Assembly (NCBI GenBank): GCA_012839765.1
Contig: DUMW01000066.1
Span: 1 to 60,101, forward strand
Reading direction: 5' to 3'
Origin: Bacillota bacterium
GTDB taxonomy: Bacteria; Bacillota; Limnochordia; DUMW01
DNA length: 60,101 bases
The notes beneath the pieces were generated by a model. That model was given only the letters and a program-made list of their open reading frames with translations, did no database searches and had not been told where the DNA came from. Below are positions 1-60,101 of the stretch, one piece after another (the first letter of the stretch is position 1; every line of letters begins with the position of its first letter). Position numbers and translations under genes: made by a program.

Positions 1-635
1 ACCAACGCTGGGTTAACCTAACAACTGGTTCGACATACCCGAATACATCACCTTCTTCACAACTTATTTACATAATTCTTAGCACTATTCCCTTAATTCA
101 GATCGACTGGGTTAGCTGATCTGTTCCCTAATCAGAAACTGCTCGGCTGGTTGCTAAGAGGGTGCGAAATACCGGATAGAAACGGTCCGGACCTGAAGCT
201 CCCATGAAATTCTTGAGAGGTTTGCAGCCGTTGGGATTTCTAGCTTGGAGGCGTTGTTTTGCCTTTAGTTTCTTGAGAGAAACGGATCCTCGGAGGTTCG
301 CATTTTGGGGCATTCAAACGTGGTTTCAGAGTGGTACAGTTGCAACGAAAAGCCCTGGGTATAAGGGATTGACACCTAAAATTGGGGTGTCTCTTAGTTC
401 CGCTTCCTGTCTCCCGCAAGCCTTTCAAGCAAGGCCTTTCGTGCCTCCAGCTTCTTTGGCCACAGGTTGCAATCGTGTCCTGTCGAGTGAGCAATTAACA
501 AAACCCCGGGTGAGATTGCAATTGTCTGATATACCATCGCTGCATGTACTAGTTCTCCTGTTGCCCGAGAAGGCTTCTTTAGTACCAACGAAAAAGGGTT
601 GAATTCCAAATGCCCGGTGTCAAAACCGCAGCGGA
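1..635. other. Left edge, no supported gene
   Basis: No reading frame here has a convincing start, ribosome site or recognisable protein. Short frames exist on both strands, but they overlap each other and have the low-complexity composition of chance frames. No tRNA, rRNA or repeat array was recognised. The stretch is less GC-rich than its neighbours and may be a decayed gene or an intergenic repeat. Confidence 0.4.
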
Positions 636-1349
636 CTAAATCAGTTGTTTTCGAAACTGTCCTTTGAGTTCTGGGTCGAATCGTTCGATGGCGTAGTTTA
701 GCATTACCCGGGGCATTCTTTTGTAGTGGGTTTTGAGGAAATCAAATTCGGTCTGGAAATCCCGTTTGCCTATTTCCCTTAGCATCCACCCCACCGCCTT
801 GTGGATGAGATCATGGGGATGGTCTAGTAGCATAGTGGAGATCTGTAAGGCGTCGTGGAAGTGGTTTTGCCTAATGAAATAGAAAGTGGCGATTATGGCG
901 ATCCGTTGGGCCCACATGTTTTCGGACCGGGCCAGCTCGTACAGAAGGCTTCGGTCCTGGCGGGGATAAAGGTACGCCCCTAGGATTTTGTATGCAGAGG
1001 TGTCCACCAAGTCCCAGTTGTTGACATAGGGAATGTTCCGCAGGTAAAGCTGAACGATTTCTTCCTGTTCCACGGGAGTTGCCTTTTCGAACTTGTAGTT
1101 CAATATGGTGAGGGCGGTAAGGCGATGTTCGTGGATGGGGCTTTGTAGAAGCTCTTCCGCCTCGGCCAGGGAGATTTTCCGATAGTATTTCCGAGCCACT
1201 TTCTGTTGGTCTGGAACCGAGATCCCGAGGAACTGGTCCCCTTCCCCGTAACCGCCGGGCTGGGCTTGGAAATAGCGTATGGAATGCTTGGCTCTTTCAG
1301 GGTTGGTGTACTTTGCTAGTTCCGCTTTCACTTGGCTTGTCAGGTCCAT
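636..1349 (-). CDS. AlkD-like DNA alkylation repair protein
   Basis: The 237-residue protein matches the AlkD family of HEAT-repeat DNA glycosylases, which remove positively charged alkylated bases such as 3- and 7-methylpurines. The sequence is all-helical. It has the early GVSVP-like segment (LGISVPDQQKVARKYY) followed by the family pattern NNWDLVDTSAYKILGAYL, then IHKAVGWMLREIGKRD and a C-terminal helix ending in MLNYAIERF. The length is normal for the family. The start at 1349 is preceded by AAAGGGGAA. It is a cytoplasmic stand-alone gene that lies downstream of the GntR gene on the same strand and has no evident functional link to it. Confidence 0.9.
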   Translation of the reverse strand: MDLTSQVKAELAKYTNPERAKHSIRYFQAQPGGYGEGDQFLGISVPDQQKVARKYYRKISLAEAEELLQSPIHEHRLTALTILNYKFEKATPVEQEEIVQLYLRNIPYVNNWDLVDTSAYKILGAYLYPRQDRSLLYELARSENMWAQRIAIIATFYFIRQNHFHDALQISTMLLDHPHDLIHKAVGWMLREIGKRDFQTEFDFLKTHYKRMPRVMLNYAIERFDPELKGQFRKQLI

Positions 1350-1464
1350 GGTCGATTCCCCTTTCCTAAGGCCTATGGTAACACAACTGACCCGCGGATA
1401 AAAAGTGGTTTTGCACGCGGGTGGGGAATCCTGTACACCGACGGTGTGGGGCCAAGCTGCGGCC

Positions 1465-2208
1465 CTAGCCTCCCTCCTGTTTCACGTACTGGAGACCCAC
1501 CTGTTGCAGGGTGGTCCACGCCAGGTATTTATGCTTGATCCGGCTGAGGTGTTCTTCCAAAACCCCGTTGGCCCTTTGTAGATCCTTTCGACGCAGGGCT
1601 TCCAGGATTTTTCTGTATTCGTTTACCGTGTCGAAGGCGGTGGTGTTGTCTAGGTGGAGAAAACTGGACATGAGAAATTCTTCCATGAAGAACCTGCTAA
1701 AAAGCTCTAAGAGGCTGGCGAGCAGGGGGTTGCCGGTGGATCGGGCCAACACCTTGTGAAACCGGAAGTCGGACTCCGCGGGTGACTTGCCCTCGGTGAT
1801 GGCTTTTTCCATGGTCGCGATGGCTTCTTCCATAGCTCCAAAGTCCTGTTCCGTGGCCCGTCGACAGGCTAGCTCCAGACAGATTTGTTCGTAGTACCGG
1901 CGCAGTTCCCACAGGTCCTGAAAGCTGTACTCCCCGATCTCTGACATGTACTGGAGATGATCTAAGAAGGGTTTTAGTCTTGGTGTACTGACGGTGATAC
2001 CCTCCTTGGGTTTTACCGTTACCACTCCTAGGTATTCCAGGATTCGGATGGCTTCCCGGACCGAGGAGCGGCTTACCCCCATCTGTTCGCACAGTTCCCG
2101 CTCAGTGGGCAAAGGATCCCCGGGCCCTAATCCCTGGGTGATGATGTGTCTTTTAATCTCGTCGGCCACTGCTTGGTACAGGCTTTGCTTTGCTTGTCTT
2201 TTTAGCAT
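1465..2208 (-). CDS. GntR family regulator, FadR/FCD subfamily
   Basis: The 247-residue protein has an N-terminal winged helix (about residues 10-75, with LPTERELCEQMGVSRSSVREA, the typical GntR recognition segment). A C-terminal all-helical FCD ligand domain (about 90-230) follows, with the metal/ligand pattern ESDFRFHKVLARSTGNPLL. FCD regulators often respond to uronates, aldonates, lactate or acyl-CoA. The gene sits at the far end of a minus-strand cluster holding a DapA-like aldolase, glycosidases and a solute-binding protein, so it is a good candidate regulator of that cluster. Candidate operators of the TGGTCnGACCA type lie at 7600-7615 and 7700-7715. The ribosome site (GGGATGG) is modest. 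Confidence 0.88.
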   Translation of the reverse strand: MLKRQAKQSLYQAVADEIKRHIITQGLGPGDPLPTERELCEQMGVSRSSVREAIRILEYLGVVTVKPKEGITVSTPRLKPFLDHLQYMSEIGEYSFQDLWELRRYYEQICLELACRRATEQDFGAMEEAIATMEKAITEGKSPAESDFRFHKVLARSTGNPLLASLLELFSRFFMEEFLMSSFLHLDNTTAFDTVNEYRKILEALRRKDLQRANGVLEEHLSRIKHKYLAWTTLQQVGLQYVKQEGG

Positions 2209-2297
2209 GTTTGCACCATCCCAAAGCTCTATTCTGTGGTGTTTCGAAGAAAAGCGGTGTTTTTTGTGTTCGGAACGCGTGAACCCACAGTTTTACC

Positions 2298-2328
2298 GGT
2301 CCCAGGTGGTCTGTGTCCACCTGGGACC
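2298..2328. other. Perfect 12-bp hairpin
   Basis: GGTCCCAGGTGG at 2298-2309 and CCACCTGGGACC at 2317-2328 form a perfect 12-bp stem with a 7-nt loop. It lies between the small secreted protein gene (stop at 2351) and the GntR gene (start at 2208), both on the minus strand. No T-run follows on either strand, so it is not a canonical Rho-independent terminator. It may attenuate or protect the upstream mRNA end. Confidence 0.6.
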
Positions 2329-2350
2329 AGATTGGAACTAAAGTGTCTGG

Positions 2351-2920
2351 TTACTTGTTACGGTAAAGACAGACGTTATCTAGGTAGATGTCGTCATCGA
2401 TACTGATTCCCTCGGGGGTAAGGAGGTCGAAGATCAGGGTTTGCACATCAGCCCAGTCCTCCACGTTAAAGGGGCCTGACAGGTTCACCCATCCGGAGTG
2501 TTCCGGCCAGACTGACCAGATCTCTGTAATGTCGACCGCGGTGCCCAGTTTGAAGGACCAATACCGGAAACGGACTCCCTTCAGGGCTGCCCCTGCGGGG
2601 ATATAAAGATCGAAGGAGATCCAGTCGTACCCTGACAGCCGTTCCCGATCTGCTTCACCGATGGTGAGGTTGACCGGGTGACTCCAACCGGAGGGGGCGT
2701 GGAAATCAAAGAGGGAGATCCTTAAGGATCCTTCCCCTTCGGAGGCGAAGATGCTGAAGGTGTTGTGACTTACTGCGGTGCTGCCCCTGCCCCACCACCG
2801 CTGGACACCGTCGTTGAAATCCCAGGCCACAATGTGGGGCTGGTCGGAGGCGACAACTATGCTGGACAAGACGCCTAAGAGGAAAAGACACGCCAAAGGA
2901 TAAAACAGCTTCTTGGTCAT
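2351..2920 (-). CDS. Small secreted beta-sandwich protein
   Basis: The 189-residue protein has a Sec signal peptide (about residues 1-24, cleavage near VVA-SDQ). The remainder reads as one beta-sandwich similar to family-11-type or CIA30-like carbohydrate-binding modules: WDFNDGVQRWWG near the start, YDWISFDLYIPAG in the middle and IYLDNVCLY at the end. No catalytic motif was recognised. It is the last gene of the minus-strand operon after the clan-A glycosidase and probably binds glycan or assists the secreted enzymes. The ribosome site GGAGAAAGGG precedes the ATG. Function is inferred from fold-like patterns only. Confidence 0.75.
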   Translation of the reverse strand: MTKKLFYPLACLFLLGVLSSIVVASDQPHIVAWDFNDGVQRWWGRGSTAVSHNTFSIFASEGEGSLRISLFDFHAPSGWSHPVNLTIGEADRERLSGYDWISFDLYIPAGAALKGVRFRYWSFKLGTAVDITEIWSVWPEHSGWVNLSGPFNVEDWADVQTLIFDLLTPEGISIDDDIYLDNVCLYRNK

Positions 2921-2956
2921 GGTTCCCTTTCTCCTTTCCGAATTGGTTTAGGCCAG

Positions 2957-3940
2957 TTACTTTCCCGACCACTCTTCCGCAAGGGCCTTATACGCTTCAT
3001 AGGCTGCGGAGTAGACTACCCGTTGTTCCACCTTACCCTCCACCACCTCCAGTTCGCGGTTTAAAAGGCCAAATCCCATGGTGTTACCCGGTTCTTGGAA
3101 GCAGTACCAGAAGACGGGACCCTCTACCCCGGGGTTATTGGCGAGCCTTTGGTAGATGTCCACAAGATAGCGAGCCTTTGTCTCTTCGTCGGGCACCTTT
3201 CCCGGCAATCCTTGCCAGTGCTGGGCTGTATGGAAACCGATCTCGGTGATCCAGATGGGTTTGTCTGCGAAGGGGGTGGGAGCCATGAGCCGCTGAACGC
3301 TACGCAGCCTTGCTTCGGCCCGGGCGGGATCCGCTCCGTAAGGATGGTATCCGAAAAGGTCGCACCACCGCCAGGCTTCCAGCTCCATCAACTGGACCAC
3401 ATAGGGTTCCGCGTTGGATTCCGACACGCCCCCCAGCATGACCAGATCCTCCGGGTCCACCGCCTTGATGGCAGTGTAAGCTGCCTTTAGGAGGGTGACA
3501 TAATCTGCTACGGTGCCACCCCAGAACTTGCCCAGATTAGGTTCGTTTTGGATCTCCCAAACGGCGATTTGGGGGTATTTGAGGACGATTTCCCGGACCC
3601 AATCCTGGTAGGCGTCAAGATCTTCGGGCAAGCTGTTTCCCACATTGAGGACACCAAGGGCTTTGATGCCCCAGGCTTCTAGGATGTCCAACTGGCGGTC
3701 CAGATCCGCCAGATTGGATTGGGGTGAAAACCCGAGGCGCAGCCATTGGACTCCGGCGCGGGCCATCTCCTTTACATCGGCGGTATAAAGCTGCCAGCCC
3801 AGTTCGTAGTAGCCACCTCCTACCCACTTGTTGAAGGAACCGTCGCAGACTCCGAAGAATTCCCTGTTCTCCGCGGCGAAGGCCAGTTGGGTGAACAACG
3901 GGAACAATAAGAAGAAGGCAAGCACTTTAAGATTTGTCAT
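2957..3940 (-). CDS. Secreted clan-A glycoside hydrolase
   Basis: This is a secreted (beta/alpha)8-barrel glycosidase of about 327 residues. After the signal peptide (ending near LAFA) comes FFGVCDGSF. IQNEPN carries the expected acid/base Glu at about residue 133, and PIWITEIGF carries the expected nucleophile Glu at about 233, at the ends of strands 4 and 7 as in clan A (GH5, GH39, GH51 and relatives). YHPYG before strand 7 fits GH39-like enzymes, but the exact family is not certain. Three starts are possible (GTG 3949, ATG 3946, ATG 3940). ATG 3940 has the best spacing to AGGGAG, and 3946 would overlap the upstream stop. It is translationally adjacent to the solute-binding protein. Confidence 0.85.
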   Translation of the reverse strand: MTNLKVLAFFLLFPLFTQLAFAAENREFFGVCDGSFNKWVGGGYYELGWQLYTADVKEMARAGVQWLRLGFSPQSNLADLDRQLDILEAWGIKALGVLNVGNSLPEDLDAYQDWVREIVLKYPQIAVWEIQNEPNLGKFWGGTVADYVTLLKAAYTAIKAVDPEDLVMLGGVSESNAEPYVVQLMELEAWRWCDLFGYHPYGADPARAEARLRSVQRLMAPTPFADKPIWITEIGFHTAQHWQGLPGKVPDEETKARYLVDIYQRLANNPGVEGPVFWYCFQEPGNTMGFGLLNRELEVVEGKVEQRVVYSAAYEAYKALAEEWSGK

Positions 3941-3945
3941 ATTCA

Positions 3946-5223
3946 TCACTCCCTATCCAGTACCCGGCGCAATTGACGGGCGTATTCCTCCAGAGCCAGT
4001 TCCAGGGGCAGACGCCCCGCTTCGATCAACTCCCGGGGGAACTCCACCGCCACCAATTCTGCGGCTTTGGGATGGAGGTACCGGTGGTCTAGTTCTACGT
4101 AGTTCACCGCCTGCAGGATGGTGGACACGTGCAGGGAAGGATACACGAAAGACTGGTGGTTGCTCCAGACGGGCCCTAACTCCTTGAGGGGTGGCACAAA
4201 CTCCAGACCGGCAAAGACCGCGGTGGCCGAATCGGTGTTGTAGGCCAGGTACTGCAGCAGATGCAAGGCTTGGGCGGGGTTTTGGGTGGTGGCACCAATT
4301 CCCACCGCGTCCACCGACATACTGGTGGTCCGGGGATTGGTACCTTTGGGATGTACCCCAATATTCCAATCGAAGATCACATTGGCGGCGTACTGTGGAA
4401 TGAGGTAAGCACCGACGCTATTCATGCCCAGTCGATCGGAGCCAAACCCATCCCAGCCGGCACCCAAGCCGTGGATGATAGCCTGGTTGGCCTGGGCACC
4501 GTAGTCTAGCATCAACTCTAAAGCCCGTTTCATACCCGCGATGGATTCCGGTTCCAGGAAATTCAGCTCTAGATTGGGTCCTAACCAGCCCTTGCCCCAC
4601 ATGCTAGCACCCGATTGCCAGGCCCAGTAGCCCAAGCCCCATTGATCCGTGCGGCCATCGCCGTTTAGGTCCGCGGTAAGCTTGACGGCGGCTGCCACAA
4701 ATTCATCCCAATCCCAACGTTCCGATTCCCAGTCGGTGGCCGGGGGGACGACGGCATTGTAGGCGAAAAGCTGCTCGTTGTAGTACAGGACCACCGGGAA
4801 GACACCGATGGGCAGACCATAGACGGCATCCCCGAGGCTGAAAAACTCCAGGGTCTGGGGGTAATAGGCGTTGAAGTCTAACTCCACCTCGTATTCTGCC
4901 GCCAACTTGCGCAAATCTAGGAGCAGTTCCTCGTCGCCATTGACTTTCCAATCCTTATCTAGCTTCACCACATCGATGGGTACTCCTGAAAGACTGAGGA
5001 TCAGGAAACGTTCATAAAGCGCATTCCAAGATGTGCCTGTAAAGATGAGGTCCACCTCAGCCCCATACTCCGCCTCATATTGGGCGAGGATTTCCTCCAT
5101 GACAAACTGGTCCTTCGCTTGACCCTGAAAGAGGACCACTAAATCCGCGGCTGACGCTGCACCGGATAGCAGCACAATGAAAAGGATGACAACACCAATA
5201 CAGCGAAACCATCCCTTTGTCAT
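3946..5223 (-). CDS. ABC-type extracellular solute-binding protein
   Basis: The protein is a family-1 type sugar-binding protein of about 425 residues. It has a signal peptide (MTKGWFRC to about GAASA-A) without a lipobox, then LVVLFQGQAKDQFVMEEILAQYE, the usual first strand and helix. The segment TADLNGDGRTDQWG is a calcium-loop-like DxNxDG motif common in these proteins. It should capture an oligosaccharide outside the cytoplasmic membrane for an ABC importer, but no permease gene is nearby. A longer frame reaches GTG 5334; the ATG at 5223, preceded by AAAGGGACAGGGAA, makes a proper signal peptide. Its stop touches the start of the clan-A glycosidase gene. Confidence 0.9.
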   Translation of the reverse strand: MTKGWFRCIGVVILFIVLLSGAASAADLVVLFQGQAKDQFVMEEILAQYEAEYGAEVDLIFTGTSWNALYERFLILSLSGVPIDVVKLDKDWKVNGDEELLLDLRKLAAEYEVELDFNAYYPQTLEFFSLGDAVYGLPIGVFPVVLYYNEQLFAYNAVVPPATDWESERWDWDEFVAAAVKLTADLNGDGRTDQWGLGYWAWQSGASMWGKGWLGPNLELNFLEPESIAGMKRALELMLDYGAQANQAIIHGLGAGWDGFGSDRLGMNSVGAYLIPQYAANVIFDWNIGVHPKGTNPRTTSMSVDAVGIGATTQNPAQALHLLQYLAYNTDSATAVFAGLEFVPPLKELGPVWSNHQSFVYPSLHVSTILQAVNYVELDHRYLHPKAAELVAVEFPRELIEAGRLPLELALEEYARQLRRVLDRE

Positions 5224-5365
5224 TTCCCTGTCCCTTTCCACAAACAAGCGAGTATTTCCCTTTCTCCACTTCCTTGCTACAACAAATCTAACTTGTGCGC
5301 ATCTACTTTCCAGACTTCCGGGGGAGTTGTTCACCTCCTGTCTTGGGAGGTAGGTCCCTGTTTAG

Positions 5366-6633
5366 TTACTTGTTTTGATCGAACCCCTGGATGGCCTGCC
5401 ACAGCCCATGGGTGGAGATATTCCAGGCCTCGTGCCAGGCGGCGCCGTCAAAACCCAGTTCCTGGACTTTGCGGGCGATCCTTGCCACCGCTGCGGGTGG
5501 CTTTGTATCCCCAGGAAACCGATTACTCCAGTCCCACAGCCGCACCCAGGCGTATACCGGTATGCCTTGGGCCGTTGCAGCCCTGACCTGGTTCAGGTGC
5601 TGGGCCACTGGTTCCCAGCCCAGGTCATAAAGATCGTAACCGGATCCGAGGATAAGGCCGTCTGCGATGCCTTTCCTGGCCCAGCTTTCCAGGTCCAAAT
5701 GGATGGTAAGAGGCGTGGTGGGAATGCGGTTTCCAAAGGGTACCCCGATAATTAACTGTTGTCCCTTCCTTTGCAGGATGGCCTTCGCTTCCTTGAAAAA
5801 CAAGGTGAGGAATTCTCCCTTGACCCGATCCCACCGTTCCACCGCAAAGGGTTCCCGTCTGATGTCTATTCCGTAAAGCCTTTGGTAGCGAGCGACGATG
5901 GGCTCGTTGAAACCGTAGGGGGCAGCACCAAAGGGTCCCTGATCGAGGTGGGGAATCTGTGCCTTGTGCATCCCTTGGTGGGAGTGGGTCCGGGGGCAAA
6001 GGAGGATGCCATCGAGGTCGTACTCCGCCACCTCCCTGATCTGGGCCAGGCGATGTTCTCTCACCTCCCGATGGCTGTAGGAGAGGACCCCCACCAATAC
6101 TTTGTTCCAGTGGGGTCTTTCCACTGAAAGTGGGGGTATCGTCGGCTAAAGTCACTTTGCAGGCCAGGGAAGTAGTCGTCCCAGATGGTGATCCAGGCAT
6201 AGATCCCTAGGCCCAGCTCCCTTGCACACTGGGTGGCCACTGCCAAGGGATCGTAGGAGCGGAGCACCGCTCCCATGAGGTTGGCCCGGGTCCTGTAGCC
6301 GGTACCCACAAACTCCCCTTCGTCTACTTCATACAGGGGGGTGCGGACCTTGCTGGGATAGGTTTCCTTGCCCACCGCGGACAGGCGCCAAAGCACCACA
6401 TCCACTCCCTCTTTCCTAGCCCTTTCGAGATTGGCATAGATGTCCTCGGCAGTGTACATCCGGGGTGCTGTTTCGTAGACATAATCGAAGAAGTCCACGT
6501 TGTACAGGGTGAGGAAGTCTCTTTTAGGCGCAACCTTCGCCTCGGCACCTCTTTTGCAAATCTGCCCTAAGAACAGCAGAAGGATGAAACCTGCTACCAA
6601 ACCCACAACATTGGCTGGAAAACAGCCCATCAT
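5366..6633 (-). pseudogene. GHL10-like glycosidase broken by a frameshift
   Basis: Two overlapping frames together make one GHL10/DUF187-like (family 10-like) glycosidase of about 420 residues. The first (6061-6633) starts with a membrane-spanning N terminus (LVAGFILLLFLG) and runs through IYANLERARKEGVDVVLWR and GIYAWITIWDDYF to QWKDPTGTKYWWG. The second (from about 6124 to 5366) continues with VLSYSHREVREHRLAQIRE, AEYDLDGILL and IPVYAWVRLWDWSNRF. Adding one G to the five-base run at 6088-6092 joins them as WWGVLSYSHREV, the expected family sequence. The gene overlaps the DapA-like gene by four bases (ATGA). Either it is a real mutation or a sequencing slip in a homopolymer. Confidence 0.8.
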
Positions 6634-7562
6634 GGTCGGTCACCTCCCGGAAGATATTCAGCGGGGATCCCTTCGGCTAGCAGCCGATCCACCGCGTATT
6701 TTCCCCTAGGACCCAGTTGTGGGTAGGTCAAGCTGATGTCCGAGGAAATGACACCAAGGCGTTGCAGGGCGTATTTGGTGGCCGTTAACCAGTGCTTGTT
6801 CTTTTCTCCGTAAAGCTGGCGAAGAAGCCGATTCAACCGTTCCTGTAGCCTTAGGGCCGCGATGTAGTCTTCTTTGAGGGAAGCCTGATAGATCTTAAGC
6901 GGTATCTTTGGAAAGACGGTGGAGATGCCGGCGATGGCACCGGCTGCCCCGTAGAAAAGTCCCCCGGCAATCTGGGACTCATCTCCCTGGAAGACTTCTA
7001 CTCCGTAGGTTTTGCCTAGCTCCACTAGGTGGTGAAATAGGCTTGCCCTGCCGGAGCTATCCTTTAGGGCGTGTACCTGGTCTTGCTCCAGGATCCTTCG
7101 CATGGTGTCCCCTTCCAGGGGGTAATTGGTGAGGACGGGATTGTGATAAAACAACAGATCCATGGATAGGGTGGTAGATAGTTCTCCCATCAGGTTAAGA
7201 AGGTAGTCCGGATCCCGGCGGGGAAAGAAATAGGGTTGCATGATCCCCAAAAGACCGGCACCGGTTTGGGCCAATCTGATTGCCCCTTTGATGATCTCCT
7301 GGTTACTGTGTCCGGCAATCACTGGGATCACCGGGCACCGATTCCTTACCTGTGTCACCACTGTATGGACGAGGACTTCTTTTTGCTCTAAGCGCAAGGC
7401 GGGCCCCTCCCCCATGGTTCCGCCCACAAAAAGTCCATGCGCACCTTGCCCCAGCAGATACTCCACTAGCCTTTGGGTGGACTCGATATCCACCTGGTAG
7501 CTGGGGGTTAAGGGGGTGACCATGGGGACGATTATGCCCCGGAGAGTGTGTGGATTGCCCAT
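6630..7562 (-). CDS. DapA/NanA-like aldolase or dehydratase
   Basis: This protein of about 310 residues belongs to the DHDPS/N-acetylneuraminate lyase family of class I aldolases. Visible are the GGTMGEG pocket loop (residues 47-53), Tyr139 in FYHNP and Lys167 in ALKDSSG. The Tyr-Lys spacing of 28 is the same as in characterised DapA enzymes. Members act on pyruvate adducts: dihydrodipicolinate synthesis, sialic acid cleavage, 2-keto-3-deoxy-sugar-acid cleavage or dehydration. Its place at the head of a glycosidase and solute-binding operon argues for sugar-acid catabolism rather than lysine synthesis. A longer frame exists upstream, but the ATG at 7562 follows GGGGAAT. The stop overlaps the next start. 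Confidence 0.87.
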   Translation of the reverse strand: MGNPHTLRGIIVPMVTPLTPSYQVDIESTQRLVEYLLGQGAHGLFVGGTMGEGPALRLEQKEVLVHTVVTQVRNRCPVIPVIAGHSNQEIIKGAIRLAQTGAGLLGIMQPYFFPRRDPDYLLNLMGELSTTLSMDLLFYHNPVLTNYPLEGDTMRRILEQDQVHALKDSSGRASLFHHLVELGKTYGVEVFQGDESQIAGGLFYGAAGAIAGISTVFPKIPLKIYQASLKEDYIAALRLQERLNRLLRQLYGEKNKHWLTATKYALQRLGVISSDISLTYPQLGPRGKYAVDRLLAEGIPAEYLPGGDRP

Positions 7563-7599
7563 AGAGAATTCCCCATTTCTGACCATGCTATTGGAGTAT

Positions 7600-7615
7600 A
7601 TGATCAGACCAGGGA
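7600..7615. promoter_or_regulatory. Candidate GntR/FCD operator, copy 1
   Basis: The sequence ATGATCAGACCAGGGA contains TGATCAGACCA, one mismatch from the TGGTCnGACCA palindrome bound by many FadR/FCD-type GntR regulators. On the minus strand it lies between TTGTTC (7621-7626) and TATACT (7595-7600), a possible but over-long promoter for the DapA-like gene. The start codon is about 40 bases downstream. Binding is inferred. Confidence 0.5.
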
Positions 7616-7699
7616 AATTAGAACAAGCGGTGGTTTTCAAGGGGTGAAGGCTTGGCGGAAGCGGAGGCAGCCTCTTCCCTTGGGATCTGCCCAGGGTCG

Positions 7700-7715
7700 A
7701 TGATCAGACCAGGGA
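7700..7715. promoter_or_regulatory. Candidate GntR/FCD operator, copy 2
   Basis: This is an identical 16-base copy of the element at 7600-7615, exactly 100 bases away in the same orientation. Two identical sites separated by about ten helical turns would suit looping by a dimeric repressor. The site also lies next to the terminator-like hairpin of the upstream gene. Confidence 0.45.
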
Positions 7716-7727
7716 GGGAAAAGTGAA

Positions 7728-7750
7728 GGGCCAGCCTTTGGGGCTGACCC
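7728..7750 (-). terminator. Terminator after the 1303-residue protein gene
   Basis: On the minus strand GGGTCAGCC and GGCTGGCCC form a 9-bp stem (one G-U pair) with a 5-nt loop, followed by TTCACTTTTCC. It lies directly after the stop at 7757 and probably ends the cluster that starts at 19231. Confidence 0.6.
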
Positions 7751-7756
7751 TTTTGC

Positions 7757-10700
7757 TTACGGTACTAAGGTCATCCAGGGGAATTCCACCAGTTCACCGT
7801 TGGGCCGTATTCCCTTTAGCCGGAACTGGAAGGGTGTGTCCTCGGGTACGGGTACGGTGAATTCAAAGGGGAAGCTGAAATCTTCGATTTCCCCCGGCTC
7901 TTCTCCTATCCGGTATTCCAAGGTGACCTCTTTCAGGGCCGTCTGCTGGGCTTCGGTGTAGATGTACGCGGTGGTAAGGTCGCGGCCGAAGCGGAGTAGC
8001 ATGCCCCGGATGAGCCCATAGGGGGTCTTTGTTTCCGTGAAGCTCTCCTCCGAAAGACTGGGGGTAGCCGAATCTAGTAGCTTGCTTTGGAACTGGGTCT
8101 CGATCTTTACTCCCCGAATGGCCAAGGCGGTAATCCCCTTGGGACTGAGGGTGACGGTGACTCTGCCCTCTTCCATCGTCAGGGAAGGTTGTCGTTGGTT
8201 GTCCACCCACAGGTCCACGGGATACGCAGTTCCGGCCTGAAGGGGCAGCACCTCTTGGTTGACGGTTACCGTGGTGGTAACCGGCTCGTTGCTGCTGTTG
8301 GTGAGGGCCACATACAACGTATCCTCATCCCGGGCGGCAATGTAGTTCACTTGGATATGATCGACGTGCAAAAGCCCCAAGGGCATATACAACCAGACGT
8401 TTTCATGGCCATAGAAGCTGCCGGGTTTGCTACCATAGACTTTGCTGCGGACATAGCCGTACCCTTCGGCAAATTCCGAGGGGAAGCTGATCTGTCCGCG
8501 GCTACGGTCAAAAACGTCGCTCACCATGAAGTCGAACAGCAAGCTGATGTGCGGCCAGATATGGTTGTAGTGGAAGGTGTTGTAGGTCAGTTCTTCATGC
8601 TCATGATAGGGATAGTCCACCTTCTCATAGACCGTGGTCCGCTCGGTATTCATGTGATACCCCGGGAAGTTTAGGTACCGGCCCACAATGGCTGCCCGGC
8701 CAATGTCCCTTAAGAAGGGATCGTCACCGTAGTGGGCCAGGCGGAGGAAATAGGCGGCGTGGTTGGCCATGAAGATGGCCCGATGACCATGGGCGGTGCC
8801 GGAGGATTCGGCGGTAAGGCCGATCTCCGATAGACGCCAGGCGGGGACCATTTCTTCCGGAGCGTCCATGGGTTCCGGTCCCCGGGCATACCAGTACTTG
8901 GATGCTTTCCCGCCGGGATTGACTAGGATCTCAGTATCAGGGATCCGGGGGGCCATCCAGATGAAGGTGCTAAACAGTCGTGCTGCCCGTACTGCCGCTT
9001 CCAGATGCTTGGGGTCCTTGGTTTCTTCGTAAAGCTCTAGTAGGAAGAAGAACTCCGGCGAATAGCTATTCCAGAAGAAGGGGCTGCCGCCGAAGGTGCG
9101 CTGGGGCCGATCGATGCGGTCGGCAATGTACCGGTTGGCACCCTCGATGGCTGCTTCCAGGTAGGCCGGGTCCCCGGTGAGCCGGTACATGGCCAGGGAA
9201 TTTTCCCAGGACTTGCCCAGCTGCATACCGTTGGCGTTCTTGCCATAAGGAGCGTTGTACATTTCCTCGGCGAAATGGCTGAAGATGGGACTTCGGCCTT
9301 GGGAGAAGTGGTACAGGGCGACCAGCTCCGAAAGGGCGTAGGCCGGTCCAGCCAGCACATGGGTAGCCCCTTGGCCGGTGACTCCCTCCTCTAGCGCGAA
9401 CAGCGACTTCTGTCGGGAAAAGAAAAACTCCATGATGGGCAGGGCCCGGCGGTGGTAGATCTCCTCCCGGTCGGTAACGAAGGCCATGCTTAAGGGATGC
9501 AAGGCGGAGATGTTTTTCACCGAACCGGGGACGTCGGTTTTGTAGGAACTACCCCGGTGTTCTGCATCCCAGCCGCTGTAATGATCATCGAGGGCGTAGG
9601 TAATCATGTTTTCCAGGGTATCGTTGAGGGAACCGCCCACATTGATCCGGTAATCCGCGAAGGCAAAGGCATTGCGGGCTACGTATTCGTAGGCCGCAAG
9701 CCAATCCCCCGGATAGGCAAACAGCCTTAGCCGGAAGGTGTAGGTCTGTCCGGCTTGCATGTAGGATTCGGGTCCCCCCAGTACCGGGGCAAAGAGCATG
9801 GATTGCACGAGTCCTTCGGGATTACGCAGGGCTACGCCAAACCGGGAATTGGTGGCGGTGGGCAGCCGGAAAGGCATCTCCTCTGGATCAGCCATCACCC
9901 CGATGGTTACGTCCTTGATGGTCACGAAGGTGGTGGGCAGTGGACAGTTGAACTCCGTGGTCAGATAGGAATCATCGGGGAACCGTAGTTCCTGCCACAC
10001 CAAAGGTTGCCATAGGCTGTCCACATCGGCAAGCCGGGCTTTCGGAGCTCCGGTATACCCGATGGAGTACCAGCCGGACTGTTTCGGAGTAAACTGGAAA
10101 ACCAGGGCCACTTCGTAGGGCCCATCCAGAGGGATTACTTCCGCGGAAAAGTCGAAGGCGGGGTTAGGGGCAAATTCCAAAGCTAGTACCCCGTCCTTCC
10201 AGTGGGCCTTGCTGGCTAGGATTTTGGCGGAGCTTTCCGCAGCTACGAAGAGGTTGCGGGTCTGACCGCTCATATCCACTTTTTCCTGTTCGAATTCATG
10301 GGGCAAGAATCCGGCCACATCTCCCACGGTCCCGCCGGGGGCCACCCAGGTGGGAACGCTGTAGCTGAGGTGGTCTAAGGCTCGGAACCGCAACCCCGGA
10401 TTACTGCTCCGATAAAGGACCGTAAACTCCGGGACGAAGAGGGAACCGATGAGTTCCTGCCAGGGTCCAAGGGCCTTTAACCCAAAGTCTGTGAGTTTTT
10501 GTTGTGTTGGTTCAACATTAGGGGCCAAAAAGGGCCAATCGATGGAAGTGTTGATAGGTTCCATTTGTTCTTTCTCACTCCAGATGCTCAATTCCAGACT
10601 GCGCACCAGCGGTTCACAGGTGAAGGACAGGCGCGTTTCCATATTGGCTGTTAACGCGATCCTTTCATCGAGTAAAGTGATTGTCCTTTGGTCCTGGATG

Positions 10701-11668
10701 CCGGTCAGTCTGAGGCGAAGATCCTGTAGATCCACATCGGAGGTGATGGCCACCTCGCCCGGGACGGGCTTCCTTTGTTCGCCTAGGATTAGAGGGATGA
10801 AGATCCTAGGTTCGACGTGAGGTGGAATCACATCTACGGTGGTCCGGGCCACCTCTTGGACGTAATCCTCCAGACAATACTCCAGGGCTACTTCATATCT
10901 GCCGGGGACCAACGAGGTGGTCAACTGGGTGGAAAACTCCGCCTCAGCCGCGGCATGGGAAAACAGCTCCCTTCCCTCCCAGGGCCCCGGTGTCCGTACC
11001 ACTCCCCGCAGAACCCCAGGCAACGGGCCACTGGTCCTGATGACCTCGGCCCAGGCTTCTTCGGTGCTGTAGAGCCGGAAACTGGTGGCATCGGTGCCGT
11101 GGATCTGGAAGTACACGTTCTCAAGTAAAACAGGTTTTCCTAACCGTTTGTAGCCTGCAAAGACTTCCCATTGTCGGACCTCGATTGGTAGATCGTCTTC
11201 GGCAGCGGCCAAGGGCAGAAAGGCCTTCCCTACCCAAGGCACGAAGGCAAAGCCTTGAAAGATCTCCTCCCCTGCGGTGAGGTCCACTAAGCGTACCGCA
11301 CATTCCCCGGTGTTCTGATCAAAGGACAGTACCGCTTCGTATTCCCTTCCCTGCCGGAGGAGCCGGGTCCTTTCCAAAAGGGTTAAGGAGAGGTCTTCCT
11401 CCGGGGAGTGGTAATCTAGGCTAAGCCGCCAAGCGGTGCCAAACCAGGTGGATTGCACCGCGGTGGCGGTGAAGGTCAAGCGTTGCTGGTTGTCAGCTGC
11501 TACACCGCCCAGCAAGATGGCGGTGTTGGCCTTCAGCTGTTCACTTTTTAGATAGATGACGGATGTAATCGTCAACTCGTCCTGCACGGTGGCCCCTATT
11601 CCTGGGCTAACGGAAACTACTAACAAAACCACAAGCAGGCCGAGCAAAAGGATCTTCATGTTCTGCAT
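7757..11668 (-). CDS. Giant secreted (alpha/alpha)-type protein, copy A
   Basis: The 1303-residue protein has a Sec signal peptide (to about GIGA). The first 600 or so residues are beta-rich, with several sandwich-like segments. A helical region follows (about 690-1080), with toroid-like repeats such as SLNDTLENMITYALDDHYSGWD, RRALPIMEFFFSRQ, AMYRLTGDPAYLEAAIEGANRYI and NTFHYNHIWPHISLLFDF. A C-terminal beta domain ends in FPFEFTVPVPEDTPFQF. The order sandwich, helical toroid, beta domain is typical of polysaccharide lyases and glycosidases, but no known family was recognised. It is paralogous along most of its length to 13758-17177. It follows a small LamG-like gene and is likely an exported glycan-active enzyme. 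Confidence 0.8.
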   Translation of the reverse strand: MQNMKILLLGLLVVLLVVSVSPGIGATVQDELTITSVIYLKSEQLKANTAILLGGVAADNQQRLTFTATAVQSTWFGTAWRLSLDYHSPEEDLSLTLLERTRLLRQGREYEAVLSFDQNTGECAVRLVDLTAGEEIFQGFAFVPWVGKAFLPLAAAEDDLPIEVRQWEVFAGYKRLGKPVLLENVYFQIHGTDATSFRLYSTEEAWAEVIRTSGPLPGVLRGVVRTPGPWEGRELFSHAAAEAEFSTQLTTSLVPGRYEVALEYCLEDYVQEVARTTVDVIPPHVEPRIFIPLILGEQRKPVPGEVAITSDVDLQDLRLRLTGIQDQRTITLLDERIALTANMETRLSFTCEPLVRSLELSIWSEKEQMEPINTSIDWPFLAPNVEPTQQKLTDFGLKALGPWQELIGSLFVPEFTVLYRSSNPGLRFRALDHLSYSVPTWVAPGGTVGDVAGFLPHEFEQEKVDMSGQTRNLFVAAESSAKILASKAHWKDGVLALEFAPNPAFDFSAEVIPLDGPYEVALVFQFTPKQSGWYSIGYTGAPKARLADVDSLWQPLVWQELRFPDDSYLTTEFNCPLPTTFVTIKDVTIGVMADPEEMPFRLPTATNSRFGVALRNPEGLVQSMLFAPVLGGPESYMQAGQTYTFRLRLFAYPGDWLAAYEYVARNAFAFADYRINVGGSLNDTLENMITYALDDHYSGWDAEHRGSSYKTDVPGSVKNISALHPLSMAFVTDREEIYHRRALPIMEFFFSRQKSLFALEEGVTGQGATHVLAGPAYALSELVALYHFSQGRSPIFSHFAEEMYNAPYGKNANGMQLGKSWENSLAMYRLTGDPAYLEAAIEGANRYIADRIDRPQRTFGGSPFFWNSYSPEFFFLLELYEETKDPKHLEAAVRAARLFSTFIWMAPRIPDTEILVNPGGKASKYWYARGPEPMDAPEEMVPAWRLSEIGLTAESSGTAHGHRAIFMANHAAYFLRLAHYGDDPFLRDIGRAAIVGRYLNFPGYHMNTERTTVYEKVDYPYHEHEELTYNTFHYNHIWPHISLLFDFMVSDVFDRSRGQISFPSEFAEGYGYVRSKVYGSKPGSFYGHENVWLYMPLGLLHVDHIQVNYIAARDEDTLYVALTNSSNEPVTTTVTVNQEVLPLQAGTAYPVDLWVDNQRQPSLTMEEGRVTVTLSPKGITALAIRGVKIETQFQSKLLDSATPSLSEESFTETKTPYGLIRGMLLRFGRDLTTAYIYTEAQQTALKEVTLEYRIGEEPGEIEDFSFPFEFTVPVPEDTPFQFRLKGIRPNGELVEFPWMTLVP

Positions 11669-11732
11669 TAAACCTTAGGCCTCCCTTTTCCCCAAGGAAC
11701 GCTACTTTCCTGCGCACTTCGGAAAAGCTGCT

Positions 11733-12392
11733 CTAGTAGACGATTAAGGTGTCCACGTAGACCGGTTTCGGTTGGACCATGTGGGTGTAGACGGTGAACC
11801 CCACGATCTGAATCTCCGTACAGGCGGGATTTCGGAAGGGAGCCCGGGCCACGGGGAAGTCGAAGTTGTCAATGTAGATGTCGTAGTACTGCTCCGGGAT
11901 GTTTAGCTCCAGTTTTACATCGATCCACTGCCGGGCGGGATACTTAACATCTAGGATCCGAAAGGCCGTGTCATAGTAGCGCAGGCTGCCTTCGTTGTGG
12001 AAGTAAAGGCTAGGGCCGTCACCGTAGGGGGAACCTTCCAGGGGTGAGGCAAAAATGATCAGGCTCCGATCTACGTTGGACTCCAAGTAAACGGAAGCCT
12101 CGATGGTGAGCTTGTCGGTTACCGGTTCCGGTAGGATGTAGTAGAAGCAATCGCCGATCATACTCAATTCGTTGGGCCCCATCAGCTTGATGCTGCGTCC
12201 GCTCCGGCTAGGAGCCTCCACCACCACCGGTTGGGAGCCTTCATGTTGGAAGCCCCTAACCCCGTCCAGTTCTGTCCAAGGACCCAGGGGTTCTTCGGCA
12301 AAGTCGAGAACATAATAGGGTTCTTGTGCAGAGACGGTGGTGATGAGTAAAAGCATTAGGATTGGTAGCCACAGTTTGATGATTCTATTCAT
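11733..12392 (-). CDS. Secreted LamG-like protein, copy A
   Basis: The 219-residue protein has a Sec signal peptide (ending near TVSA-Q). The rest is a single jelly-roll domain resembling LamG/concanavalin modules: YVLDFAEEPLGPW, KLTIEASVYLES, QYYDIYIDNFDFPVARAPFRNP and a final VYVDTLIVY. The pattern D-x-D-x-x-x-P-V-x-x-x-PFR recurs in four other genes of this window. It is closely related to 17236-17907 and, like it, stands immediately upstream of a giant secreted protein. Glycan binding is probable. No catalytic residues were recognised. Its stop codon is TAG. Confidence 0.78.
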   Translation of the reverse strand: MNRIIKLWLPILMLLLITTVSAQEPYYVLDFAEEPLGPWTELDGVRGFQHEGSQPVVVEAPSRSGRSIKLMGPNELSMIGDCFYYILPEPVTDKLTIEASVYLESNVDRSLIIFASPLEGSPYGDGPSLYFHNEGSLRYYDTAFRILDVKYPARQWIDVKLELNIPEQYYDIYIDNFDFPVARAPFRNPACTEIQIVGFTVYTHMVQPKPVYVDTLIVY

Positions 12393-12525
12393 GGGTTAGT
12401 CCTCCTTCAAACTCGGTAAATCAGTGTGCTTTGTACCTGTGGGTCCCTTGCTCCATGGGACCCCGTTGTTTAGGTACCGGCGGGAGGCCTTCTATTTCCA
12501 GATAAAGAAGACCCGGGTCCTTCCC

Positions 12526-13584
12526 TCACCCGCACTTTCTGGCCTGGGCCCGCTCGGTGGATTGTCTTGGCACCATTTCCGTGGGCAGGGTGATCCGCAC
12601 CGGGGTGCAGGGCCCCTGGGTCACCTGTTGGATCAAGCGTTCAAAGGCCACCTTGCCCATGACCTGCTTGGGTACTGCCACCGTGGTAATGGTGGGACTT
12701 AGGGATATGTTGCTAATCTCATTGCCATAGCCGGCCAGGAGGATGTCCCTGGGTACTTGTAAACCCTTTTCCATGATGGCCTGTAAGGCCCCCAGGGCCA
12801 TGGCATCGTAGGCACAGGCGATGCCGTCTACCCCCTCTTCCAGCAATTCCAGGGCGAGGGTATAGCCACTCTGGAAGGAGAAATCGCCGTGCTTCACCAG
12901 TTCCTCCGCGATGCCTACTTCCTGCTCCCCGTGGGCCAGGTAGTATCCTGCGAGCTTATCCTTGCTGGTCTCAGAGTTTTTGGGGCCGTTCAAAAGGCCG
13001 ATGCGCCTTGCGCCCGCCTCGAACATGTGCCCAATGACCTCCTTCATCCCCCGGAGATTGTCGGCCACCACCGCATCGATATCCGGGGAATAGGCAATGC
13101 CCACGGTGACGATGGGCAAATTGCGGGCCATAAGCACCTTCATCACGTGGTCGGGCATGACTCCCCCCACCACGATGTACCCGCAGAGGTTGTCGGTGTA
13201 GAGGCTACTGGGCAGCTGACTGCTCTCATCATCATAGGTGCAGATGATTAACTGCAGCTCATAGTCGGTCTGGCGGGCGATCTGCTCGATGCCATCGAAG
13301 ACGTCCTCATCGAAGCACCAGCCCACCTCTAGCCCCGAGCTTTTGTTCTGGTAAAACGAACGATCCCGGGGGAAGACTACCGCCACATGCCTCTGCCAGG
13401 TGTCCCCGTCACCGGGCAATTCCGGAATGGGCTTAGAGTAACCCAGTTGCCTGGCGGCGAAGATCACTTTGCGCCTGGTTTCCGCGTTGACATTGCCCTT
13501 GCCACTGAGGGTTCGGGATACGGTGGCCGGAGAGACTCCACTTACCCTTGCTATGTCCCGTACTGTAACCATCTTTTCCATCAC
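12526..13584 (-). CDS. LacI family transcriptional regulator
   Basis: The 352-residue protein has the full LacI layout. The N-terminal helix-turn-helix and hinge (VTVRDIARVSGVSPATVSRTLSG, about residues 6-60) is followed by a periplasmic-binding-protein-like effector domain. This has the usual MARNLPIVTVGIAY, GLLNGPKNSETSKDKLAGYYLAHGE and DGIACAYDAMALGALQ segments. It probably represses the flanking secreted protein genes in response to a sugar. The start is uncertain: GTG 13584, ATG 13581 and ATG 13572 are in frame, and the last gives the most typical LacI N terminus. It sits between the two pairs of LamG-like and giant protein genes. Confidence 0.92.
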   Translation of the reverse strand: MMEKMVTVRDIARVSGVSPATVSRTLSGKGNVNAETRRKVIFAARQLGYSKPIPELPGDGDTWQRHVAVVFPRDRSFYQNKSSGLEVGWCFDEDVFDGIEQIARQTDYELQLIICTYDDESSQLPSSLYTDNLCGYIVVGGVMPDHVMKVLMARNLPIVTVGIAYSPDIDAVVADNLRGMKEVIGHMFEAGARRIGLLNGPKNSETSKDKLAGYYLAHGEQEVGIAEELVKHGDFSFQSGYTLALELLEEGVDGIACAYDAMALGALQAIMEKGLQVPRDILLAGYGNEISNISLSPTITTVAVPKQVMGKVAFERLIQQVTQGPCTPVRITLPTEMVPRQSTERAQARKCG

Positions 13585-13757
13585 ATCCGTTCCATATGTT
13601 CCATATATCGCCTGCTAATCTCTTATTCGTGGTTGAACCGCCAATTCCTGTTAAAGGGGCTTTCGGTTTGTCTTTGCCCTCCTAAGGGAGGGATATATGC
13701 TCTCGGCATTCCCTCCCCCAAGGGAACGCTGCTTGTTTCATAGCAGACCATCCTGTT

Positions 13758-16700
13758 TCATTGCGGCTGTAATGTCCCCTTGAGATGGAGCCAGGGACTG
13801 GTCCTAGTGCGCCCGAATTTGTCCACAAACTCCAATTGGAACCAGAAATCTTCACTGTCGGTGACCTTCACGGTAAACTCAAAGGGAAACTCCTTCTTCT
13901 CGATCACCTGTTTGTGGTCTTCGTTTAGGGTATAGTAGTGTAGTCGTATTGTCTCCACCATCCCCGCCAGGGAGTTGGTGTAGATGTACGCGTAGTAATG
14001 GGTGGTGTCGGTTTGGATCACCGCCCCGTAAATGTCCTTGGACACGAAGTCATAGGTGGGGTACATCAGGTAGGCGTCCTCGCCTTTCACCGGGATGTCA
14101 TTGATGTGGTGGGTGGCCACTTGGATCTGGGTGCCATGGACCACCAGGGCCACTTCCCCCTTCCCGGGGACGACAAGGTCCATACTGTGACCAGACACTG
14201 TCCTACGCTCCCACTCCCCCTGTCGATAGACACTAACCTCCACCTCAGCGGTGTCCAGACCGAGGAGGTTTTCATTCCACCGGACCGTGACCCTTTCGTC
14301 CCCGGGGGACTCGTTCATCAGGTAGACGAAGAAGGCCTCTTCGTTATGCCCGGTGATGTAATTGATGGCCGGGTTGTCCAGGTGCAACACCTCCCGGTTG
14401 ATCCAGGGCCACACCCGGTCATAGTGGAAGAATTGCCCCGGCGCATGGCCATAGAGACGATCACTGAACCAGACGTATCCCTGTTGCCGCACCCAGGGAA
14501 AACGGATTTCCCCTTGACTGCGATACTGGGCCTCGGCCAGGAGAAAATCGATGGTGTAGGCCAACTGGGGGATGATGTGGTGATAGTAGATCGACGTGGT
14601 ATCCGGTCCCACATAGGGGAAGTCCGGCTGCATATAGATGGTCGAAAAGTGATTTACATAGTAGCCGGGGTAATTGGCAAAGCGGCCAAGGACCGCATTG
14701 CGGGCGAAGGTCCGGTAGATCTCATCACCGGTCAGCTCCGTCAGCCGCACCAGATCCGCGGCCCAGTTGGACATCAGGACTAGACTGCCGCCCGAGGACA
14801 TATGGGTGATGGGTTGTTCAAAGCCCAGGCCCACCGGCGAGACTACCCACGCGGGCACTTCTTCGATGAGGATCTTGTCCGCCTCCAGGGGGAATCCCAG
14901 GCGGAACCGTTCATCGCCATACCACCAGGTGGTCCGCACCCCGTATTTCAACACCTCTTCCAGGGAGATCTGCACCGAGCCATCGATCACCGGCGGTTGG
15001 GTCCAAATGCCCGTCAGTTGCCAGTGGGCTCCCTCCTTGGCCCCCTCCAGGATAAAGTCTTCAGGATGCAGGCTGTACAGGTCAATGAAGTTGGCCCAAT
15101 TGGGGATGAACATGTGGTTGAAGAAGGGTTCTAGTCCCAGATCCTCCCTTTGGGGAGCTAGCATGCGCCGTTGGAAATAGGTCCTGGCGGAATTAAGGGT
15201 GGTCTCCAGCAAGGTCGGATCCCCGGTGGCCAGGTACCCGGCCAACTCTTCGCCGAAGTGGGGTACCGCATACTCGCTACTGTAGGTGCGGACCAGTCCG
15301 TCCCGGATCCACATGTACTTGTAGAGGGCTGGTGTCAGGCGGTCGGTCAGCTCCCACAGGGCATAGTAGGTGGAGGCTCCATACCAGGTGTTAGGTCCGC
15401 CCAGGGTGGTGTAAAGGTCCGAATCAGCATCCTCCAGCTGGTAGGTGAAGTGGGGGATCTTCCGGGAAAGCATAAACTCAATGGTGGGCAGGGCCCTTCT
15501 TTCAAACAGTTCCTCGCTGCCGGTCAACCGGTACAAAGATACCAGTGTGGCCGGGGAGGCATGGGTCACGGTACTTTTGATCTCAATGTTTAGCGGCCCC
15601 TTCCCTTGGGTGTTCCAGCCGCCGAAGCAATCATCCATCAACAGCTCGATCATGTTGAACACCGCATCGTTGAGGCTATACCGCCAGTTAGTGCGGTAAT
15701 CCTCCACCCCGTACTCTTCTGTTACTAAAGTGCGGAAGGTGGCAAACCAGGTTTCCTCCTCCACCAGAACCCGCAGGGAAAACTGGAAGCTTTCCCCCGC
15801 TTCCATCCAGGAGGCCTCGGAGCCTAGGATGGGTGCAAATAGGCCCGGCTGCACACCTCCTTCGGGTCCCTGGATGGTGAGGCCAAAACGGGAATTCTCA
15901 AAGCGGGGCCAGCGAAAATAAAGTTCTTGCCTTGCGGGAGCTAGACCATAGGTCAGGGTGTGGTCTTCTTGGGTCCGCTGTACCAAGGCCACGGGTGTGG
16001 GCGCGTAAGCCTCGATATTCAGCCGTGGCCCTTGGGGCAGGCGCTTGCTGTGCCACAGATAGGGCAAAAGGAGGAAATCGATGTCTTCTAAGGCAGATTG
16101 GAAAAAGCCCACGAAGGCCATGCTGTAATAGCCTGCCTTTTCGGGGTAAAGGCGCAGGGTCACTGTTGGATACCGGTTGTTTTCTTCCAATTGCCAATCG
16201 GCTTCGAAGACAAAATCTGTCCCCCGGCCCCGGAGCCTCACGGTCTGGGCATCCAATACTTCCAGTTCATCACAAAAGACCCAGTGGCGAATACCCGCGG
16301 CAAAGGGATCCTGGGTCCAGGTCTGGGTTTGGGTGGCTGTGTCTCCCAGGTTTATCTCACTGACCACGTTCCAGCCGGGGAAATAGTCCGAGGCTCGGCT
16401 GAGGTTGCCTTGGGCGGAGTAAAGGACCAGGTAGGCTTGTTGTAAGGGATCGAGGTTTGCATTGAGCCAAACACCTGACGAATTGATCCAAAGCTCCGGA
16501 TGGATCCACTGTCGGGTGGTATCGGAAAATCTCTTAAACTCTAGTCTTACATAGGGATTCGCCAGGGTATAAAGCTCTTCTGACTGCACTGGCCCTGTGA
16601 TCAAAGCCGCCGGCGAGGAGGCCTCTTCCGCCAGGAAAGCAGGCACCGGTTCCTGCTTGTAGGTTTTGGCCAAGGGAGAATTGGGATCGTTAGGCGGAAC

Positions 16701-17177
16701 GAAATGGGGATCGGTGGTCAGGATCAAACTATCGATGCGGGCATAATAGGCCGAGGTATCCTGGAGCCGGACCAGGGTATTCCCCGGTGCTAGGAAGAAA
16801 CTGCCGCCGTATTCCCAAGCCCAACTATCCTTACCATGGCGGCCGAAAAGTTTCTCCACAGGTACACCATCGACCACCAGGGAGAAGAAGCGGGTTCCCT
16901 GGTTGGTGGCAAAATCCCGGCTGCGTACCCACAGGTGCCACTCCCCTGCTTCCGGAATCTCTACGTAGGTGAAGGCGTCTTGGACCTTAGATCCTGGTGC
17001 CGTGAGCCCCTGCAGGATCCGGCCGCCGAAGGTATCCCTTTGGGTTGCCACCACCCAGGTCCCTGTGATTTCAAAGTCCTCCGCCTCAAACCAGAGGATG
17101 TGGGCATGGGTTACATTCCCCCAAAAGCTACAAGCAAGAAGGAACAGCCCTAGGAGTAGGCTGGCAGACCTCAGCAT
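13758..17177 (-). CDS. Giant secreted (alpha/alpha)-type protein, copy B
   Basis: The 1139-residue protein has a Sec signal peptide (to about THA). A first beta-sandwich (about 25-155) has YVEIPEAGEWHLWVRSRDF, SWAWEYGGSF and ARIDSLILTTDPHFVPPN. This pattern is known from modules attached to glycosidases and FAD-dependent oxidoreductases. A larger beta region and a helical toroid follow (about 510-880, with SLNDAVFNMIELLMDDCFGGWN and RRALPTIEFMLSRK). The C-terminal beta domain has FPFEFTVKVTDSEDFWFQLEF. It is paralogous to 7757-11668 but carries a distinct N-terminal module. No known lyase or glycosidase motif was recognised. The ribosome site is AAAGGAG. Confidence 0.8.
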   Translation of the reverse strand: MLRSASLLLGLFLLACSFWGNVTHAHILWFEAEDFEITGTWVVATQRDTFGGRILQGLTAPGSKVQDAFTYVEIPEAGEWHLWVRSRDFATNQGTRFFSLVVDGVPVEKLFGRHGKDSWAWEYGGSFFLAPGNTLVRLQDTSAYYARIDSLILTTDPHFVPPNDPNSPLAKTYKQEPVPAFLAEEASSPAALITGPVQSEELYTLANPYVRLEFKRFSDTTRQWIHPELWINSSGVWLNANLDPLQQAYLVLYSAQGNLSRASDYFPGWNVVSEINLGDTATQTQTWTQDPFAAGIRHWVFCDELEVLDAQTVRLRGRGTDFVFEADWQLEENNRYPTVTLRLYPEKAGYYSMAFVGFFQSALEDIDFLLLPYLWHSKRLPQGPRLNIEAYAPTPVALVQRTQEDHTLTYGLAPARQELYFRWPRFENSRFGLTIQGPEGGVQPGLFAPILGSEASWMEAGESFQFSLRVLVEEETWFATFRTLVTEEYGVEDYRTNWRYSLNDAVFNMIELLMDDCFGGWNTQGKGPLNIEIKSTVTHASPATLVSLYRLTGSEELFERRALPTIEFMLSRKIPHFTYQLEDADSDLYTTLGGPNTWYGASTYYALWELTDRLTPALYKYMWIRDGLVRTYSSEYAVPHFGEELAGYLATGDPTLLETTLNSARTYFQRRMLAPQREDLGLEPFFNHMFIPNWANFIDLYSLHPEDFILEGAKEGAHWQLTGIWTQPPVIDGSVQISLEEVLKYGVRTTWWYGDERFRLGFPLEADKILIEEVPAWVVSPVGLGFEQPITHMSSGGSLVLMSNWAADLVRLTELTGDEIYRTFARNAVLGRFANYPGYYVNHFSTIYMQPDFPYVGPDTTSIYYHHIIPQLAYTIDFLLAEAQYRSQGEIRFPWVRQQGYVWFSDRLYGHAPGQFFHYDRVWPWINREVLHLDNPAINYITGHNEEAFFVYLMNESPGDERVTVRWNENLLGLDTAEVEVSVYRQGEWERRTVSGHSMDLVVPGKGEVALVVHGTQIQVATHHINDIPVKGEDAYLMYPTYDFVSKDIYGAVIQTDTTHYYAYIYTNSLAGMVETIRLHYYTLNEDHKQVIEKKEFPFEFTVKVTDSEDFWFQLEFVDKFGRTRTSPWLHLKGTLQPQ

Positions 17178-17200
17178 GTTCGGTGCTCTCCTTTCAGGAT

Positions 17201-17227
17201 CGCTGCCGGGGAAGTTCCCCGGCAGCG
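17201..17227. other. Intercistronic 13-bp hairpin
   Basis: CGCTGCCGGGGAA and TTCCCCGGCAGCG form a perfect 13-bp inverted repeat with one central base. On the minus strand it lies just after the LamG-like gene (stop at 17236) and upstream of the ribosome site of the giant protein gene (start 17177). No T-run follows. It may set the ratio of the two products or protect the upstream transcript. Confidence 0.6.
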
Positions 17228-17235
17228 GTGGGCCC

Positions 17236-17907
17236 TTAGCGGATAATCAAGGAATCGATATAGACGGGTCCGGGCTGGTGGGTGTGGGTGTACATGGCAA
17301 AACCCACCGACTGGATCTCCTCACAGGCGGACTCCCGGAAGGGCGCCCGAGCCACCGGTGTGGTGAGATCATCGACGTAAATGTCGTAGTATTGTTCCGC
17401 TACATTCACTTCGACCAAAAGATGTATCCACTGTCCTGCTTTGTAGGTGGCGGTGGTTTCCCGGAACGCGGTGTCGAAGTAGCGGATCTCACCGTTGTTG
17501 TACAGGTAAAGGCTTACCCCATCGCCGTAGACCGGTCCCAAGGGACTGGAGGCGAACAAAATCGCACTGCGATGGACGTCTGTCTCCGCGTAGACCCAAG
17601 CCTCTATGGTGAGTTTATCCTTCACCGGTGTCGGAAGCTTGTAGTAGAAGGCGTCGCCCCAGTTTTGGCTGGCCGGGGCGGTGATCATGATACTCTTGCC
17701 CGGCCGATCGGGGGATTCCACCACTTGGGGCTGGGTATCGGCCCGGATCAGACGCACGTTCTCGATGGGGGTCAAGGGACCCAGGGGTTCGTCGTCAAAG
17801 TCCAATTCAAAGTATGGTTTGTCGCTTTCCTCTGCCGCAAAGAGCAGACAACCGCTTACCGAAATCAATAGACAGAGGGTGGCAAGGAAAAGAACCAGCT
17901 TTCTCAT
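17236..17907 (-). CDS. LamG-like lipoprotein, copy B
   Basis: This exported protein of about 223 residues has an N terminus with lipobox VSGC (MRKLVLFLATLCLLISVSGC), so it is probably membrane-anchored. The rest is the same jelly-roll as 11733-12392: YFELDFDDEPLGPLTPIENV, KLTIEAWVYAETDVHRSAIL, EQYYDIYVDDLTTPVARAPF and VYIDSLIIR. It probably binds glycan next to the giant enzyme encoded downstream. A longer frame begins at 17952, but the ATG at 17907 is preceded by GGAAAGGTGG and starts the signal peptide. It follows the solute-binding protein gene by 16 bases. Confidence 0.8.
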   Translation of the reverse strand: MRKLVLFLATLCLLISVSGCLLFAAEESDKPYFELDFDDEPLGPLTPIENVRLIRADTQPQVVESPDRPGKSIMITAPASQNWGDAFYYKLPTPVKDKLTIEAWVYAETDVHRSAILFASSPLGPVYGDGVSLYLYNNGEIRYFDTAFRETTATYKAGQWIHLLVEVNVAEQYYDIYVDDLTTPVARAPFRESACEEIQSVGFAMYTHTHQPGPVYIDSLIIR

Positions 17908-17923
17908 TGTGCATCCACCTTTC

Positions 17924-19231
17924 CTATAACCCCAGTCCCTGCCAGAATTCATCCAGCCTCAGCTGCAATTGGGTTCGGGCGGTCTCCATGGCATTGAGGG
18001 AACTGGTTTCCCCGAAGGCCACTTTACGCAGCATGTCGGAGACGATGGTGGTCCAACCGCTGATGGCCGGCTCCCGACTGGGGATGGCGTTCATGATGTT
18101 GTTACCGATCACTCCCACGTAGGGGTTAATCTGGAAGAAGTCATCTTGGATGTTGAATTCGATGGCCGCGCCGGGTCTACCCTGCTGTACTACGAACCAG
18201 CCGCCACCCTCCAGTTCCATGGTGAGGAACTTGACGAAAAGCCAGGCCGCTTCGGGATGTTTGGCCCGGGCGGGGATACCATAACCCCAGGTGAGCCGCA
18301 GCTCAGGCTGATAGGGTTCGCCGGTCTTGGTGGGTACCGAGGCCACGCCGAACTCCATTTCCGGAGCCTGGGCCTGGATCATGAAGTAGTGGTAATCTTC
18401 TCCCAGGGCCATCGCGGCTTTGCCCTGGATGTACCGGGTAATATCCCAGGTGTGCAGGCGTTCGATGGCCACCCGTCCCCGGTTGATCTGGTTGGTGAAG
18501 TCCGCCATCCAGTCTAGGGTTTCCAAGGCCACGGAGTTAGGGCCCATCAGTACGGTCCGCCGATCCTCACTGAAGAGGCTGCCTCCGGCCGCGTTCACCC
18601 AGGCCTGATACTGACTGGGCATCTTGTGCTCAAAGACGTCGATCCCAATCCGAGTGAGGTTCCCATCCGCGTCGGTCTCGGTGAGTTTCCGGCCGATTTC
18701 CGCCAGTTCGTCGAAGGTCCTGGGAACCAGTTGTTCACTGATGCCCGCAGCATCGAAGATATCCTTGTTGTAATAAAGGTAGTTACCGGCATTGATCAAC
18801 TGGGGCAGGAAGTAGATGCCCTCGATCCGGCCGTAGGGATCTTCCAAGGACTCGATAACTGTGGGATAGAAGATGTCCTCCAGGTAGATTCCGTCCTTCT
18901 CTAGGAAAGGACGCAGATCCAACATACCATTGTACATGCCCAACTCCACACTGAGATCCCGGCCGATCATCGCCACATCGGGGGGAGAGCCAGCGGCTAC
19001 CGCGGTGACCAATTTGTCCCGCAGGATCAAGTCACTATTACCAATGAGTTGCGCGTTGACCTTAATCCCTGGATAAAGAGCTTCGAAGCGACTGATCACC
19101 TCATCCACCAAGTACAGCCGGTCGCCGGTCCAGATGTGCCAGAAGTCAATCTCGATGACCTCGGCCCAGACCATACCATAGCTGCACAGGACGATGAGGC
19201 CTAGCAACACCAACACACTGATTCGTTTCAC
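17924..19231 (-). CDS. ABC-type extracellular solute-binding protein
   Basis: The 435-residue protein is a family-1 sugar-binding protein. Its signal peptide ends near VWA-EVIE and has no lipobox. EIDFWHIWTGDRLYLVDEVISRFEALYPGI is the classic first lobe. AGSPPDVAMIGRD and AWLFVKFLTMELEGGG also fit the family. It should bind an oligosaccharide for import, yet no membrane component is encoded nearby. The GTG start is preceded by AAGGAGG. It is promoter-proximal in the cluster running down to 7757, which fits the high expression usual for binding proteins. Confidence 0.92.
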   Translation of the reverse strand: MKRISVLVLLGLIVLCSYGMVWAEVIEIDFWHIWTGDRLYLVDEVISRFEALYPGIKVNAQLIGNSDLILRDKLVTAVAAGSPPDVAMIGRDLSVELGMYNGMLDLRPFLEKDGIYLEDIFYPTVIESLEDPYGRIEGIYFLPQLINAGNYLYYNKDIFDAAGISEQLVPRTFDELAEIGRKLTETDADGNLTRIGIDVFEHKMPSQYQAWVNAAGGSLFSEDRRTVLMGPNSVALETLDWMADFTNQINRGRVAIERLHTWDITRYIQGKAAMALGEDYHYFMIQAQAPEMEFGVASVPTKTGEPYQPELRLTWGYGIPARAKHPEAAWLFVKFLTMELEGGGWFVVQQGRPGAAIEFNIQDDFFQINPYVGVIGNNIMNAIPSREPAISGWTTIVSDMLRKVAFGETSSLNAMETARTQLQLRLDEFWQGLGL

Positions 19232-19547
19232 AAAGATTCCTCCTTACATATTGGGTTGGCTCCTGCTGTTGCCATGCTTAGACTTGTTTCTCCTGTTGCA
19301 ATATGTGCCTCTTGTTTCTCTTGCGATGTAATACTTCGACGCCATACAGGAGATTTCCTTTTTCGGAAACGATAAACAAGACATAATGTAGAAAAAGATT
19401 AGAGGCCTTAGAATTGCCGTTGGGAGTATGTGCTTGTTGTTGCATAAGGTGGGATATCGTGAAACAAGAGGTGTGTGGACCTGGTTGTCTTGAAACGGAT
19501 GAAACAAAAGCCGGAGGGGGATCTCTCCCACCTCCGGCACGGTAGGC
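19232..19547. promoter_or_regulatory. Upstream region with CTTGTTTC repeats
   Basis: The region upstream of the solute-binding protein gene holds no gene. CTTGTTTCTC occurs at 19283-19292 and again at 19311-19320, 28 bases apart. The inverted copy GAAACAAGAG is at 19461-19470, and a variant GATAAACAAG is at 19371-19380. CTTGTTTCA also occurs upstream of the LacI gene at 13732-13740. These are candidate operators for that LacI protein. A promoter could not be fixed with confidence. Confidence 0.4.
19510..19538 (-). terminator. Terminator after URO-D-like gene
   Basis: GCCGGAGG and CCTCCGGC form an 8-bp stem with further GGGA/TCCC pairing inside. On the minus strand it is followed by TTTTGTTT. 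It lies ten bases after the stop of the 19548-20555 gene and is a good Rho-independent terminator. Confidence 0.85.
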
Positions 19548-20555
19548 TTAGTAATGGTGGCGCAGGAAGCGGTCCTTGGCCCACTGCACCCATTCGGGTT
19601 TGACGCCGAGGACATCCCACTGGGGATAGTCTTTAGCGATGAAACCGCCACCCTGGCCGAGGTAACGGATCATGTCGTCTGCGGTTTTTTCGATTAGCTC
19701 CCTGTTGCCTGTGGGCATCACCTTCTGGATGTCCACAGGCGACCAGAAGGTCAGCTGGCCCGAGTATTGGGACAGGTATTCCAAACCAAAGAGGTTGGGC
19801 TGGTCCAGTTGGAGGACGTTGACTCCCACCTCGATGAGATCAGGGATGATCTCCGCAATATAGCCACAGGAATGCATGAAGACCTTCATGCCGTGATCAT
19901 GGGCCAGTTTGCACAGTCGACGGAAAGTGGGTCCAAAAAGTTCCCTCCAGCTGGCTGGGCTGATCAGCAACGCCTCCTGGGTTCCCCAATCCTCGGCAAA
20001 CATGATTCCATCGAAGCCCGCTTCGCCATAGTAGATGATGCATTCCCCAAGCAAGGCTTCCACCCGACTACTTAGTTTTAACACCTCGTCCCTAGCCAGG
20101 AGGGTATCGGCCAGGAAGTTCTCCATCCGCCGCATCTTCCGCAGGATGTTGAAGGTGAACCCGGGCAGACCCCCCAACAGGTAGATGTCCCGGAAGCGTT
20201 CTCTGATCTCGGGCAGTCGTTCCACGTCGATTTTCGCCGGGCGCGGAAGGGTGAGTTGGTCTACCTTGTGGTAACCCTCTTCCAATACTCCCCGGATCAC
20301 TTCCCCTTTACTCGCTCCATCCAAACGGCCCCAGATGTTCCCCCATTCATCTTCATATACCATACCCCGGAAATGGGGGACCTGGGCCAACAGCTTGGGA
20401 TGATATCCCCACTGCCGGTGTTCCTCGGGCCGACCTTCCCGCTCCCAGCGGATGCCGGCGGTGCGCAGATCCGAAGGACCACCGATAAAATCCCAGCCGA
20501 TGCGTTCTGGGTGATCAAACTCCACTACTCGCCTGATGAGTTCTCTGCTGGTCAT
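19548..20555 (-). CDS. URO-D superfamily protein (methyltransferase-like)
   Basis: The 335-residue protein belongs to the uroporphyrinogen decarboxylase superfamily. It resembles the MtaA/CmuA-like corrinoid methyltransferase branch rather than HemE. VFMHSCGYIAEIIPDLIEVG has the His-x-Cys pattern used for zinc and thiol activation in methyltransferase members. YGEAGFDGIMFAEDWGTQ and LGQGGGFIA are typical of the superfamily. There is no heme gene nearby. The substrate is unknown; a methyl group from methoxylated compounds is possible. It is divergent from a second superfamily member that starts at 20911. Confidence 0.8.
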   Translation of the reverse strand: MTSRELIRRVVEFDHPERIGWDFIGGPSDLRTAGIRWEREGRPEEHRQWGYHPKLLAQVPHFRGMVYEDEWGNIWGRLDGASKGEVIRGVLEEGYHKVDQLTLPRPAKIDVERLPEIRERFRDIYLLGGLPGFTFNILRKMRRMENFLADTLLARDEVLKLSSRVEALLGECIIYYGEAGFDGIMFAEDWGTQEALLISPASWRELFGPTFRRLCKLAHDHGMKVFMHSCGYIAEIIPDLIEVGVNVLQLDQPNLFGLEYLSQYSGQLTFWSPVDIQKVMPTGNRELIEKTADDMIRYLGQGGGFIAKDYPQWDVLGVKPEWVQWAKDRFLRHHY

Positions 20556-20910
20556 GGTGCTTCCTCCAAAGGTTTTTCTAGGTTCCCATGGAATCTACTA
20601 TTATTCTACCGGAGACAGGCGCCCGCGGACATGTACAATCTTAACCTAAGCTTGGACTTAATCAGGAAGATTGACCAGTAACAGATGAGTTCCCTTTGCC
20701 GCGACCTTCATCTTGCCTTGGAGAGGGCTTTTCAGGATGTTCTTCTCAGACAATCACCCCCCGTTGGTGCGGCACACTCTTTTTTGGATGCAGTACTAGT
20801 TACCAGGGAAGAAACATGCTAAGATGGTGGAAAGTCCACGGGTTTTATGCTCGGTGGAAAACGGCACGGATTATTCGCAAACGGCTAGGCTTGGGAAAGG
20901 ATGTCTGTCC
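20556..20910. other. Divergent intergenic region
   Basis: This 355-base region separates the two divergent URO-D-like genes and must hold their promoters. On the minus strand TAGAAT lies about 50 bases upstream of the 20555 start, but no convincing -35 was found. A frame extends the plus-strand gene upstream to 20824, but it lacks family sequence, so this part is taken as non-coding leader. Confidence 0.4.
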
Positions 20911-21984
20911 ATGGAATTCAGTTTGAAACCAGATTTTGCCGAAGTCAAGAAGCGCTACGACGCCTTCTGGGAGCGGGCCATTGTGGATCGGCCACCGGTT
21001 AGTGGTGTGCGCTTTCTGGCCCCGGATAGAAAGCCTCTTCCCCAGAAGGAGTATGCTTCCCAAAGGGAACGGTGGTTGGATGTGGCCTTTCGGGCGGAGC
21101 AACTAGCCATCGATGCCTTTAACTATGTTTACCCCGCTGACACCCTGCCGGTGGTTTGGCCTAACTTAGGACCGGAGATCTTCAGTGCCTGGTGTGGCTG
21201 TGCCTATGAGTTTTCCGCTTCTACCGCCTGGACCCGGCCTTGCATCGAGAATTGGGAAACCGATGCTGCCGAAGCGGTCTTCGATCCGGAAAATCCCCTG
21301 TTCAAGGCCATGGTAGAATTTACCGAGGAGCTATTGGCCCGGGGCCAGGGGCATTTTATTGTGGGTCTCACGGATTTTCACCCGGGGGCGGATCATCTGG
21401 CAGCCCTGCGGGATCCCCAAAGGCTGGCGATGGACCTGATCGACCATCCCACAGCGGTAAAGGAGAAGCTGTTGACCGCGACCCAGGAGTATTTCCAGGT
21501 CTACGACATCTTCTACAACATGTTGCGGGGGGCCAAGATGCCCATCACCTCCTGGTTGCCGTTGATTCATACGGGCAAGTACTACATTGTCTCCTGCGAC
21601 TTTTCCTGTATGATCAGTCCCCAAATGTTTGAGGAGTTTATCATGCCGGTTTTGGTGGAAGAGTGCCGCTTTCTGGAGCGTTCCATCTACCATCTGGACG
21701 GACCCGGGGCTTTGAAACATCTGGATATGATCCTCAGTATTCCTGAGTTGGATGCGGTCCAGTGGGTACCAGGCGCCGGAAACGAAGGCTATGCCCGGTG
21801 GGTGGAGGTCTACCAGCGGATCCAGCGGGCTGGCAAAGGGATGCAGTTGGACGTCCATGTCAGTGAGCTGCCCCTGGTCTTTGAGACCCTGCGTCCGGAA
21901 GGTGTCTGGTTCCACCCCATCCGAGGCATCACGGATCCCCAGACCCTAGAGACGGTGCTGAATCGTGTAGCCCAGTGGAAATAG
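20911..21984 (+). CDS. URO-D superfamily protein, second type
   Basis: The protein of about 357 residues is a distant member of the uroporphyrinogen decarboxylase/methyltransferase barrel superfamily. It has WLDVAFRAEQLAIDAFNYVYPADTLPVVWPNLGPE, LTDFHPGADHLAALRDPQRL, IYHLDGPGALKHLD and LDAVQWVPGAGNE. It lacks the HxC zinc motif of its divergent neighbour, so it is probably not a zinc methyltransferase of that type. Similar proteins are common in Bacillota and Verrucomicrobiota glycan clusters without known function. The start at 20911 is chosen because homology-like sequence begins there and GGAAAGGATG precedes it. A strong terminator follows. Confidence 0.75.
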   Translation: MEFSLKPDFAEVKKRYDAFWERAIVDRPPVSGVRFLAPDRKPLPQKEYASQRERWLDVAFRAEQLAIDAFNYVYPADTLPVVWPNLGPEIFSAWCGCAYEFSASTAWTRPCIENWETDAAEAVFDPENPLFKAMVEFTEELLARGQGHFIVGLTDFHPGADHLAALRDPQRLAMDLIDHPTAVKEKLLTATQEYFQVYDIFYNMLRGAKMPITSWLPLIHTGKYYIVSCDFSCMISPQMFEEFIMPVLVEECRFLERSIYHLDGPGALKHLDMILSIPELDAVQWVPGAGNEGYARWVEVYQRIQRAGKGMQLDVHVSELPLVFETLRPEGVWFHPIRGITDPQTLETVLNRVAQWK

Positions 21985-21996
21985 GTAAAGGGCAAT

Positions 21997-22036
21997 GGGG
22001 GAAGGAACCTGCCAAAAGGGGGTTCCTCCCCTTTTT
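21997..22036 (+). terminator. Terminator after second URO-D-like gene
   Basis: GGGGAAGGAACC pairs with GGTTCCTCCCC (one bulge) and is followed by five Ts at 22032-22036. It lies 13 bases after the stop at 21984. It is a canonical Rho-independent terminator. Confidence 0.85.
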
Positions 22037-22071
22037 CTTATGTCCTGTATTCTCCCTTCGTGGGAATCTGT

Positions 22072-22101
22072 TTGTCTTTCTTAACTCCCCTATGCTAGAA
22101 T
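22072..22101 (+). promoter_or_regulatory. Promoter of the lipoate ligase gene
   Basis: TTGTCT (22072-22077) and TAGAAT (22096-22101) are separated by 18 bases, and TG is placed for an extended -10 (TGCTAGAAT). The gene starts at 22136. Confidence 0.6.
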
Positions 22102-22135
22102 TAGGAAAACTGAATTTGCTGTTGGAGGAAACACC

Positions 22136-23131
22136 ATGGTGGAAAGGACTTTTATTGCCCAATCGGCTTCCCATGATCCCTGGTACAACCTGGCCCTAGA
22201 GGAGTTGTTGTTGCAACGGGTGCAGCCGGGAGAAGTGATCCTGTATCTTTGGCAAAATGAGCAGACGGTGGTCATTGGGAGAAACCAGAATGCCTGGCGG
22301 GAATGTCGGTGTCAGCTGTTGGAGTCTGAAGGCGGGAAGCTAGCCCGAAGGCTTTCGGGCGGTGGTGCCGTCTACCATGATCTGGGGAACTTGAACTTTA
22401 CCTTTCTCACTACTCGCAGCCACTACGATCTGTCTAAACAGCTGGGGGTGATCCTGGATGCCTTGGTGGCCCTAGGGGTCCAGGCCGAGTTTTCGGGTCG
22501 CAACGACTTAACCGCGGCCGGCAGGAAGTTTTCCGGAAACGCCTATTACTACTACAAAGATGCGGCCATGCACCACGGAACCATCCTGGTCCATACGGAC
22601 TTCGCCAAGGCCGCCCGTTATCTACAGCCCTCCCAACAGAAGATGGAGGCCAAGGGGGTTCGGTCCGTAAGTTCCCGGATCATTAATCTCACTGAACTGG
22701 TCCCAGATCTTACCATTCATAAGGTGATCGAGGGCTTGCGGACTTCCTTTGTGAAGCTGTATGGCGGGGAGGGGACCGAATTGGACCTTGGCGTCTACCA
22801 TGGAAAGGCCCAGGAGCTCTATGCCCGCTATGCCTCCTGGCAGTGGCGCTACGGGCAGACGCCCGCCTTTGATTTGAGTTTTACCACCCGCTTTCCCTGG
22901 GGGGAGGTTACGGTGGAATGTGCAGTGCAGCAGGGCCGGATTGTGGATGTGGCGGTCTACTCCGATGCCCTGGTCTACACCCTGACCGATTATGTCCGCA
23001 GTGCCCTCTTAGGCAGTACCTTTAGCCCTGCCGCGGTGGAAGCAGCCTTTGCCGCTCTTGAGGCGGAAGAGCTTTCCGCCGAACTCGGTGACGTGCAGGC
23101 TTGGCTTGTGGCGGAGATCGCAAAGGCGTAA
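22136..23131 (+). CDS. lplA: Lipoate-protein ligase A
   Basis: The 331-residue enzyme attaches lipoate, using ATP, to the lysine of glycine cleavage H protein or 2-oxoacid dehydrogenase subunits in the cytoplasm. It shows the family motifs RRLSGGGAVYHD (residues 71-82), GRNDLTAAGRKFSGNA (121-136, with Lys131 expected to contact the adenylate) and HHGTILVHTDF. The C-terminal accessory domain, with EVTVECAVQQGRIVDVAVYSD, is present, so the protein is a full bacterial LplA. It has its own promoter, a GGAGG site and a shared hairpin with the convergent TypA gene. Confidence 0.95.
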   Translation: MVERTFIAQSASHDPWYNLALEELLLQRVQPGEVILYLWQNEQTVVIGRNQNAWRECRCQLLESEGGKLARRLSGGGAVYHDLGNLNFTFLTTRSHYDLSKQLGVILDALVALGVQAEFSGRNDLTAAGRKFSGNAYYYYKDAAMHHGTILVHTDFAKAARYLQPSQQKMEAKGVRSVSSRIINLTELVPDLTIHKVIEGLRTSFVKLYGGEGTELDLGVYHGKAQELYARYASWQWRYGQTPAFDLSFTTRFPWGEVTVECAVQQGRIVDVAVYSDALVYTLTDYVRSALLGSTFSPAAVEAAFAALEAEELSAELGDVQAWLVAEIAKA

Positions 23132-23133
23132 GT

Positions 23134-23156
23134 GGTTGTAGCCTAAGGCTACAACC
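23134..23156. terminator. Hairpin between convergent lplA and typA
   Basis: GGTTGTAGCC and GGCTACAACC form a perfect 10-bp stem with a 3-nt loop between the two convergent genes. On the plus strand it is followed by ATTTTAG, so it most likely terminates lplA. On the minus strand the T-run is poor. Confidence 0.7.
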
Positions 23157-23159
23157 ATT

Positions 23160-24986
23160 TTAGACTTTCTGGGCGTGCCTTTCCGTTTGACGGAGGACCT
23201 TCTTGCGTAGGCGGATAGCCTGGGGGGTGATCTCCACCAGTTCATCGGCGGCGATGAAGGCCAAGGCCTCCTCTAGACTCAGCCGGCGGGGGACGTCAAG
23301 CTTCTCGGTGATTTCCGCAGTGGCGGAGCGCATATTGGTCACGTGCCTCTTCTTCGCAACGTTGACGTCGAGGTCTTCTCCTCGGGAGTTCTCACCGACG
23401 ATCATCCCTTCGTATACTTCAGTGCCCGGTTCGATGAACAGCGTACCCCTCTCCTGGATGTTTAGGATGGCGTAGGCGGTGGCGATTCCCGGTTCACAGG
23501 CCACCAGGCTTCCGGTGGTGCGGTGGACGATGGGGCCCCGGTGGGGTCCGTACCCGGCAAAGGTATGATAGGCCACGCTGTGTCCCTTGGTCTCGGTGAG
23601 CAATTGGGAGTGAAACCCGATAAGCCCCCGGGCCGGCACCAGGAATTCCAGCTTCACCATGTTGTCGCTGGTGGAGACCATGCTCAGCAGTTCACCCTTC
23701 CGTTGGCCGAAAAAGAGAATTACGTTCCCCGAATACTCGTTGGGGACCTCCACGAAGACCCGCTCTAGGGGTTCGTGCAGTTGTCCGTCGATTTCCTTTA
23801 GAACCGGCTCCGGTTTGGAGACGGTAAACTCATAGCCTTCCCGCCGCATGGTTTCCATCAGGATGCTCAGGTGTAGCTCACCCCTGCCCCGCACCTCGAA
23901 GGCATCGGGGCTATCGGTGGGGTTGACCTGCAAAGCCACGTTGGTTTGCAGTTCCCGGAAAAGGCGGTCCCGCAGGTGGCGAGAGGTAACGTATTTCCCC
24001 TCTCGTCCTGCTAAGGGTCCGTCATTGATGCGGAAGATGACCGTCAGGGTGGGTTCGTCCACTTGCAAGGCGGGTAAGGACTCCACCCTCTGGGGATCCA
24101 CGATGGTGTCCCCAATGGCCACATCGTCCAGTCCCGCCACCGCTACGATCTCCCCCGCCTGCGCCTCCTCCACCGGGATGCGTTCTAGCCGGGCGAAGGT
24201 GTACAGGTACTCGACACGGCCTGTCTTGGTCGTGGGGGCGTCGCTGCGGCATACGGCAACGGGCATGCCTTTGGTGATGCTCCCCCGTTGAATGCGTCCC
24301 AAGGCCAGGCGCCCTACATATTCATCGTATTCCAGATTGGTGACCAAAAGTTGCAGTGGACCTGCCTGTTCCACCCGGGGCGGTGGCACGTGGGTGATAA
24401 TCAAGTCCAACAGCGGTAGGATGCTTCTGGGCTTGGCCTGGGCCAGTTGGGCCTGGGCGTCGGCCAGATCTAGGGAGGCAATACCCTCCCGGGCCACGGC
24501 CCAAACCACGGGAAAGTCCGCCTGTTCATCGGTGGCATCCAGTTCCAGGAAAAGCTCCAAGACCTCTTCCACCACTTCGTAGGGCCGGGCATCCTTCCGA
24601 TCGATTTTGTTAATCACCACGATGGGCTTCAGGTTGTGTGCGAAGGCCTTCTGGAGCACATAGCGGGTTTGGGGCAAGGGTCCTTCGGCACTATCCACCA
24701 CCAACAAAGCCCCGTCCACCATCCCGATGACCCGCTCTACTTCACCGCCGAAGTCTACATGGCCCGGGGTGTCGACGATGTTGATCTTGATCCCTTGGTG
24801 GAAGATCCCCGTATTCTTAGCCAAAATGGTGATCCCCCGCTCCCTTTCCAGGGCGTTGGAATCTAAGATCTGGGATTCTGTCCGTTGGTTTTCCCGGAAA
24901 ACACCGGTTTGCTTCAAAAAGGCGTCCACTAAGGTTGTCTTTCCATGATCCACATGGGCAATGATTGCGACATTTCTAATCTCCAT
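23160..24986 (-). CDS. typA: GTPase TypA/BipA
   Basis: The 608-residue ribosome-associated translational GTPase is involved in ribosome assembly and stress adaptation. The G domain is complete: AHVDHGKT (10-17), RGITI (50-54), DTPGH (72-76) and NKID (126-129). Translation-factor domains II, III and V follow (LGRIQRGSITKGMPV; RGRGELHLSILMETMRREGYEF), then the TypA-specific C terminus with ARGLIGFHSQLLTETKG and NEYSGNVILFFGQRKGEL. The length is standard. The gene stands alone, upstream of no obvious operon partner. Confidence 0.97.
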   Translation of the reverse strand: MEIRNVAIIAHVDHGKTTLVDAFLKQTGVFRENQRTESQILDSNALERERGITILAKNTGIFHQGIKINIVDTPGHVDFGGEVERVIGMVDGALLVVDSAEGPLPQTRYVLQKAFAHNLKPIVVINKIDRKDARPYEVVEEVLELFLELDATDEQADFPVVWAVAREGIASLDLADAQAQLAQAKPRSILPLLDLIITHVPPPRVEQAGPLQLLVTNLEYDEYVGRLALGRIQRGSITKGMPVAVCRSDAPTTKTGRVEYLYTFARLERIPVEEAQAGEIVAVAGLDDVAIGDTIVDPQRVESLPALQVDEPTLTVIFRINDGPLAGREGKYVTSRHLRDRLFRELQTNVALQVNPTDSPDAFEVRGRGELHLSILMETMRREGYEFTVSKPEPVLKEIDGQLHEPLERVFVEVPNEYSGNVILFFGQRKGELLSMVSTSDNMVKLEFLVPARGLIGFHSQLLTETKGHSVAYHTFAGYGPHRGPIVHRTTGSLVACEPGIATAYAILNIQERGTLFIEPGTEVYEGMIVGENSRGEDLDVNVAKKRHVTNMRSATAEITEKLDVPRRLSLEEALAFIAADELVEITPQAIRLRKKVLRQTERHAQKV

Positions 24987-25113
24987 CGTTATTCTTCATC
25001 CCCTATCCGGGGAAAAGTATATCCTTCAGGGAAAGGGAACGTCAAGTTTTGAGTTGGGGTGGTGGTTTAGAATAAGGAGGTTTTTTCTCCAGACAGAAGT
25101 GGGAAAGACTATA

Positions 25114-25143
25114 GGCCCCGCAGGGGAATCGATCTGCGGGGCC
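25114..25143 (-). terminator. Terminator after the ddh gene
   Basis: GGCCCCGCAG and CTGCGGGGCC form a perfect 10-bp stem with a 10-nt loop, eight bases after the stop at 25151. On the minus strand it is followed by TATAGTCTTTCC, so the T-run is weak. Confidence 0.65.
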
Positions 25144-25150
25144 GCTGGGG

Positions 25151-26035
25151 CTAGACCAGTCGTTTGACCCAGGTTTCCCGGTCTCCGGGCAACAGATCCA
25201 CCAAGGGGATCTCAATGAGGGTGTAGGCTCCGGGTTGTTGTCGCACGGCGGCCCTGGCGGCCGCGACCATGATTTGGGCCGTGAGGGCCGGGTTGTTAAT
25301 CCGCATATCCCACTGGAAAAGCTGGTTGTGGGTGGCTCCGGACACCCCTTTCCGTTCGATGGTCACTCCGTGCCCGACATCCATAAGCTGTTGTACATCG
25401 GGAACCTGTCTTACATGGGTTTCGTCATGGACGAAGTAAGGGTCTTCTTTGATGGTCCGTTCCACCGCGGAGAACTGGGCTCCCTCTTCTAGGACCACGT
25501 AGACGATCCGGCGGTGCAGCCCCGTACCGATGGGGATGGTCATGGACAGGGCATCCTTCACACCGGGCAAGGCCTTCACCGCGGTGGTGTGGCCCATACT
25601 CATCCCGGGGCCAAAGTTGGTATAGGTAATCCCCTTGGGGGCCATGGCTTCTAGCAGAGCCCGGATCACCGAATCGGTGCCCGGATCCCAACCGGCCGCA
25701 AGGACTGCGACGGCGTTATTCTCCTTGGCCACCGTAGCCAGTTCCCTGCGCAAGTTCACCAGTTCCCCGTGGATGTCATAGCAGTCTACGGTGTTGATCC
25801 CCAACCCGAGGATCTCCTTAGTCAGCGGGGGCACGGTGCGGGACGGTGTGCACAATAGGGCGACATCCACCGGTCCCAGATCCCGGATATCGGTGACTAC
25901 CAAAGTATCTATGTTCTGCTTGGGGGCAGAGCTTTGGCGACGGACGATCCCGGCCAGTTCCATGTCTTCTGCGGCCTGCACAGCTTCCACCGCAAACCTG
26001 CCCACATTTCCCAATCCAATAACGGCAACTCTCAT
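25151..26035 (-). CDS. ddh: meso-Diaminopimelate D-dehydrogenase
   Basis: The enzyme of about 294 residues makes meso-diaminopimelate in one NADPH-dependent step from tetrahydrodipicolinate, for lysine and peptidoglycan. It has the N-terminal Rossmann fold [27 protein letters not shown], the family signature [20 protein letters not shown] and [20 protein letters not shown]. The C-terminal substrate segment [22 protein letters not shown] also fits. The length matches known enzymes. A frame reaches GTG 26053, but its GGAGG is the ribosome site of the ATG at 26035, which is chosen. It is a single gene with its own terminator. Confidence 0.95.
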
Positions 26036-26363
26036 CGCTTGCTCCCTCCTCACATTACCCCTAATGGTTCTTCACTACCCCTTTATTTTCCTGCGGCAGG
26101 AAACTTGTATCCAAGGGATTTCTTTCATCTGATTGCCGTGAGAAAGGGGCAATTGCCCAAGAAAAGACAAAGGAACTTTGCACGAGACATATCCCCGGCG
26201 AAACTTGGAGGGATTTTATCTTTGGGCTTAGTTAACAATATGGAGGGCAGGTGTACATTGCCAACGGGTTTTCGTGCTGTTATTGGGAAACCCAAGGCCG
26301 CTGGGTGGCAGTTTAGAGGATTCCCGGGCAGCAAATTGGGGTATGGGGGCAGAAGCCTGCCCC
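26036..26363. other. Intergenic region upstream of ddh
   Basis: No gene was found in these 328 bases. On the minus strand TTGGCA followed after 18 bases by TATTGT, at about 26240-26275, could be a weak promoter for ddh. Short frames on both strands have no family features. Confidence 0.35.
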
Positions 26364-26364
26364 C
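26345..26364 (-). terminator. Hairpin after the spore coat gene
   Basis: GGGGGCAG and CTGCCCCC form an 8-bp stem with a 4-nt loop that touches the stop codon of the CotF-like gene. No T-run follows, so it may be an imperfect terminator. Confidence 0.5.
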
Positions 26365-26645
26365 TACCGTACAGTAACCCCGCCCGATGACAGCGCCGAA
26401 GAAGTGAGAAAGCCATTAATCCGTTGGATCTCCTGGTAATCCGCCGGGCCTGCCTCCAGATACCAGTTGTTCTTGGAGGCTAGCTTTGCCAGTTCGTAGG
26501 AGTCCTTCTCACCTTTGGTTACGTTGCTCATCAACAGTCCCCGTAGTTCCTGGTTGGAGCATTCCAGGGCCACTTTCAGGGCCTCGGTGGTGGAGGTTTT
26601 GCAGGTATGCAGGTAATCCAGGGCGATTTCCCGGTCCGTTAGCAT
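26364..26645 (-). CDS. CotF-like spore coat protein
   Basis: The small helical protein of about 93 residues resembles the CotF/coat-related family of Bacillota: MLTDREIALDYLHTCKTSTTEALKVALECSNQELRGLL. The C-terminal half has NWYLEAGPADYQEIQRINGF. Such proteins have a ferritin-like helical bundle and are associated with the spore coat, though many have no defined role. The ATG at 26645 follows AAAGGAG. The partner gene upstream (26660-26845) is 14 bases away, so they are probably co-transcribed. Expression in the mother cell is likely from family knowledge; no sigma-E or sigma-K promoter was identified. Confidence 0.8.
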   Translation of the reverse strand: MLTDREIALDYLHTCKTSTTEALKVALECSNQELRGLLMSNVTKGEKDSYELAKLASKNNWYLEAGPADYQEIQRINGFLTSSALSSGGVTVR

Positions 26646-26659
26646 CGGGTTCACTCCTT

Positions 26660-26845
26660 TCAACTTAAGAATTTCATGAGTTTATCTGCGGTCTGTTGGG
26701 ACTCGCGGGCACCGGTCTGCAACATGTTCTTCAGCGTTGGATCCTGACATTGCTGGGCAAAGAAGGACAATTTCCGGGACGTGGCCAGAGCATCGTTGGC
26801 CAAGTGCCGAATGTTTTGCAGTTCCAGCTCATTGATCTTCGTCAA
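26660..26845 (-). CDS. Small helical protein paired with CotF-like gene
   Basis: The 61-residue protein is all-helical and charged, starting with TKINELELQNIRHLANDALA and ending with QQTADKLMKFLS. It has no signal peptide or membrane segment. Small proteins of this kind often stand next to CotF-like genes in spore formers, possibly forming one helical bundle. The TTG at 26845 is chosen because GGGGGG stands eight bases before it. A longer frame to 26935 has no family-like sequence. The function is unknown. Confidence 0.65.
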   Translation of the reverse strand: MTKINELELQNIRHLANDALATSRKLSFFAQQCQDPTLKNMLQTGARESQQTADKLMKFLS

Positions 26846-26979
26846 AATTTCTTCCCCCCTTTCTAGCTGTCCATTCGTTATCCTTGCCCGCGGAAAAACC
26901 CATAATGCAGCCCACAGACGAACACTTCCCCCCATGGCACGCCGACTTTTCCAATGAAGGGACGGGGTTCAAGATGTGG

Positions 26980-26985
26980 TATAAT
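26980..26985 (+). promoter_or_regulatory. Extended -10 promoter of tex
   Basis: TATAAT is preceded by TG at the extended position (TGGTATAAT). No good -35 is visible. The tex gene starts about 27 bases downstream. Confidence 0.65.
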
Positions 26986-27011
26986 GACATTTAACGTAGG
27001 GAGGGATGGCT

Positions 27012-29159
27012 GTGCATGATTTAGCCGCGGAGATCGCAAAAGACACTGGTATTGCCCCCCAGGCGGTGGCCGCCACTATTCAGCTGCTCCAGGATGGGAA
27101 CACGGTGCCCTTTATCGCGCGGTACCGGAAGGAACTGACCGGAGGGTTGGATGATTTACAGATTCATACCATTGCGGATGCCTATGGGTATTTCACCAAT
27201 TTGGCCAAACGAAAGGAACAGATCCTCGCAAGCCTGGCGGAACAGGAAAAGCTTACGGAACAGCTGGCGGCCCAGATTGAGGCAGCCCGGACCCAAAGGG
27301 AACTGGAGGATCTTTACCGGCCCTTCCGCAAGCAGCGGAGCACAAAGGCGGAAAAGGCCCGAAAGCTAGGGTTTGCGCCCCTCGCGGAACAGTTGTTGAC
27401 CAGGCAGGATGATCCCAACATCATCGCGGAGCCCTTCGCCAAAAGGGTCCAGTGCTCCGTGGAGGAGGCCCTAGAACAAGCACGTTACATTCTGGCCGAT
27501 GAAATCAGCCATGATCCCCAGTTCCGGCCCCGGGTACGGCAGTTAGTCTTTGAACGGGGGGTCATTTCCGCAAGCTCAGCCTTAGAGGATCCCAAGGAGG
27601 ATTTGGTGTATAGTACATATCATGATTTTCGGCAGCCGGTACGGCAGATCCCTCCCCACCGGGTTTTGGCCTTGGATCGGGGAGAAAGGCAGGGCAAGCT
27701 GACGGTGCGCATCGAACCGCCTTTGGAGGCCATCACCCAGTACTTGGCCGGTCGGTTGATTCGGAAAGGCGCTCCGGCCAGCGGTTGGTTGTTGGAGACA
27801 ATCGACTATAGCCTGAAGAACTTGCTCTTGCCTGCGGTATACCGTGAGATCCGGGGGATGCTCACGGAAAAGGCTGAGGAGCAGGCCATTGGAGTGTTTC
27901 GCCAAAACCTCGAAGCATTATTGATGCAAGCTCCGGTCCAGGGCAAGACGGTGCTCGCCATCGATCCCGGTTTTCGCACGGGGTGTAAGGTGGCGGTGGT
28001 GGATCCCACTGGGATGGTGCTGGCCACGGCTAGCATCTACCCCCACCCTCCCCAGGCGGCGGTGGAAGAGAGTATGGAAAAACTCTTGGAACTGGTAAAG
28101 AGGTTTACCGTCGATGTGATCGCCATCGGTAACGGTACCGCCTCCCGGGAGACGGAAAGCTTCATCGCCCAGTTTAACCGGACCTATGGTCTTTCCCTCC
28201 CCTTTACCATCGTCAGTGAAGCTGGGGCCTCGGTCTATTCCGCATCGGAAGTGGCCCGCCAGGAACTACCGGGTCTGGATGTCTCTTTACGGGGGGCCGT
28301 TTCCATTGGTAGGCGCCTCCAAGATCCCTTGGCGGAACTGGTGAAGATTGATCCGAAGTCCCTGGGGGTGGGGATGTACCAGCATGATGTGAACCAGAAG
28401 AAGCTTTCCGAGGCTCTGCAGCGCACGGTGGAATCCTGCGTCAACCGGGTGGGTGTGAACCTGAATACCGCCAGTCCCCAGTTGCTGCAGTACGTGGCGG
28501 GGATTGGGCCGGGTTTGGCGGTGGGGATCGTGGAATACCGGGATCAACACGGCCCCTTCACCTTTCGGGAGGAACTGCTAAATGTGCCGCGCCTGGGTCC
28601 CAAGACCTTTGAACAGTGTGCGGGTTTCCTACGCATCAGTCAGGGTAAGACGTTATTGGATAACACTCCGGTGCATCCGGAGTCCTATGCCTTGGCCCGG
28701 AAGATCCTGTCCCTTGCGGGCAGTTCAGAGGAGGAACTGGCGGATCCCAAAACCCGGCCCCAGGTAGTGGAAAGGCTTACCCGGTTGAACCCGACCCAGG
28801 TCAGTATCGAAACCAATGCCGGGGAGCCGACGGTGGAAGATATCATTGCGGCCCTGTGTGCCCCCGGCCGGGATCCCCGCAGTGACATTCCCGGTCCCGT
28901 ATTCCGCCAGGACATTCTGACGCTGGCGGACTTGCAGCCGGGCCTCAGGCTTGGGGGTACCGTCACCAACGTGGTGGACTTTGGCGCCTTTGTTGACATT
29001 GGAGTGGAAACGGACGGCTTGATCCATATTTCCAACATGTCCGACCGCTTTGTCCGGGATCCGGCGGAGGTGGTGACCGTGGGTCAGCGGGTGGAAGTGG
29101 AGGTCTTGGAGGTGCAACCGGAACGGAAGCGCATCGGTTTGCGCTTGGTGGGAAAGTAA
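27012..29159 (+). CDS. tex: Tex family RNA-binding protein
   Basis: This is a full-length Tex protein (about 715 residues), a conserved nucleic-acid-binding factor implicated in transcription. The N-terminal helical region has GNTVPFIARYRKELTGGLDD and ELEDLYRPFRKQRSTKAEKA. The YqgF/RuvX-like domain has VLAIDPGFRTGCKVAVVD. Helix-hairpin-helix motifs (LNTASPQLLQYVAGIGPGLA and LLNVPRLGPKTFEQCAGFLR) follow. A C-terminal S1 domain has LGGTVTNVVDFGAFVDIGV. An ATG at 27006 directly abuts GGGAGGG, so the GTG at 27012 with six-base spacing is the more likely start. Confidence 0.96.
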   Translation: MHDLAAEIAKDTGIAPQAVAATIQLLQDGNTVPFIARYRKELTGGLDDLQIHTIADAYGYFTNLAKRKEQILASLAEQEKLTEQLAAQIEAARTQRELEDLYRPFRKQRSTKAEKARKLGFAPLAEQLLTRQDDPNIIAEPFAKRVQCSVEEALEQARYILADEISHDPQFRPRVRQLVFERGVISASSALEDPKEDLVYSTYHDFRQPVRQIPPHRVLALDRGERQGKLTVRIEPPLEAITQYLAGRLIRKGAPASGWLLETIDYSLKNLLLPAVYREIRGMLTEKAEEQAIGVFRQNLEALLMQAPVQGKTVLAIDPGFRTGCKVAVVDPTGMVLATASIYPHPPQAAVEESMEKLLELVKRFTVDVIAIGNGTASRETESFIAQFNRTYGLSLPFTIVSEAGASVYSASEVARQELPGLDVSLRGAVSIGRRLQDPLAELVKIDPKSLGVGMYQHDVNQKKLSEALQRTVESCVNRVGVNLNTASPQLLQYVAGIGPGLAVGIVEYRDQHGPFTFREELLNVPRLGPKTFEQCAGFLRISQGKTLLDNTPVHPESYALARKILSLAGSSEEELADPKTRPQVVERLTRLNPTQVSIETNAGEPTVEDIIAALCAPGRDPRSDIPGPVFRQDILTLADLQPGLRLGGTVTNVVDFGAFVDIGVETDGLIHISNMSDRFVRDPAEVVTVGQRVEVEVLEVQPERKRIGLRLVGK

Positions 29160-29181
29160 GCGCAGCCTGGGGGCTGCGCTT
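29158..29181. terminator. Hairpin between tex and the convergent oxidoreductase
   Basis: AAGCGCAGCC and GGCTGCGCTT form a perfect 10-bp stem with a 4-nt loop between convergent genes. On the minus strand it is followed by ACTTTCCC; the plus strand has no T-run. It is probably bidirectional but not strong. Confidence 0.6.
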
Positions 29182-29187
29182 ACGGGG

Positions 29188-30261
29188 TTATATCTCGATC
29201 TTTTCAATCGCCACTGCTTTGCCGGTCTTCCCGGATTCATAGATGGCGTCCATGATCTGGGCGATGGCAATGGCGTCACTGCCCGGGGTAAGTAGTTTCC
29301 CTTCGCCCTTCACTGCTTCCAGGAAGTTGAAGACCTTTTGCTCCTGGGGTTTTTCCGGCAGGTTCAACATGGGTTGGATATCCGCGATGTTGTTGCCGAT
29401 TTGTCCGTAGATCTCCAAGGGATTCAGGTTGGCACCGGCCTTGTCACCGTAGACCTGGACGTAGATGCCCGTGTCTTTTCCGTTGATGGCCCAGCTGACG
29501 TCAAACATCATGGTGGCGCCGTTGTCGAACTTGATGAGGGCCGCGGCTAGATCTTCGGTGTCGAAGACGCCCTCCTTATTGCCATACATGGCCCAGTATT
29601 GGCGGATGCCCTCCACGTGATAATTACCGAATTTGCAGTAGGTGGAGGCCAAAACGGAAACCGGCTGGGGCTGCCCCATGAGCCAATGGGCTAGATCCAG
29701 GGAGTGGACGCCACAGTCGATCAAGGGTCCGCCCCCGGCCATGTCCTTCACCGTGAACCAGCCGTGGGGGTTACCCCGGCGGCGGAGCCAGCCGGCTTTG
29801 GCATAGTAGATCTCCCCGAAAAGACCGTCTTCGATGTAGCCTTTGATCGTGGATGAATCCAGACGATACCGGTTGTTGAAGGCTACACTCAATACCAGGC
29901 CTGCCTCTTTGGCCTTTTTCACCATTTCCACCGTCTGTTGGGTGTTCATGGCCATGGGTTTTTCACAACAGACATGGATCTTGTTTTCCAAGGCGGCGAT
30001 GGTCTGCTCGTAGTGGAGATAGGTGGGTGTGCAGATGCTTACCACATCAAGGTTCTCGTTGGCATACATCTCCCGGTAGTCGGTGTAGCGATGCTCGGGG
30101 GCGATACCAAACCGCTCCCCCACCTGGGCCAGTCTTTGCTCGTCGATGTCGCAAAGGGCCACCAGTTCGGCCTCGGTGCTGTTGAGGTAGGCGGGAATGT
30201 GGGCGGACTGTCCAATGTTACCTACCCCAACCACAGCGGCACGGAGCTTGTAAGTACTCAT
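29188..30261 (-). CDS. Gfo/Idh/MocA family oxidoreductase
   Basis: The 357-residue NAD(P)-dependent dehydrogenase has an N-terminal Rossmann fold (VVGVGNIGQSAHIPAY), the catalytic-site motif CCEKPMAMN and the C-terminal substrate domain with GGGPLIDCGVHSLDLAHWLMG. Family members oxidise or epimerise sugars, inositols or their derivatives. The paired isomerase-like gene 18 bases upstream and the divergent AraC regulator suggest a small sugar or polyol catabolic unit. The substrate cannot be read from sequence. Confidence 0.92.
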   Translation of the reverse strand: MSTYKLRAAVVGVGNIGQSAHIPAYLNSTEAELVALCDIDEQRLAQVGERFGIAPEHRYTDYREMYANENLDVVSICTPTYLHYEQTIAALENKIHVCCEKPMAMNTQQTVEMVKKAKEAGLVLSVAFNNRYRLDSSTIKGYIEDGLFGEIYYAKAGWLRRRGNPHGWFTVKDMAGGGPLIDCGVHSLDLAHWLMGQPQPVSVLASTYCKFGNYHVEGIRQYWAMYGNKEGVFDTEDLAAALIKFDNGATMMFDVSWAINGKDTGIYVQVYGDKAGANLNPLEIYGQIGNNIADIQPMLNLPEKPQEQKVFNFLEAVKGEGKLLTPGSDAIAIAQIMDAIYESGKTGKAVAIEKIEI

Positions 30262-30279
30262 TTGTTCTCCTCCTTGGTA

Positions 30280-31035
30280 CTAAAGAAGTGTTTTGACGTA
30301 TTCCAGGGCTTGCTTTGAGTTGGTGGAGGGTCTGAACTCGCAGCCTACAAAACCATCATAGTTGCTGTTGGCGATGGCCTTGAAAATGTTGGCGTAATTC
30401 AGTTCCCCTGTGCCCGGTTCCTGCCGTCCCGGGACATCGGCTAAATGGAAATGTCCGATGTATTCCATGTGTTCCCTGATGTTGGCGATGATGTTTCCTT
30501 CGGTGATCTGTTGGTGGTAGATATCAAAGAGAAGCTTTACGTTTGGACTGCCTACGTTCCGCAGGATCTCGTATCCCGTGTAGGAAGAGTTGAGGAAAAT
30601 GCCTGGATGGTTTACCACGGTGTTCAAGGGTTCCAGGACAATGAGCACCCCCGCTTCTTCTGCGGTGGAGGCGACCTCCTTCAGTACCGCTGTGATGTTG
30701 CCTAGCTGCTCCTCCGGGGTAAGATTTGCCTGTTCAGGACCCGAGGTGACGATGAGACTGCGACACTGGATGTCCTTGGCTAGCTGGATGTTTTTCTTAA
30801 GCTCCCTTACCGCGGCCTCCCTCTTTTCCGGATCTGTCAGCGGTTGGGAGGTCCCCACCATGCCCACCAGGGTTAGTCCCAGCTCATCCCGTAGTTTCAC
30901 TATGGCACCTAGGTCCTTGTTGGCGATCCCCCAAAACTCGAAGCCCGGAAGGTTCAAATCGGCTACACTGCGGATCCTGTCTAGAAACGGTTGTTCATGA
31001 AAGAGCATCTCCACGCACACCGACAACTTTACCAT
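30280..31035 (-). CDS. Hydroxypyruvate-isomerase-like TIM barrel protein
   Basis: This TIM-barrel protein of about 251 residues belongs to the xylose-isomerase-like (AP endonuclease 2) superfamily, near the hydroxypyruvate isomerase branch. Metal ligands are suggested by LEPLNT, FDIYHQQITEGNI, GHFHLADVPGRQEPGTGELNY and GCEFRP. It probably isomerises a keto sugar or sugar acid together with the Gfo/Idh partner encoded just downstream. The ATG at 31035 follows GGGAGGTG; the GTG at 31044 overlaps that site. A divergent AraC regulator starts at 31162. Confidence 0.87.
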   Translation of the reverse strand: MVKLSVCVEMLFHEQPFLDRIRSVADLNLPGFEFWGIANKDLGAIVKLRDELGLTLVGMVGTSQPLTDPEKREAAVRELKKNIQLAKDIQCRSLIVTSGPEQANLTPEEQLGNITAVLKEVASTAEEAGVLIVLEPLNTVVNHPGIFLNSSYTGYEILRNVGSPNVKLLFDIYHQQITEGNIIANIREHMEYIGHFHLADVPGRQEPGTGELNYANIFKAIANSNYDGFVGCEFRPSTNSKQALEYVKTLL

Positions 31036-31161
31036 CTTTCTCACCTCCCCTCATTTTCGTTTTGCTCGCATTGGTTACATTTAGTATACTGGATGTAAGA
31101 ACTATGCTCAAGAACAAGAATTGAACACGTTTTAGTTTTCTGAACAAAGGGGGTCCCGCAG

Positions 31162-31989
31162 ATGCGCACCCGCGTACTGACCGTCACGCCCCGGGATCAG
31201 CACCTGCCCGTCTACCTGTGTACCGTTGGACACACCCACCAAAAACCTATGGAGTATCCCAACGGTTCACCCCACTATCATTGGTTGCACACCGTGACGG
31301 GTGCAGGGATGGTCCAGTTCCAGGGAGAAGAACGGACCTTGAACCCGGGGCAGGGTTTCTTGATGTATCCCCAGATGCCCTGCCGGTATTGGCCCATCAC
31401 TGAACCGTGGGAAGTGATGTGGCTGACCTTCAACGGGAAAACCGTTGGGGATTTCCTCCGGGCGTGGGGATTGTCCCCGGGGTTTATTGACCTGGTGGAT
31501 CTGCCCTATATTAATACCAAGCTCAGTGACCTGCTTACCCTTGCTCCGGGTCATCGGGAATTTGCCAGCGCCATCCAATCCAGCCTCCTTTATGCCTTTC
31601 TTGTTGATTTGGGTTGGCAGGCCTCCAAGGATAAACACATTACCCACCAGCGAAAAAAGCTGAAACCAGTGCTTCGCTTCATCGAGACCAACTACCGGGA
31701 TCCCCTTAGTGTAGAGGACCTGGCTCGTCAGTGTGGTGTCACGCCCCAGCATCTGTCCCGGATGTTCCGCTCGGTCTTCGGGGTGACTCCCATGGGTTAT
31801 CTTACCACCTACCGGATCAGCAAGGCCAAGGAATTCTTGCTAGAGGATCCGCACCTGACGGTGGCGGAGGTGGCAGAAGCGGTGGGTTTTGCCAGTCTCA
31901 GCTACTTCAGTACCGTCTTTCGGCGGTACGAGAAAATGACCCCGACGGAGTTTCGCCGGCTAAGCCGGGGAATTAAGGGGTTTGCCTGA
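31162..31989 (+). CDS. AraC family transcriptional regulator
   Basis: The 275-residue protein has an N-terminal cupin-like sensing domain (about residues 10-150; HYHWLHTVTGAGMVQFQGEE, LNPGQGFLMYP) and a C-terminal double helix-turn-helix (about 172-270). The latter has LSVEDLARQCGVTPQHLSRM and LTVAEVAEAVGFASLSYFST. It is divergent from the oxidoreductase/isomerase pair and most likely activates it in response to a sugar. The 117-base gap contains AGTATACT at about 31083-31090, which could serve promoters in either direction. AAGGGGG precedes the ATG. Confidence 0.93.
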   Translation: MRTRVLTVTPRDQHLPVYLCTVGHTHQKPMEYPNGSPHYHWLHTVTGAGMVQFQGEERTLNPGQGFLMYPQMPCRYWPITEPWEVMWLTFNGKTVGDFLRAWGLSPGFIDLVDLPYINTKLSDLLTLAPGHREFASAIQSSLLYAFLVDLGWQASKDKHITHQRKKLKPVLRFIETNYRDPLSVEDLARQCGVTPQHLSRMFRSVFGVTPMGYLTTYRISKAKEFLLEDPHLTVAEVAEAVGFASLSYFSTVFRRYEKMTPTEFRRLSRGIKGFA

Positions 31990-32035
31990 GGCGCAGCCCT
32001 GGGCCCGGGATGTTCTTTTCCGCAAATTGCCGGAA

Positions 32036-33196
32036 CTACTGGAAGTTTAGGGCTACTAGGGTCAGCACCTGCGCGGCCTTGAGGACTTCCTCTACCTGCA
32101 CATACTCATCTGCGGCATGGGCCTGGGCAATGGAACCAGGACCAAAGACCACCGCGGGTATCCCCGTGAATTTGCTGGCATTGGTGCCAAAGGGGGCTCC
32201 GGTCACCCTGGGACGCAGGCCACAGGCCCGTAGGCTATTTTCGAGACACCGCACTATGGGTGTGTCCGCAGAGGTGGCCAGGGGAGCATCCACATGATAG
32301 GGTTTTTCCATGGTGAAACAGACCCCCTCCACGGTGGCGAGAGCTTGGGCAAAGTCGGCCAAAACTTCCTGGGGAGTTTCCCCGGGGATCAGGCGGCGAT
32401 CGAGGTTAATCACACATTGGGCTGGTACGGTGTTCCTCCCCTCTCCACCGTCGATCATGGTCACACAGAGGGTGGGACTGCCCACCAGGGGATGTGTTTT
32501 TTCACTGCAGCGGGGGATCAGCTCTTCTTCAATATGCCGCAAGACCCGACCCATGTGGAAGATGGCGTTTACCCCTAAGGATGGCTGGGAGCTATGGGCG
32601 GCCTTGCCCTTTACGGTTACGCGCCAGCGGAGGGAGCCCTTGTGCGCAATTACCACCGCCAGTTCCGTGGGTTCCCCCACGATGACCCCATCGGCCTTGA
32701 ACCCCTGGGCCATCAGGTGTTTCACTCCCCGGAAACCGCCCTCCTCATCGCCGCTGAAGCAGATTTGGAGGTTGGATTTCGGCACTAACCCATTGGCGCG
32801 CAGGGTTTTCAGGGCTAAGAGGATGGCCGCGATGGAGGCTTTATTGTCACAGGCGCCGCGTCCGTAGAGTCGTCCGTCGATGTACTGCCCACCGAAGGGA
32901 TCCTGGGCCATGTCCTGGGCCTGGACCGTATCGGTGTGGGCATCCCACAGTAGGGTCTTCTCTCCCCTACTGCCCGCAAGGCTCCCGAGGGCATTGGGGC
33001 GGTGAGGGGCGAAATAGTCTAGTTCTGCGGGGATGTCCAGTTGCGCCATGTAGTCTACGAGGAAGGAGGCCAACCGCTCTTCGGAAGAATCGGGATCATA
33101 CAGGGGATTGACACTAGGGATAGCCACCAACTGGGCTAGAAGTTCCCGGGCTTCCTTCTCCCGGGGCCAAGCAAGATCGCTAAGCACCGAATTCAC
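32036..33196 (-). CDS. M20 family metallopeptidase (ArgE/DapE-like)
   Basis: The 386-residue zinc-dependent amidohydrolase has WDAHTDTV (first metal His and Asp), GRGACDNKASIAAILLAL (bridging Asp), FSGDEEGGFRG (catalytic Glu pair), GEPTELAVVIAHKGSLRWRV and a C-terminal QAHAADEY His. The lid domain is present with KAAHSSQPSLGVNAI. Members remove acyl or succinyl groups from amino acids (ArgE, DapE) or act as peptidases; the exact substrate is open. DapE is less likely, since a ddh bypass exists. A GTG at 33196 is in frame; GTG 33187 has better spacing to AAGGTG. Confidence 0.9.
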   Translation of the reverse strand: MNSVLSDLAWPREKEARELLAQLVAIPSVNPLYDPDSSEERLASFLVDYMAQLDIPAELDYFAPHRPNALGSLAGSRGEKTLLWDAHTDTVQAQDMAQDPFGGQYIDGRLYGRGACDNKASIAAILLALKTLRANGLVPKSNLQICFSGDEEGGFRGVKHLMAQGFKADGVIVGEPTELAVVIAHKGSLRWRVTVKGKAAHSSQPSLGVNAIFHMGRVLRHIEEELIPRCSEKTHPLVGSPTLCVTMIDGGEGRNTVPAQCVINLDRRLIPGETPQEVLADFAQALATVEGVCFTMEKPYHVDAPLATSADTPIVRCLENSLRACGLRPRVTGAPFGTNASKFTGIPAVVFGPGSIAQAHAADEYVQVEEVLKAAQVLTLVALNFQ

Positions 33197-33438
33197 CTTC
33201 TGACATCCTTTTTCTTCCCCTGGTCCTTTGACCAGTGGGGCTCAAGTTATCTTTTCCCAGCAACGGGCAGCGGGGAGGAGAACCTTTCCAGTACTGCTGT
33301 TGCCTAGGGATATTATATCACTAGGGAAAGGGCTTGGGGCGGAAGGATGCAGTGGGGGTTGCCGGTGGCAACGGGAGCAAGAAGAAGGGTTTGGCGGTAT
33401 GGTGAAGGGGAAGTAAGGCTGAGGGAGGGGCGGAAAGC

Positions 33439-33469
33439 CCCGGTGAGGTAAGCTAGTCACCCCACCGGG
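33439..33469 (-). terminator. Terminator after LamG-like lipoprotein gene
   Basis: CCCGGTG and CACCGGG with inner GGT/ACC pairing form a hairpin ten bases past the stop at 33479. On the minus strand CTTTCC follows. The same stem sequence occurs after the paralogous gene at 41136. Confidence 0.55.
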
Positions 33470-33478
33470 TTCATCCCG

Positions 33479-34390
33479 TTAGTAATCAGTTACCGCTACG
33501 ATCTGCAGGGTGTGCCAATAGTCTTCCCCAGAGGTCTGCTCTTTGCCGATACGGAGGTAGGCCTTTTCGAAATTCTCGATGGGTTCCCGGAAGGGAACGT
33601 TGGTAACCACCGGGGTAGTTAGGTCATCTAGGTAGAGATCGCAGGTTTGACTAGAACAATCGATGACGAACCGAACCCGTACCCAACGATCCTGGGGCAA
33701 GGTGGTGATCCGAGTCCCGTCGTAGAAGGATACAGCCTTGGTGCCCAGATGGAAGAAAAAGGCGGGAGGCCACTTCTCCAGGATAAACCCGGGGCTGTAA
33801 CCTTGGACTTGCTCCGTTACCGATACCTGCCAGTAGTGGAAGTCCAACACGATGATGGGCGAAGCTGTCCCCAGCAATTCCTTGGATTTGATATAGGCCA
33901 TGGCTCCCCGGTGTCCGTGAAGGACCCGCCGGCCGTCTAGCTCATCCACAAGCCACACGGACTCAGACATCTTGGAGGGATCTTCCAAAACAAAGGCCGC
34001 GGGCGGCTTGCCGACAGTGTCGCCGAGGAAGTCGACATAGAAGACAAGTTCTTCCCCCGGTTGGTACAGGTCAATATCTAGCAGGGTATCGGACGAAAGG
34101 GATTCTGGTAATACATAGGTTCGCTTGGTAAAACCCTCAGCTGTAAATTCCAGGGTGCTACCGGGAAGGGCTGTTATCTTGTACCTGCCTTGTTGATCGA
34201 TGGACTCCACTTCGTTGGTCCCGAGTACCCTTACCGTACCTTGGGTCACCGCTTCACCGGTCCGCCAGCACCGTACTTGGCCGGAGATCTCATACTGGAT
34301 CGGTATCGTGACACTGGACAGACAGCTAGGCCCCAGTAACAGCAAGAGTACTAGGGTTACTGCTAGAAAAAGTACCTGTTTCTTGACCAT
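33479..34390 (-). CDS. Exported Ig-like plus LamG-like protein
   Basis: The 303-residue protein has an N-terminal export signal (LLLLLGPSC, a weak lipobox). A carboxypeptidase-regulatory-like beta-sandwich (about 33-115; ISGQVRCWRTGEAVTQGTVRV, GRYKITALPG) follows, then a LamG-like jelly roll (about 120-303) with FHYWQVS, DLYLDDLTTPVVTNVPFREP and a final LQIVAVTDY. It is paralogous to the broken gene 41136-42041 and to the last 270 residues of 55642-58203. It probably binds or orients glycan at the surface. It is the last gene of the operon headed by the solute-binding protein at 38068. Confidence 0.8.
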   Translation of the reverse strand: MVKKQVLFLAVTLVLLLLLGPSCLSSVTIPIQYEISGQVRCWRTGEAVTQGTVRVLGTNEVESIDQQGRYKITALPGSTLEFTAEGFTKRTYVLPESLSSDTLLDIDLYQPGEELVFYVDFLGDTVGKPPAAFVLEDPSKMSESVWLVDELDGRRVLHGHRGAMAYIKSKELLGTASPIIVLDFHYWQVSVTEQVQGYSPGFILEKWPPAFFFHLGTKAVSFYDGTRITTLPQDRWVRVRFVIDCSSQTCDLYLDDLTTPVVTNVPFREPIENFEKAYLRIGKEQTSGEDYWHTLQIVAVTDY

Positions 34391-34500
34391 TGGACGGATA
34401 CTCCCTTCTTATTTGTTGTATTACTCCCCTATCCCCAGGAACACTTTCTGGGGGTAGCATCTGCTGTTCCCGGTGGGATGCCCAAGGCACCCCCTCCCGG

Positions 34501-36807
34501 TTACAGGTCTAAGGGTCGAACAACCACGTCATCGAACCAGATTTTGCCGGTCCCTTTGCCGCTGAGTCGGACGCGCAGGCAAAGGGTGTCGGGCCGGGTG
34601 AACACCACGTCCTCCAGGACGATCCAGTCCGTATTACCCTGGAACTTGACACCCGCGGGCACCAGGTAGCTTCTGGTCTGGGGTTCTTCGTCCAGGGAAC
34701 TGTGCAGTTGGATGTCCAGTCCGCCCGTGATCCCCGGTTCCCCTTCTATTCTCAACGCTACGGAAACATACAGGGCTTGGTTGGGACCGATGTAGAGGGG
34801 CTCAGTGGTTTTTCGATCCGGGATCCCTGGATAGTGGACCGACCAATCCTGGGTATCGGTGTTGACCACCAAGAGGGATTTTTCACCACTGTGGGCAGTG
34901 CTGTCATCAATCCACATTGTGGCCATTCCCCGTTCCCTTTCCCAAAGCTCCCAGTTATCCGGGGCGCGGCCGGCGACATAGGCCTCAAAGTCTCCCCTTT
35001 CCACCAGATTGTCATCCTTTTGGGGAGAATGCATTTGAAAGGGGACACCGTTGACGGTGTTGTTTTCCAGTTCTACTTGGTCGGAATAGAAGATGCGGAT
35101 GCTGTCCCCGGACCCCTGGGTGATGTGGTTATTTCGGACCACTGCCTCTGTGATGTTGTACAGTGTGATGGCCGCACAGGTTGGGTTTTCGATGACGTTG
35201 TCTTCTATGACGACGTTTCTGATCCCTTGACTATCCTTGGGAGCCCGGCCCCGGTCGTTGATGAGCACGGCGATCGCGCTGCCGCCGTGGGGGATCTGTA
35301 GCAAGTGGCCCAGGTCGGAGACGCCCATGTTTTTCAGTACATTCCCCCGGATGACCACATCGAAGGGGATGGGTCCCTCCATCCATTCGGTCTCGGGCAT
35401 AATGGTGATCCCCGCCAAGCTGATACTCTCCAGGGTGTTGTTTTCAATTAGGACCCCCGGTGACTTGATGAGCATCCCCCGGGCCCTGTTGCCGCGAATC
35501 GTGCAGTTGCGCACAATGGCACCTGCTCCGGATCGGCTCAGGGACACCGCCAGATCACCGGGTTTTAGGGCGACGGGAGTGTCCACCCTGGCCCGATATA
35601 CCCCCGGGGAAGGTGGGGATCCTTTGATGTTTTGCCATAGACTGCGCGCCTTTGCCAATAGATCCGCATCAACCACTGGCGTTAGCTCCAAAAGCTGTAC
35701 CTGACCCAGGATCTCCAATGTGCTGGCGTTGACCAGCTGTAGGGTGTCACCCACCTGGGCGGGGATGCTTCCGGATTTTCGGGAAGCCAGGATTAATTCA
35801 TCATCTATGGCCCCCACCACGTAAACGAAGCTACCCTTGATATTGATCGCATCGTCGCCCATCATCTCGAAAAGGCAATCTTCCAACACCGGACCCCGTT
35901 CCATGGCGCCACTGTGAAAGGCATCGGCATTCACCGAAAAGAGCCTTTCCGCCACCGCACCCGCAGGGATCGGTCCGGGAGTGATCTGAATGTTTCGGTA
36001 GGTGTTGCCCCCTCCACCACTTAGCTCCAAGATGCCCATATGGGGGGAACTGTGGATCGTGATGTTTTCGAAAAGGGAGTCTTGTACCCCGTTCAAGTTG
36101 ATGGCAGGGTTTTCATTGCGGTATTCCAGGACAACCCGGTCCCCTTCCACGATGTACGTGTTCTTAGCTTGGTTGGGAAACCAAAGGCGCAGCACATCGT
36201 CGGCAATCCGCTCGATTTGATAGGTCCGCTTGAAGTTAGGGGTTCCCTTCTTAATGGCCCGGGTTTGCGGATCCATGACGATCATATCCAAGGCGTATTG
36301 CCGAAATTGGCTGAGCAATTGGTCATCCTTAGGATAACCAGCATCGATTCTTACATCATACCACTTGCCGCTGGGTTCGCTGCCGATGATCACCCCCTGG
36401 GTGAAGGGCAGCGGATCGTAGTCGATGACCAGATTTCGTAAGGTCAGGTTAGTGGCATTACTGATCCGCAGACCCGCCTCGTGGGAGGTGAAGATGAAGG
36501 TGGCCCCTTGGCCGTCGATGGTCAGATTCTCCACGTTCCGTAGGTGGATGGGCTGATCTATCCGGTGTACCCCAGGTGGCAGCACCACCTTGGACGCGTT
36601 TTTCACCTTGGCCACTTCCACCAGTAATTCCATCATGACCGCATTGAAAGAGGGTTCCCTGATTCCCAGTAAGGCCAGTTGTGCCGGGGTAAAGTCATCC
36701 ATGGAGACCACTCCGCTGGCGTTGGTCTGGCCGGTAAGACACAACACAAGGAAAAGACTCACTAAGACCCCGCCATACCACCTTGTCACTGTCTTTGAAC
36801 TTAGCAT
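34501..36807 (-). CDS. Secreted beta-helix enzyme, GH110-like, with C-terminal CBM
   Basis: The 768-residue secreted protein has a signal peptide (to about TNA). A right-handed beta-helix (about 75-590) is shown by turns such as NLTIDGQGATFIF, RNVVIEDNVIENPT and AVVRNNHI. DAFHSG (295-300) and GDDAIN (317-322) resemble the active-site region of GH110 alpha-1,3-galactosidases. The match is by eye and not certain. A C-terminal sandwich module (about 600-768; NLVERGDFEAYVAG, IWFDDVVVRPLDL) is nearly the same as the N-terminal module of 55642-58203. It is 16 bases downstream of the solute-binding gene. Confidence 0.72.
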   Translation of the reverse strand: MLSSKTVTRWYGGVLVSLFLVLCLTGQTNASGVVSMDDFTPAQLALLGIREPSFNAVMMELLVEVAKVKNASKVVLPPGVHRIDQPIHLRNVENLTIDGQGATFIFTSHEAGLRISNATNLTLRNLVIDYDPLPFTQGVIIGSEPSGKWYDVRIDAGYPKDDQLLSQFRQYALDMIVMDPQTRAIKKGTPNFKRTYQIERIADDVLRLWFPNQAKNTYIVEGDRVVLEYRNENPAINLNGVQDSLFENITIHSSPHMGILELSGGGGNTYRNIQITPGPIPAGAVAERLFSVNADAFHSGAMERGPVLEDCLFEMMGDDAINIKGSFVYVVGAIDDELILASRKSGSIPAQVGDTLQLVNASTLEILGQVQLLELTPVVDADLLAKARSLWQNIKGSPPSPGVYRARVDTPVALKPGDLAVSLSRSGAGAIVRNCTIRGNRARGMLIKSPGVLIENNTLESISLAGITIMPETEWMEGPIPFDVVIRGNVLKNMGVSDLGHLLQIPHGGSAIAVLINDRGRAPKDSQGIRNVVIEDNVIENPTCAAITLYNITEAVVRNNHITQGSGDSIRIFYSDQVELENNTVNGVPFQMHSPQKDDNLVERGDFEAYVAGRAPDNWELWERERGMATMWIDDSTAHSGEKSLLVVNTDTQDWSVHYPGIPDRKTTEPLYIGPNQALYVSVALRIEGEPGITGGLDIQLHSSLDEEPQTRSYLVPAGVKFQGNTDWIVLEDVVFTRPDTLCLRVRLSGKGTGKIWFDDVVVRPLDL

Positions 36808-36823
36808 GGGCTGTTCCCCCCTC

Positions 36824-38068
36824 CTATTGCTGGAACAGTACGTTGGCCTGGAAAGTCAGTTGGCGTAATCCCTGGGCCGGTTCCACCTGACCGTTGAAGA
36901 TCGCCAGCATCTGCTGTTGGAAGATCTTCTGGAAGTTTTCCCAGTGGAGGTTTACCGGTGAGGCCTTGGCGATCTCAAAACCGATATTGTACGCGGTTAT
37001 GTTGTAGGGTGGTTCCACGGGATACTGAAATTCGGGGCTAGCCACCAGTTCTTGGAGGGAAGGAATCACATGGCCAAGCTGCACCATCTTCTCTTGGGCA
37101 TAGGGACCGGAACAGAACTTCACGAATTCCCACGCGGCATCTACATAGGGACATGTCTGGGAGATCAAGTAGGCGTCGGAGCCGAGGGTGGTGGCCCGAC
37201 CGCCGGGACCGCCCGGCACCGGGGCGATATCCCAAGGAAATTCGATTCTCCTGAAGTCCGGTACCATCCAGGGACCTCCCAGGTAAAAGCCCACATCACC
37301 ATTTTGGAAACGGGCGGCGGAGCTCAAAGGAGCGATGGCCTGACGGTTATGCAGGGCATCGTAGAGAAAATCCACCGCCTCCATGGCCGGCTGTTCACTC
37401 AAAAGACACTGGGTACCGGTCTCGTCGATGAACTCTGCACCGAAGGCATAGAAGTAGGGAGCCATGCGGGTCAAGGTGGCTTCTATCCTCCAGCCCCAGA
37501 TATCAATGACGCCATCGCCGTGGAGATCTACGGTCATCTTGCGGGCCTGATCCCGCATGTCGAAAATATCCCAGTGGGGATCAGGATAGGGAAGCCCAGC
37601 CCGGTCCAGTTCTGCTTTGTTGACAAACAAAGTGAAGGGTTGAATATCCCGAGGGATGCCATAAACCTTGTTTTCATAGGTGTGGGCGCCTACGGCTGCG
37701 GGGATATAGGCGTCTAGTGAAAACTCAGGATCCACCTGGATCAAACTATCCAAGGGCCGGAAGACACCTTGCATGATCAAGGACAAAGACCGCTGATATT
37801 CCATCACACAAATATCGGGAGTTGTACCACCGAGCACCATGACCAACAGGCGATCAATCCAATCGCCACCCCCGGCGGTAAGGTCGATGAGCTCGATCTT
37901 GATGTCGGGATGTTCCCGTTGGAACTCTTCGATTAATTCTTCGTAGATCTTAAGTTCACCACTAATGCCCTTAAACCCAAAAGTGATCTGCTTTTCCTGG
38001 GCCTGTAACGACGCCGTCAAAAGGATCACCACGACGAGACTAAACCCGATCCAGTTCCAATGTTTCAT
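36824..38068 (-). CDS. ABC-type solute-binding protein, GFKGI subfamily
   Basis: The sugar-binding protein of about 414 residues has a plain Sec signal (to about LQA-Q) and no lipobox. ITFGFKGISGELKIYEELIE begins the mature protein and marks a subfamily shared with 48012-49265 and 58222-59460. TVDLHGDGVIDIWGW looks like a calcium loop. FYLGGPWMVPDFR and YDALHN are also conserved. The ATG at 38068 follows GGAGGGGG; a longer frame is less likely. It is promoter-proximal behind a strong promoter and a possible LacI operator, with a leader of about 270 bases. Confidence 0.92.
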   Translation of the reverse strand: MKHWNWIGFSLVVVILLTASLQAQEKQITFGFKGISGELKIYEELIEEFQREHPDIKIELIDLTAGGGDWIDRLLVMVLGGTTPDICVMEYQRSLSLIMQGVFRPLDSLIQVDPEFSLDAYIPAAVGAHTYENKVYGIPRDIQPFTLFVNKAELDRAGLPYPDPHWDIFDMRDQARKMTVDLHGDGVIDIWGWRIEATLTRMAPYFYAFGAEFIDETGTQCLLSEQPAMEAVDFLYDALHNRQAIAPLSSAARFQNGDVGFYLGGPWMVPDFRRIEFPWDIAPVPGGPGGRATTLGSDAYLISQTCPYVDAAWEFVKFCSGPYAQEKMVQLGHVIPSLQELVASPEFQYPVEPPYNITAYNIGFEIAKASPVNLHWENFQKIFQQQMLAIFNGQVEPAQGLRQLTFQANVLFQQ

Positions 38069-38312
38069 AGTCCCCCTCCTTAATTGGTTCACATCTGATT
38101 GCAGCGAAACAAAGGCAACGTGTGGAAAGCTGTCTGGAACCCCTCCCTTCTGCCTACTCCGCACACCATCTTTGCTGGCTAGCCTGGCTGCGGTGGGAAT
38201 GGATGAATGATTGCTGTTCCATGGTGCTACATATGTATGGCCTCGGCACCTCTAGGTGCTGGTCATATCTGTGCTTTTCGCCCTCCCAAACCTCCGGCGG
38301 ACCTGATACTAC

Positions 38313-38333
38313 TGTATGCAATCGATACATACA
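38313..38333. promoter_or_regulatory. Candidate LacI operator
   Basis: TGTATGCAATCGATACATACA is an imperfect 21-bp palindrome; seven of ten pairs match, including the six outer ones. It lies immediately after the -10 element of the promoter for the solute-binding gene, a place where a repressor would block transcription. The LacI gene 38618-39580 is the neighbouring candidate binder. Confidence 0.6.
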
Positions 38334-38346
38334 ACTGTATATATTC

Positions 38347-38375
38347 ACTTTATCACGGTTTATTAATTGTGTCAA
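38347..38375 (-). promoter_or_regulatory. Promoter of the 38068 solute-binding operon
   Basis: On the minus strand TTGACA (38375-38370) and TAAAGT (38352-38347) are 17 bases apart, an ideal spacing with a consensus -35. Confidence 0.7.
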
Positions 38376-38617
38376 TAATAGAGAGGGGAAGCCTGAAAGT
38401 ACTGCGGGGACGGAGCTTTGTTGTGTTTTGGCGCGCTCTGAAGGCATAAGGGGAAAGCGCTAGAACACTAAATCCCTTTTGGTTGGAAGTATGGAGCCCC
38501 TAGGGCTTAGTGGGACTGGGGGCTTTGGATAGGTCTAGTCTATTCTGTAGGGTTTGGGGTTAGCAGGGGGATAGCCGTTGATGATGATCTTCCCCCCGTT
38601 GTTCGGTGTGGATCTGT

Positions 38618-39580
38618 TTATTTCTCACAACCGCAGGATTGTCTGCAGATCAACTCGCCGGGCACCACTAGTTGCGCGTAGGAATACTTTCCGTTGGTCA
38701 AGTCTTTCAGCAGTTGGCCGGCGCTTTCTCCAATCTTCTGGAAAGGCACATCGATGGTGCTAATGGTGGGATTAGTCCTTTTGCTGCGTTGGAGGTTGTC
38801 GCAGCCGAGTAGGGCGAAGTCCTGCGGGACCCGGAGGCCCAATGCGGAGGCGACCCGGAGCACATTGGCGGCCAGCACATCATTCTCGGCCAGTATGGCG
38901 GTGGCCTTCTTACTGACGGTACGCACCACCTCTGTAAGGTCTGTGCTCCGTTCAACACTGACTATCTCCAGTTGTCCCCCAATTTCCTCTACGGCTTCTT
39001 TGCAGCCTTCTAGACGCATCTTGGACCAAGTTTTCATCGGCTGTACGTAGATGTAGGCGAAGCTGGTGTGTCCATGGCCGTGCAAGTGCATGGTGGCCTC
39101 GTAAAAGGCCCCGTGGTTGTCAAAGGATACGGCGGAAACCCGCCGGTCGTTACTTTCCCGGTTTAGGATGACACACTTGATGCCGTGGTTTACCAAGGCC
39201 TGCAAGACCGGATGGTCTGCTTCACCGCCGAAAAAGATGACACCGTCGATTTCCTCTGAGCCGTTGGTGATGGAGCTGATGGGAAATGCTTCCGGGTTTG
39301 AGGCGGCGGCGACCAGACAAATGGCGTCTCCCAAAGAGGTCTTTATCCCTTCATAAAAGCCGTTGTAGACCTCACTCTCGCTAATACTGCCATCGGGGCA
39401 TACCACAGCTAAACGGGTTTGTCTTTCGGTATCTGGAAAGACATAGCCCATTTCCTTGGCGATGGCGATGATCCGATGGCGGGTCCTTGGAGACAAGGTT
39501 CCCGTATTCCTCAGGGCTTGGGAGACGGCACTGACCGATACATTTGCTCTTTGGGCAATATCCTTCATCAATACAGCCAT
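38618..39580 (-). CDS. LacI family regulator
   Basis: The 320-residue repressor has an N-terminal helix-turn-helix (MKDIAQRANVSVSAVSQALR, from about residue 5) and a ligand domain with DGVIFFGGEADHPVLQALVN, AILAENDVLAANVLRVASAL and DFALLGCDNL. The unusual C-terminal tail CRQSCGCEK has three cysteines. The truncated paralog at 59525-60031 ends in RRSCGCK, so this tail is a subfamily mark. It precedes the solute-binding gene and probably controls it via the operator at 38313. It has its own extended -10 promoter. GGAG precedes the ATG. Confidence 0.93.
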   Translation of the reverse strand: MAVLMKDIAQRANVSVSAVSQALRNTGTLSPRTRHRIIAIAKEMGYVFPDTERQTRLAVVCPDGSISESEVYNGFYEGIKTSLGDAICLVAAASNPEAFPISSITNGSEEIDGVIFFGGEADHPVLQALVNHGIKCVILNRESNDRRVSAVSFDNHGAFYEATMHLHGHGHTSFAYIYVQPMKTWSKMRLEGCKEAVEEIGGQLEIVSVERSTDLTEVVRTVSKKATAILAENDVLAANVLRVASALGLRVPQDFALLGCDNLQRSKRTNPTISTIDVPFQKIGESAGQLLKDLTNGKYSYAQLVVPGELICRQSCGCEK

Positions 39581-39627
39581 CGTTCACACTCCGTTAAATG
39601 CAACGAATATATCAACTTCATGTAATC

Positions 39628-39656
39628 AGTCTAGCATGATTGGGTAAGGGTGTCAA
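39628..39656 (-). promoter_or_regulatory. Promoter of the LacI gene
   Basis: TTGACA (39656-39651) and TAGACT (39633-39628) are 17 bases apart on the minus strand, with TG in the extended -10 position. The downstream sequence has ATATTCGTTGCAT, which resembles half of the palindrome at 38313, so autoregulation is possible. Confidence 0.65.
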
Positions 39657-39781
39657 CAAAAACAATGGATACCAGGTGCGCCACCCGTAGGTCCTGTGTT
39701 TTCTGGTGGCCCCGCCGCTGGTCTTCACCATAGGATGATTCATTACTAGTTCTGTTTTACTTCCCCTGGGAAAAGACTTGC

Positions 39782-40828
39782 TTATTGTCCTTCCAAGCGG
39801 GCGATTTCGGTACAGGCCCACATTAACGGTGCCACCCCGTGGAGATCTCCAGTCCTGGTGGGCCTGGTCAGGTAATATTCTAAGGTGTAGCCCACGTTGG
39901 TACCGATACACACATTGGTGAGTTGACCTTGGTCATCCAATTTGGCCTGTAATCCGGCAAAGCCCGCCAAGGCTGCTTCTTTGAATGCTTCGAGCATGGC
40001 TTCTGGAGCCCAGCGGTGATTGTAGCCCGCGGCCAGGGCATAGACAAACATGGCCGTTGATGATGTTTCGGCGTAGGATTCGGGATGATCGATCAACTGG
40101 TGCCACATTCCCGCTTCATCTTGGTAGGGCAGGATGCTCATCATGAAGTCTTGGTACATTGCCAACAGGGTTCTATAACCGGGGAAATCCTCGGGGATGG
40201 TTTTTAGTACCTCCACCAGGGCCACCGCGACCCAACCATTGGCCCTACCCCAACTAAAGGCTGAGTCCTGGGTGTGCTGAAAAAGGCCGTTGTCTTTCTG
40301 CAAAGCTTCTTTATAGGCGGTAAACTGATTCACCACCAGGGTGAGATAGGAATCCCGTTGTAATAACACCCCCGCCAAGGCTACCAGTGGACAGGTCATA
40401 TAAAGATCATCGGCCCAAAACCGACTGTGTTTCATGATGGTGTCAGTTCCGCCCACCAGGTCGATGACGCTACGGTAGGCCAGGTGCAGGTACTGGGTAT
40501 CGCCGGTTAAACGGTATAGCTCCAACATAACCAAGGCAGGCATGTCCTTATCCACATGGCCCGTGGGGATCTGGGAGGAGTGGAAACCCGCCGCCCACTC
40601 TTGCACAATCCTTAGGTACTCTTCTTCGCCGGTGAGTTCATAGACCTTAAGCCCCCCGATCAAAGCAATGGCATCGGAGTAAAACCAAGTGTAGTCGGTC
40701 CTCAAGTACTGCTTGGCTAAGGTATGGGCTAGGTCCCAGGCCTCTTTGGTTACCGTTGTCTTGGCAGAAAGGGGTACCACCAGGCCCAAAAGCGATAGCA
40801 GTAACATGGTCACTATGATTCTTTTCAA
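39782..40828 (-). CDS. Exported GH105 unsaturated uronyl hydrolase
   Basis: The 348-residue (alpha/alpha)6-barrel enzyme matches GH105, which removes the 4,5-unsaturated uronic acid left by polysaccharide lyases on rhamnogalacturonan or similar oligosaccharides. Key segments are RFWADDLYM (Asp140 aligns with the catalytic Asp of YteR-type enzymes), SWGRANGWVAVAL (192-204), YAETSSTAMFVYALAAGYN and HGVAPLMWA. It has a Sec signal peptide (to about LSA), whereas many GH105 enzymes are cytoplasmic. The start is TTG 40828, preceded by GGAAGGAG. It is the last gene of a locus that also holds lyase-like and CBM proteins. Confidence 0.88.
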   Translation of the reverse strand: MKRIIVTMLLLSLLGLVVPLSAKTTVTKEAWDLAHTLAKQYLRTDYTWFYSDAIALIGGLKVYELTGEEEYLRIVQEWAAGFHSSQIPTGHVDKDMPALVMLELYRLTGDTQYLHLAYRSVIDLVGGTDTIMKHSRFWADDLYMTCPLVALAGVLLQRDSYLTLVVNQFTAYKEALQKDNGLFQHTQDSAFSWGRANGWVAVALVEVLKTIPEDFPGYRTLLAMYQDFMMSILPYQDEAGMWHQLIDHPESYAETSSTAMFVYALAAGYNHRWAPEAMLEAFKEAALAGFAGLQAKLDDQGQLTNVCIGTNVGYTLEYYLTRPTRTGDLHGVAPLMWACTEIARLEGQ

Positions 40829-41135
40829 GGATTACACTCCTTCCCTTTAATGATGACCCTGCGGAGGGTGCCTTCGGCGGCATCCTTCGGTGGTGTTGTG
40901 TACCGGCTGTGTGTGCCAGAGCCCACCCGGGAGGTGAAGCAAGTCGAGGAATTCAGATCACGGTTGACGATCGAACAAAGGCTGAATACTAGAATGTACC
41001 CTATGTGGATATCCAGTACATATCGGCTCGGTCTAAATGCACGCCCTTTGGTCGGGACACGGGCAGAACACGATCTTTAACTTGAAGGTGCCCGGTGAAG
41101 GGAAAATCCCCCACCGGGCAAACAGGATAGTCCCC
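40829..41135. other. Intergenic region upstream of the GH105 gene
   Basis: In these 307 bases the only clear structure is the hairpin at 41090-41119 after the broken LamG-like gene. No promoter for the GH105 gene could be fixed, and no gene is visible. Confidence 0.4.
41090..41119 (-). terminator. Hairpin after the broken LamG-like gene
   Basis: GCCCGGTG and CACCGGGC form an 8-bp stem about 17 bases after the stop at 41136. No strong T-run follows. The stem is nearly identical to the one after the paralogous gene at 33479, so gene and hairpin seem to have been copied together. Confidence 0.5.
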
Positions 41136-42041
41136 TCAGTATTGGGTCACTGCTACAATCTGAATGGTACGGAAATAGTCTTCACCGTAGTCAGACTCCT
41201 TACCGATTCGGAAGTATGCCCTTTCGAAGCTGTCTAAAGGTTCCCGGAAAGGCATATCCTGAACGACGGGCGTGCTAAGATCGTCCAGGTAGAGATTAGA
41301 GGTCTGACTCTCTACGTCTATGACCAGCCGGACCCGCACCCATTGATCCGGGGGTAGCGTCGTCTTCGTGCCATCTTGAAAACCGACGGCCTTAGGAGAC
41401 ATTGAGAAGTACACGGCCGGCGGCCACTGCTCAAGGAGATAGCAGTGGGTATAGCCGTTTGGTTGTGGCTCCTGGGATACCTGCCAATACTAAAGGTCAA
41501 CGACGAGCAGTTTGGCATCGGTTTCCAGTAGCTGCTTAGATTTGATATAAGCCAAGGCCCCATGGGTGCCGTGGAGGACCCGTCTGCCATCCATCTCCTT
41601 CACTAGCCAGACGGTATCGTCCATAGTGCTGGGAATTTCCAGGATGAAGGACTCCGGTGGTTGTCCGATCTGGTCCCCCACGAAATCCTCATAGAAGACC
41701 AGCTCTTCTCCTGCTGTAAACAGGTCGATATCCACCACTACATTCCCCGCCAATGACTCTGGTACCGCGTAGGTCCGCTTGCTATATCCAGGGCTTTCGA
41801 TCTCTATGGTACTGCCTGGGGTAACGGAGACTTTGTAGTTGCCCTGGGCATCGATGGCAACCGTTTCCTTGCTGCCGACCACCTTTATGGTACCCTGGGT
41901 GACTGGTTCCCCGGTTCTCCAGGCCCGGACCTGTCCGGAGACTTCGTAACGTACCGGTTCCGGAATGCCAAGTAAGCAACCTGACATGAGGATGAGGGAG
42001 AGTACCAGTAACACACCGCGATGAATCTTCCCCTTTTGCAT
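41136..42041 (-). pseudogene. Ig-like plus LamG-like lipoprotein with internal TAG
   Basis: One reading frame encodes a paralog of 33479-34390, but an in-frame TAG at 41490-41492 interrupts it. The sequence reads LLVVDL-stop-YWQVS, where the paralog has VLDFHYWQVS, so one codon position is a stop. Both sides are well preserved: lipobox LMSGC and EVSGQVRAWRTGEPVTQGTIK before the stop, and LYLDDLSTPVVQDMPFREPL after it. This fits a recent nonsense mutation or base-call error. The first part alone (183 residues) would be a lipoprotein with the Ig-like domain only. TAG serves as a normal stop elsewhere in the window (for example 11733). Confidence 0.85.
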
Positions 42042-42067
42042 TGCCGTCGTGCTCCTTTCTGGTATTC

Positions 42068-45000
42068 TTACTCAACCCGGTAGACCTGGATGGTCTCGGC
42101 TTCGATGGACTGGGTAAAGGGCTGTCCGGGGCTGAGGACGATACTCTTCTCCCCGTTATCCAGCTGGATCAGCTTCTGGATGCTGTTAGGCAGCTGGAGG
42201 GAAAAGGCGGTGTCCTCTTTTTGGGGGTTACTTACCACCAAATAATCCTCTTTTCCACCGGTGAGTAGGATTGCCTGAATTTCCGCGCTTTCCAGGAACC
42301 GTACTTGCTGGTTGACGGTTGCCTTGAACTGTGCCGGATCCCCCTGGCGCCCCACTACCATATTCACCCGGTACTGGTCCCCGGCTTGCCACTGGCGCAG
42401 ATTACCGGAAGCGTCGGTGATGACCGGTCCCTTCTTTCCACCGGTGGGCTCAAGACGCCAATCGCCAGCTAGGTCAGTAAACAGAAGGTGCATGCTGTTA
42501 TAGGTCAGCTGTAGGATCTTCCCGTCCTCGGTTACCTGTGGCGTGCCACCCTTGTAGATGGGCAGATACATCCGCATGTATTTGCCGGTGCCGTTCCTGG
42601 TGGCCGTTACATTGTGGGAACCTATCAAAAGCCCGTCGTAAAGGACCCACAATTGCTCTACCTGCCAGGGTGCAGTATGGGGACTGCCGCCGGTCCATAC
42701 TCCCCATTCGAACCCTTGGATCTCATTGTTCACTACCACCACAGTAGTAGGATACTCGATATTTTTCCCGATGGCATGCAGGGCGGTGTTCACCCTTTGG
42801 ACCGCGATGTTTCCATCGAAGAACTGCTGGATTTGGGGTTCCATGTCCCCGAAGTAGTAGACGTAGTCGTTTTCGTCACGGACCTCAAAGACCACGCCCT
42901 CCAGGGCGGCATCGACCTTTGCCCCATCGTCGCTACTGGCGATGGCGGAGACGAAGGTGTCGTTGGCGGAGATGCGCCCGGTGATATAGGTGGTCCAGTT
43001 GCCGTTCTTGCGTTGTTGGAAACCGACGATGCTGGGGCTTTCCCGTAGAAAGTCCCGAGGTAGGGATTCCGCCGGCTCCACATCGTTTAGCCAATAGAGA
43101 CTGTAGGCTAGGAACTGGAGGTTGTTCATGCTGACGAGGTTATCCACAGAAAGCTTCTGGGAGCTGATGAGCTTGGAATAGGGATCGTTAGTTAGGGTGG
43201 CAACGATCTCTGCCCCGGCCATGGCTAGATCCACCGAATCGCTCCAGTAATGCTTGATATGGGGGCTCATCCCGTTATCCATGATCCCCGAGGATTCTAC
43301 GAAATACTTGTAGTAATCCTTGGCCCTGTGGAACTGCTCCACCACTTGGGGATCCCCTGTAAGTTGGTAGTACCTGCCAAGGCAGACCACTACGATCTCT
43401 TGGTAGACGGGTACGGGGTTCCAGCCCAAAACGTACTCATAGCCCCCGTCCTCCGCTAACCGCCGGCCGATTTGGGTCACCTTGGTCTTGGCGGTTTCCG
43501 ACCAGACCTCATTGTCGGTGAGACGACCGGCCAGGGCCATCAGGGCTGCATAGTACGCGTCCATGTTGGGATATCCCCCGCCCCAGGGCATTGGTCGATA
43601 GTAGAAGTTTCTGTGTTGGTATTCACAGGCTTGGAGGATCATGGCCAGCCAGTCTACGAACTTCTCTTCGGGCACCTTGTCCGCGATGAGGATCACCGCT
43701 TCCAACAAAGGTAGCAGGGTGAAACGATCCACGTTTGTATCGTAGGTGTGCCAGCGACCCTCGGGGGTCAGTTGGTTAGCGAGGAAGTCCAGGCCGTCCA
43801 CAATCTGACCGAGGATCAGGGGGTTTTGGTATTGCTGGGTACCCGGCATGGCATAGGCCACCGCAAAGGCGAAGACGTAGGTGGCGGTGGTCCGATACTG
43901 CCATTCGTCAAGATCGTTGCCGAACTTCCCCTTGGCGCTGCCCACCCTTTGCTGCCGAGACCGGGAGTTTTGTACCTGGACGCTCAGGATGTTTTTTAGC
44001 AGTTCAAACCTTTCGGGATCTGTCGCCTTCGACTGTTCCCACAGGGCCAGGGTTTCGGCTCGAAGCTGCAGTGCGTTTTCCAGGGCTTGTTTTTTGATCT
44101 GCAAAGCCTGTTCCCGGGCGGCTGCCGCTCCGCCCCGAGGGATGTCCGATTCGGGCAGTTCCCTCAATGACACGTCGTCCCACCAGACGGTGCCCACAGC
44201 ATACATGTTAAACAGGTCCAGTCGGATCCAGTTGATCCCTTCGGGAATATACACCGTTTGGGTGACCTGGGTCCAATCACCCAGATAGGGGCTAAATCCG
44301 TAGATTGTTTCTTTGGCACTGGGGTCCGAACGGTTTTCCAACAGGGAAAACCGGGCTACAGGTCCCTGGATACCCACAGTTTCACCTTCAGCCTCCAAGT
44401 CATACCAGCCGGAAAACGCGTATGTTTTGCCGGGCTGGACGGGAATGAACAGGCAGGCGCTTCCCCGCTGGGTATCCGAATCACAGACGATCTTTACCGA
44501 TTGATTGCCTTGGCGGCTGTGGGTATCATCGATGGAAACTCGCGCACCTGTACCCCAACTGGCCAGCTCCCACCAAACGATACCTACACTCTCAAAGGAG
44601 GGATCCGTAAGGAGGTTGTCTTCATCCTTCGGGACCTCTGCCGTCGGCATCACCTGGAGGGAAACATCATCCCACCAGACGGTACCCTCCTGATAGAACA
44701 TGAAGAAGTCCACCCGCATGGAATAGACCTCATCCGGGATCATGAAGATGCGTTCAAAAAGCTGCCAGTCGCTGGAAGCATCCACTTCCATCATGATGTT
44801 CGGTCCACTGGTGGCTTTATCGTCGGGGTAGAAGGTGACCCGGGCCAAGGGACCGCTGCCGGAGCGGTTCTCGGTAACACCTTCGGTTTTGTACCAGGCC
44901 CGGATTCGGTAGGTGGTACCCGGTGTCACCGGAAGCCGGTAATCCACTGCGCCCCGATCACTGTCGCTGGGACAAGAAATCTTCACCGAGGCACTGCCGC

Positions 45001-45715
45001 TGTGGGCAGTGGTCTGATCGATGCTTACCTGGCCTTGGGTGCCCCAGTTGTAGGAACCCCACCCGGCAGGGCGCCCATCTATGATTTCCTCAAAGGAGGG
45101 ATTGGGGAACAGGTTGGGAATGGAGTCCAAATCCTCGGCGGCGACCAGGGAGAACTCCACATCATCCCACCAGACGGTACCCTGTTGGAATAACATGAAA
45201 AGATCCAAACGTATCCAATTGATGCCTTGGGGGACGGTGAAACTGGTTTCCACTAGCTCCCAATCGCTTGTCCCTTTTCCTTGGGCATAGAGGGTGATCT
45301 GGGCTTTGGGGTCATCCTTTTCCTGCAGTAGACTGAAGCGGGCCACCGGACCGACATTGGTTCGTAGTTCCGTGATTCCTTCGGTCCGGCACCAACCGCT
45401 GAACTGGTAGGTCATCCCCGGGACCACTTGGATGAACAACCCGGCGGTACCCCGGTCTCCATCACTGGGACAGTGGATTTTCACCGAACGGTTGCCGGTA
45501 TGGGCGATGGTTTCATCGATGGAGACACTAGCGCCAGTTCCCCAGGGGTGAAACTCGGTCCAGCCTAGGGGGCGACCTCCGTCGGTAAGTTCCTCAAAGG
45601 AAGGATTGGGCAATAGGTTAATCACTTCTTCTCCCTGGGCTATCCCCAACAAGAGAAGGGAAACTAACAGTGCGATGCCCAAACTGAATCTTCGTTTTTT
45701 CCATGTTCGTAACAC
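42068..45715 (-). CDS. Three CBM modules plus lyase-like (alpha/alpha) domain
   Basis: The 1215-residue secreted protein has a signal peptide (LLLLGIAQG). Three repeated beta-sandwich modules of about 160 residues follow (about 30-190, 195-355, 360-525); each starts like NLLPNPSFEE, has a WGTGxxVSID segment and ends with GTVWWDDV. They resemble CBM4/9-type modules. A helical toroid-like domain (about 530-830; EWQYRTTATYVFAFAVAYAM, YYRPMPWGGGYPNMDAYYAA) and a beta-sandwich region (about 840-1215) complete it, as in (alpha/alpha) polysaccharide lyases. No lyase family was assigned. It starts with GTG after AAAGGGG, as does its paralog at 46851. Confidence 0.8.
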   Translation of the reverse strand: MLRTWKKRRFSLGIALLVSLLLLGIAQGEEVINLLPNPSFEELTDGGRPLGWTEFHPWGTGASVSIDETIAHTGNRSVKIHCPSDGDRGTAGLFIQVVPGMTYQFSGWCRTEGITELRTNVGPVARFSLLQEKDDPKAQITLYAQGKGTSDWELVETSFTVPQGINWIRLDLFMLFQQGTVWWDDVEFSLVAAEDLDSIPNLFPNPSFEEIIDGRPAGWGSYNWGTQGQVSIDQTTAHSGSASVKISCPSDSDRGAVDYRLPVTPGTTYRIRAWYKTEGVTENRSGSGPLARVTFYPDDKATSGPNIMMEVDASSDWQLFERIFMIPDEVYSMRVDFFMFYQEGTVWWDDVSLQVMPTAEVPKDEDNLLTDPSFESVGIVWWELASWGTGARVSIDDTHSRQGNQSVKIVCDSDTQRGSACLFIPVQPGKTYAFSGWYDLEAEGETVGIQGPVARFSLLENRSDPSAKETIYGFSPYLGDWTQVTQTVYIPEGINWIRLDLFNMYAVGTVWWDDVSLRELPESDIPRGGAAAAREQALQIKKQALENALQLRAETLALWEQSKATDPERFELLKNILSVQVQNSRSRQQRVGSAKGKFGNDLDEWQYRTTATYVFAFAVAYAMPGTQQYQNPLILGQIVDGLDFLANQLTPEGRWHTYDTNVDRFTLLPLLEAVILIADKVPEEKFVDWLAMILQACEYQHRNFYYRPMPWGGGYPNMDAYYAALMALAGRLTDNEVWSETAKTKVTQIGRRLAEDGGYEYVLGWNPVPVYQEIVVVCLGRYYQLTGDPQVVEQFHRAKDYYKYFVESSGIMDNGMSPHIKHYWSDSVDLAMAGAEIVATLTNDPYSKLISSQKLSVDNLVSMNNLQFLAYSLYWLNDVEPAESLPRDFLRESPSIVGFQQRKNGNWTTYITGRISANDTFVSAIASSDDGAKVDAALEGVVFEVRDENDYVYYFGDMEPQIQQFFDGNIAVQRVNTALHAIGKNIEYPTTVVVVNNEIQGFEWGVWTGGSPHTAPWQVEQLWVLYDGLLIGSHNVTATRNGTGKYMRMYLPIYKGGTPQVTEDGKILQLTYNSMHLLFTDLAGDWRLEPTGGKKGPVITDASGNLRQWQAGDQYRVNMVVGRQGDPAQFKATVNQQVRFLESAEIQAILLTGGKEDYLVVSNPQKEDTAFSLQLPNSIQKLIQLDNGEKSIVLSPGQPFTQSIEAETIQVYRVE

Positions 45716-45783
45716 AGTGTCCGCCCCTTTCTAGGAGAATAACTGGTGCGGTAGACCCCACCACAGGGTGTACCGACCTTGTC

Positions 45784-46851
45784 TTACGGTAGTGAGATGA
45801 AAGCTAACTCCACGTCATCCCACCAGACGGTACCCGGTTGGAAGAACATGAACAGGTCAATCCGCATAGAGTACATCCCTTCGGGTACGGTGAATTCATG
45901 GCTGACGTAGGTCCACTCCTGGTTCTTGGGAGCATGGACAAGGATAGTATGCTGGCCGCTGGTGGCCTTGTCATCTTCGTAGAAGAGGATCCGGGCTAAG
46001 GGTCCTTTGTCCGGTAAGTCTCCACCCACTACCCCTTCGGTCTTGACCCAGGCGGAGAAACGATAGGTGGCTCCAGGGATCACAAACATCCGATGGTTGA
46101 CCGCTGCCCGGTCGTCCCCCGAAGGTGCGTGGAGTTTAACGGAGACCTTGCCCTCCTTGGCGGTGGAATCATCAATGGATACCTGGCCCTTGGTGCCCCA
46201 ATTGTCCCTGCCCCACCGGAGAAGTACACCCTCGTGGATGAGTTCAAAGGAACTGTTGGGAAGCAGATTTGCCTCGTCCCTCAAGAAGAACTCCACATCA
46301 TCCCACCAGGCTGTACCCTGTTGAAACAGCATGAATAGATCCAGTCGGATCCAGTTGATGCCTGGGGGCACCACAAAGGCCGTTTCCACCAATTCCCAAT
46401 CGGTAGCACCAGTACCGTGGGCATAGAGGGTGTACTTAGCCGAAGGATCCTCTTTGTTCTCCAAAAGACTGAACCGGGCGACGGGCCCTTTGTTTGTGTA
46501 TAACCCAATCAGACCTTCGGTCTTGAGCCAGCCTTGGAATTGATAGGTCTGACCGGGCTCCACCGGGAGGAATAGTCCCACGGTGCCGCGATCTGTATCG
46601 CTGGGACAGTGGATCTTGACCGAACGGCTGCCGCTGTGGGCCACAGTTTCGTCCACGATGACCGTAGCGCCGGTTCCCCAAGGATGAAACTCGGTCCAGC
46701 CTTCGGGCCGGCCCGAGTCCGAGATTTCTTCAAAGGATGGGTTAGGTAACAGGTTACCCAGTGTTTCTCCTTGGGCTATGCCTAGACACAGGAGGGAAAT
46801 CAAAAGTGGCACAGCCAATCCAAAGGTCTTGTTTCGCACTACGTTTAGCAC
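45784..46851 (-). CDS. Secreted protein of two CBM modules
   Basis: The 355-residue protein has a signal peptide nearly identical in its last part (LCLGIAQGE) to that of 42068-45715, then two CBM4/9-like modules (about 30-190 and 195-355). NLLPNPSFEEISDSGRPEGW opens the first and NLLPNSSFELIHEGVLLRWG the second; both end in GTxWWDDVE. There is no catalytic domain. It may be a free glycan-binding protein that aids the neighbouring enzymes. It starts with GTG. The tandem copy upstream (46926-47993) has the same length. Confidence 0.83.
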   Translation of the reverse strand: MLNVVRNKTFGLAVPLLISLLCLGIAQGETLGNLLPNPSFEEISDSGRPEGWTEFHPWGTGATVIVDETVAHSGSRSVKIHCPSDTDRGTVGLFLPVEPGQTYQFQGWLKTEGLIGLYTNKGPVARFSLLENKEDPSAKYTLYAHGTGATDWELVETAFVVPPGINWIRLDLFMLFQQGTAWWDDVEFFLRDEANLLPNSSFELIHEGVLLRWGRDNWGTKGQVSIDDSTAKEGKVSVKLHAPSGDDRAAVNHRMFVIPGATYRFSAWVKTEGVVGGDLPDKGPLARILFYEDDKATSGQHTILVHAPKNQEWTYVSHEFTVPEGMYSMRIDLFMFFQPGTVWWDDVELAFISLP

Positions 46852-46925
46852 AGTTTATGCCCCTTTCTACCCTTTCTAAATAGGTGTTTAGGAGCGACAG
46901 ACCCCAAGGGCCTGCCGCACTTATC

Positions 46926-47993
46926 TTAAGGCAATGAAACGAAAGCTAGTTGTACGTCATCCCACCAAACGGTACCCTGTTGGTAGTACATGAACAGGTC
47001 AATGCGCATGGAGACCATCCCTGCGGGGACGGTGAACTCGTGGCTGACGTAGGTCCAATCTTGGACTTTGGGTACGTGGACCAGGATGCCCTGTTGTCCA
47101 CTAGTGGCCTGGTCACTCTCGTAAAACAGGATCCGGGCCAGGGGCCCCTTGTCCTCTAGGTCTCCGCCTACCACACCTTCGGTCTTGGCCCAGGCGGAGA
47201 AGCGGTAGGTGGCACCGGGGATTACCATGAGCCGATGGTTTACGCCACCCCGGTCCTGGGCCGTAGGAGCATAGATCTTGACAGAATTCGTACCATCCTT
47301 GGCGGTGGATTCGTCAATGGACACCTGGGCACCGGTACCCCAATTGTCTTTGCCCCAACGGAAAAGCACTCCGTCTCTAAGGATCTCAAAGGAGCCGTTG
47401 GGAAGTAGATTTGCCTGGTTCATCTCAAAGAACTCCACATCGTCCCACCACACTGTACCCTGTTGATACAGCAGGAACAGATCCAGGCGGATCCAATTGA
47501 TGCCCGGGGGCACTACAAAGGCCGTTTCCACCAGTTCCCAATCAGCAGAGCCTGTACCTTGCCCATAGAGGGTGTACTTGGCCGAGGGATCCTCCTTGTT
47601 CTCCAGGAGACTGAACCGGGCTACGGGTCCTTTGTTTGTATAGAATCCGGAAAGGCCTTCGGTCTTGACCCAACCCCGGAATCTATAAGTCTGACCGGGA
47701 GTAACTTCGAGAAATAGCGATGCCGACCCGCGATCATCGTCTGTGGGACAATGGATCTTGATCGAGTTATTACCCGTGTGCGCCACAGTAGTGTCTACTT
47801 CCACCGTGGCGTTGCTGTTCCACGAAGGCAGCTCTGGCCAACCGGTGGGTTTGCCATTGGACTCCAACCATTCAAAGGAGCTGTTGGGCAGGAGATTATC
47901 GGGTTCAGAGGGTTCTTCGGTAATCATAATACAGCCTGCCAAAATCAGGATGGCGATCAGGCCGAGGTAGATCAAAATATCCCGTACTCTCAT
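46926..47993 (-). CDS. Lipoprotein of two CBM modules
   Basis: This 355-residue tandem paralog of 45784-46851 has a different N terminus: ILILAGC is a perfect lipobox, so this copy is membrane-anchored while its sister is released. Two CBM4/9-like modules follow, with NLLPNSSFEWLESNGKPTGW and NLLPNGSFEILRDGVLFRWG, each ending in GTVWWDDV. The pair could divide glycan binding between membrane and exterior. It lies 18 bases downstream of the solute-binding gene. Confidence 0.85.
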   Translation of the reverse strand: MRVRDILIYLGLIAILILAGCIMITEEPSEPDNLLPNSSFEWLESNGKPTGWPELPSWNSNATVEVDTTVAHTGNNSIKIHCPTDDDRGSASLFLEVTPGQTYRFRGWVKTEGLSGFYTNKGPVARFSLLENKEDPSAKYTLYGQGTGSADWELVETAFVVPPGINWIRLDLFLLYQQGTVWWDDVEFFEMNQANLLPNGSFEILRDGVLFRWGKDNWGTGAQVSIDESTAKDGTNSVKIYAPTAQDRGGVNHRLMVIPGATYRFSAWAKTEGVVGGDLEDKGPLARILFYESDQATSGQQGILVHVPKVQDWTYVSHEFTVPAGMVSMRIDLFMYYQQGTVWWDDVQLAFVSLP

Positions 47994-48011
47994 TGTTCGT
48001 CAATCCCCTTT

Positions 48012-49265
48012 CTAGAAAAGCATTGCTTGCCAAGCTAACAGTTCATTGGTGATGGCCGCCAATTGATCCATGGCTTCTTGGGCCGAAATCTCCCTGGAGA
48101 GGGCCACTTGCACATACTGGATAAACAGATCCGAGAAGTCCTCCCAGATGGGCGATGTCTGGGAAGGACGGGCAATCTGCAGTCCGATGTTGTACCCTTC
48201 GATATTGAAAGGCCGGTCGGTGGGATTCTGGAACTCGGGACTAAACACCAGCTCCCTGCGGGCAGGTACGATGCTACCCTGGGCGGCCATTCTTGCTTGG
48301 GCTTCGGCACTGGTCATGAACTTGACAAATTCCCAGGCCAGTTCCGGATTCTTGCTCTGGCTTGTAATCTGGTAAGCATCACAGCCAAGGGTGGTCACGT
48401 GGGCCCCCGGTCCCTTGGGTACGGCGACAATGTCCCAATTGAAGCTTAGTTTACGAAAGTCCGGTACCATCCAAGGTCCGCCCAGATAGAACGCTGTGTT
48501 ACCATGGGTGAAGTTGGCCTGGGACATCGTCGACCAGGGAGGCAGGGCACCATAGTCCATAGATTCGATGATAAACTCCAACCCTTGGACTATTTCGGGA
48601 CTGTTCACCAGGGAGGTGGAAAGATCGTCGGAGAACAGCTGGCCACCAAAGGACAAAAGGAAGGGGCTTAGCCGTGTCGGTGTGGGCTCAATTCTCCAAC
48701 CCCACTGGTTTCTATCGGGATCCGTAAGTCGCCGGGCAGTATTCCGCAACTCGTAGATATCCCAATCCTCCCCAGGGAAAGGTAGGCCGGCGTTGTCTAA
48801 CATGTCCGTATTGACAAAGAGCGTAAAAGGCTGGATCTCCTTAGGAATGCCGTAGATCTTCCCTTGGTAGGTGTGGGCCTCGATGGCGCTGGGGAAGAAA
48901 TCTTCCAGGTTAAAGGAAGGATCATTGGCGATGAGATCGTCTAAGGGCAACAGCGCACCCTGGGCCACAAAGGGAATAGACCTTTGGTATTCCATCACCG
49001 TCACGTCCGGTGCCGTGCCGGTGGCAAACATGAGGGCCAGTTTCTCCCACCAATCGCCGGTGGCCACTAAAGACACGATCTCTACGTCCACATCGGGGTA
49101 CAGTTCCTCGAATTCCGCCACCAACTCTTCCACGATGGTCAGCTCGCCAGATATACCCTTAAATCCAAAGACCAGCTTCTGGGCGGCCTGGACCGAAAGG
49201 CTGCCCCACAGGACAAAGAAGGCAGTTATTAGGACAGATAGCTTTATGATGCGCCTCTGCATCAT
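48012..49265 (-). CDS. ABC-type solute-binding protein, GFKGI subfamily
   Basis: This 417-residue paralog of 36824-38068 and 58222-59460 begins KLVFGFKGISGELTIVEELV after a signal peptide without lipobox (to about VQA). EAHTYQGKIYGIPKEIQPFT and FYLGGPWMVPDFRKL are shared with the other two. The calcium-loop motif of its relatives is lost here (RLTDPDRNQWGW). It should bind an oligosaccharide released by the neighbouring enzymes. No permease is nearby. AAGGAGG precedes the start. Confidence 0.92.
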   Translation of the reverse strand: MMQRRIIKLSVLITAFFVLWGSLSVQAAQKLVFGFKGISGELTIVEELVAEFEELYPDVDVEIVSLVATGDWWEKLALMFATGTAPDVTVMEYQRSIPFVAQGALLPLDDLIANDPSFNLEDFFPSAIEAHTYQGKIYGIPKEIQPFTLFVNTDMLDNAGLPFPGEDWDIYELRNTARRLTDPDRNQWGWRIEPTPTRLSPFLLSFGGQLFSDDLSTSLVNSPEIVQGLEFIIESMDYGALPPWSTMSQANFTHGNTAFYLGGPWMVPDFRKLSFNWDIVAVPKGPGAHVTTLGCDAYQITSQSKNPELAWEFVKFMTSAEAQARMAAQGSIVPARRELVFSPEFQNPTDRPFNIEGYNIGLQIARPSQTSPIWEDFSDLFIQYVQVALSREISAQEAMDQLAAITNELLAWQAMLF

Positions 49266-49312
49266 GATTCCTCCTTAATATGTTTGTCTGACTTTGATGG
49301 TTTTGTAATTGC

Positions 49313-50983
49313 CTACCCTTCCAACACCCACCTCCTAACTTCCCGGGCGGTGGCTGGTTTGGTACGGAGACGCAGGGTCAATCCTGCCCCGGGCCAAGCC
49401 CATTGGCCCTCTCCGCCGGAGATTTCCGGCTCAGCTTCCCCTACGGCCAGGGCGAAGGTAATGTAAGCTGCGGACAGGGCGTTGAAATTGATGCTTTTTT
49501 CTTCTCCGTGATAAAGCACCACATCCAGGTATTTTTTCTGGTCCTGTGTTCCTGTTTCACAGGTGACCAGTTCTTCTCCAAAACAGGCCTCTTGGATCTT
49601 GAGGCTAATCCTGAAGGGACCATCTTCTATGGCGACTGTCTTTAGCACTTCCACCCTTTCGGGCAGCTGTAGATTCTGGATCGCGCCTCCAAACTCAAAG
49701 CGCAGACGGAGATCCTGTGCCCGAATGGTGCCATCTTTTAAACGGTCCAGTCCGATGTGGGTATCCCCCAGATCTGTGGCAAAGCAGATCCCCCCCAGGA
49801 CCCTGTTGCGGTTCTGTTGGCCGAAAAAAAGGGCCGACGAATAGTCGTAACCGTCATGCAAAAACCGTAGGTGTAGGTACCGAGGGTTGTTTTTGTCTCC
49901 CCAATACACTAAGAGGTTTCGTCGTTGGTTCCACATTTCCCCATGGTTGATGGTCCCGAGGCTATACTCCTCCCGATGATAGGTGGTGGCCACCAGAGAG
50001 TGGGCGTAGTGTTCCACCACCAGTTCCTCCTGGAGGGAAGTGAAATACGGGATCAGTTCCTCGGGGCAGGGCAATTGTAATCTCAGATCTGCTACGGAAA
50101 GGTCCAGTTCCTTAGGGTCTAGGAAGCCGATCCCCGTGGCCCGCTGTAGAAAGGAGATGAAACCTTTGCCGGTCAGGGTGGTGTAGGCCCTGCTGTGGGG
50201 GCCGGCCCACTGCCAGGTGGGCGCATGGAAATGCCGGGCCAGATGGCGCCAGGCGTAGAAATACAACTCTTCAACCAGCTGCAGGTCTTCGGGGTCCTGG
50301 ACATAGGTCAGGATGCGCCCTAGTTCCCGGATAGCCACAAGGGTATAGGTGGGACTGTTGTACTCGGTGAAGCCGTCATGTTGCATGGTGTGGTCATAAA
50401 ACCGGCGCAGGCGCCCCTTGCCATAGTTGGTGAACTCGGCATTTCCCAACGCTTGACCTGCGGTCAAGGTGACAAAGGTGCCCATGATCGCTATGTTAGT
50501 ATATTCCGGCCCTACGTTCCGCCGGATAATTGACCGGGAGGCGTGGGCGACGGCCGTTCGTACCCGGGACAATAGCTCCGGCGGGAGTTTGTGTCCATGG
50601 TCCAGAAGGATTTCAAGGAGCATTGCCCCGCAGAAATCGGCCCAGTTCCAGTCCGGGGGTGACATCATGCTCAAGGGTTCTTCCAAGAACCAAGACCAAA
50701 TGCCGTAGGTCTTGCTTTCAGGATCCGTATCCTGTAGTGACAGGATCTTGTCCAAGACCGCGGCAGCGCGCTTTTCCAGCTCCGGTATTTCCGCATCATA
50801 CAAAGCTACGGCATACTCCAAGGATTGTCGGGTGGGGTGCACTTCACCACCGGTGAGGGTAGTATGGTACCCCGGAGAGGAGAAGGGTAGCTTCAACATG
50901 TTTTCCCTTTGATCAAAGCGGCCATGTAGCTTATCTAGTTGTTTTAAGAAAAGCTCTCTTTCCCATTCGTTCATTTTAGGCAC
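49313..50983 (-). CDS. Cytoplasmic (alpha/alpha) lyase-like protein
   Basis: The 556-residue protein has no signal peptide. The first 300 or so residues are helical, with NWADFCGAMLLEILLDHG, EYTNIAIMGTFVTLTAGQAL and HDGFTEYNSPTYTLVAIREL. The remainder is beta-rich (SLGTINHGEMWNQRRNLLVYWGD onward). The toroid plus sandwich order resembles heparinase II/III-like lyases, and TEYNSPTY with a later His-rich segment could be the active site, but no family was assigned. Being unsecreted among exported proteins, it may process imported oligosaccharides. GTG at 50983 follows GGAGGA. Confidence 0.75.
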   Translation of the reverse strand: MPKMNEWERELFLKQLDKLHGRFDQRENMLKLPFSSPGYHTTLTGGEVHPTRQSLEYAVALYDAEIPELEKRAAAVLDKILSLQDTDPESKTYGIWSWFLEEPLSMMSPPDWNWADFCGAMLLEILLDHGHKLPPELLSRVRTAVAHASRSIIRRNVGPEYTNIAIMGTFVTLTAGQALGNAEFTNYGKGRLRRFYDHTMQHDGFTEYNSPTYTLVAIRELGRILTYVQDPEDLQLVEELYFYAWRHLARHFHAPTWQWAGPHSRAYTTLTGKGFISFLQRATGIGFLDPKELDLSVADLRLQLPCPEELIPYFTSLQEELVVEHYAHSLVATTYHREEYSLGTINHGEMWNQRRNLLVYWGDKNNPRYLHLRFLHDGYDYSSALFFGQQNRNRVLGGICFATDLGDTHIGLDRLKDGTIRAQDLRLRFEFGGAIQNLQLPERVEVLKTVAIEDGPFRISLKIQEACFGEELVTCETGTQDQKKYLDVVLYHGEEKSINFNALSAAYITFALAVGEAEPEISGGEGQWAWPGAGLTLRLRTKPATAREVRRWVLEG

Positions 50984-51012
50984 GGGTTTCGTCCTCCGTT
51001 ATTAGGTTCTAT

Positions 51013-51036
51013 GCACGGGCCCAAGGGGGCCCGTGC
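51013..51036. other. Intercistronic 10-bp hairpin
   Basis: GCACGGGCCC and GGGCCCGTGC form a perfect stem with loop AAGG. It lies 11 bases after the solute-binding gene stop (51048) and upstream of the 50983 start. No T-run follows on the minus strand, which fits an mRNA-stabilising or partial-termination element. Confidence 0.6.
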
Positions 51037-51047
51037 TCGTATTGCTC

Positions 51048-52343
51048 CTATCGATCAAAGTAGGCCCGGAGTTCTTCTTGGGCGATATCCCTCTCGGCCA
51101 TTTCTTGCACCTGCGTCATGGCCACCGCCGGACTGATCGCGTTCGCATAAAAGATCTGCTCTAGCATCTGCTCATAGAGGGTATTCGACAGAAACTCCAC
51201 CCCACCGGGGGCTCCTGCGGGATTGGGTTTGCCAATGCCCTCGATGTAGTTTTGCATCACCGCCTGCCACATCTCCGACTGGAAGTAGGGATCGGTTACT
51301 GCTTCATTGACTACGGGGAAGAAATCGGCGGCGATGCGGTTGTAATCCAGATTCCGCTCTCGGGCCAAGTAGACCATGAACTCGAAGGCGGCCTCCTTGT
51401 CGGAAGCAGTCTTGAACATGATCAGGTTTTCTCCGCCCATGTTGGCATAGGGTTGACGGCCGCTGGGGCCAACGGGCGGAAGGAAGGTACCAAGGTTCAG
51501 GTTGGGATTACTGCTCAACAGGAAGGAGAAAGACCAGGGACCTTCGGTCAACATGGCTACGGTACCCATGGCCAGACCATCGGTGCCAAGCTTTCCCTCC
51601 GGTGCTCCCAAGTATCCCGCCACCCGGAAGTTGTGGGTCAGATCATACAGGTATTCCAAAGTCTCGATCAGGGCCGGATCGGTGTAGTACGCCTCGGTAT
51701 AATCCTCATTAAAGGAGATCCAACCATTGCGCTCGGCCCAATGGTTGACCGTTCGTGCGTAGCTTCCTCCCAGCCCGCCATGGGTGCGGAAAGAATAGCC
51801 CCACCGTTCCAGCTGTCCGTCGGCGGAACGTTGCGTCAGCTTACTGGTGGCAAAGGCAAAGTCATCCCAGGTGGTGGGCACTTCGGCGATGGCCGCCTCT
51901 TCAAACAGGTCTTTGTTGTAGATAATGACCTGGGAGTTGGCCCTAAAGGGTAACCCCATCATCTGGCCTCCGTAGATCTGGGCGTCCCAGTGGGCCGGCC
52001 AGAAATCAGCAGGATCGATCACGTCACTGTTGGCGATGAATTCATCTAAGGGTTGGATGGCATCGGTCAAAGCTTTGAAGAAGCCGAGATTGCCCATGGT
52101 CACATCGGGCCCAACCCCACCGATGATAGCCACGATCCATTGGTCGATCCCCGGGGCCCCCACCACGCGCATCTGCACTTTGATGTCGGGATGTTCCGCC
52201 TCAAAGTCTGCAATGAACTGTTCCATGATCTTGACCTGATTATCCGCGCCGTAGAACCAAAAATTGACCGTGCGTTGTGCCGACACCGGTAGACAAATGC
52301 AGAACAAGAGTATGAAGCTGATGAGCAACTTTTTGTCTTTCAT
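51048..52343 (-). CDS. ABC-type extracellular solute-binding protein
   Basis: The 431-residue sugar-binding protein has a Sec signal (to about PVSA-Q) and no lipobox. TVNFWFYGADNQVKIMEQFIADFE starts the mature part. GGVGPDVTMGNLGFFKALTDAIQPLDEFI and AYARTVNHWAERNG-like segments fit family-1 binding proteins. It is not of the GFKGI subfamily. The ATG follows GGAGGAGA. It stands between the 790-residue barrel-like protein gene and the cytoplasmic lyase-like gene. Confidence 0.91.
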   Translation of the reverse strand: MKDKKLLISFILLFCICLPVSAQRTVNFWFYGADNQVKIMEQFIADFEAEHPDIKVQMRVVGAPGIDQWIVAIIGGVGPDVTMGNLGFFKALTDAIQPLDEFIANSDVIDPADFWPAHWDAQIYGGQMMGLPFRANSQVIIYNKDLFEEAAIAEVPTTWDDFAFATSKLTQRSADGQLERWGYSFRTHGGLGGSYARTVNHWAERNGWISFNEDYTEAYYTDPALIETLEYLYDLTHNFRVAGYLGAPEGKLGTDGLAMGTVAMLTEGPWSFSFLLSSNPNLNLGTFLPPVGPSGRQPYANMGGENLIMFKTASDKEAAFEFMVYLARERNLDYNRIAADFFPVVNEAVTDPYFQSEMWQAVMQNYIEGIGKPNPAGAPGGVEFLSNTLYEQMLEQIFYANAISPAVAMTQVQEMAERDIAQEELRAYFDR

Positions 52344-52492
52344 CTTGTCTCCTCCCGTGTTTCGGCTCCAAGAGCCCTATGGTCCAGACCTTTCCCTGTA
52401 CTGTACACCTTCAGTGCGGTTCTTGAGCCAATGGTTTAGCGATCACAACAATCCTTGGTTCTAGGCACCACCGTCCAATTACTACTCCCTGT

Positions 52493-54808
52493 TCACCTCC
52501 CCTGTGGAACTACATAAACCTGGAGGGAAAGGGGCGCCAGAGACATATTTTCCGGATCGACCCTTTCACCGGTAATCCGATCCTGTAAATGGGGCCACTT
52601 TTCACTCAAATCCAGTTGGACACTGGACAAGGTTGTATTGATCACCGCTAGTTTTCCCGAAGGATAAAGTCGTAAGGTTACGCCCGGCTCTGTCGTAAGC
52701 ACGGTGCTCTCTCCCACCGGTAGAAGATAGTACTGACACAGAAACTCTTTCCATTGTTGGGGAAAACCCCGGTGGATGGAGGTGTATGCTTCCCTATACA
52801 ACACCACCGGATCCCCGGCGGCCAAGGCCAGGACTTCGCTGAGGTGACTGTAGGCTGGGCCACCGTGCTCAAAGCTAGGGGCGATCCGGGCATAGGGGAA
52901 TCCGTCCCAGTTGTATTCTATATACATCGGGCCTACGCTCACCGCCACACCATCCTTGGTGGCACAGGCCGATACATATGCCGGTTCACCGGCATTCCAA
53001 GCCTGGTCGATGGGAACCAGTACAAAGACGTTCTCCAACTCCCGGAAGGCGGCGGGGTTCATCCCCCACTCCCGTTCTGTAAGCCAGGTAAGGGGCGACC
53101 GCTCTCCTTTGGTAGCCATCCCTTCACTACTAAAGGGGCTATAGTAAAGCTTGGCGTCGTATTGCTGCAGATAATCCGCAATCTGCTGCAAAAACTCAGC
53201 TAGCTTCTCATACCACCAGAGCATATAAGGGTGCTGGGCAGCGGCGCCAACGGAAAAGCCGGGCTGATCAAAGGGCAAGGACAGCTCCGCAGCCAAAGTG
53301 GCCCGCTTCTCATCGAAAGTATCGCCCGGGATCTGGTTGCCGGTCTCCTGTTCATAGCGCAACAGATCCCGATCCCCAAAGGAAGGGGCGAGGTAGCCGA
53401 GCCGGTTCCGCAGATAGATTCCTTTGATCTGTTCTTTGTATTCCTCTGCCGCGTTGAATAGAGTCTCAATGACGTGGATGAGATCATCCACCGCGGCCTG
53501 CTCCAGGATATTCACCGCGTGGTAGTAGCCACTACCGTGTCCCCCTACCCGGTGATAGACCTCCTTATAACTCACCCCGAAGGGGGTGATGGCCAGGGCC
53601 TCCGCCGGGATATTCGTGCTTCCGCCGTACTCAATGCGGGGAATTACCGCCATCTGATGCTCTGCCGCGATCCTTAGTAGATCCCGCAGGCCGAGGAAAC
53701 TGGCGCTGGGGTAGGTGTTCCATGGGATCAGGTTAGGTGAGATTGCGTTGGCGCCGTAGGTCCTGGCTTTTACGATCTCCGTTTCCCAACTGTAACGGGG
53801 TCCCTCCACGGTCCAGATGTGCATTCTCTCGGAACTGGTCCGCAGGTCGTCCAGTAGCGGATCGAAGAGCACGTCATAGTCAGGGAGGTCGTACAACCGC
53901 AAGGTCTTGACCGCAATCCCATTATTTGTGGGATCATTTCCTTTGTTAAGGAAGTAGAGCCAAATCCCGTTGCTGAGCGGTCCCTTGTGGTGAAAGCCCA
54001 CCTGGGGCCAGGCTATGATCCAATAACTGGAAAAGCCTCCGCTCAAGGGGAATTCCTGGCGGTTTTCCGGTGTGTAGGTCCGTTCGTCCTCCGTTTGGTA
54101 GACTCCCGTGTGGAAGGCCAGGTGTCCGCCGGTTTGGGCGCCGCCCACATCCAGTAGGGCCATCAGGTAAGCCCGGGGTACATCCTCGGGATAGACCACT
54201 TCAATCAGGTAGGGTTTTTCCTCGAGATATCCCCTGCCCAACCGATAACCAAACCAGGCGTTGGCTCCCTTGGCGAACCGAACCTGTTCCCCAAGGCAAG
54301 GCCCCACATAGATGAATTGGCCCCCTTCCTCGTAACAGTACTTTTCCGTGGGTTCTGCTAGATCGATCTCATCGATGATGGGTAACGGTCCAAAGGGGGT
54401 TATCCCCTCGCCAAAGGATAAGGGTGCCAGGGCCGGTATGGCATTGAGTTTCAGATTCTGTACCTGTTTACGGGCGATGATCTGTCCTGCCTGGAGTACT
54501 TCGATGTCCACATCTACTCCCCGGGCAAAGCTGGCAAAACCGCCGGCGAGGTCTATGCTTACCTTTGGCCGACCAAACTCCAAAGTACCATGCCATGTAT
54601 ACTCAGTCTCGCTCAGCCTCACCCGGACGGTGGCCGCGTCGATAGCTTCCGTATTCATGAAGGGTATCTCCAAAGAAACCTCGATCTCGTCAAGATACTC
54701 CTTCAATCCCTCTTTGGTGAGCAAAGCGGGTTGACCGATGAAGACATCGGCAAAGGCCGTACCGGTGAAAAGTAACACCGTGAACAAAGCGATGAACCAG
54801 TGGCGCAC
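52493..54808 (-). CDS. Large secreted barrel-like protein, unassigned
   Basis: The protein of about 771 residues has a signal peptide (VRHWFIALFTVLLFTGTAFA). Beta-rich regions follow (to about 310), then a section that reads like a (beta/alpha)8 barrel: RYSWETEIVKARTYGANAIS, LRDLLRIAAEHQMAVIPRIE, YKEQIKGIYLRNRLGYLAPS and LEFLQQ-like helices ending in AKLYYSPFSSEG. The C-terminal beta domain is PGVTLRLYPSGKLAVINTT. It looks like a glycosidase, but no family was recognised. The GTG at 54808 is chosen since AGGAGGGG stands seven bases before it; a longer frame runs into the upstream gene. Confidence 0.75.
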   Translation of the reverse strand: MRHWFIALFTVLLFTGTAFADVFIGQPALLTKEGLKEYLDEIEVSLEIPFMNTEAIDAATVRVRLSETEYTWHGTLEFGRPKVSIDLAGGFASFARGVDVDIEVLQAGQIIARKQVQNLKLNAIPALAPLSFGEGITPFGPLPIIDEIDLAEPTEKYCYEEGGQFIYVGPCLGEQVRFAKGANAWFGYRLGRGYLEEKPYLIEVVYPEDVPRAYLMALLDVGGAQTGGHLAFHTGVYQTEDERTYTPENRQEFPLSGGFSSYWIIAWPQVGFHHKGPLSNGIWLYFLNKGNDPTNNGIAVKTLRLYDLPDYDVLFDPLLDDLRTSSERMHIWTVEGPRYSWETEIVKARTYGANAISPNLIPWNTYPSASFLGLRDLLRIAAEHQMAVIPRIEYGGSTNIPAEALAITPFGVSYKEVYHRVGGHGSGYYHAVNILEQAAVDDLIHVIETLFNAAEEYKEQIKGIYLRNRLGYLAPSFGDRDLLRYEQETGNQIPGDTFDEKRATLAAELSLPFDQPGFSVGAAAQHPYMLWWYEKLAEFLQQIADYLQQYDAKLYYSPFSSEGMATKGERSPLTWLTEREWGMNPAAFRELENVFVLVPIDQAWNAGEPAYVSACATKDGVAVSVGPMYIEYNWDGFPYARIAPSFEHGGPAYSHLSEVLALAAGDPVVLYREAYTSIHRGFPQQWKEFLCQYYLLPVGESTVLTTEPGVTLRLYPSGKLAVINTTLSSVQLDLSEKWPHLQDRITGERVDPENMSLAPLSLQVYVVPQGR

Positions 54809-54840
54809 GCTGGTACCCCTCCTTTCCCTTAAGGTCTGGT

Positions 54841-54867
54841 GAGTGACCGGATTTACTCCGGTCACTC
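54841..54867. other. Intercistronic 11-bp hairpin
   Basis: GAGTGACCGGA and TCCGGTCACTC form a perfect 11-bp stem with a 5-nt loop. It overlaps the stop codon of the 54862-55542 gene and ends just before the ribosome site of the next gene. No T-run follows. Confidence 0.6.
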
Positions 54868-55542
54868 CTCTTCCACCGAAACCCTGATCCGTCCAAAGTC
54901 ATAACCTGCATAATTATGACGGTCTACGATGACCAGCTGGTTAAACTCACCGAGGGGTACACCGGTAAGGTCGCCACTGGCGATCCTTCCACTGGCCACC
55001 TGCATACCATCCCGGTACAGCCAAAGACTTCCGTTGCGTTCAATGACGAACTTGATGGTAATCCACTCGCTTGTCTGATCCTCCTGATAGCCGGGAGTAA
55101 GTTTCAGCGTAGAGGAGGAATCACGGTAGATGTTGATGAATTGGTACTTCCAATCCATGATGCCTGCATAGACGTGGATTCCATAGCCGTCCCGGGTGTC
55201 CTTGTTCAGCAGATACAGTTTGAAGTACCCGTTGGGAGAATACCGGTGGAGGCGGTAGTCCAGTTCTACGATGATCTTTGTCACATTACTGGTGGGCCCT
55301 AAGACAACCGTGGGAATTTCCCTTTGCGCGGTGGCGTTTTCCACTCCCATTGGTGCTCGCAAGAAACCGTTATCTTCTTCATGGTACTCCCACTCCGCCT
55401 GGGTGCCGGGAATGAACAGCTCCCAGGGGGTGAGGGAATCAGAGGTGAGATCGTCCTCAAAAACAACTGCCGACTGGGCTGAGGCTACTGCGACACTCCA
55501 CAACAGAACAAACATGATGATAGACCACCTGTTTTTTCTCAT
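54862..55542 (-). CDS. Secreted LamG/DUF1080-like protein
   Basis: The 226-residue protein has a signal peptide (to about ASA-QS) and one jelly-roll domain: VVFEDDLTSDSLTPWELFIPG, KIIVELDYRLHRYSPNGYFK, EWITIKFVIERNGSLWLYRDG and YDFGRIRVSVEEE. The pattern is like DUF1080/LamG modules, which bind or cleave sugars, but it lacks the DLxTPVxxxxPFR motif of the other LamG-like proteins here. It is probably an accessory glycan-binding protein. Confidence 0.72.
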   Translation of the reverse strand: MRKNRWSIIMFVLLWSVAVASAQSAVVFEDDLTSDSLTPWELFIPGTQAEWEYHEEDNGFLRAPMGVENATAQREIPTVVLGPTSNVTKIIVELDYRLHRYSPNGYFKLYLLNKDTRDGYGIHVYAGIMDWKYQFINIYRDSSSTLKLTPGYQEDQTSEWITIKFVIERNGSLWLYRDGMQVASGRIASGDLTGVPLGEFNQLVIVDRHNYAGYDFGRIRVSVEEE

Positions 55543-55641
55543 CTCCCCTTCTCCCTTCTGAACAAGATTCTTCCCAGGATTTGCATCCCTTGCTTAGCAA
55601 AGGAGTATTACCGCAAGCCCAAAGCTGTGGCAGGACATCAC

Positions 55642-58203
55642 CTACTCATCTAGGGCCACAATGTACAAATTGGCCCAGTAATCCTGTCCATAACCTTCCT
55701 CTTTCCCCAGGCGGAAATAGGTATTGTTCAGATTGTCGATGGGAGTCCGGAAGGGGATCCCCTCCTTTACTGGGGTGGACAGGTCGTTTACGTAAAGATC
55801 TGCCGTATTTGTTCTTCCATGGAGGATCATCCGTACCCGAATGAAGTCCCCCGTGGGCACGCTCACCTTTGTTCCGTCGGAAAAGGAGATGGTATCCTTC
55901 AGCATCGTAAAGTGGAAGGCCGGGGGCCAATCCCGCAGGAGGTAACCATGGGTGTTGGTGCTGGTGTTTCCCGCCGGACCGGCAAGGTAGTAGAAGTCGA
56001 TGGCCACCTTATCCGCGGTGATGGTCATCGGGTTGGTTCGGATGTAGGCCAGTTCCCCTGGTCCGCCCCAGAGTACCGGTCGGCTGTACACACGGCCCAC
56101 CTGCCAGACGGCTTCCGACATGGTGCTGGGGTTTTCCAGGCCGAAAGAGGGCGGTAACTTACCCGTGGCATATCCTTCGAAGTTGGCCGCAAAGACCAGC
56201 TCTTCCCCGGTTTGGAAAAGATCGATATCGATCACCACATTGCCCACAAGCGCGTCCGTTAGGGCAATGGTCCTGGGGCTATAACCCGGGGCGCTCACCT
56301 CTAAGGTGGCACCGGCGGGCAGTGATAGATCGAAGTAACCTTCGTTATTTACTGTATAGGTTTCCTCGGTATCTACGACCAACAAGGTGGCCTCCGGTAC
56401 CGGTTCTCCTGTCCGCCAACTGCGTACCTGACCACGTAGATTGACGTTGTCTTCCCTCTGCACCATTAAAGATGATACGTCGGCCCAAACCAATCGGGTC
56501 CCTGCGGCATCGGATTGGGCCCAATAGACATGGGTTCCATTGGGTGCAAAGGCCGGGTGGGGATGGTCCGAGGAACCCCGTTGCCACTGGTTTCTGGCAA
56601 TGCGATAGATCTTACCTGTTTCCAGATGAACCAGGAGAATATCTCCCTGGTGGGTGTCGGTCACCGCCCACTGGCCATCGGGACTGGGGGAGGCGTGCCA
56701 GATAACGGGTAGTCCCTGGGCGGAATCGCTATAGGCCCGCCCTACTCCCAGGCGGTCGGTGGTGATGGACCAATCGGGATAGTCTTCCACCACCGCCCGA
56801 GCACGCAGCTCCTTGGCCGCGGGTGAGAGAATCTGATCCGAGTCGCCGGATACGGGGGTGATCAACCGAAAACCCGTATTATCCTTGTCGATGATCCCAA
56901 GTCCAATGGGATGTAGCACAAAGGTGACAAAGGTGCCGTCATAGGACCAGCACTCGTGGGTAACCCAGTCTTCGGGCCGCTGATCGTATAAGGGACGTAG
57001 ACCACTGCCGTCGGTATTGATTAGCCACATTCGCTGGGGGATCATCCAGTCACCCCGCTGGTCGCAGAACATCAGGGTTTCATCCTCCGCCGGATTCCCC
57101 TGCAGATGGGTAATCCATTGGAAAGGAAGATCCCCTAGGGATTCCACGGTGCCAGAGACTAGATCCACCTTCAAAATGTGGTACTTCCCTGTCAGCCTTT
57201 CCACCGCGGGTAAATATAGGGCGTTGTCGCTTTTGGTGAAGGTGGGATGGCCGAGGTTCGTCCATTGGGCGTCGAACCTGGTTACAGGGGTCATGTTCTC
57301 CCCGCTGGGGAAATCTACGGAAAACAGGAAGCTTCCACGAACATAATATAGCTTGGTACCCGAAGGATTCAGACAACAGCTGCCGGTACCTACCCCCGGC
57401 ACAAGCATCCGTTCTTGGCCGGTGGTGAGATCCAATACGTAAATACTGGTTACTCCTGCCCGTTGTCCTTGATACCAGAGGTAATTACTATCAGGGGAAA
57501 AGGCCCGATGGGTATAATACACGTGATTGTCCCTTGGACCGGGGGTAAGGACTTCTACTGGCACGGGTGCCTCTTCAATGAGCACTTGCACTTGGGTAGC
57601 CTCCTTTACTGCGGATGCATCGGCGGGGCGCACCACAACATCATCAAACCATACCTTGCCGGTACCTCCGCCGCTTAGACGTACGCGAATGCAAACTGTA
57701 TCAGGATCGGTGACTATTACGTCCTCTAAAAGAACCCAATCGGTGTTGCCCCGGACCCGCGTACCAGAAGGATAGAGATAGCTTCTGGTTTGGGCGTTTT
57801 CATCGGGGGAACTGTGTTGTTGGATATCCAAAGCGCCCCAGGTTTGATCGTCGCCTTCCACTTTTATGGCCACCGAAACATATAGGGCCTGATTGCCACC
57901 CACGGGCAAGGGATCGGTGGTACGGTTGTCTGGAATTCCCGGGTAGTGGGCAGACCAGTCCTTTGTTCCTGTGTTGTGGATGAGCAGGGATTTGTTGCCA
58001 CTGAAGCTGGTACTGTCATCCACGTAAATCTGGCCCAGGCCCCGTTCCCTTTCCCAAAGTTCCCAGGATTCAGGGGTCTCTCCCACTGCGAAGGCTTCAA
58101 AGTCACCATTCTGCACAAGGTTTTCCTCGGCCGAAACCATGCCGGCCGAGAAGACGAGGAGAAAAACAAGGAGTATTCCAAGGATGTTACACAATCTGCC
58201 CAT
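55642..58203 (-). CDS. CBM, PL22-like propeller and LamG-like fusion
   Basis: The 853-residue secreted protein has a signal peptide (to about VSA). An N-terminal sandwich CBM (25-195; NLVQNGDFEAFAVG, VWFDDVVVRPAD) is nearly the same as the C terminus of 34501-36807. A beta-propeller (about 225-580) resembles oligogalacturonate lyase (PL22): His416 in THECWS, His503 and the HPH pair His547/His549 match the metal site expected for that family. An Ig-like domain (about 588-670) and LamG-like jelly roll (to 853) match 33479-34390. PL22 enzymes are usually short and often cytoplasmic, so this exported multi-module form is unusual. Confidence 0.8.
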   Translation of the reverse strand: MGRLCNILGILLVFLLVFSAGMVSAEENLVQNGDFEAFAVGETPESWELWERERGLGQIYVDDSTSFSGNKSLLIHNTGTKDWSAHYPGIPDNRTTDPLPVGGNQALYVSVAIKVEGDDQTWGALDIQQHSSPDENAQTRSYLYPSGTRVRGNTDWVLLEDVIVTDPDTVCIRVRLSGGGTGKVWFDDVVVRPADASAVKEATQVQVLIEEAPVPVEVLTPGPRDNHVYYTHRAFSPDSNYLWYQGQRAGVTSIYVLDLTTGQERMLVPGVGTGSCCLNPSGTKLYYVRGSFLFSVDFPSGENMTPVTRFDAQWTNLGHPTFTKSDNALYLPAVERLTGKYHILKVDLVSGTVESLGDLPFQWITHLQGNPAEDETLMFCDQRGDWMIPQRMWLINTDGSGLRPLYDQRPEDWVTHECWSYDGTFVTFVLHPIGLGIIDKDNTGFRLITPVSGDSDQILSPAAKELRARAVVEDYPDWSITTDRLGVGRAYSDSAQGLPVIWHASPSPDGQWAVTDTHQGDILLVHLETGKIYRIARNQWQRGSSDHPHPAFAPNGTHVYWAQSDAAGTRLVWADVSSLMVQREDNVNLRGQVRSWRTGEPVPEATLLVVDTEETYTVNNEGYFDLSLPAGATLEVSAPGYSPRTIALTDALVGNVVIDIDLFQTGEELVFAANFEGYATGKLPPSFGLENPSTMSEAVWQVGRVYSRPVLWGGPGELAYIRTNPMTITADKVAIDFYYLAGPAGNTSTNTHGYLLRDWPPAFHFTMLKDTISFSDGTKVSVPTGDFIRVRMILHGRTNTADLYVNDLSTPVKEGIPFRTPIDNLNNTYFRLGKEEGYGQDYWANLYIVALDE

Positions 58204-58221
58204 GCTATTCCCTCCCGTTTT

Positions 58222-59460
58222 TTACTGGAATGTGAAGATGAGGTTTGTTTCAAAGGCTAACTGTCCCAATGCCTGGGAGGGACTCATCAGCCCGGACAAA
58301 GCCAAGTTCATTTGTCGTTGGAAGATCTCTTGGAAGTCTTCCCAATAGAGGTTTACCGGTGAAGGCTTGGCGATCTCAAAACCGACGTTATATGCCTCCA
58401 CGTTGTAGGGACGATTTGTGGGGTTTTGGAATTCCGGCCCGGCCACAAGTTCGGTGAGCGAAGGGATCACGTGCCCTAGTTCTACCATCTTCGCTTGCGC
58501 GTAGGGCCCCGCCAGGAACTTGACGAACCGCCAGGCGGCATCCACATGGGCTGTCTGTCGGGAAATAAGGTAGGCGTCGGAACCGAGGGTAGTCCCCCAT
58601 CCTCCGGGGCCCTTGGGCACTACGGCAATGTCCCAGTCGAAGGAAAGCTTCCGGAAGTCCGGCACCATCCAGGGCCCACCTAGATAGAAGCCGACATTGG
58701 CGTTCTCAAAGCGCGGGCTGACGGTCAAAGGCGCCAGGGCGTTGTATGTATGCATGGCATCGTACAGGAACTGAAGGGCGTCAATGGCTTTTTGATCATC
58801 GAGCAGACACTGGGTGCGGGTTGCATCGAGGAACTCTGCCCCGAAGGCGTGGAAAAATGGTGCCAATCGGGTGAGGGTGATATCCACTCGCCAACCCCAG
58901 ATGTCCATGACCCCATCTCCGGAGGTATCGAAGCTCATCTTTCGGGCCAGATCCTGCATTTCATAGATGTCCCAATCGGTGGTGGGATAGGCCAAACCTG
59001 CTCGGTTTAGTTCATCCTTGTTGACAAAGAGAGTGAAGGGTTGGATTTCCCGGGGGATCCCATAGAGCCTTCCTTCGTAGGTATGGGCGTTCACCGCCGC
59101 GGGAATATAGTCATCCAGGGAAAAGGTCTGATCCTGTTTGATCAGTTCATCGAGGGGCATGAAGACGTTCTGGATAATCAATGGGATCGATTGTTGGTAC
59201 TCCATCACACAAACATCGGGGGTTGTTCCGCCAATGGTCATCACCAAGAGCTGATCCAACCAATCTCCACCGCCGACGAGGTTGATCAAGGTCACTTCCA
59301 CGTCAGGATTGAGCCGCTGGAACTCAGCAATTAGTTCATGGTAAATCTCCAACTCTCCCTGGATACCCTTGAAGCCGAAGGTGATCTGGGTCACCTGGGC
59401 GTGGGTGGGTATCACCGCCAATAGCAATGCGACCAGAACCAGCTTACTTACTTGTCTCAT
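58222..59460 (-). CDS. ABC-type solute-binding protein, GFKGI subfamily
   Basis: This 412-residue protein is the closest relative of 36824-38068. Its signal peptide ends near THAQ and has no lipobox. QITFGFKGIQGELEIYHELI starts the mature part, and SFDTSGDGVMDIWGW looks like a calcium loop. FYLGGPWMVPDFRKL and PSPVNLYWEDFQEIFQRQM are shared. The ATG at 59460 follows AAGGAGG; a longer frame reaches into the LacI fragment. It is followed 18 bases later by the PL22-like fusion gene. Confidence 0.92.
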   Translation of the reverse strand: MRQVSKLVLVALLLAVIPTHAQVTQITFGFKGIQGELEIYHELIAEFQRLNPDVEVTLINLVGGGDWLDQLLVMTIGGTTPDVCVMEYQQSIPLIIQNVFMPLDELIKQDQTFSLDDYIPAAVNAHTYEGRLYGIPREIQPFTLFVNKDELNRAGLAYPTTDWDIYEMQDLARKMSFDTSGDGVMDIWGWRVDITLTRLAPFFHAFGAEFLDATRTQCLLDDQKAIDALQFLYDAMHTYNALAPLTVSPRFENANVGFYLGGPWMVPDFRKLSFDWDIAVVPKGPGGWGTTLGSDAYLISRQTAHVDAAWRFVKFLAGPYAQAKMVELGHVIPSLTELVAGPEFQNPTNRPYNVEAYNVGFEIAKPSPVNLYWEDFQEIFQRQMNLALSGLMSPSQALGQLAFETNLIFTFQ

Positions 59461-59524
59461 GGCTAGCCTCCTTCCTTGGCGGTTCATCTTTGGATGGTTT
59501 GACCTCCCTGTTTTGGAAACAGAT

Positions 59525-60031
59525 TTACTTGCAGCCGCAGGATCTTCTGAGAATGAGTTTACCGGGTACGTGTAAGTTGCCGAAGGCCAGTTCACCGGAA
59601 ACCAGGTTTCTCAGCAGATCCCCAGCGATCTCCCCGATCCGATGGGCCGGCACATCAATGGTGCTCAGACCTGGTTTGCATTCAGCTCCCACCGCGAGAT
59701 TGTCACAGCCAAACACGGCCACATCCGCGGGTACCCGAAGCTGCATTTTCTGCAAACACTGGATCACGTTCACCCCGATCACGTCGTTTTCTGCCAGGAT
59801 TGCCCTAACTTCTTTCGCGACCTTTGTGACTTGGTGCTCTAGACTCTTGGATTTGGAGATACCGATTTCTCGAAGGGTTCCACCTCCCTTGGCAATGGCT
59901 TCTTGACAACCTTTGAGGCGCATCTTAGACCAGGTGGTCATCGGCTCTGCATAAATGTATGCAAAGTCTTTATATCCGCCTTGACCCCCTAGTTTTGGAG
60001 AATATGCTTGTACTTCATCTACATATCGCAT
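59525..60031 (-). pseudogene. Truncated LacI family regulator
   Basis: The 168-residue frame is only the C-terminal half of a LacI regulator. It has DFAYIYAEPMTTWSKMRLKG, RAILAENDVIGVNV, DVAVFGCDNLA and LSTIDVPAHRIGEIAGDLL, and ends in RRSCGCK like 38618-39580. The DNA-binding domain and about 158 residues are missing. An in-frame TAG at 60047-60049 stands six codons before the first ATG, and homology appears to end near there. It is either a truncated pseudogene or a small inactive protein. Confidence 0.75.
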
Positions 60032-60071
60032 GATTGCTTCGTATTTCTACCAGTTGCACTTTTTACTCATC

Positions 60072-60101
60072 TTAGGCGGCCTTGAGTGCTTCTTTGGTAT
60101 G
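60072..60101 (-). other. Possible gene end at the window edge
   Basis: On the minus strand another frame enters the window and reads HTKEALKAA before a TAA at 60072-60074. It could be the C terminus of an unrelated gene or mobile element that replaced the first half of the LacI gene. Only nine codons are visible, so this is weak. Confidence 0.3.

Follow-up and report, generated by a model that had tools for sequence, protein, structure and literature searches.

The usual view is that the range of carbohydrates taken up widens through the gain of whole transporters or whole PULs. Gram-positive PULs, such as those of Paenibacillus and Roseburia, bring together an enzyme, a solute-binding protein (SBP), two permeases, and a regulator. 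Three loci that lie in a 27-kb stretch of the Bacillota DNA analyzed here (the window, 60,101 nucleotides in all) resemble such PULs in their local regulator, SBP, and extracellular enzymes (GH110-like, GH88/105, and PL22-like); in a Pfam search of the locus proteins, locus 1 had a complete LacI gene, locus 3 part of one, and locus 2 none. They differ in that no full ABC importer is encoded; the SBPs occur without permeases, and the membrane part is apparently central. The PULs of Bacteroidota (SusCD) are likewise modular, carry surface binding proteins, and differ by swapped enzymes, but no Pfam match to SusC or SusD was found in loci 1 to 3, and a CarboxypepD_reg-type domain is the only one in common.

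The closest known case is the expansion of orphan TTT SBPs ("Bug" proteins) in Bordetella, Cupriavidus, and Rhodoplanes, where dozens to hundreds of periplasmic SBPs occur with few membrane components and where both the sharing of one membrane component and sensing have been proposed (PMC5994714). The present lineage is alike in its lineage-specific excess of SBPs over membrane components; however, Bug proteins have the TctC fold and belong to TTT transporters, whereas the SBPs described here are ABC type (SBP_bac_1/8) and occur with CBM, LamG, and carbohydrate-active enzymes. Bifidobacterial family 1 SBPs also lack full transporter sets, and SBP paralogues were suggested to use membrane components of other loci (PMC8110962), but that case involves few SBPs per genome, a monoderm, and no cassette with lectin-like proteins. 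A literature search for DUF5696, a domain found beside a permease pair discussed below, or for this SBP excess returned nothing.

Read on the minus strand, the three loci have the colinear gene order that an earlier note had described, and most of its domain assignments were also borne out by Pfam and sequence comparison (Table 1). The LacI genes that it placed in two loci were intact only in locus 1, since locus 3, at the contig end (position 60101), retains just the C-terminal half without the HTH. A candidate operator, TGTATCGATTGCATACA, occurs once in the window against 0.09 copies expected, and a search of the window found no operator common to all three loci, with TGTATCGATTGCATACA at locus 1 alone; LacI may regulate the operon. 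The locus 2 unit probably begins with the gene for the 556-aa protein. The genes at 51048-55542 (an SBP, the 790-aa protein, and the small LamG protein) lie on the locus 3 side of the stem-loop at 51013-51036 and had been missed. The order of CBM, PL22-like propeller, and LamG in locus 3, with the same CBM as in locus 1, had been read correctly. No PDB sequence relative was found for the 556-aa or the 790-aa protein. The SBP of locus 1 has a signal peptide without a lipobox, and the LamG gene of locus 2 contains one in-frame TAG, beyond which homology continues in the same frame.

Table 1. Features of the three loci and of a further cassette in the window; all lie on the minus strand
Position	Locus	Feature	Evidence or remark
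7757..19231		Further cassette without permease: SBP, LamG_3 protein, 1139-aa protein, LacI, LamG protein, 1303-aa protein	
33479..34390	1	CarboxypepD_reg-like plus LamG/lectin-fold protein	Domain search; AF2 and Foldseek
34501..36807	1	GH110-like beta-helix (about residues 60-590) plus C-terminal CBM (598-767)	
36824..38068	1	GFKGI SBP, start MKHW	SBP_bac_1, 2e-29; tree
38313..38329	1	Candidate LacI operator TGTATCGATTGCATACA, 5' of the SBP	Imperfect palindrome
38618..39580	1	LacI-family regulator, full length, 320 aa	Pfam LacI and Peripla_BP_3
39782..40828	2	GH88/GH105-type, unsaturated-glucuronyl-hydrolase-like protein	Glyco_hydro_88, 3e-61
41089..41120	2	9-bp perfect stem-loop 3' of the LamG gene	
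41137..42041	2	CarboxypepD_reg plus LamG gene	TAG at 41490-41492
42068..45715	2	Three CBM_4_9 plus alpha/alpha and beta-sandwich catalytic part	
45784..46851	2	Second double CBM_4_9	71% to 46926..47993
46926..47993	2	Double CBM_4_9, predicted lipoprotein	Pfam; lipobox ILAGC
48012..49265	2	GFKGI SBP	SBP_bac_8, 6e-44
49313..50983	2 (probably)	556-aa protein	No obvious signal peptide; no family match
51013..51036		10-bp perfect stem-loop between locus 3 and locus 2 units	
51048..52343	Beside 3	Second, more distant SBP	24% to GFKGI SBPs
52493..54865	Beside 3	790-aa secreted protein	No family match
54862..55542	3' of 3	Small secreted LamG-like protein	Profile match, cassette LamG family
55642..58203	3	CBM plus PL22-like propeller plus CarboxypepD_reg plus LamG, single 853-aa protein	
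58222..59460	3	GFKGI SBP, start MRQV	67% to locus 1 SBP
59525..60031	3	LacI C-terminal half, 168 aa, no HTH	Peripla_BP_3, 1e-25

The shared modules of the three loci are of common ancestry. Pairwise identities were 67, 49, and 45% for the SBPs and 58, 44, and 41% for the CarboxypepD_reg-like plus LamG modules, and the LacI sensor parts of loci 1 and 3 (50% identity) were mutual best matches; at the sequence level, the similarity is beyond chance by far. The three GFKGI SBPs were monophyletic in a tree of 160 SBPs (SH, 0.98) and with IQ-TREE (96.5/99). A CBM common to all loci had also been claimed; this held for loci 1 and 3 (65% identity; E = 4e-73) but not for the CBM_4_9 modules of locus 2, which are only 25 to 28% identical to it, such that close kinship of the modules stood for SBP and LamG and failed for the locus 2 CBMs. 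No close relative of the LamG trio was found among 73 genomes of the class, nor a sequence relative of the LamG family profile in the PDB; in named genomes, no relative of the SBP trio exceeded 22 to 31% identity, and at the genus, family, and order levels the only matches came from the same genome. The sister pair among the three loci differs between the SBP and LamG trees (AU test borderline; P = 0.050), which hints at reassortment, although long-branch attraction may be responsible instead. A recent duplication was ruled out, as four-fold sites differ by 49 to 70% between copies.

The catalytic parts, on the other hand, belong to different folds and families. In locus 1, the beta-helix does precede the CBM as previously proposed and matched the GH110 structure 7jw4 (phmmer, 9e-20) with its DD and NRARG motifs aligned; in the 7jw4 alignment, the region of the catalytic Asp pair is kept, with DD where the 7jwf chain has ND. 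The protein has both the beta-helix and the Asp pair region of GH110, and the enzyme activity is predicted. The AF2 model of the LamG-fold protein of this locus (pLDDT 82) matched L-type lectins in Foldseek, and glycan binding may be expected of it. Pfam confirmed the CBM repeats and GH88/105 protein of locus 2. Enzymes of PL8 are marked by an alpha/alpha toroid plus beta sandwich and an Asn/His/Tyr catalytic set; PL8 gave the top Foldseek matches to the locus 2 catalytic part, albeit from a low-confidence model (pLDDT 52), and a comparison with HylB gave 1.5e-4, which makes a PL8-like lyase probable. The hallmark of PL22 is a seven-bladed propeller with a His-rich metal site, and the candidate propeller of locus 3 matched Pectate_lyase22 (1e-18) and PDB 3c5m (3e-15), with the H of THE and the HPHP motif aligned.

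No permease is encoded in the three loci, and the entire contig lacks PF00528 proteins. The earlier note overlooked this absence, which is a lineage-wide property. Genome-wide, there were 55 PF01547 matches versus 10 PF00528 proteins over the cut-off, and only two pairs of UgpA/UgpE-like (sugar-type) permeases, or about 25 SBPs to each sugar permease pair. TM counting in 270 ORFs around the 47 SBPs that have no permease within 4 kb revealed no permease-like pair, ruling out missed or diverged permeases near the SBPs. GntR-SBP fusions were also ruled out as the cause of the excess (1 among the 47 orphans and one further fusion). A signal-peptide-like N terminus is present in 40 of these 47 SBPs and a lipobox in none, a pattern that fits location in a diderm periplasm; Lpx genes were recognized on contig C17.

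The inverted ratio was seen in 8 of the 73 genomes of the class, this one and seven others. In these eight genomes, 12 SBPs had a permease within 4 kb and 60 did not; for ten further genomes of the class, the counts were 25 with and 2 without. The sugar permease pair on contig C46 is encoded in an operon that holds DUF5696, DUF4340, and NHL proteins and no SBP; its orthologue (61 to 68% identity) occurred in all eight excess genomes versus 3 of the 65 others (G006, G064, and G065), an association among phylogenetically nonindependent genomes. A MalK/MsmK-type ATPase was not located beside the C46 or C109 permease pair, and a MalK-type candidate on contig C5 was rejected as an exporter-type ABC protein.

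We consider it probable from these comparisons that the three loci are paralogous spoke cassettes, among several dozen permease-less SBP loci, that feed a shared permease. The ancestral cassette would have comprised a regulator, a periplasmic SBP, a CBM, an enzyme, and a lectin-like protein of the CarboxypepD_reg-LamG type, and most dedicated sugar permeases would have been lost from the lineage. Secreted CBM/LamG proteins would hold a given polysaccharide, the enzyme of the locus would cut it, the cassette's own SBP would capture the product in the periplasm, and the loaded SBP would dock on a common CUT1 pair encoded elsewhere (C46 or C109). More tentatively, throughout this diderm Firmicutes lineage, each genome could have about 50 to 150 sugar SBPs of the ABC type (in the largest genomes, first-look candidates from a capped scoring), each in an enzyme/lectin cassette and feeding one or two conserved CUT1 pairs (DUF5696-NHL operon), a new substrate being gained by duplicating a cassette and changing its enzyme and SBP while the membrane machinery stays fixed. 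If many SBPs do use one permease pair, specificity would be set wholly by soluble parts, and the orphan-SBP phenomenon would reach beyond the TTT transporters of Proteobacteria and include ABC importers of sugars tied to polysaccharide degradation. The inverted SBP-to-permease ratio is measurable from genomes.

The excess over permease pairs would also arise if the permease-less SBPs captured glycans near the enzymes rather than serving transport, as SusD captures glycan for SusC, with uptake left to unrelated transporters. Such a role would suit SBP genes that are grouped with CBM and LamG proteins, themselves binding proteins, in a genome where one sugar permease pair already has its own fused 997-aa SBP. 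Yet the SBPs retain full-length SBP_bac_1/8 domains, and because the C46 operon lacks its own SBP, one must come from elsewhere; we regard pure capture as unlikely. Nor do the loci look like the output of a sensory system, in which ligand-loaded SBPs would signal membrane receptors and so switch on enzyme genes: their regulators are of the LacI type, which detects a ligand of its own inside the cytoplasm, and a Pfam search saw no sensor kinase in any of the three. That role, which we find distinctly improbable, has been proposed for orphan TTT-family SBPs (PMC5994714), and this genome does contain SBPs that carry a fused GntR DNA-binding domain.

Ordinary tandem duplication of gram-positive loci, with permeases lost to contig breaks or draft decay, was also weighed. 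The assembly is a draft of 121 contigs (95.9% complete), and stops occur in one LamG gene and in a few SBPs on other contigs. However, the scarcity of PF00528 proteins is genome-wide, the same inversion is present in the seven other genomes, some of which are in 20 to 60 contigs, and SBP neighborhoods with full flanks still lack permeases, making this explanation very improbable.

Within the preferred reading, that of cassettes feeding a shared permease, duplication with later exchange of the catalytic part, as first suggested in the earlier note, is supported by the kinship of SBP and LamG, by the different enzyme folds, and by a fourth SBP of the GFKGI clade. This SBP, on contig C7, directly follows a homologue of the locus 2 catalytic part (E = 5e-57), which supports exchange of the enzyme after duplication and points to the alpha/alpha lyase as an older partner of the cassette. 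These comparisons support the view that one cassette gave rise long ago to the three loci as tandem paralogues, with the enzyme slot exchanged. The 27-kb stretch would then be a frozen example of a process that, if real, offers a cheap gain of substrates. Moreover, the cassette recurs, as had been anticipated: an SBP and a small LamG protein accompany other enzymes on contigs C64 and C101, at 7757-19231 of the window, and in genome G003.

C66, a complete contig of 60,101 bases in a draft genome (2.56 Mb, 95.9% complete), carries three colinear gene sets on its minus strand at 33479-60031, and the gene order claimed for them in the earlier note was confirmed (table). That description had left out a group of genes, which we placed with locus 3 on the basis of a perfect stem-loop that also sets a 556-aa protein with locus 2. 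In locus 2, the third CBM_4_9 protein also bears an alpha/alpha plus beta part, and the LamG gene contains a single in-frame TAG. The CBM held to be common to all three loci is shared by loci 1 and 3 (65% alike) but not by locus 2, whose modules (25-28% to those of loci 1 and 3) are by sequence a different branch. LacI had been assigned to two loci; that of locus 1 stood, whereas that of locus 3 has no DNA-binding half. Since the contig ends 70 bases upstream of this fragment, a cut in the draft assembly is possible; since the bases preceding the similarity do not carry on the LacI frame, the gene may be broken, or the assembly may be wrong at this end of the contig.

Features of loci 1 to 3 and of related genes in the same genome (C, contig; L, fetched stretch; SBP, solute-binding protein)
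Feature	Position	Strand	Content
Locus 1		minus	LacI, SBP, GH110-like helix with C-terminal CBM, CarboxypepD_reg-like plus LamG protein
Near-palindrome	38313-38329		TGTATCGATTGCATACA, between locus 1 LacI and SBP; one copy in window
Locus 2		minus	SBP, three proteins with seven CBM_4_9 modules in all, CarboxypepD_reg plus LamG, GH88/105
Stem-loop	41089-41120		After locus 2 LamG gene
Stem-loop	51013-51036		Perfect, 10 bp
Genes left out earlier	51048-55542		Grouped with locus 3
Locus 3		minus	LacI fragment, SBP, single protein with CBM, PL22-like propeller, CarboxypepD_reg and LamG
Locus 3 LacI	59525-60101		Similarity starts about 70-130 bases from contig end
Further set	7757-19231		SBP, LamG_3 protein, LacI, two paralogous proteins (1139 and 1303 aa); no permease
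Permeases, C31 and C22			Two oligopeptide-type pairs
Permeases, C7			One pair with own ATPase and SBP
Permeases, C109			UgpA/UgpE-like sugar pair with SBP fusion
SBP fusion, C109	L121:9697-12690		997 aa, full SBP domain C-terminal, adjoins sugar permease pair
Permeases, C46	L144:5921-14394		UgpA/UgpE-like sugar pair in NHL-DUF5696-permease-permease-DUF4340 operon without SBP
GntR-SBP fusions	L043:14759-16144; L099:4720-6084		GntR DNA-binding domain, SBP domain fused behind

Cassette duplication with enzyme exchange was well supported, the finding of the earlier note being real and mostly as described. The three GFKGI SBPs formed a clade in a tree of 160 SBPs of the class (SH 0.98) and again with IQ-TREE (22 proteins; 96.5/99), in which those of loci 1 and 3 were sisters (99.9/100); nearest to the trio were two further SBPs, the first from contig C7 of this genome and the second from G001. 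Among 73 genomes of the class, relatives of the LamG trio were remote only (E no better than 1e-6), and the LacI proteins of loci 1 and 3 were mutual best hits. Four-fold sites differed by ~50-70% between locus copies, indicating that the duplications are old. The LamG tree joined loci 1 and 2 instead (96.9/97; AU test of the SBP-like topology, p = 0.050), a hint of reassortment among loci that is unproven because the locus 3 branch is long and the outgroup remote.

The catalytic parts are mutually unrelated. The locus 1 helix matched GH110 structures (9e-20) and retains the Asp pair and NRARG stretch; the 7jwf chain has Asn where the first Asp stands. For the locus 3 propeller the match was to oligogalacturonate lyase (3e-15), and the histidines of THE and HPHP line up in the alignment. 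The locus 2 part comprises 11-12 helices and then beta strands, and the best structural matches of its low-confidence model (pLDDT 52) were PL8 enzymes, namely chondroitin AC, xanthan and hyaluronate lyases; NCBIfam added a weak HylB hit. For uronic-acid polysaccharides, the classical enzyme pair consists of a PL8-like lyase and, after it, a GH88/105 protein. On C7, a fourth SBP of the GFKGI clade immediately follows a 992-aa protein homologous to the probable locus 2 lyase (E 5e-57), so that SBPs of this clade were probably paired with the lyase before they were paired with GH110 or PL22. The 303-aa LamG protein of locus 1 modelled well (pLDDT 82). Its N-terminal domain is predicted to be Ig-like, and a predicted jelly roll aligns over about 220-250 columns with L-type lectins (soybean agglutinin and Emp47 among them), a lectin-like fold.

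The set of SBP, small secreted LamG protein and large secreted protein, often with LacI, recurs with other enzymes each time in the window (further set, table), on C64 and C101, and in G003 (L260, L263), so that the look at related genomes proposed in the earlier note had a positive outcome. The 1139- and 1303-aa paralogues had no Pfam hits; a third (1137 aa) adjoins an SBP on C101 (L119).

Taken alone, duplication with such exchange is nothing unusual in the evolution of PULs; the reason to pursue it is a permease-less setting common to eight genomes. Neither loci 1 to 3 nor the recurring cassettes contain permease genes. The genome has 55 PF01547 matches (50 with the locus 1 SBP as query) and only 10 ABC permease proteins above the Pfam cut-off, and no permease-like pair was found among 270 ORFs neighbouring 47 permease-less SBPs, at least 40 of which have a signal-peptide-like N-terminus. 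Recognised by eye on C17 (L147), a lipid A gene cluster (LpxA, LpxB, LpxC, LpxI-like, FabZ-like) with an LptD-like protein indicates an outer membrane; judged from these genes, the organism looks diderm. Its class is probably Limnochordia (diderm Firmicutes; PMC11456536), and SBPs without a lipobox fit a periplasm.

Each cassette would catch and cut one glycan kind, its SBP bringing the cut product to a shared permease pair. Alternatively, the permease-less SBPs may capture glycan with no role in transport, or may act in sensing. Orphan SBPs are described for TTT transporters (PMC5994714), where use of a common membrane component and sensing have both been proposed, and, to a lesser extent, for bifidobacteria (PMC8110962). 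Unlike the TTT case, the expansion here concerns ABC sugar SBPs, for which we found no comparable report in the open-licence literature. The two GntR-SBP fusions are presumably cytoplasmic sugar-sensing regulators. In-frame stops in SBP genes of L006, L010 (C68) and L028 (C31) suggest that part of the set may be decaying.

When first-look SBP and permease candidates were compared across the 73 genomes, SBPs were 2 to 10 times the permeases in eight, from four families (G000-G004, G059-G061), versus a median ratio of 0.30 in the remainder. With SBPs scored by PF01547, G059-G061 had 58-78 SBPs to 13-26 permeases and G001-G004 had at least 83 SBPs to 12-30 permeases; comparison genomes G014, G031, G065 and G066 had 36-49 SBPs to at least 39 permeases (113-152 first-look permease candidates). 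In fetched neighbourhoods having both flanks, a permease lay within 4 kb of 12 SBPs and was lacking for 60 in the eight excess genomes, versus 25 and 2 in ten other genomes of the class. Eleven genomes, among them every one of the eight that show the excess, carry orthologues of the C46 permease at 57-68% identity (Fisher 1.2e-8, for genomes that are not phylogenetically independent). In several of these genomes the orthologue sits within a conserved SBP-permease-permease-NHL-DUF5696-permease-permease cluster; the C46 operon itself has no SBP, and in relatives its counterpart is preceded by one SBP and another permease pair.
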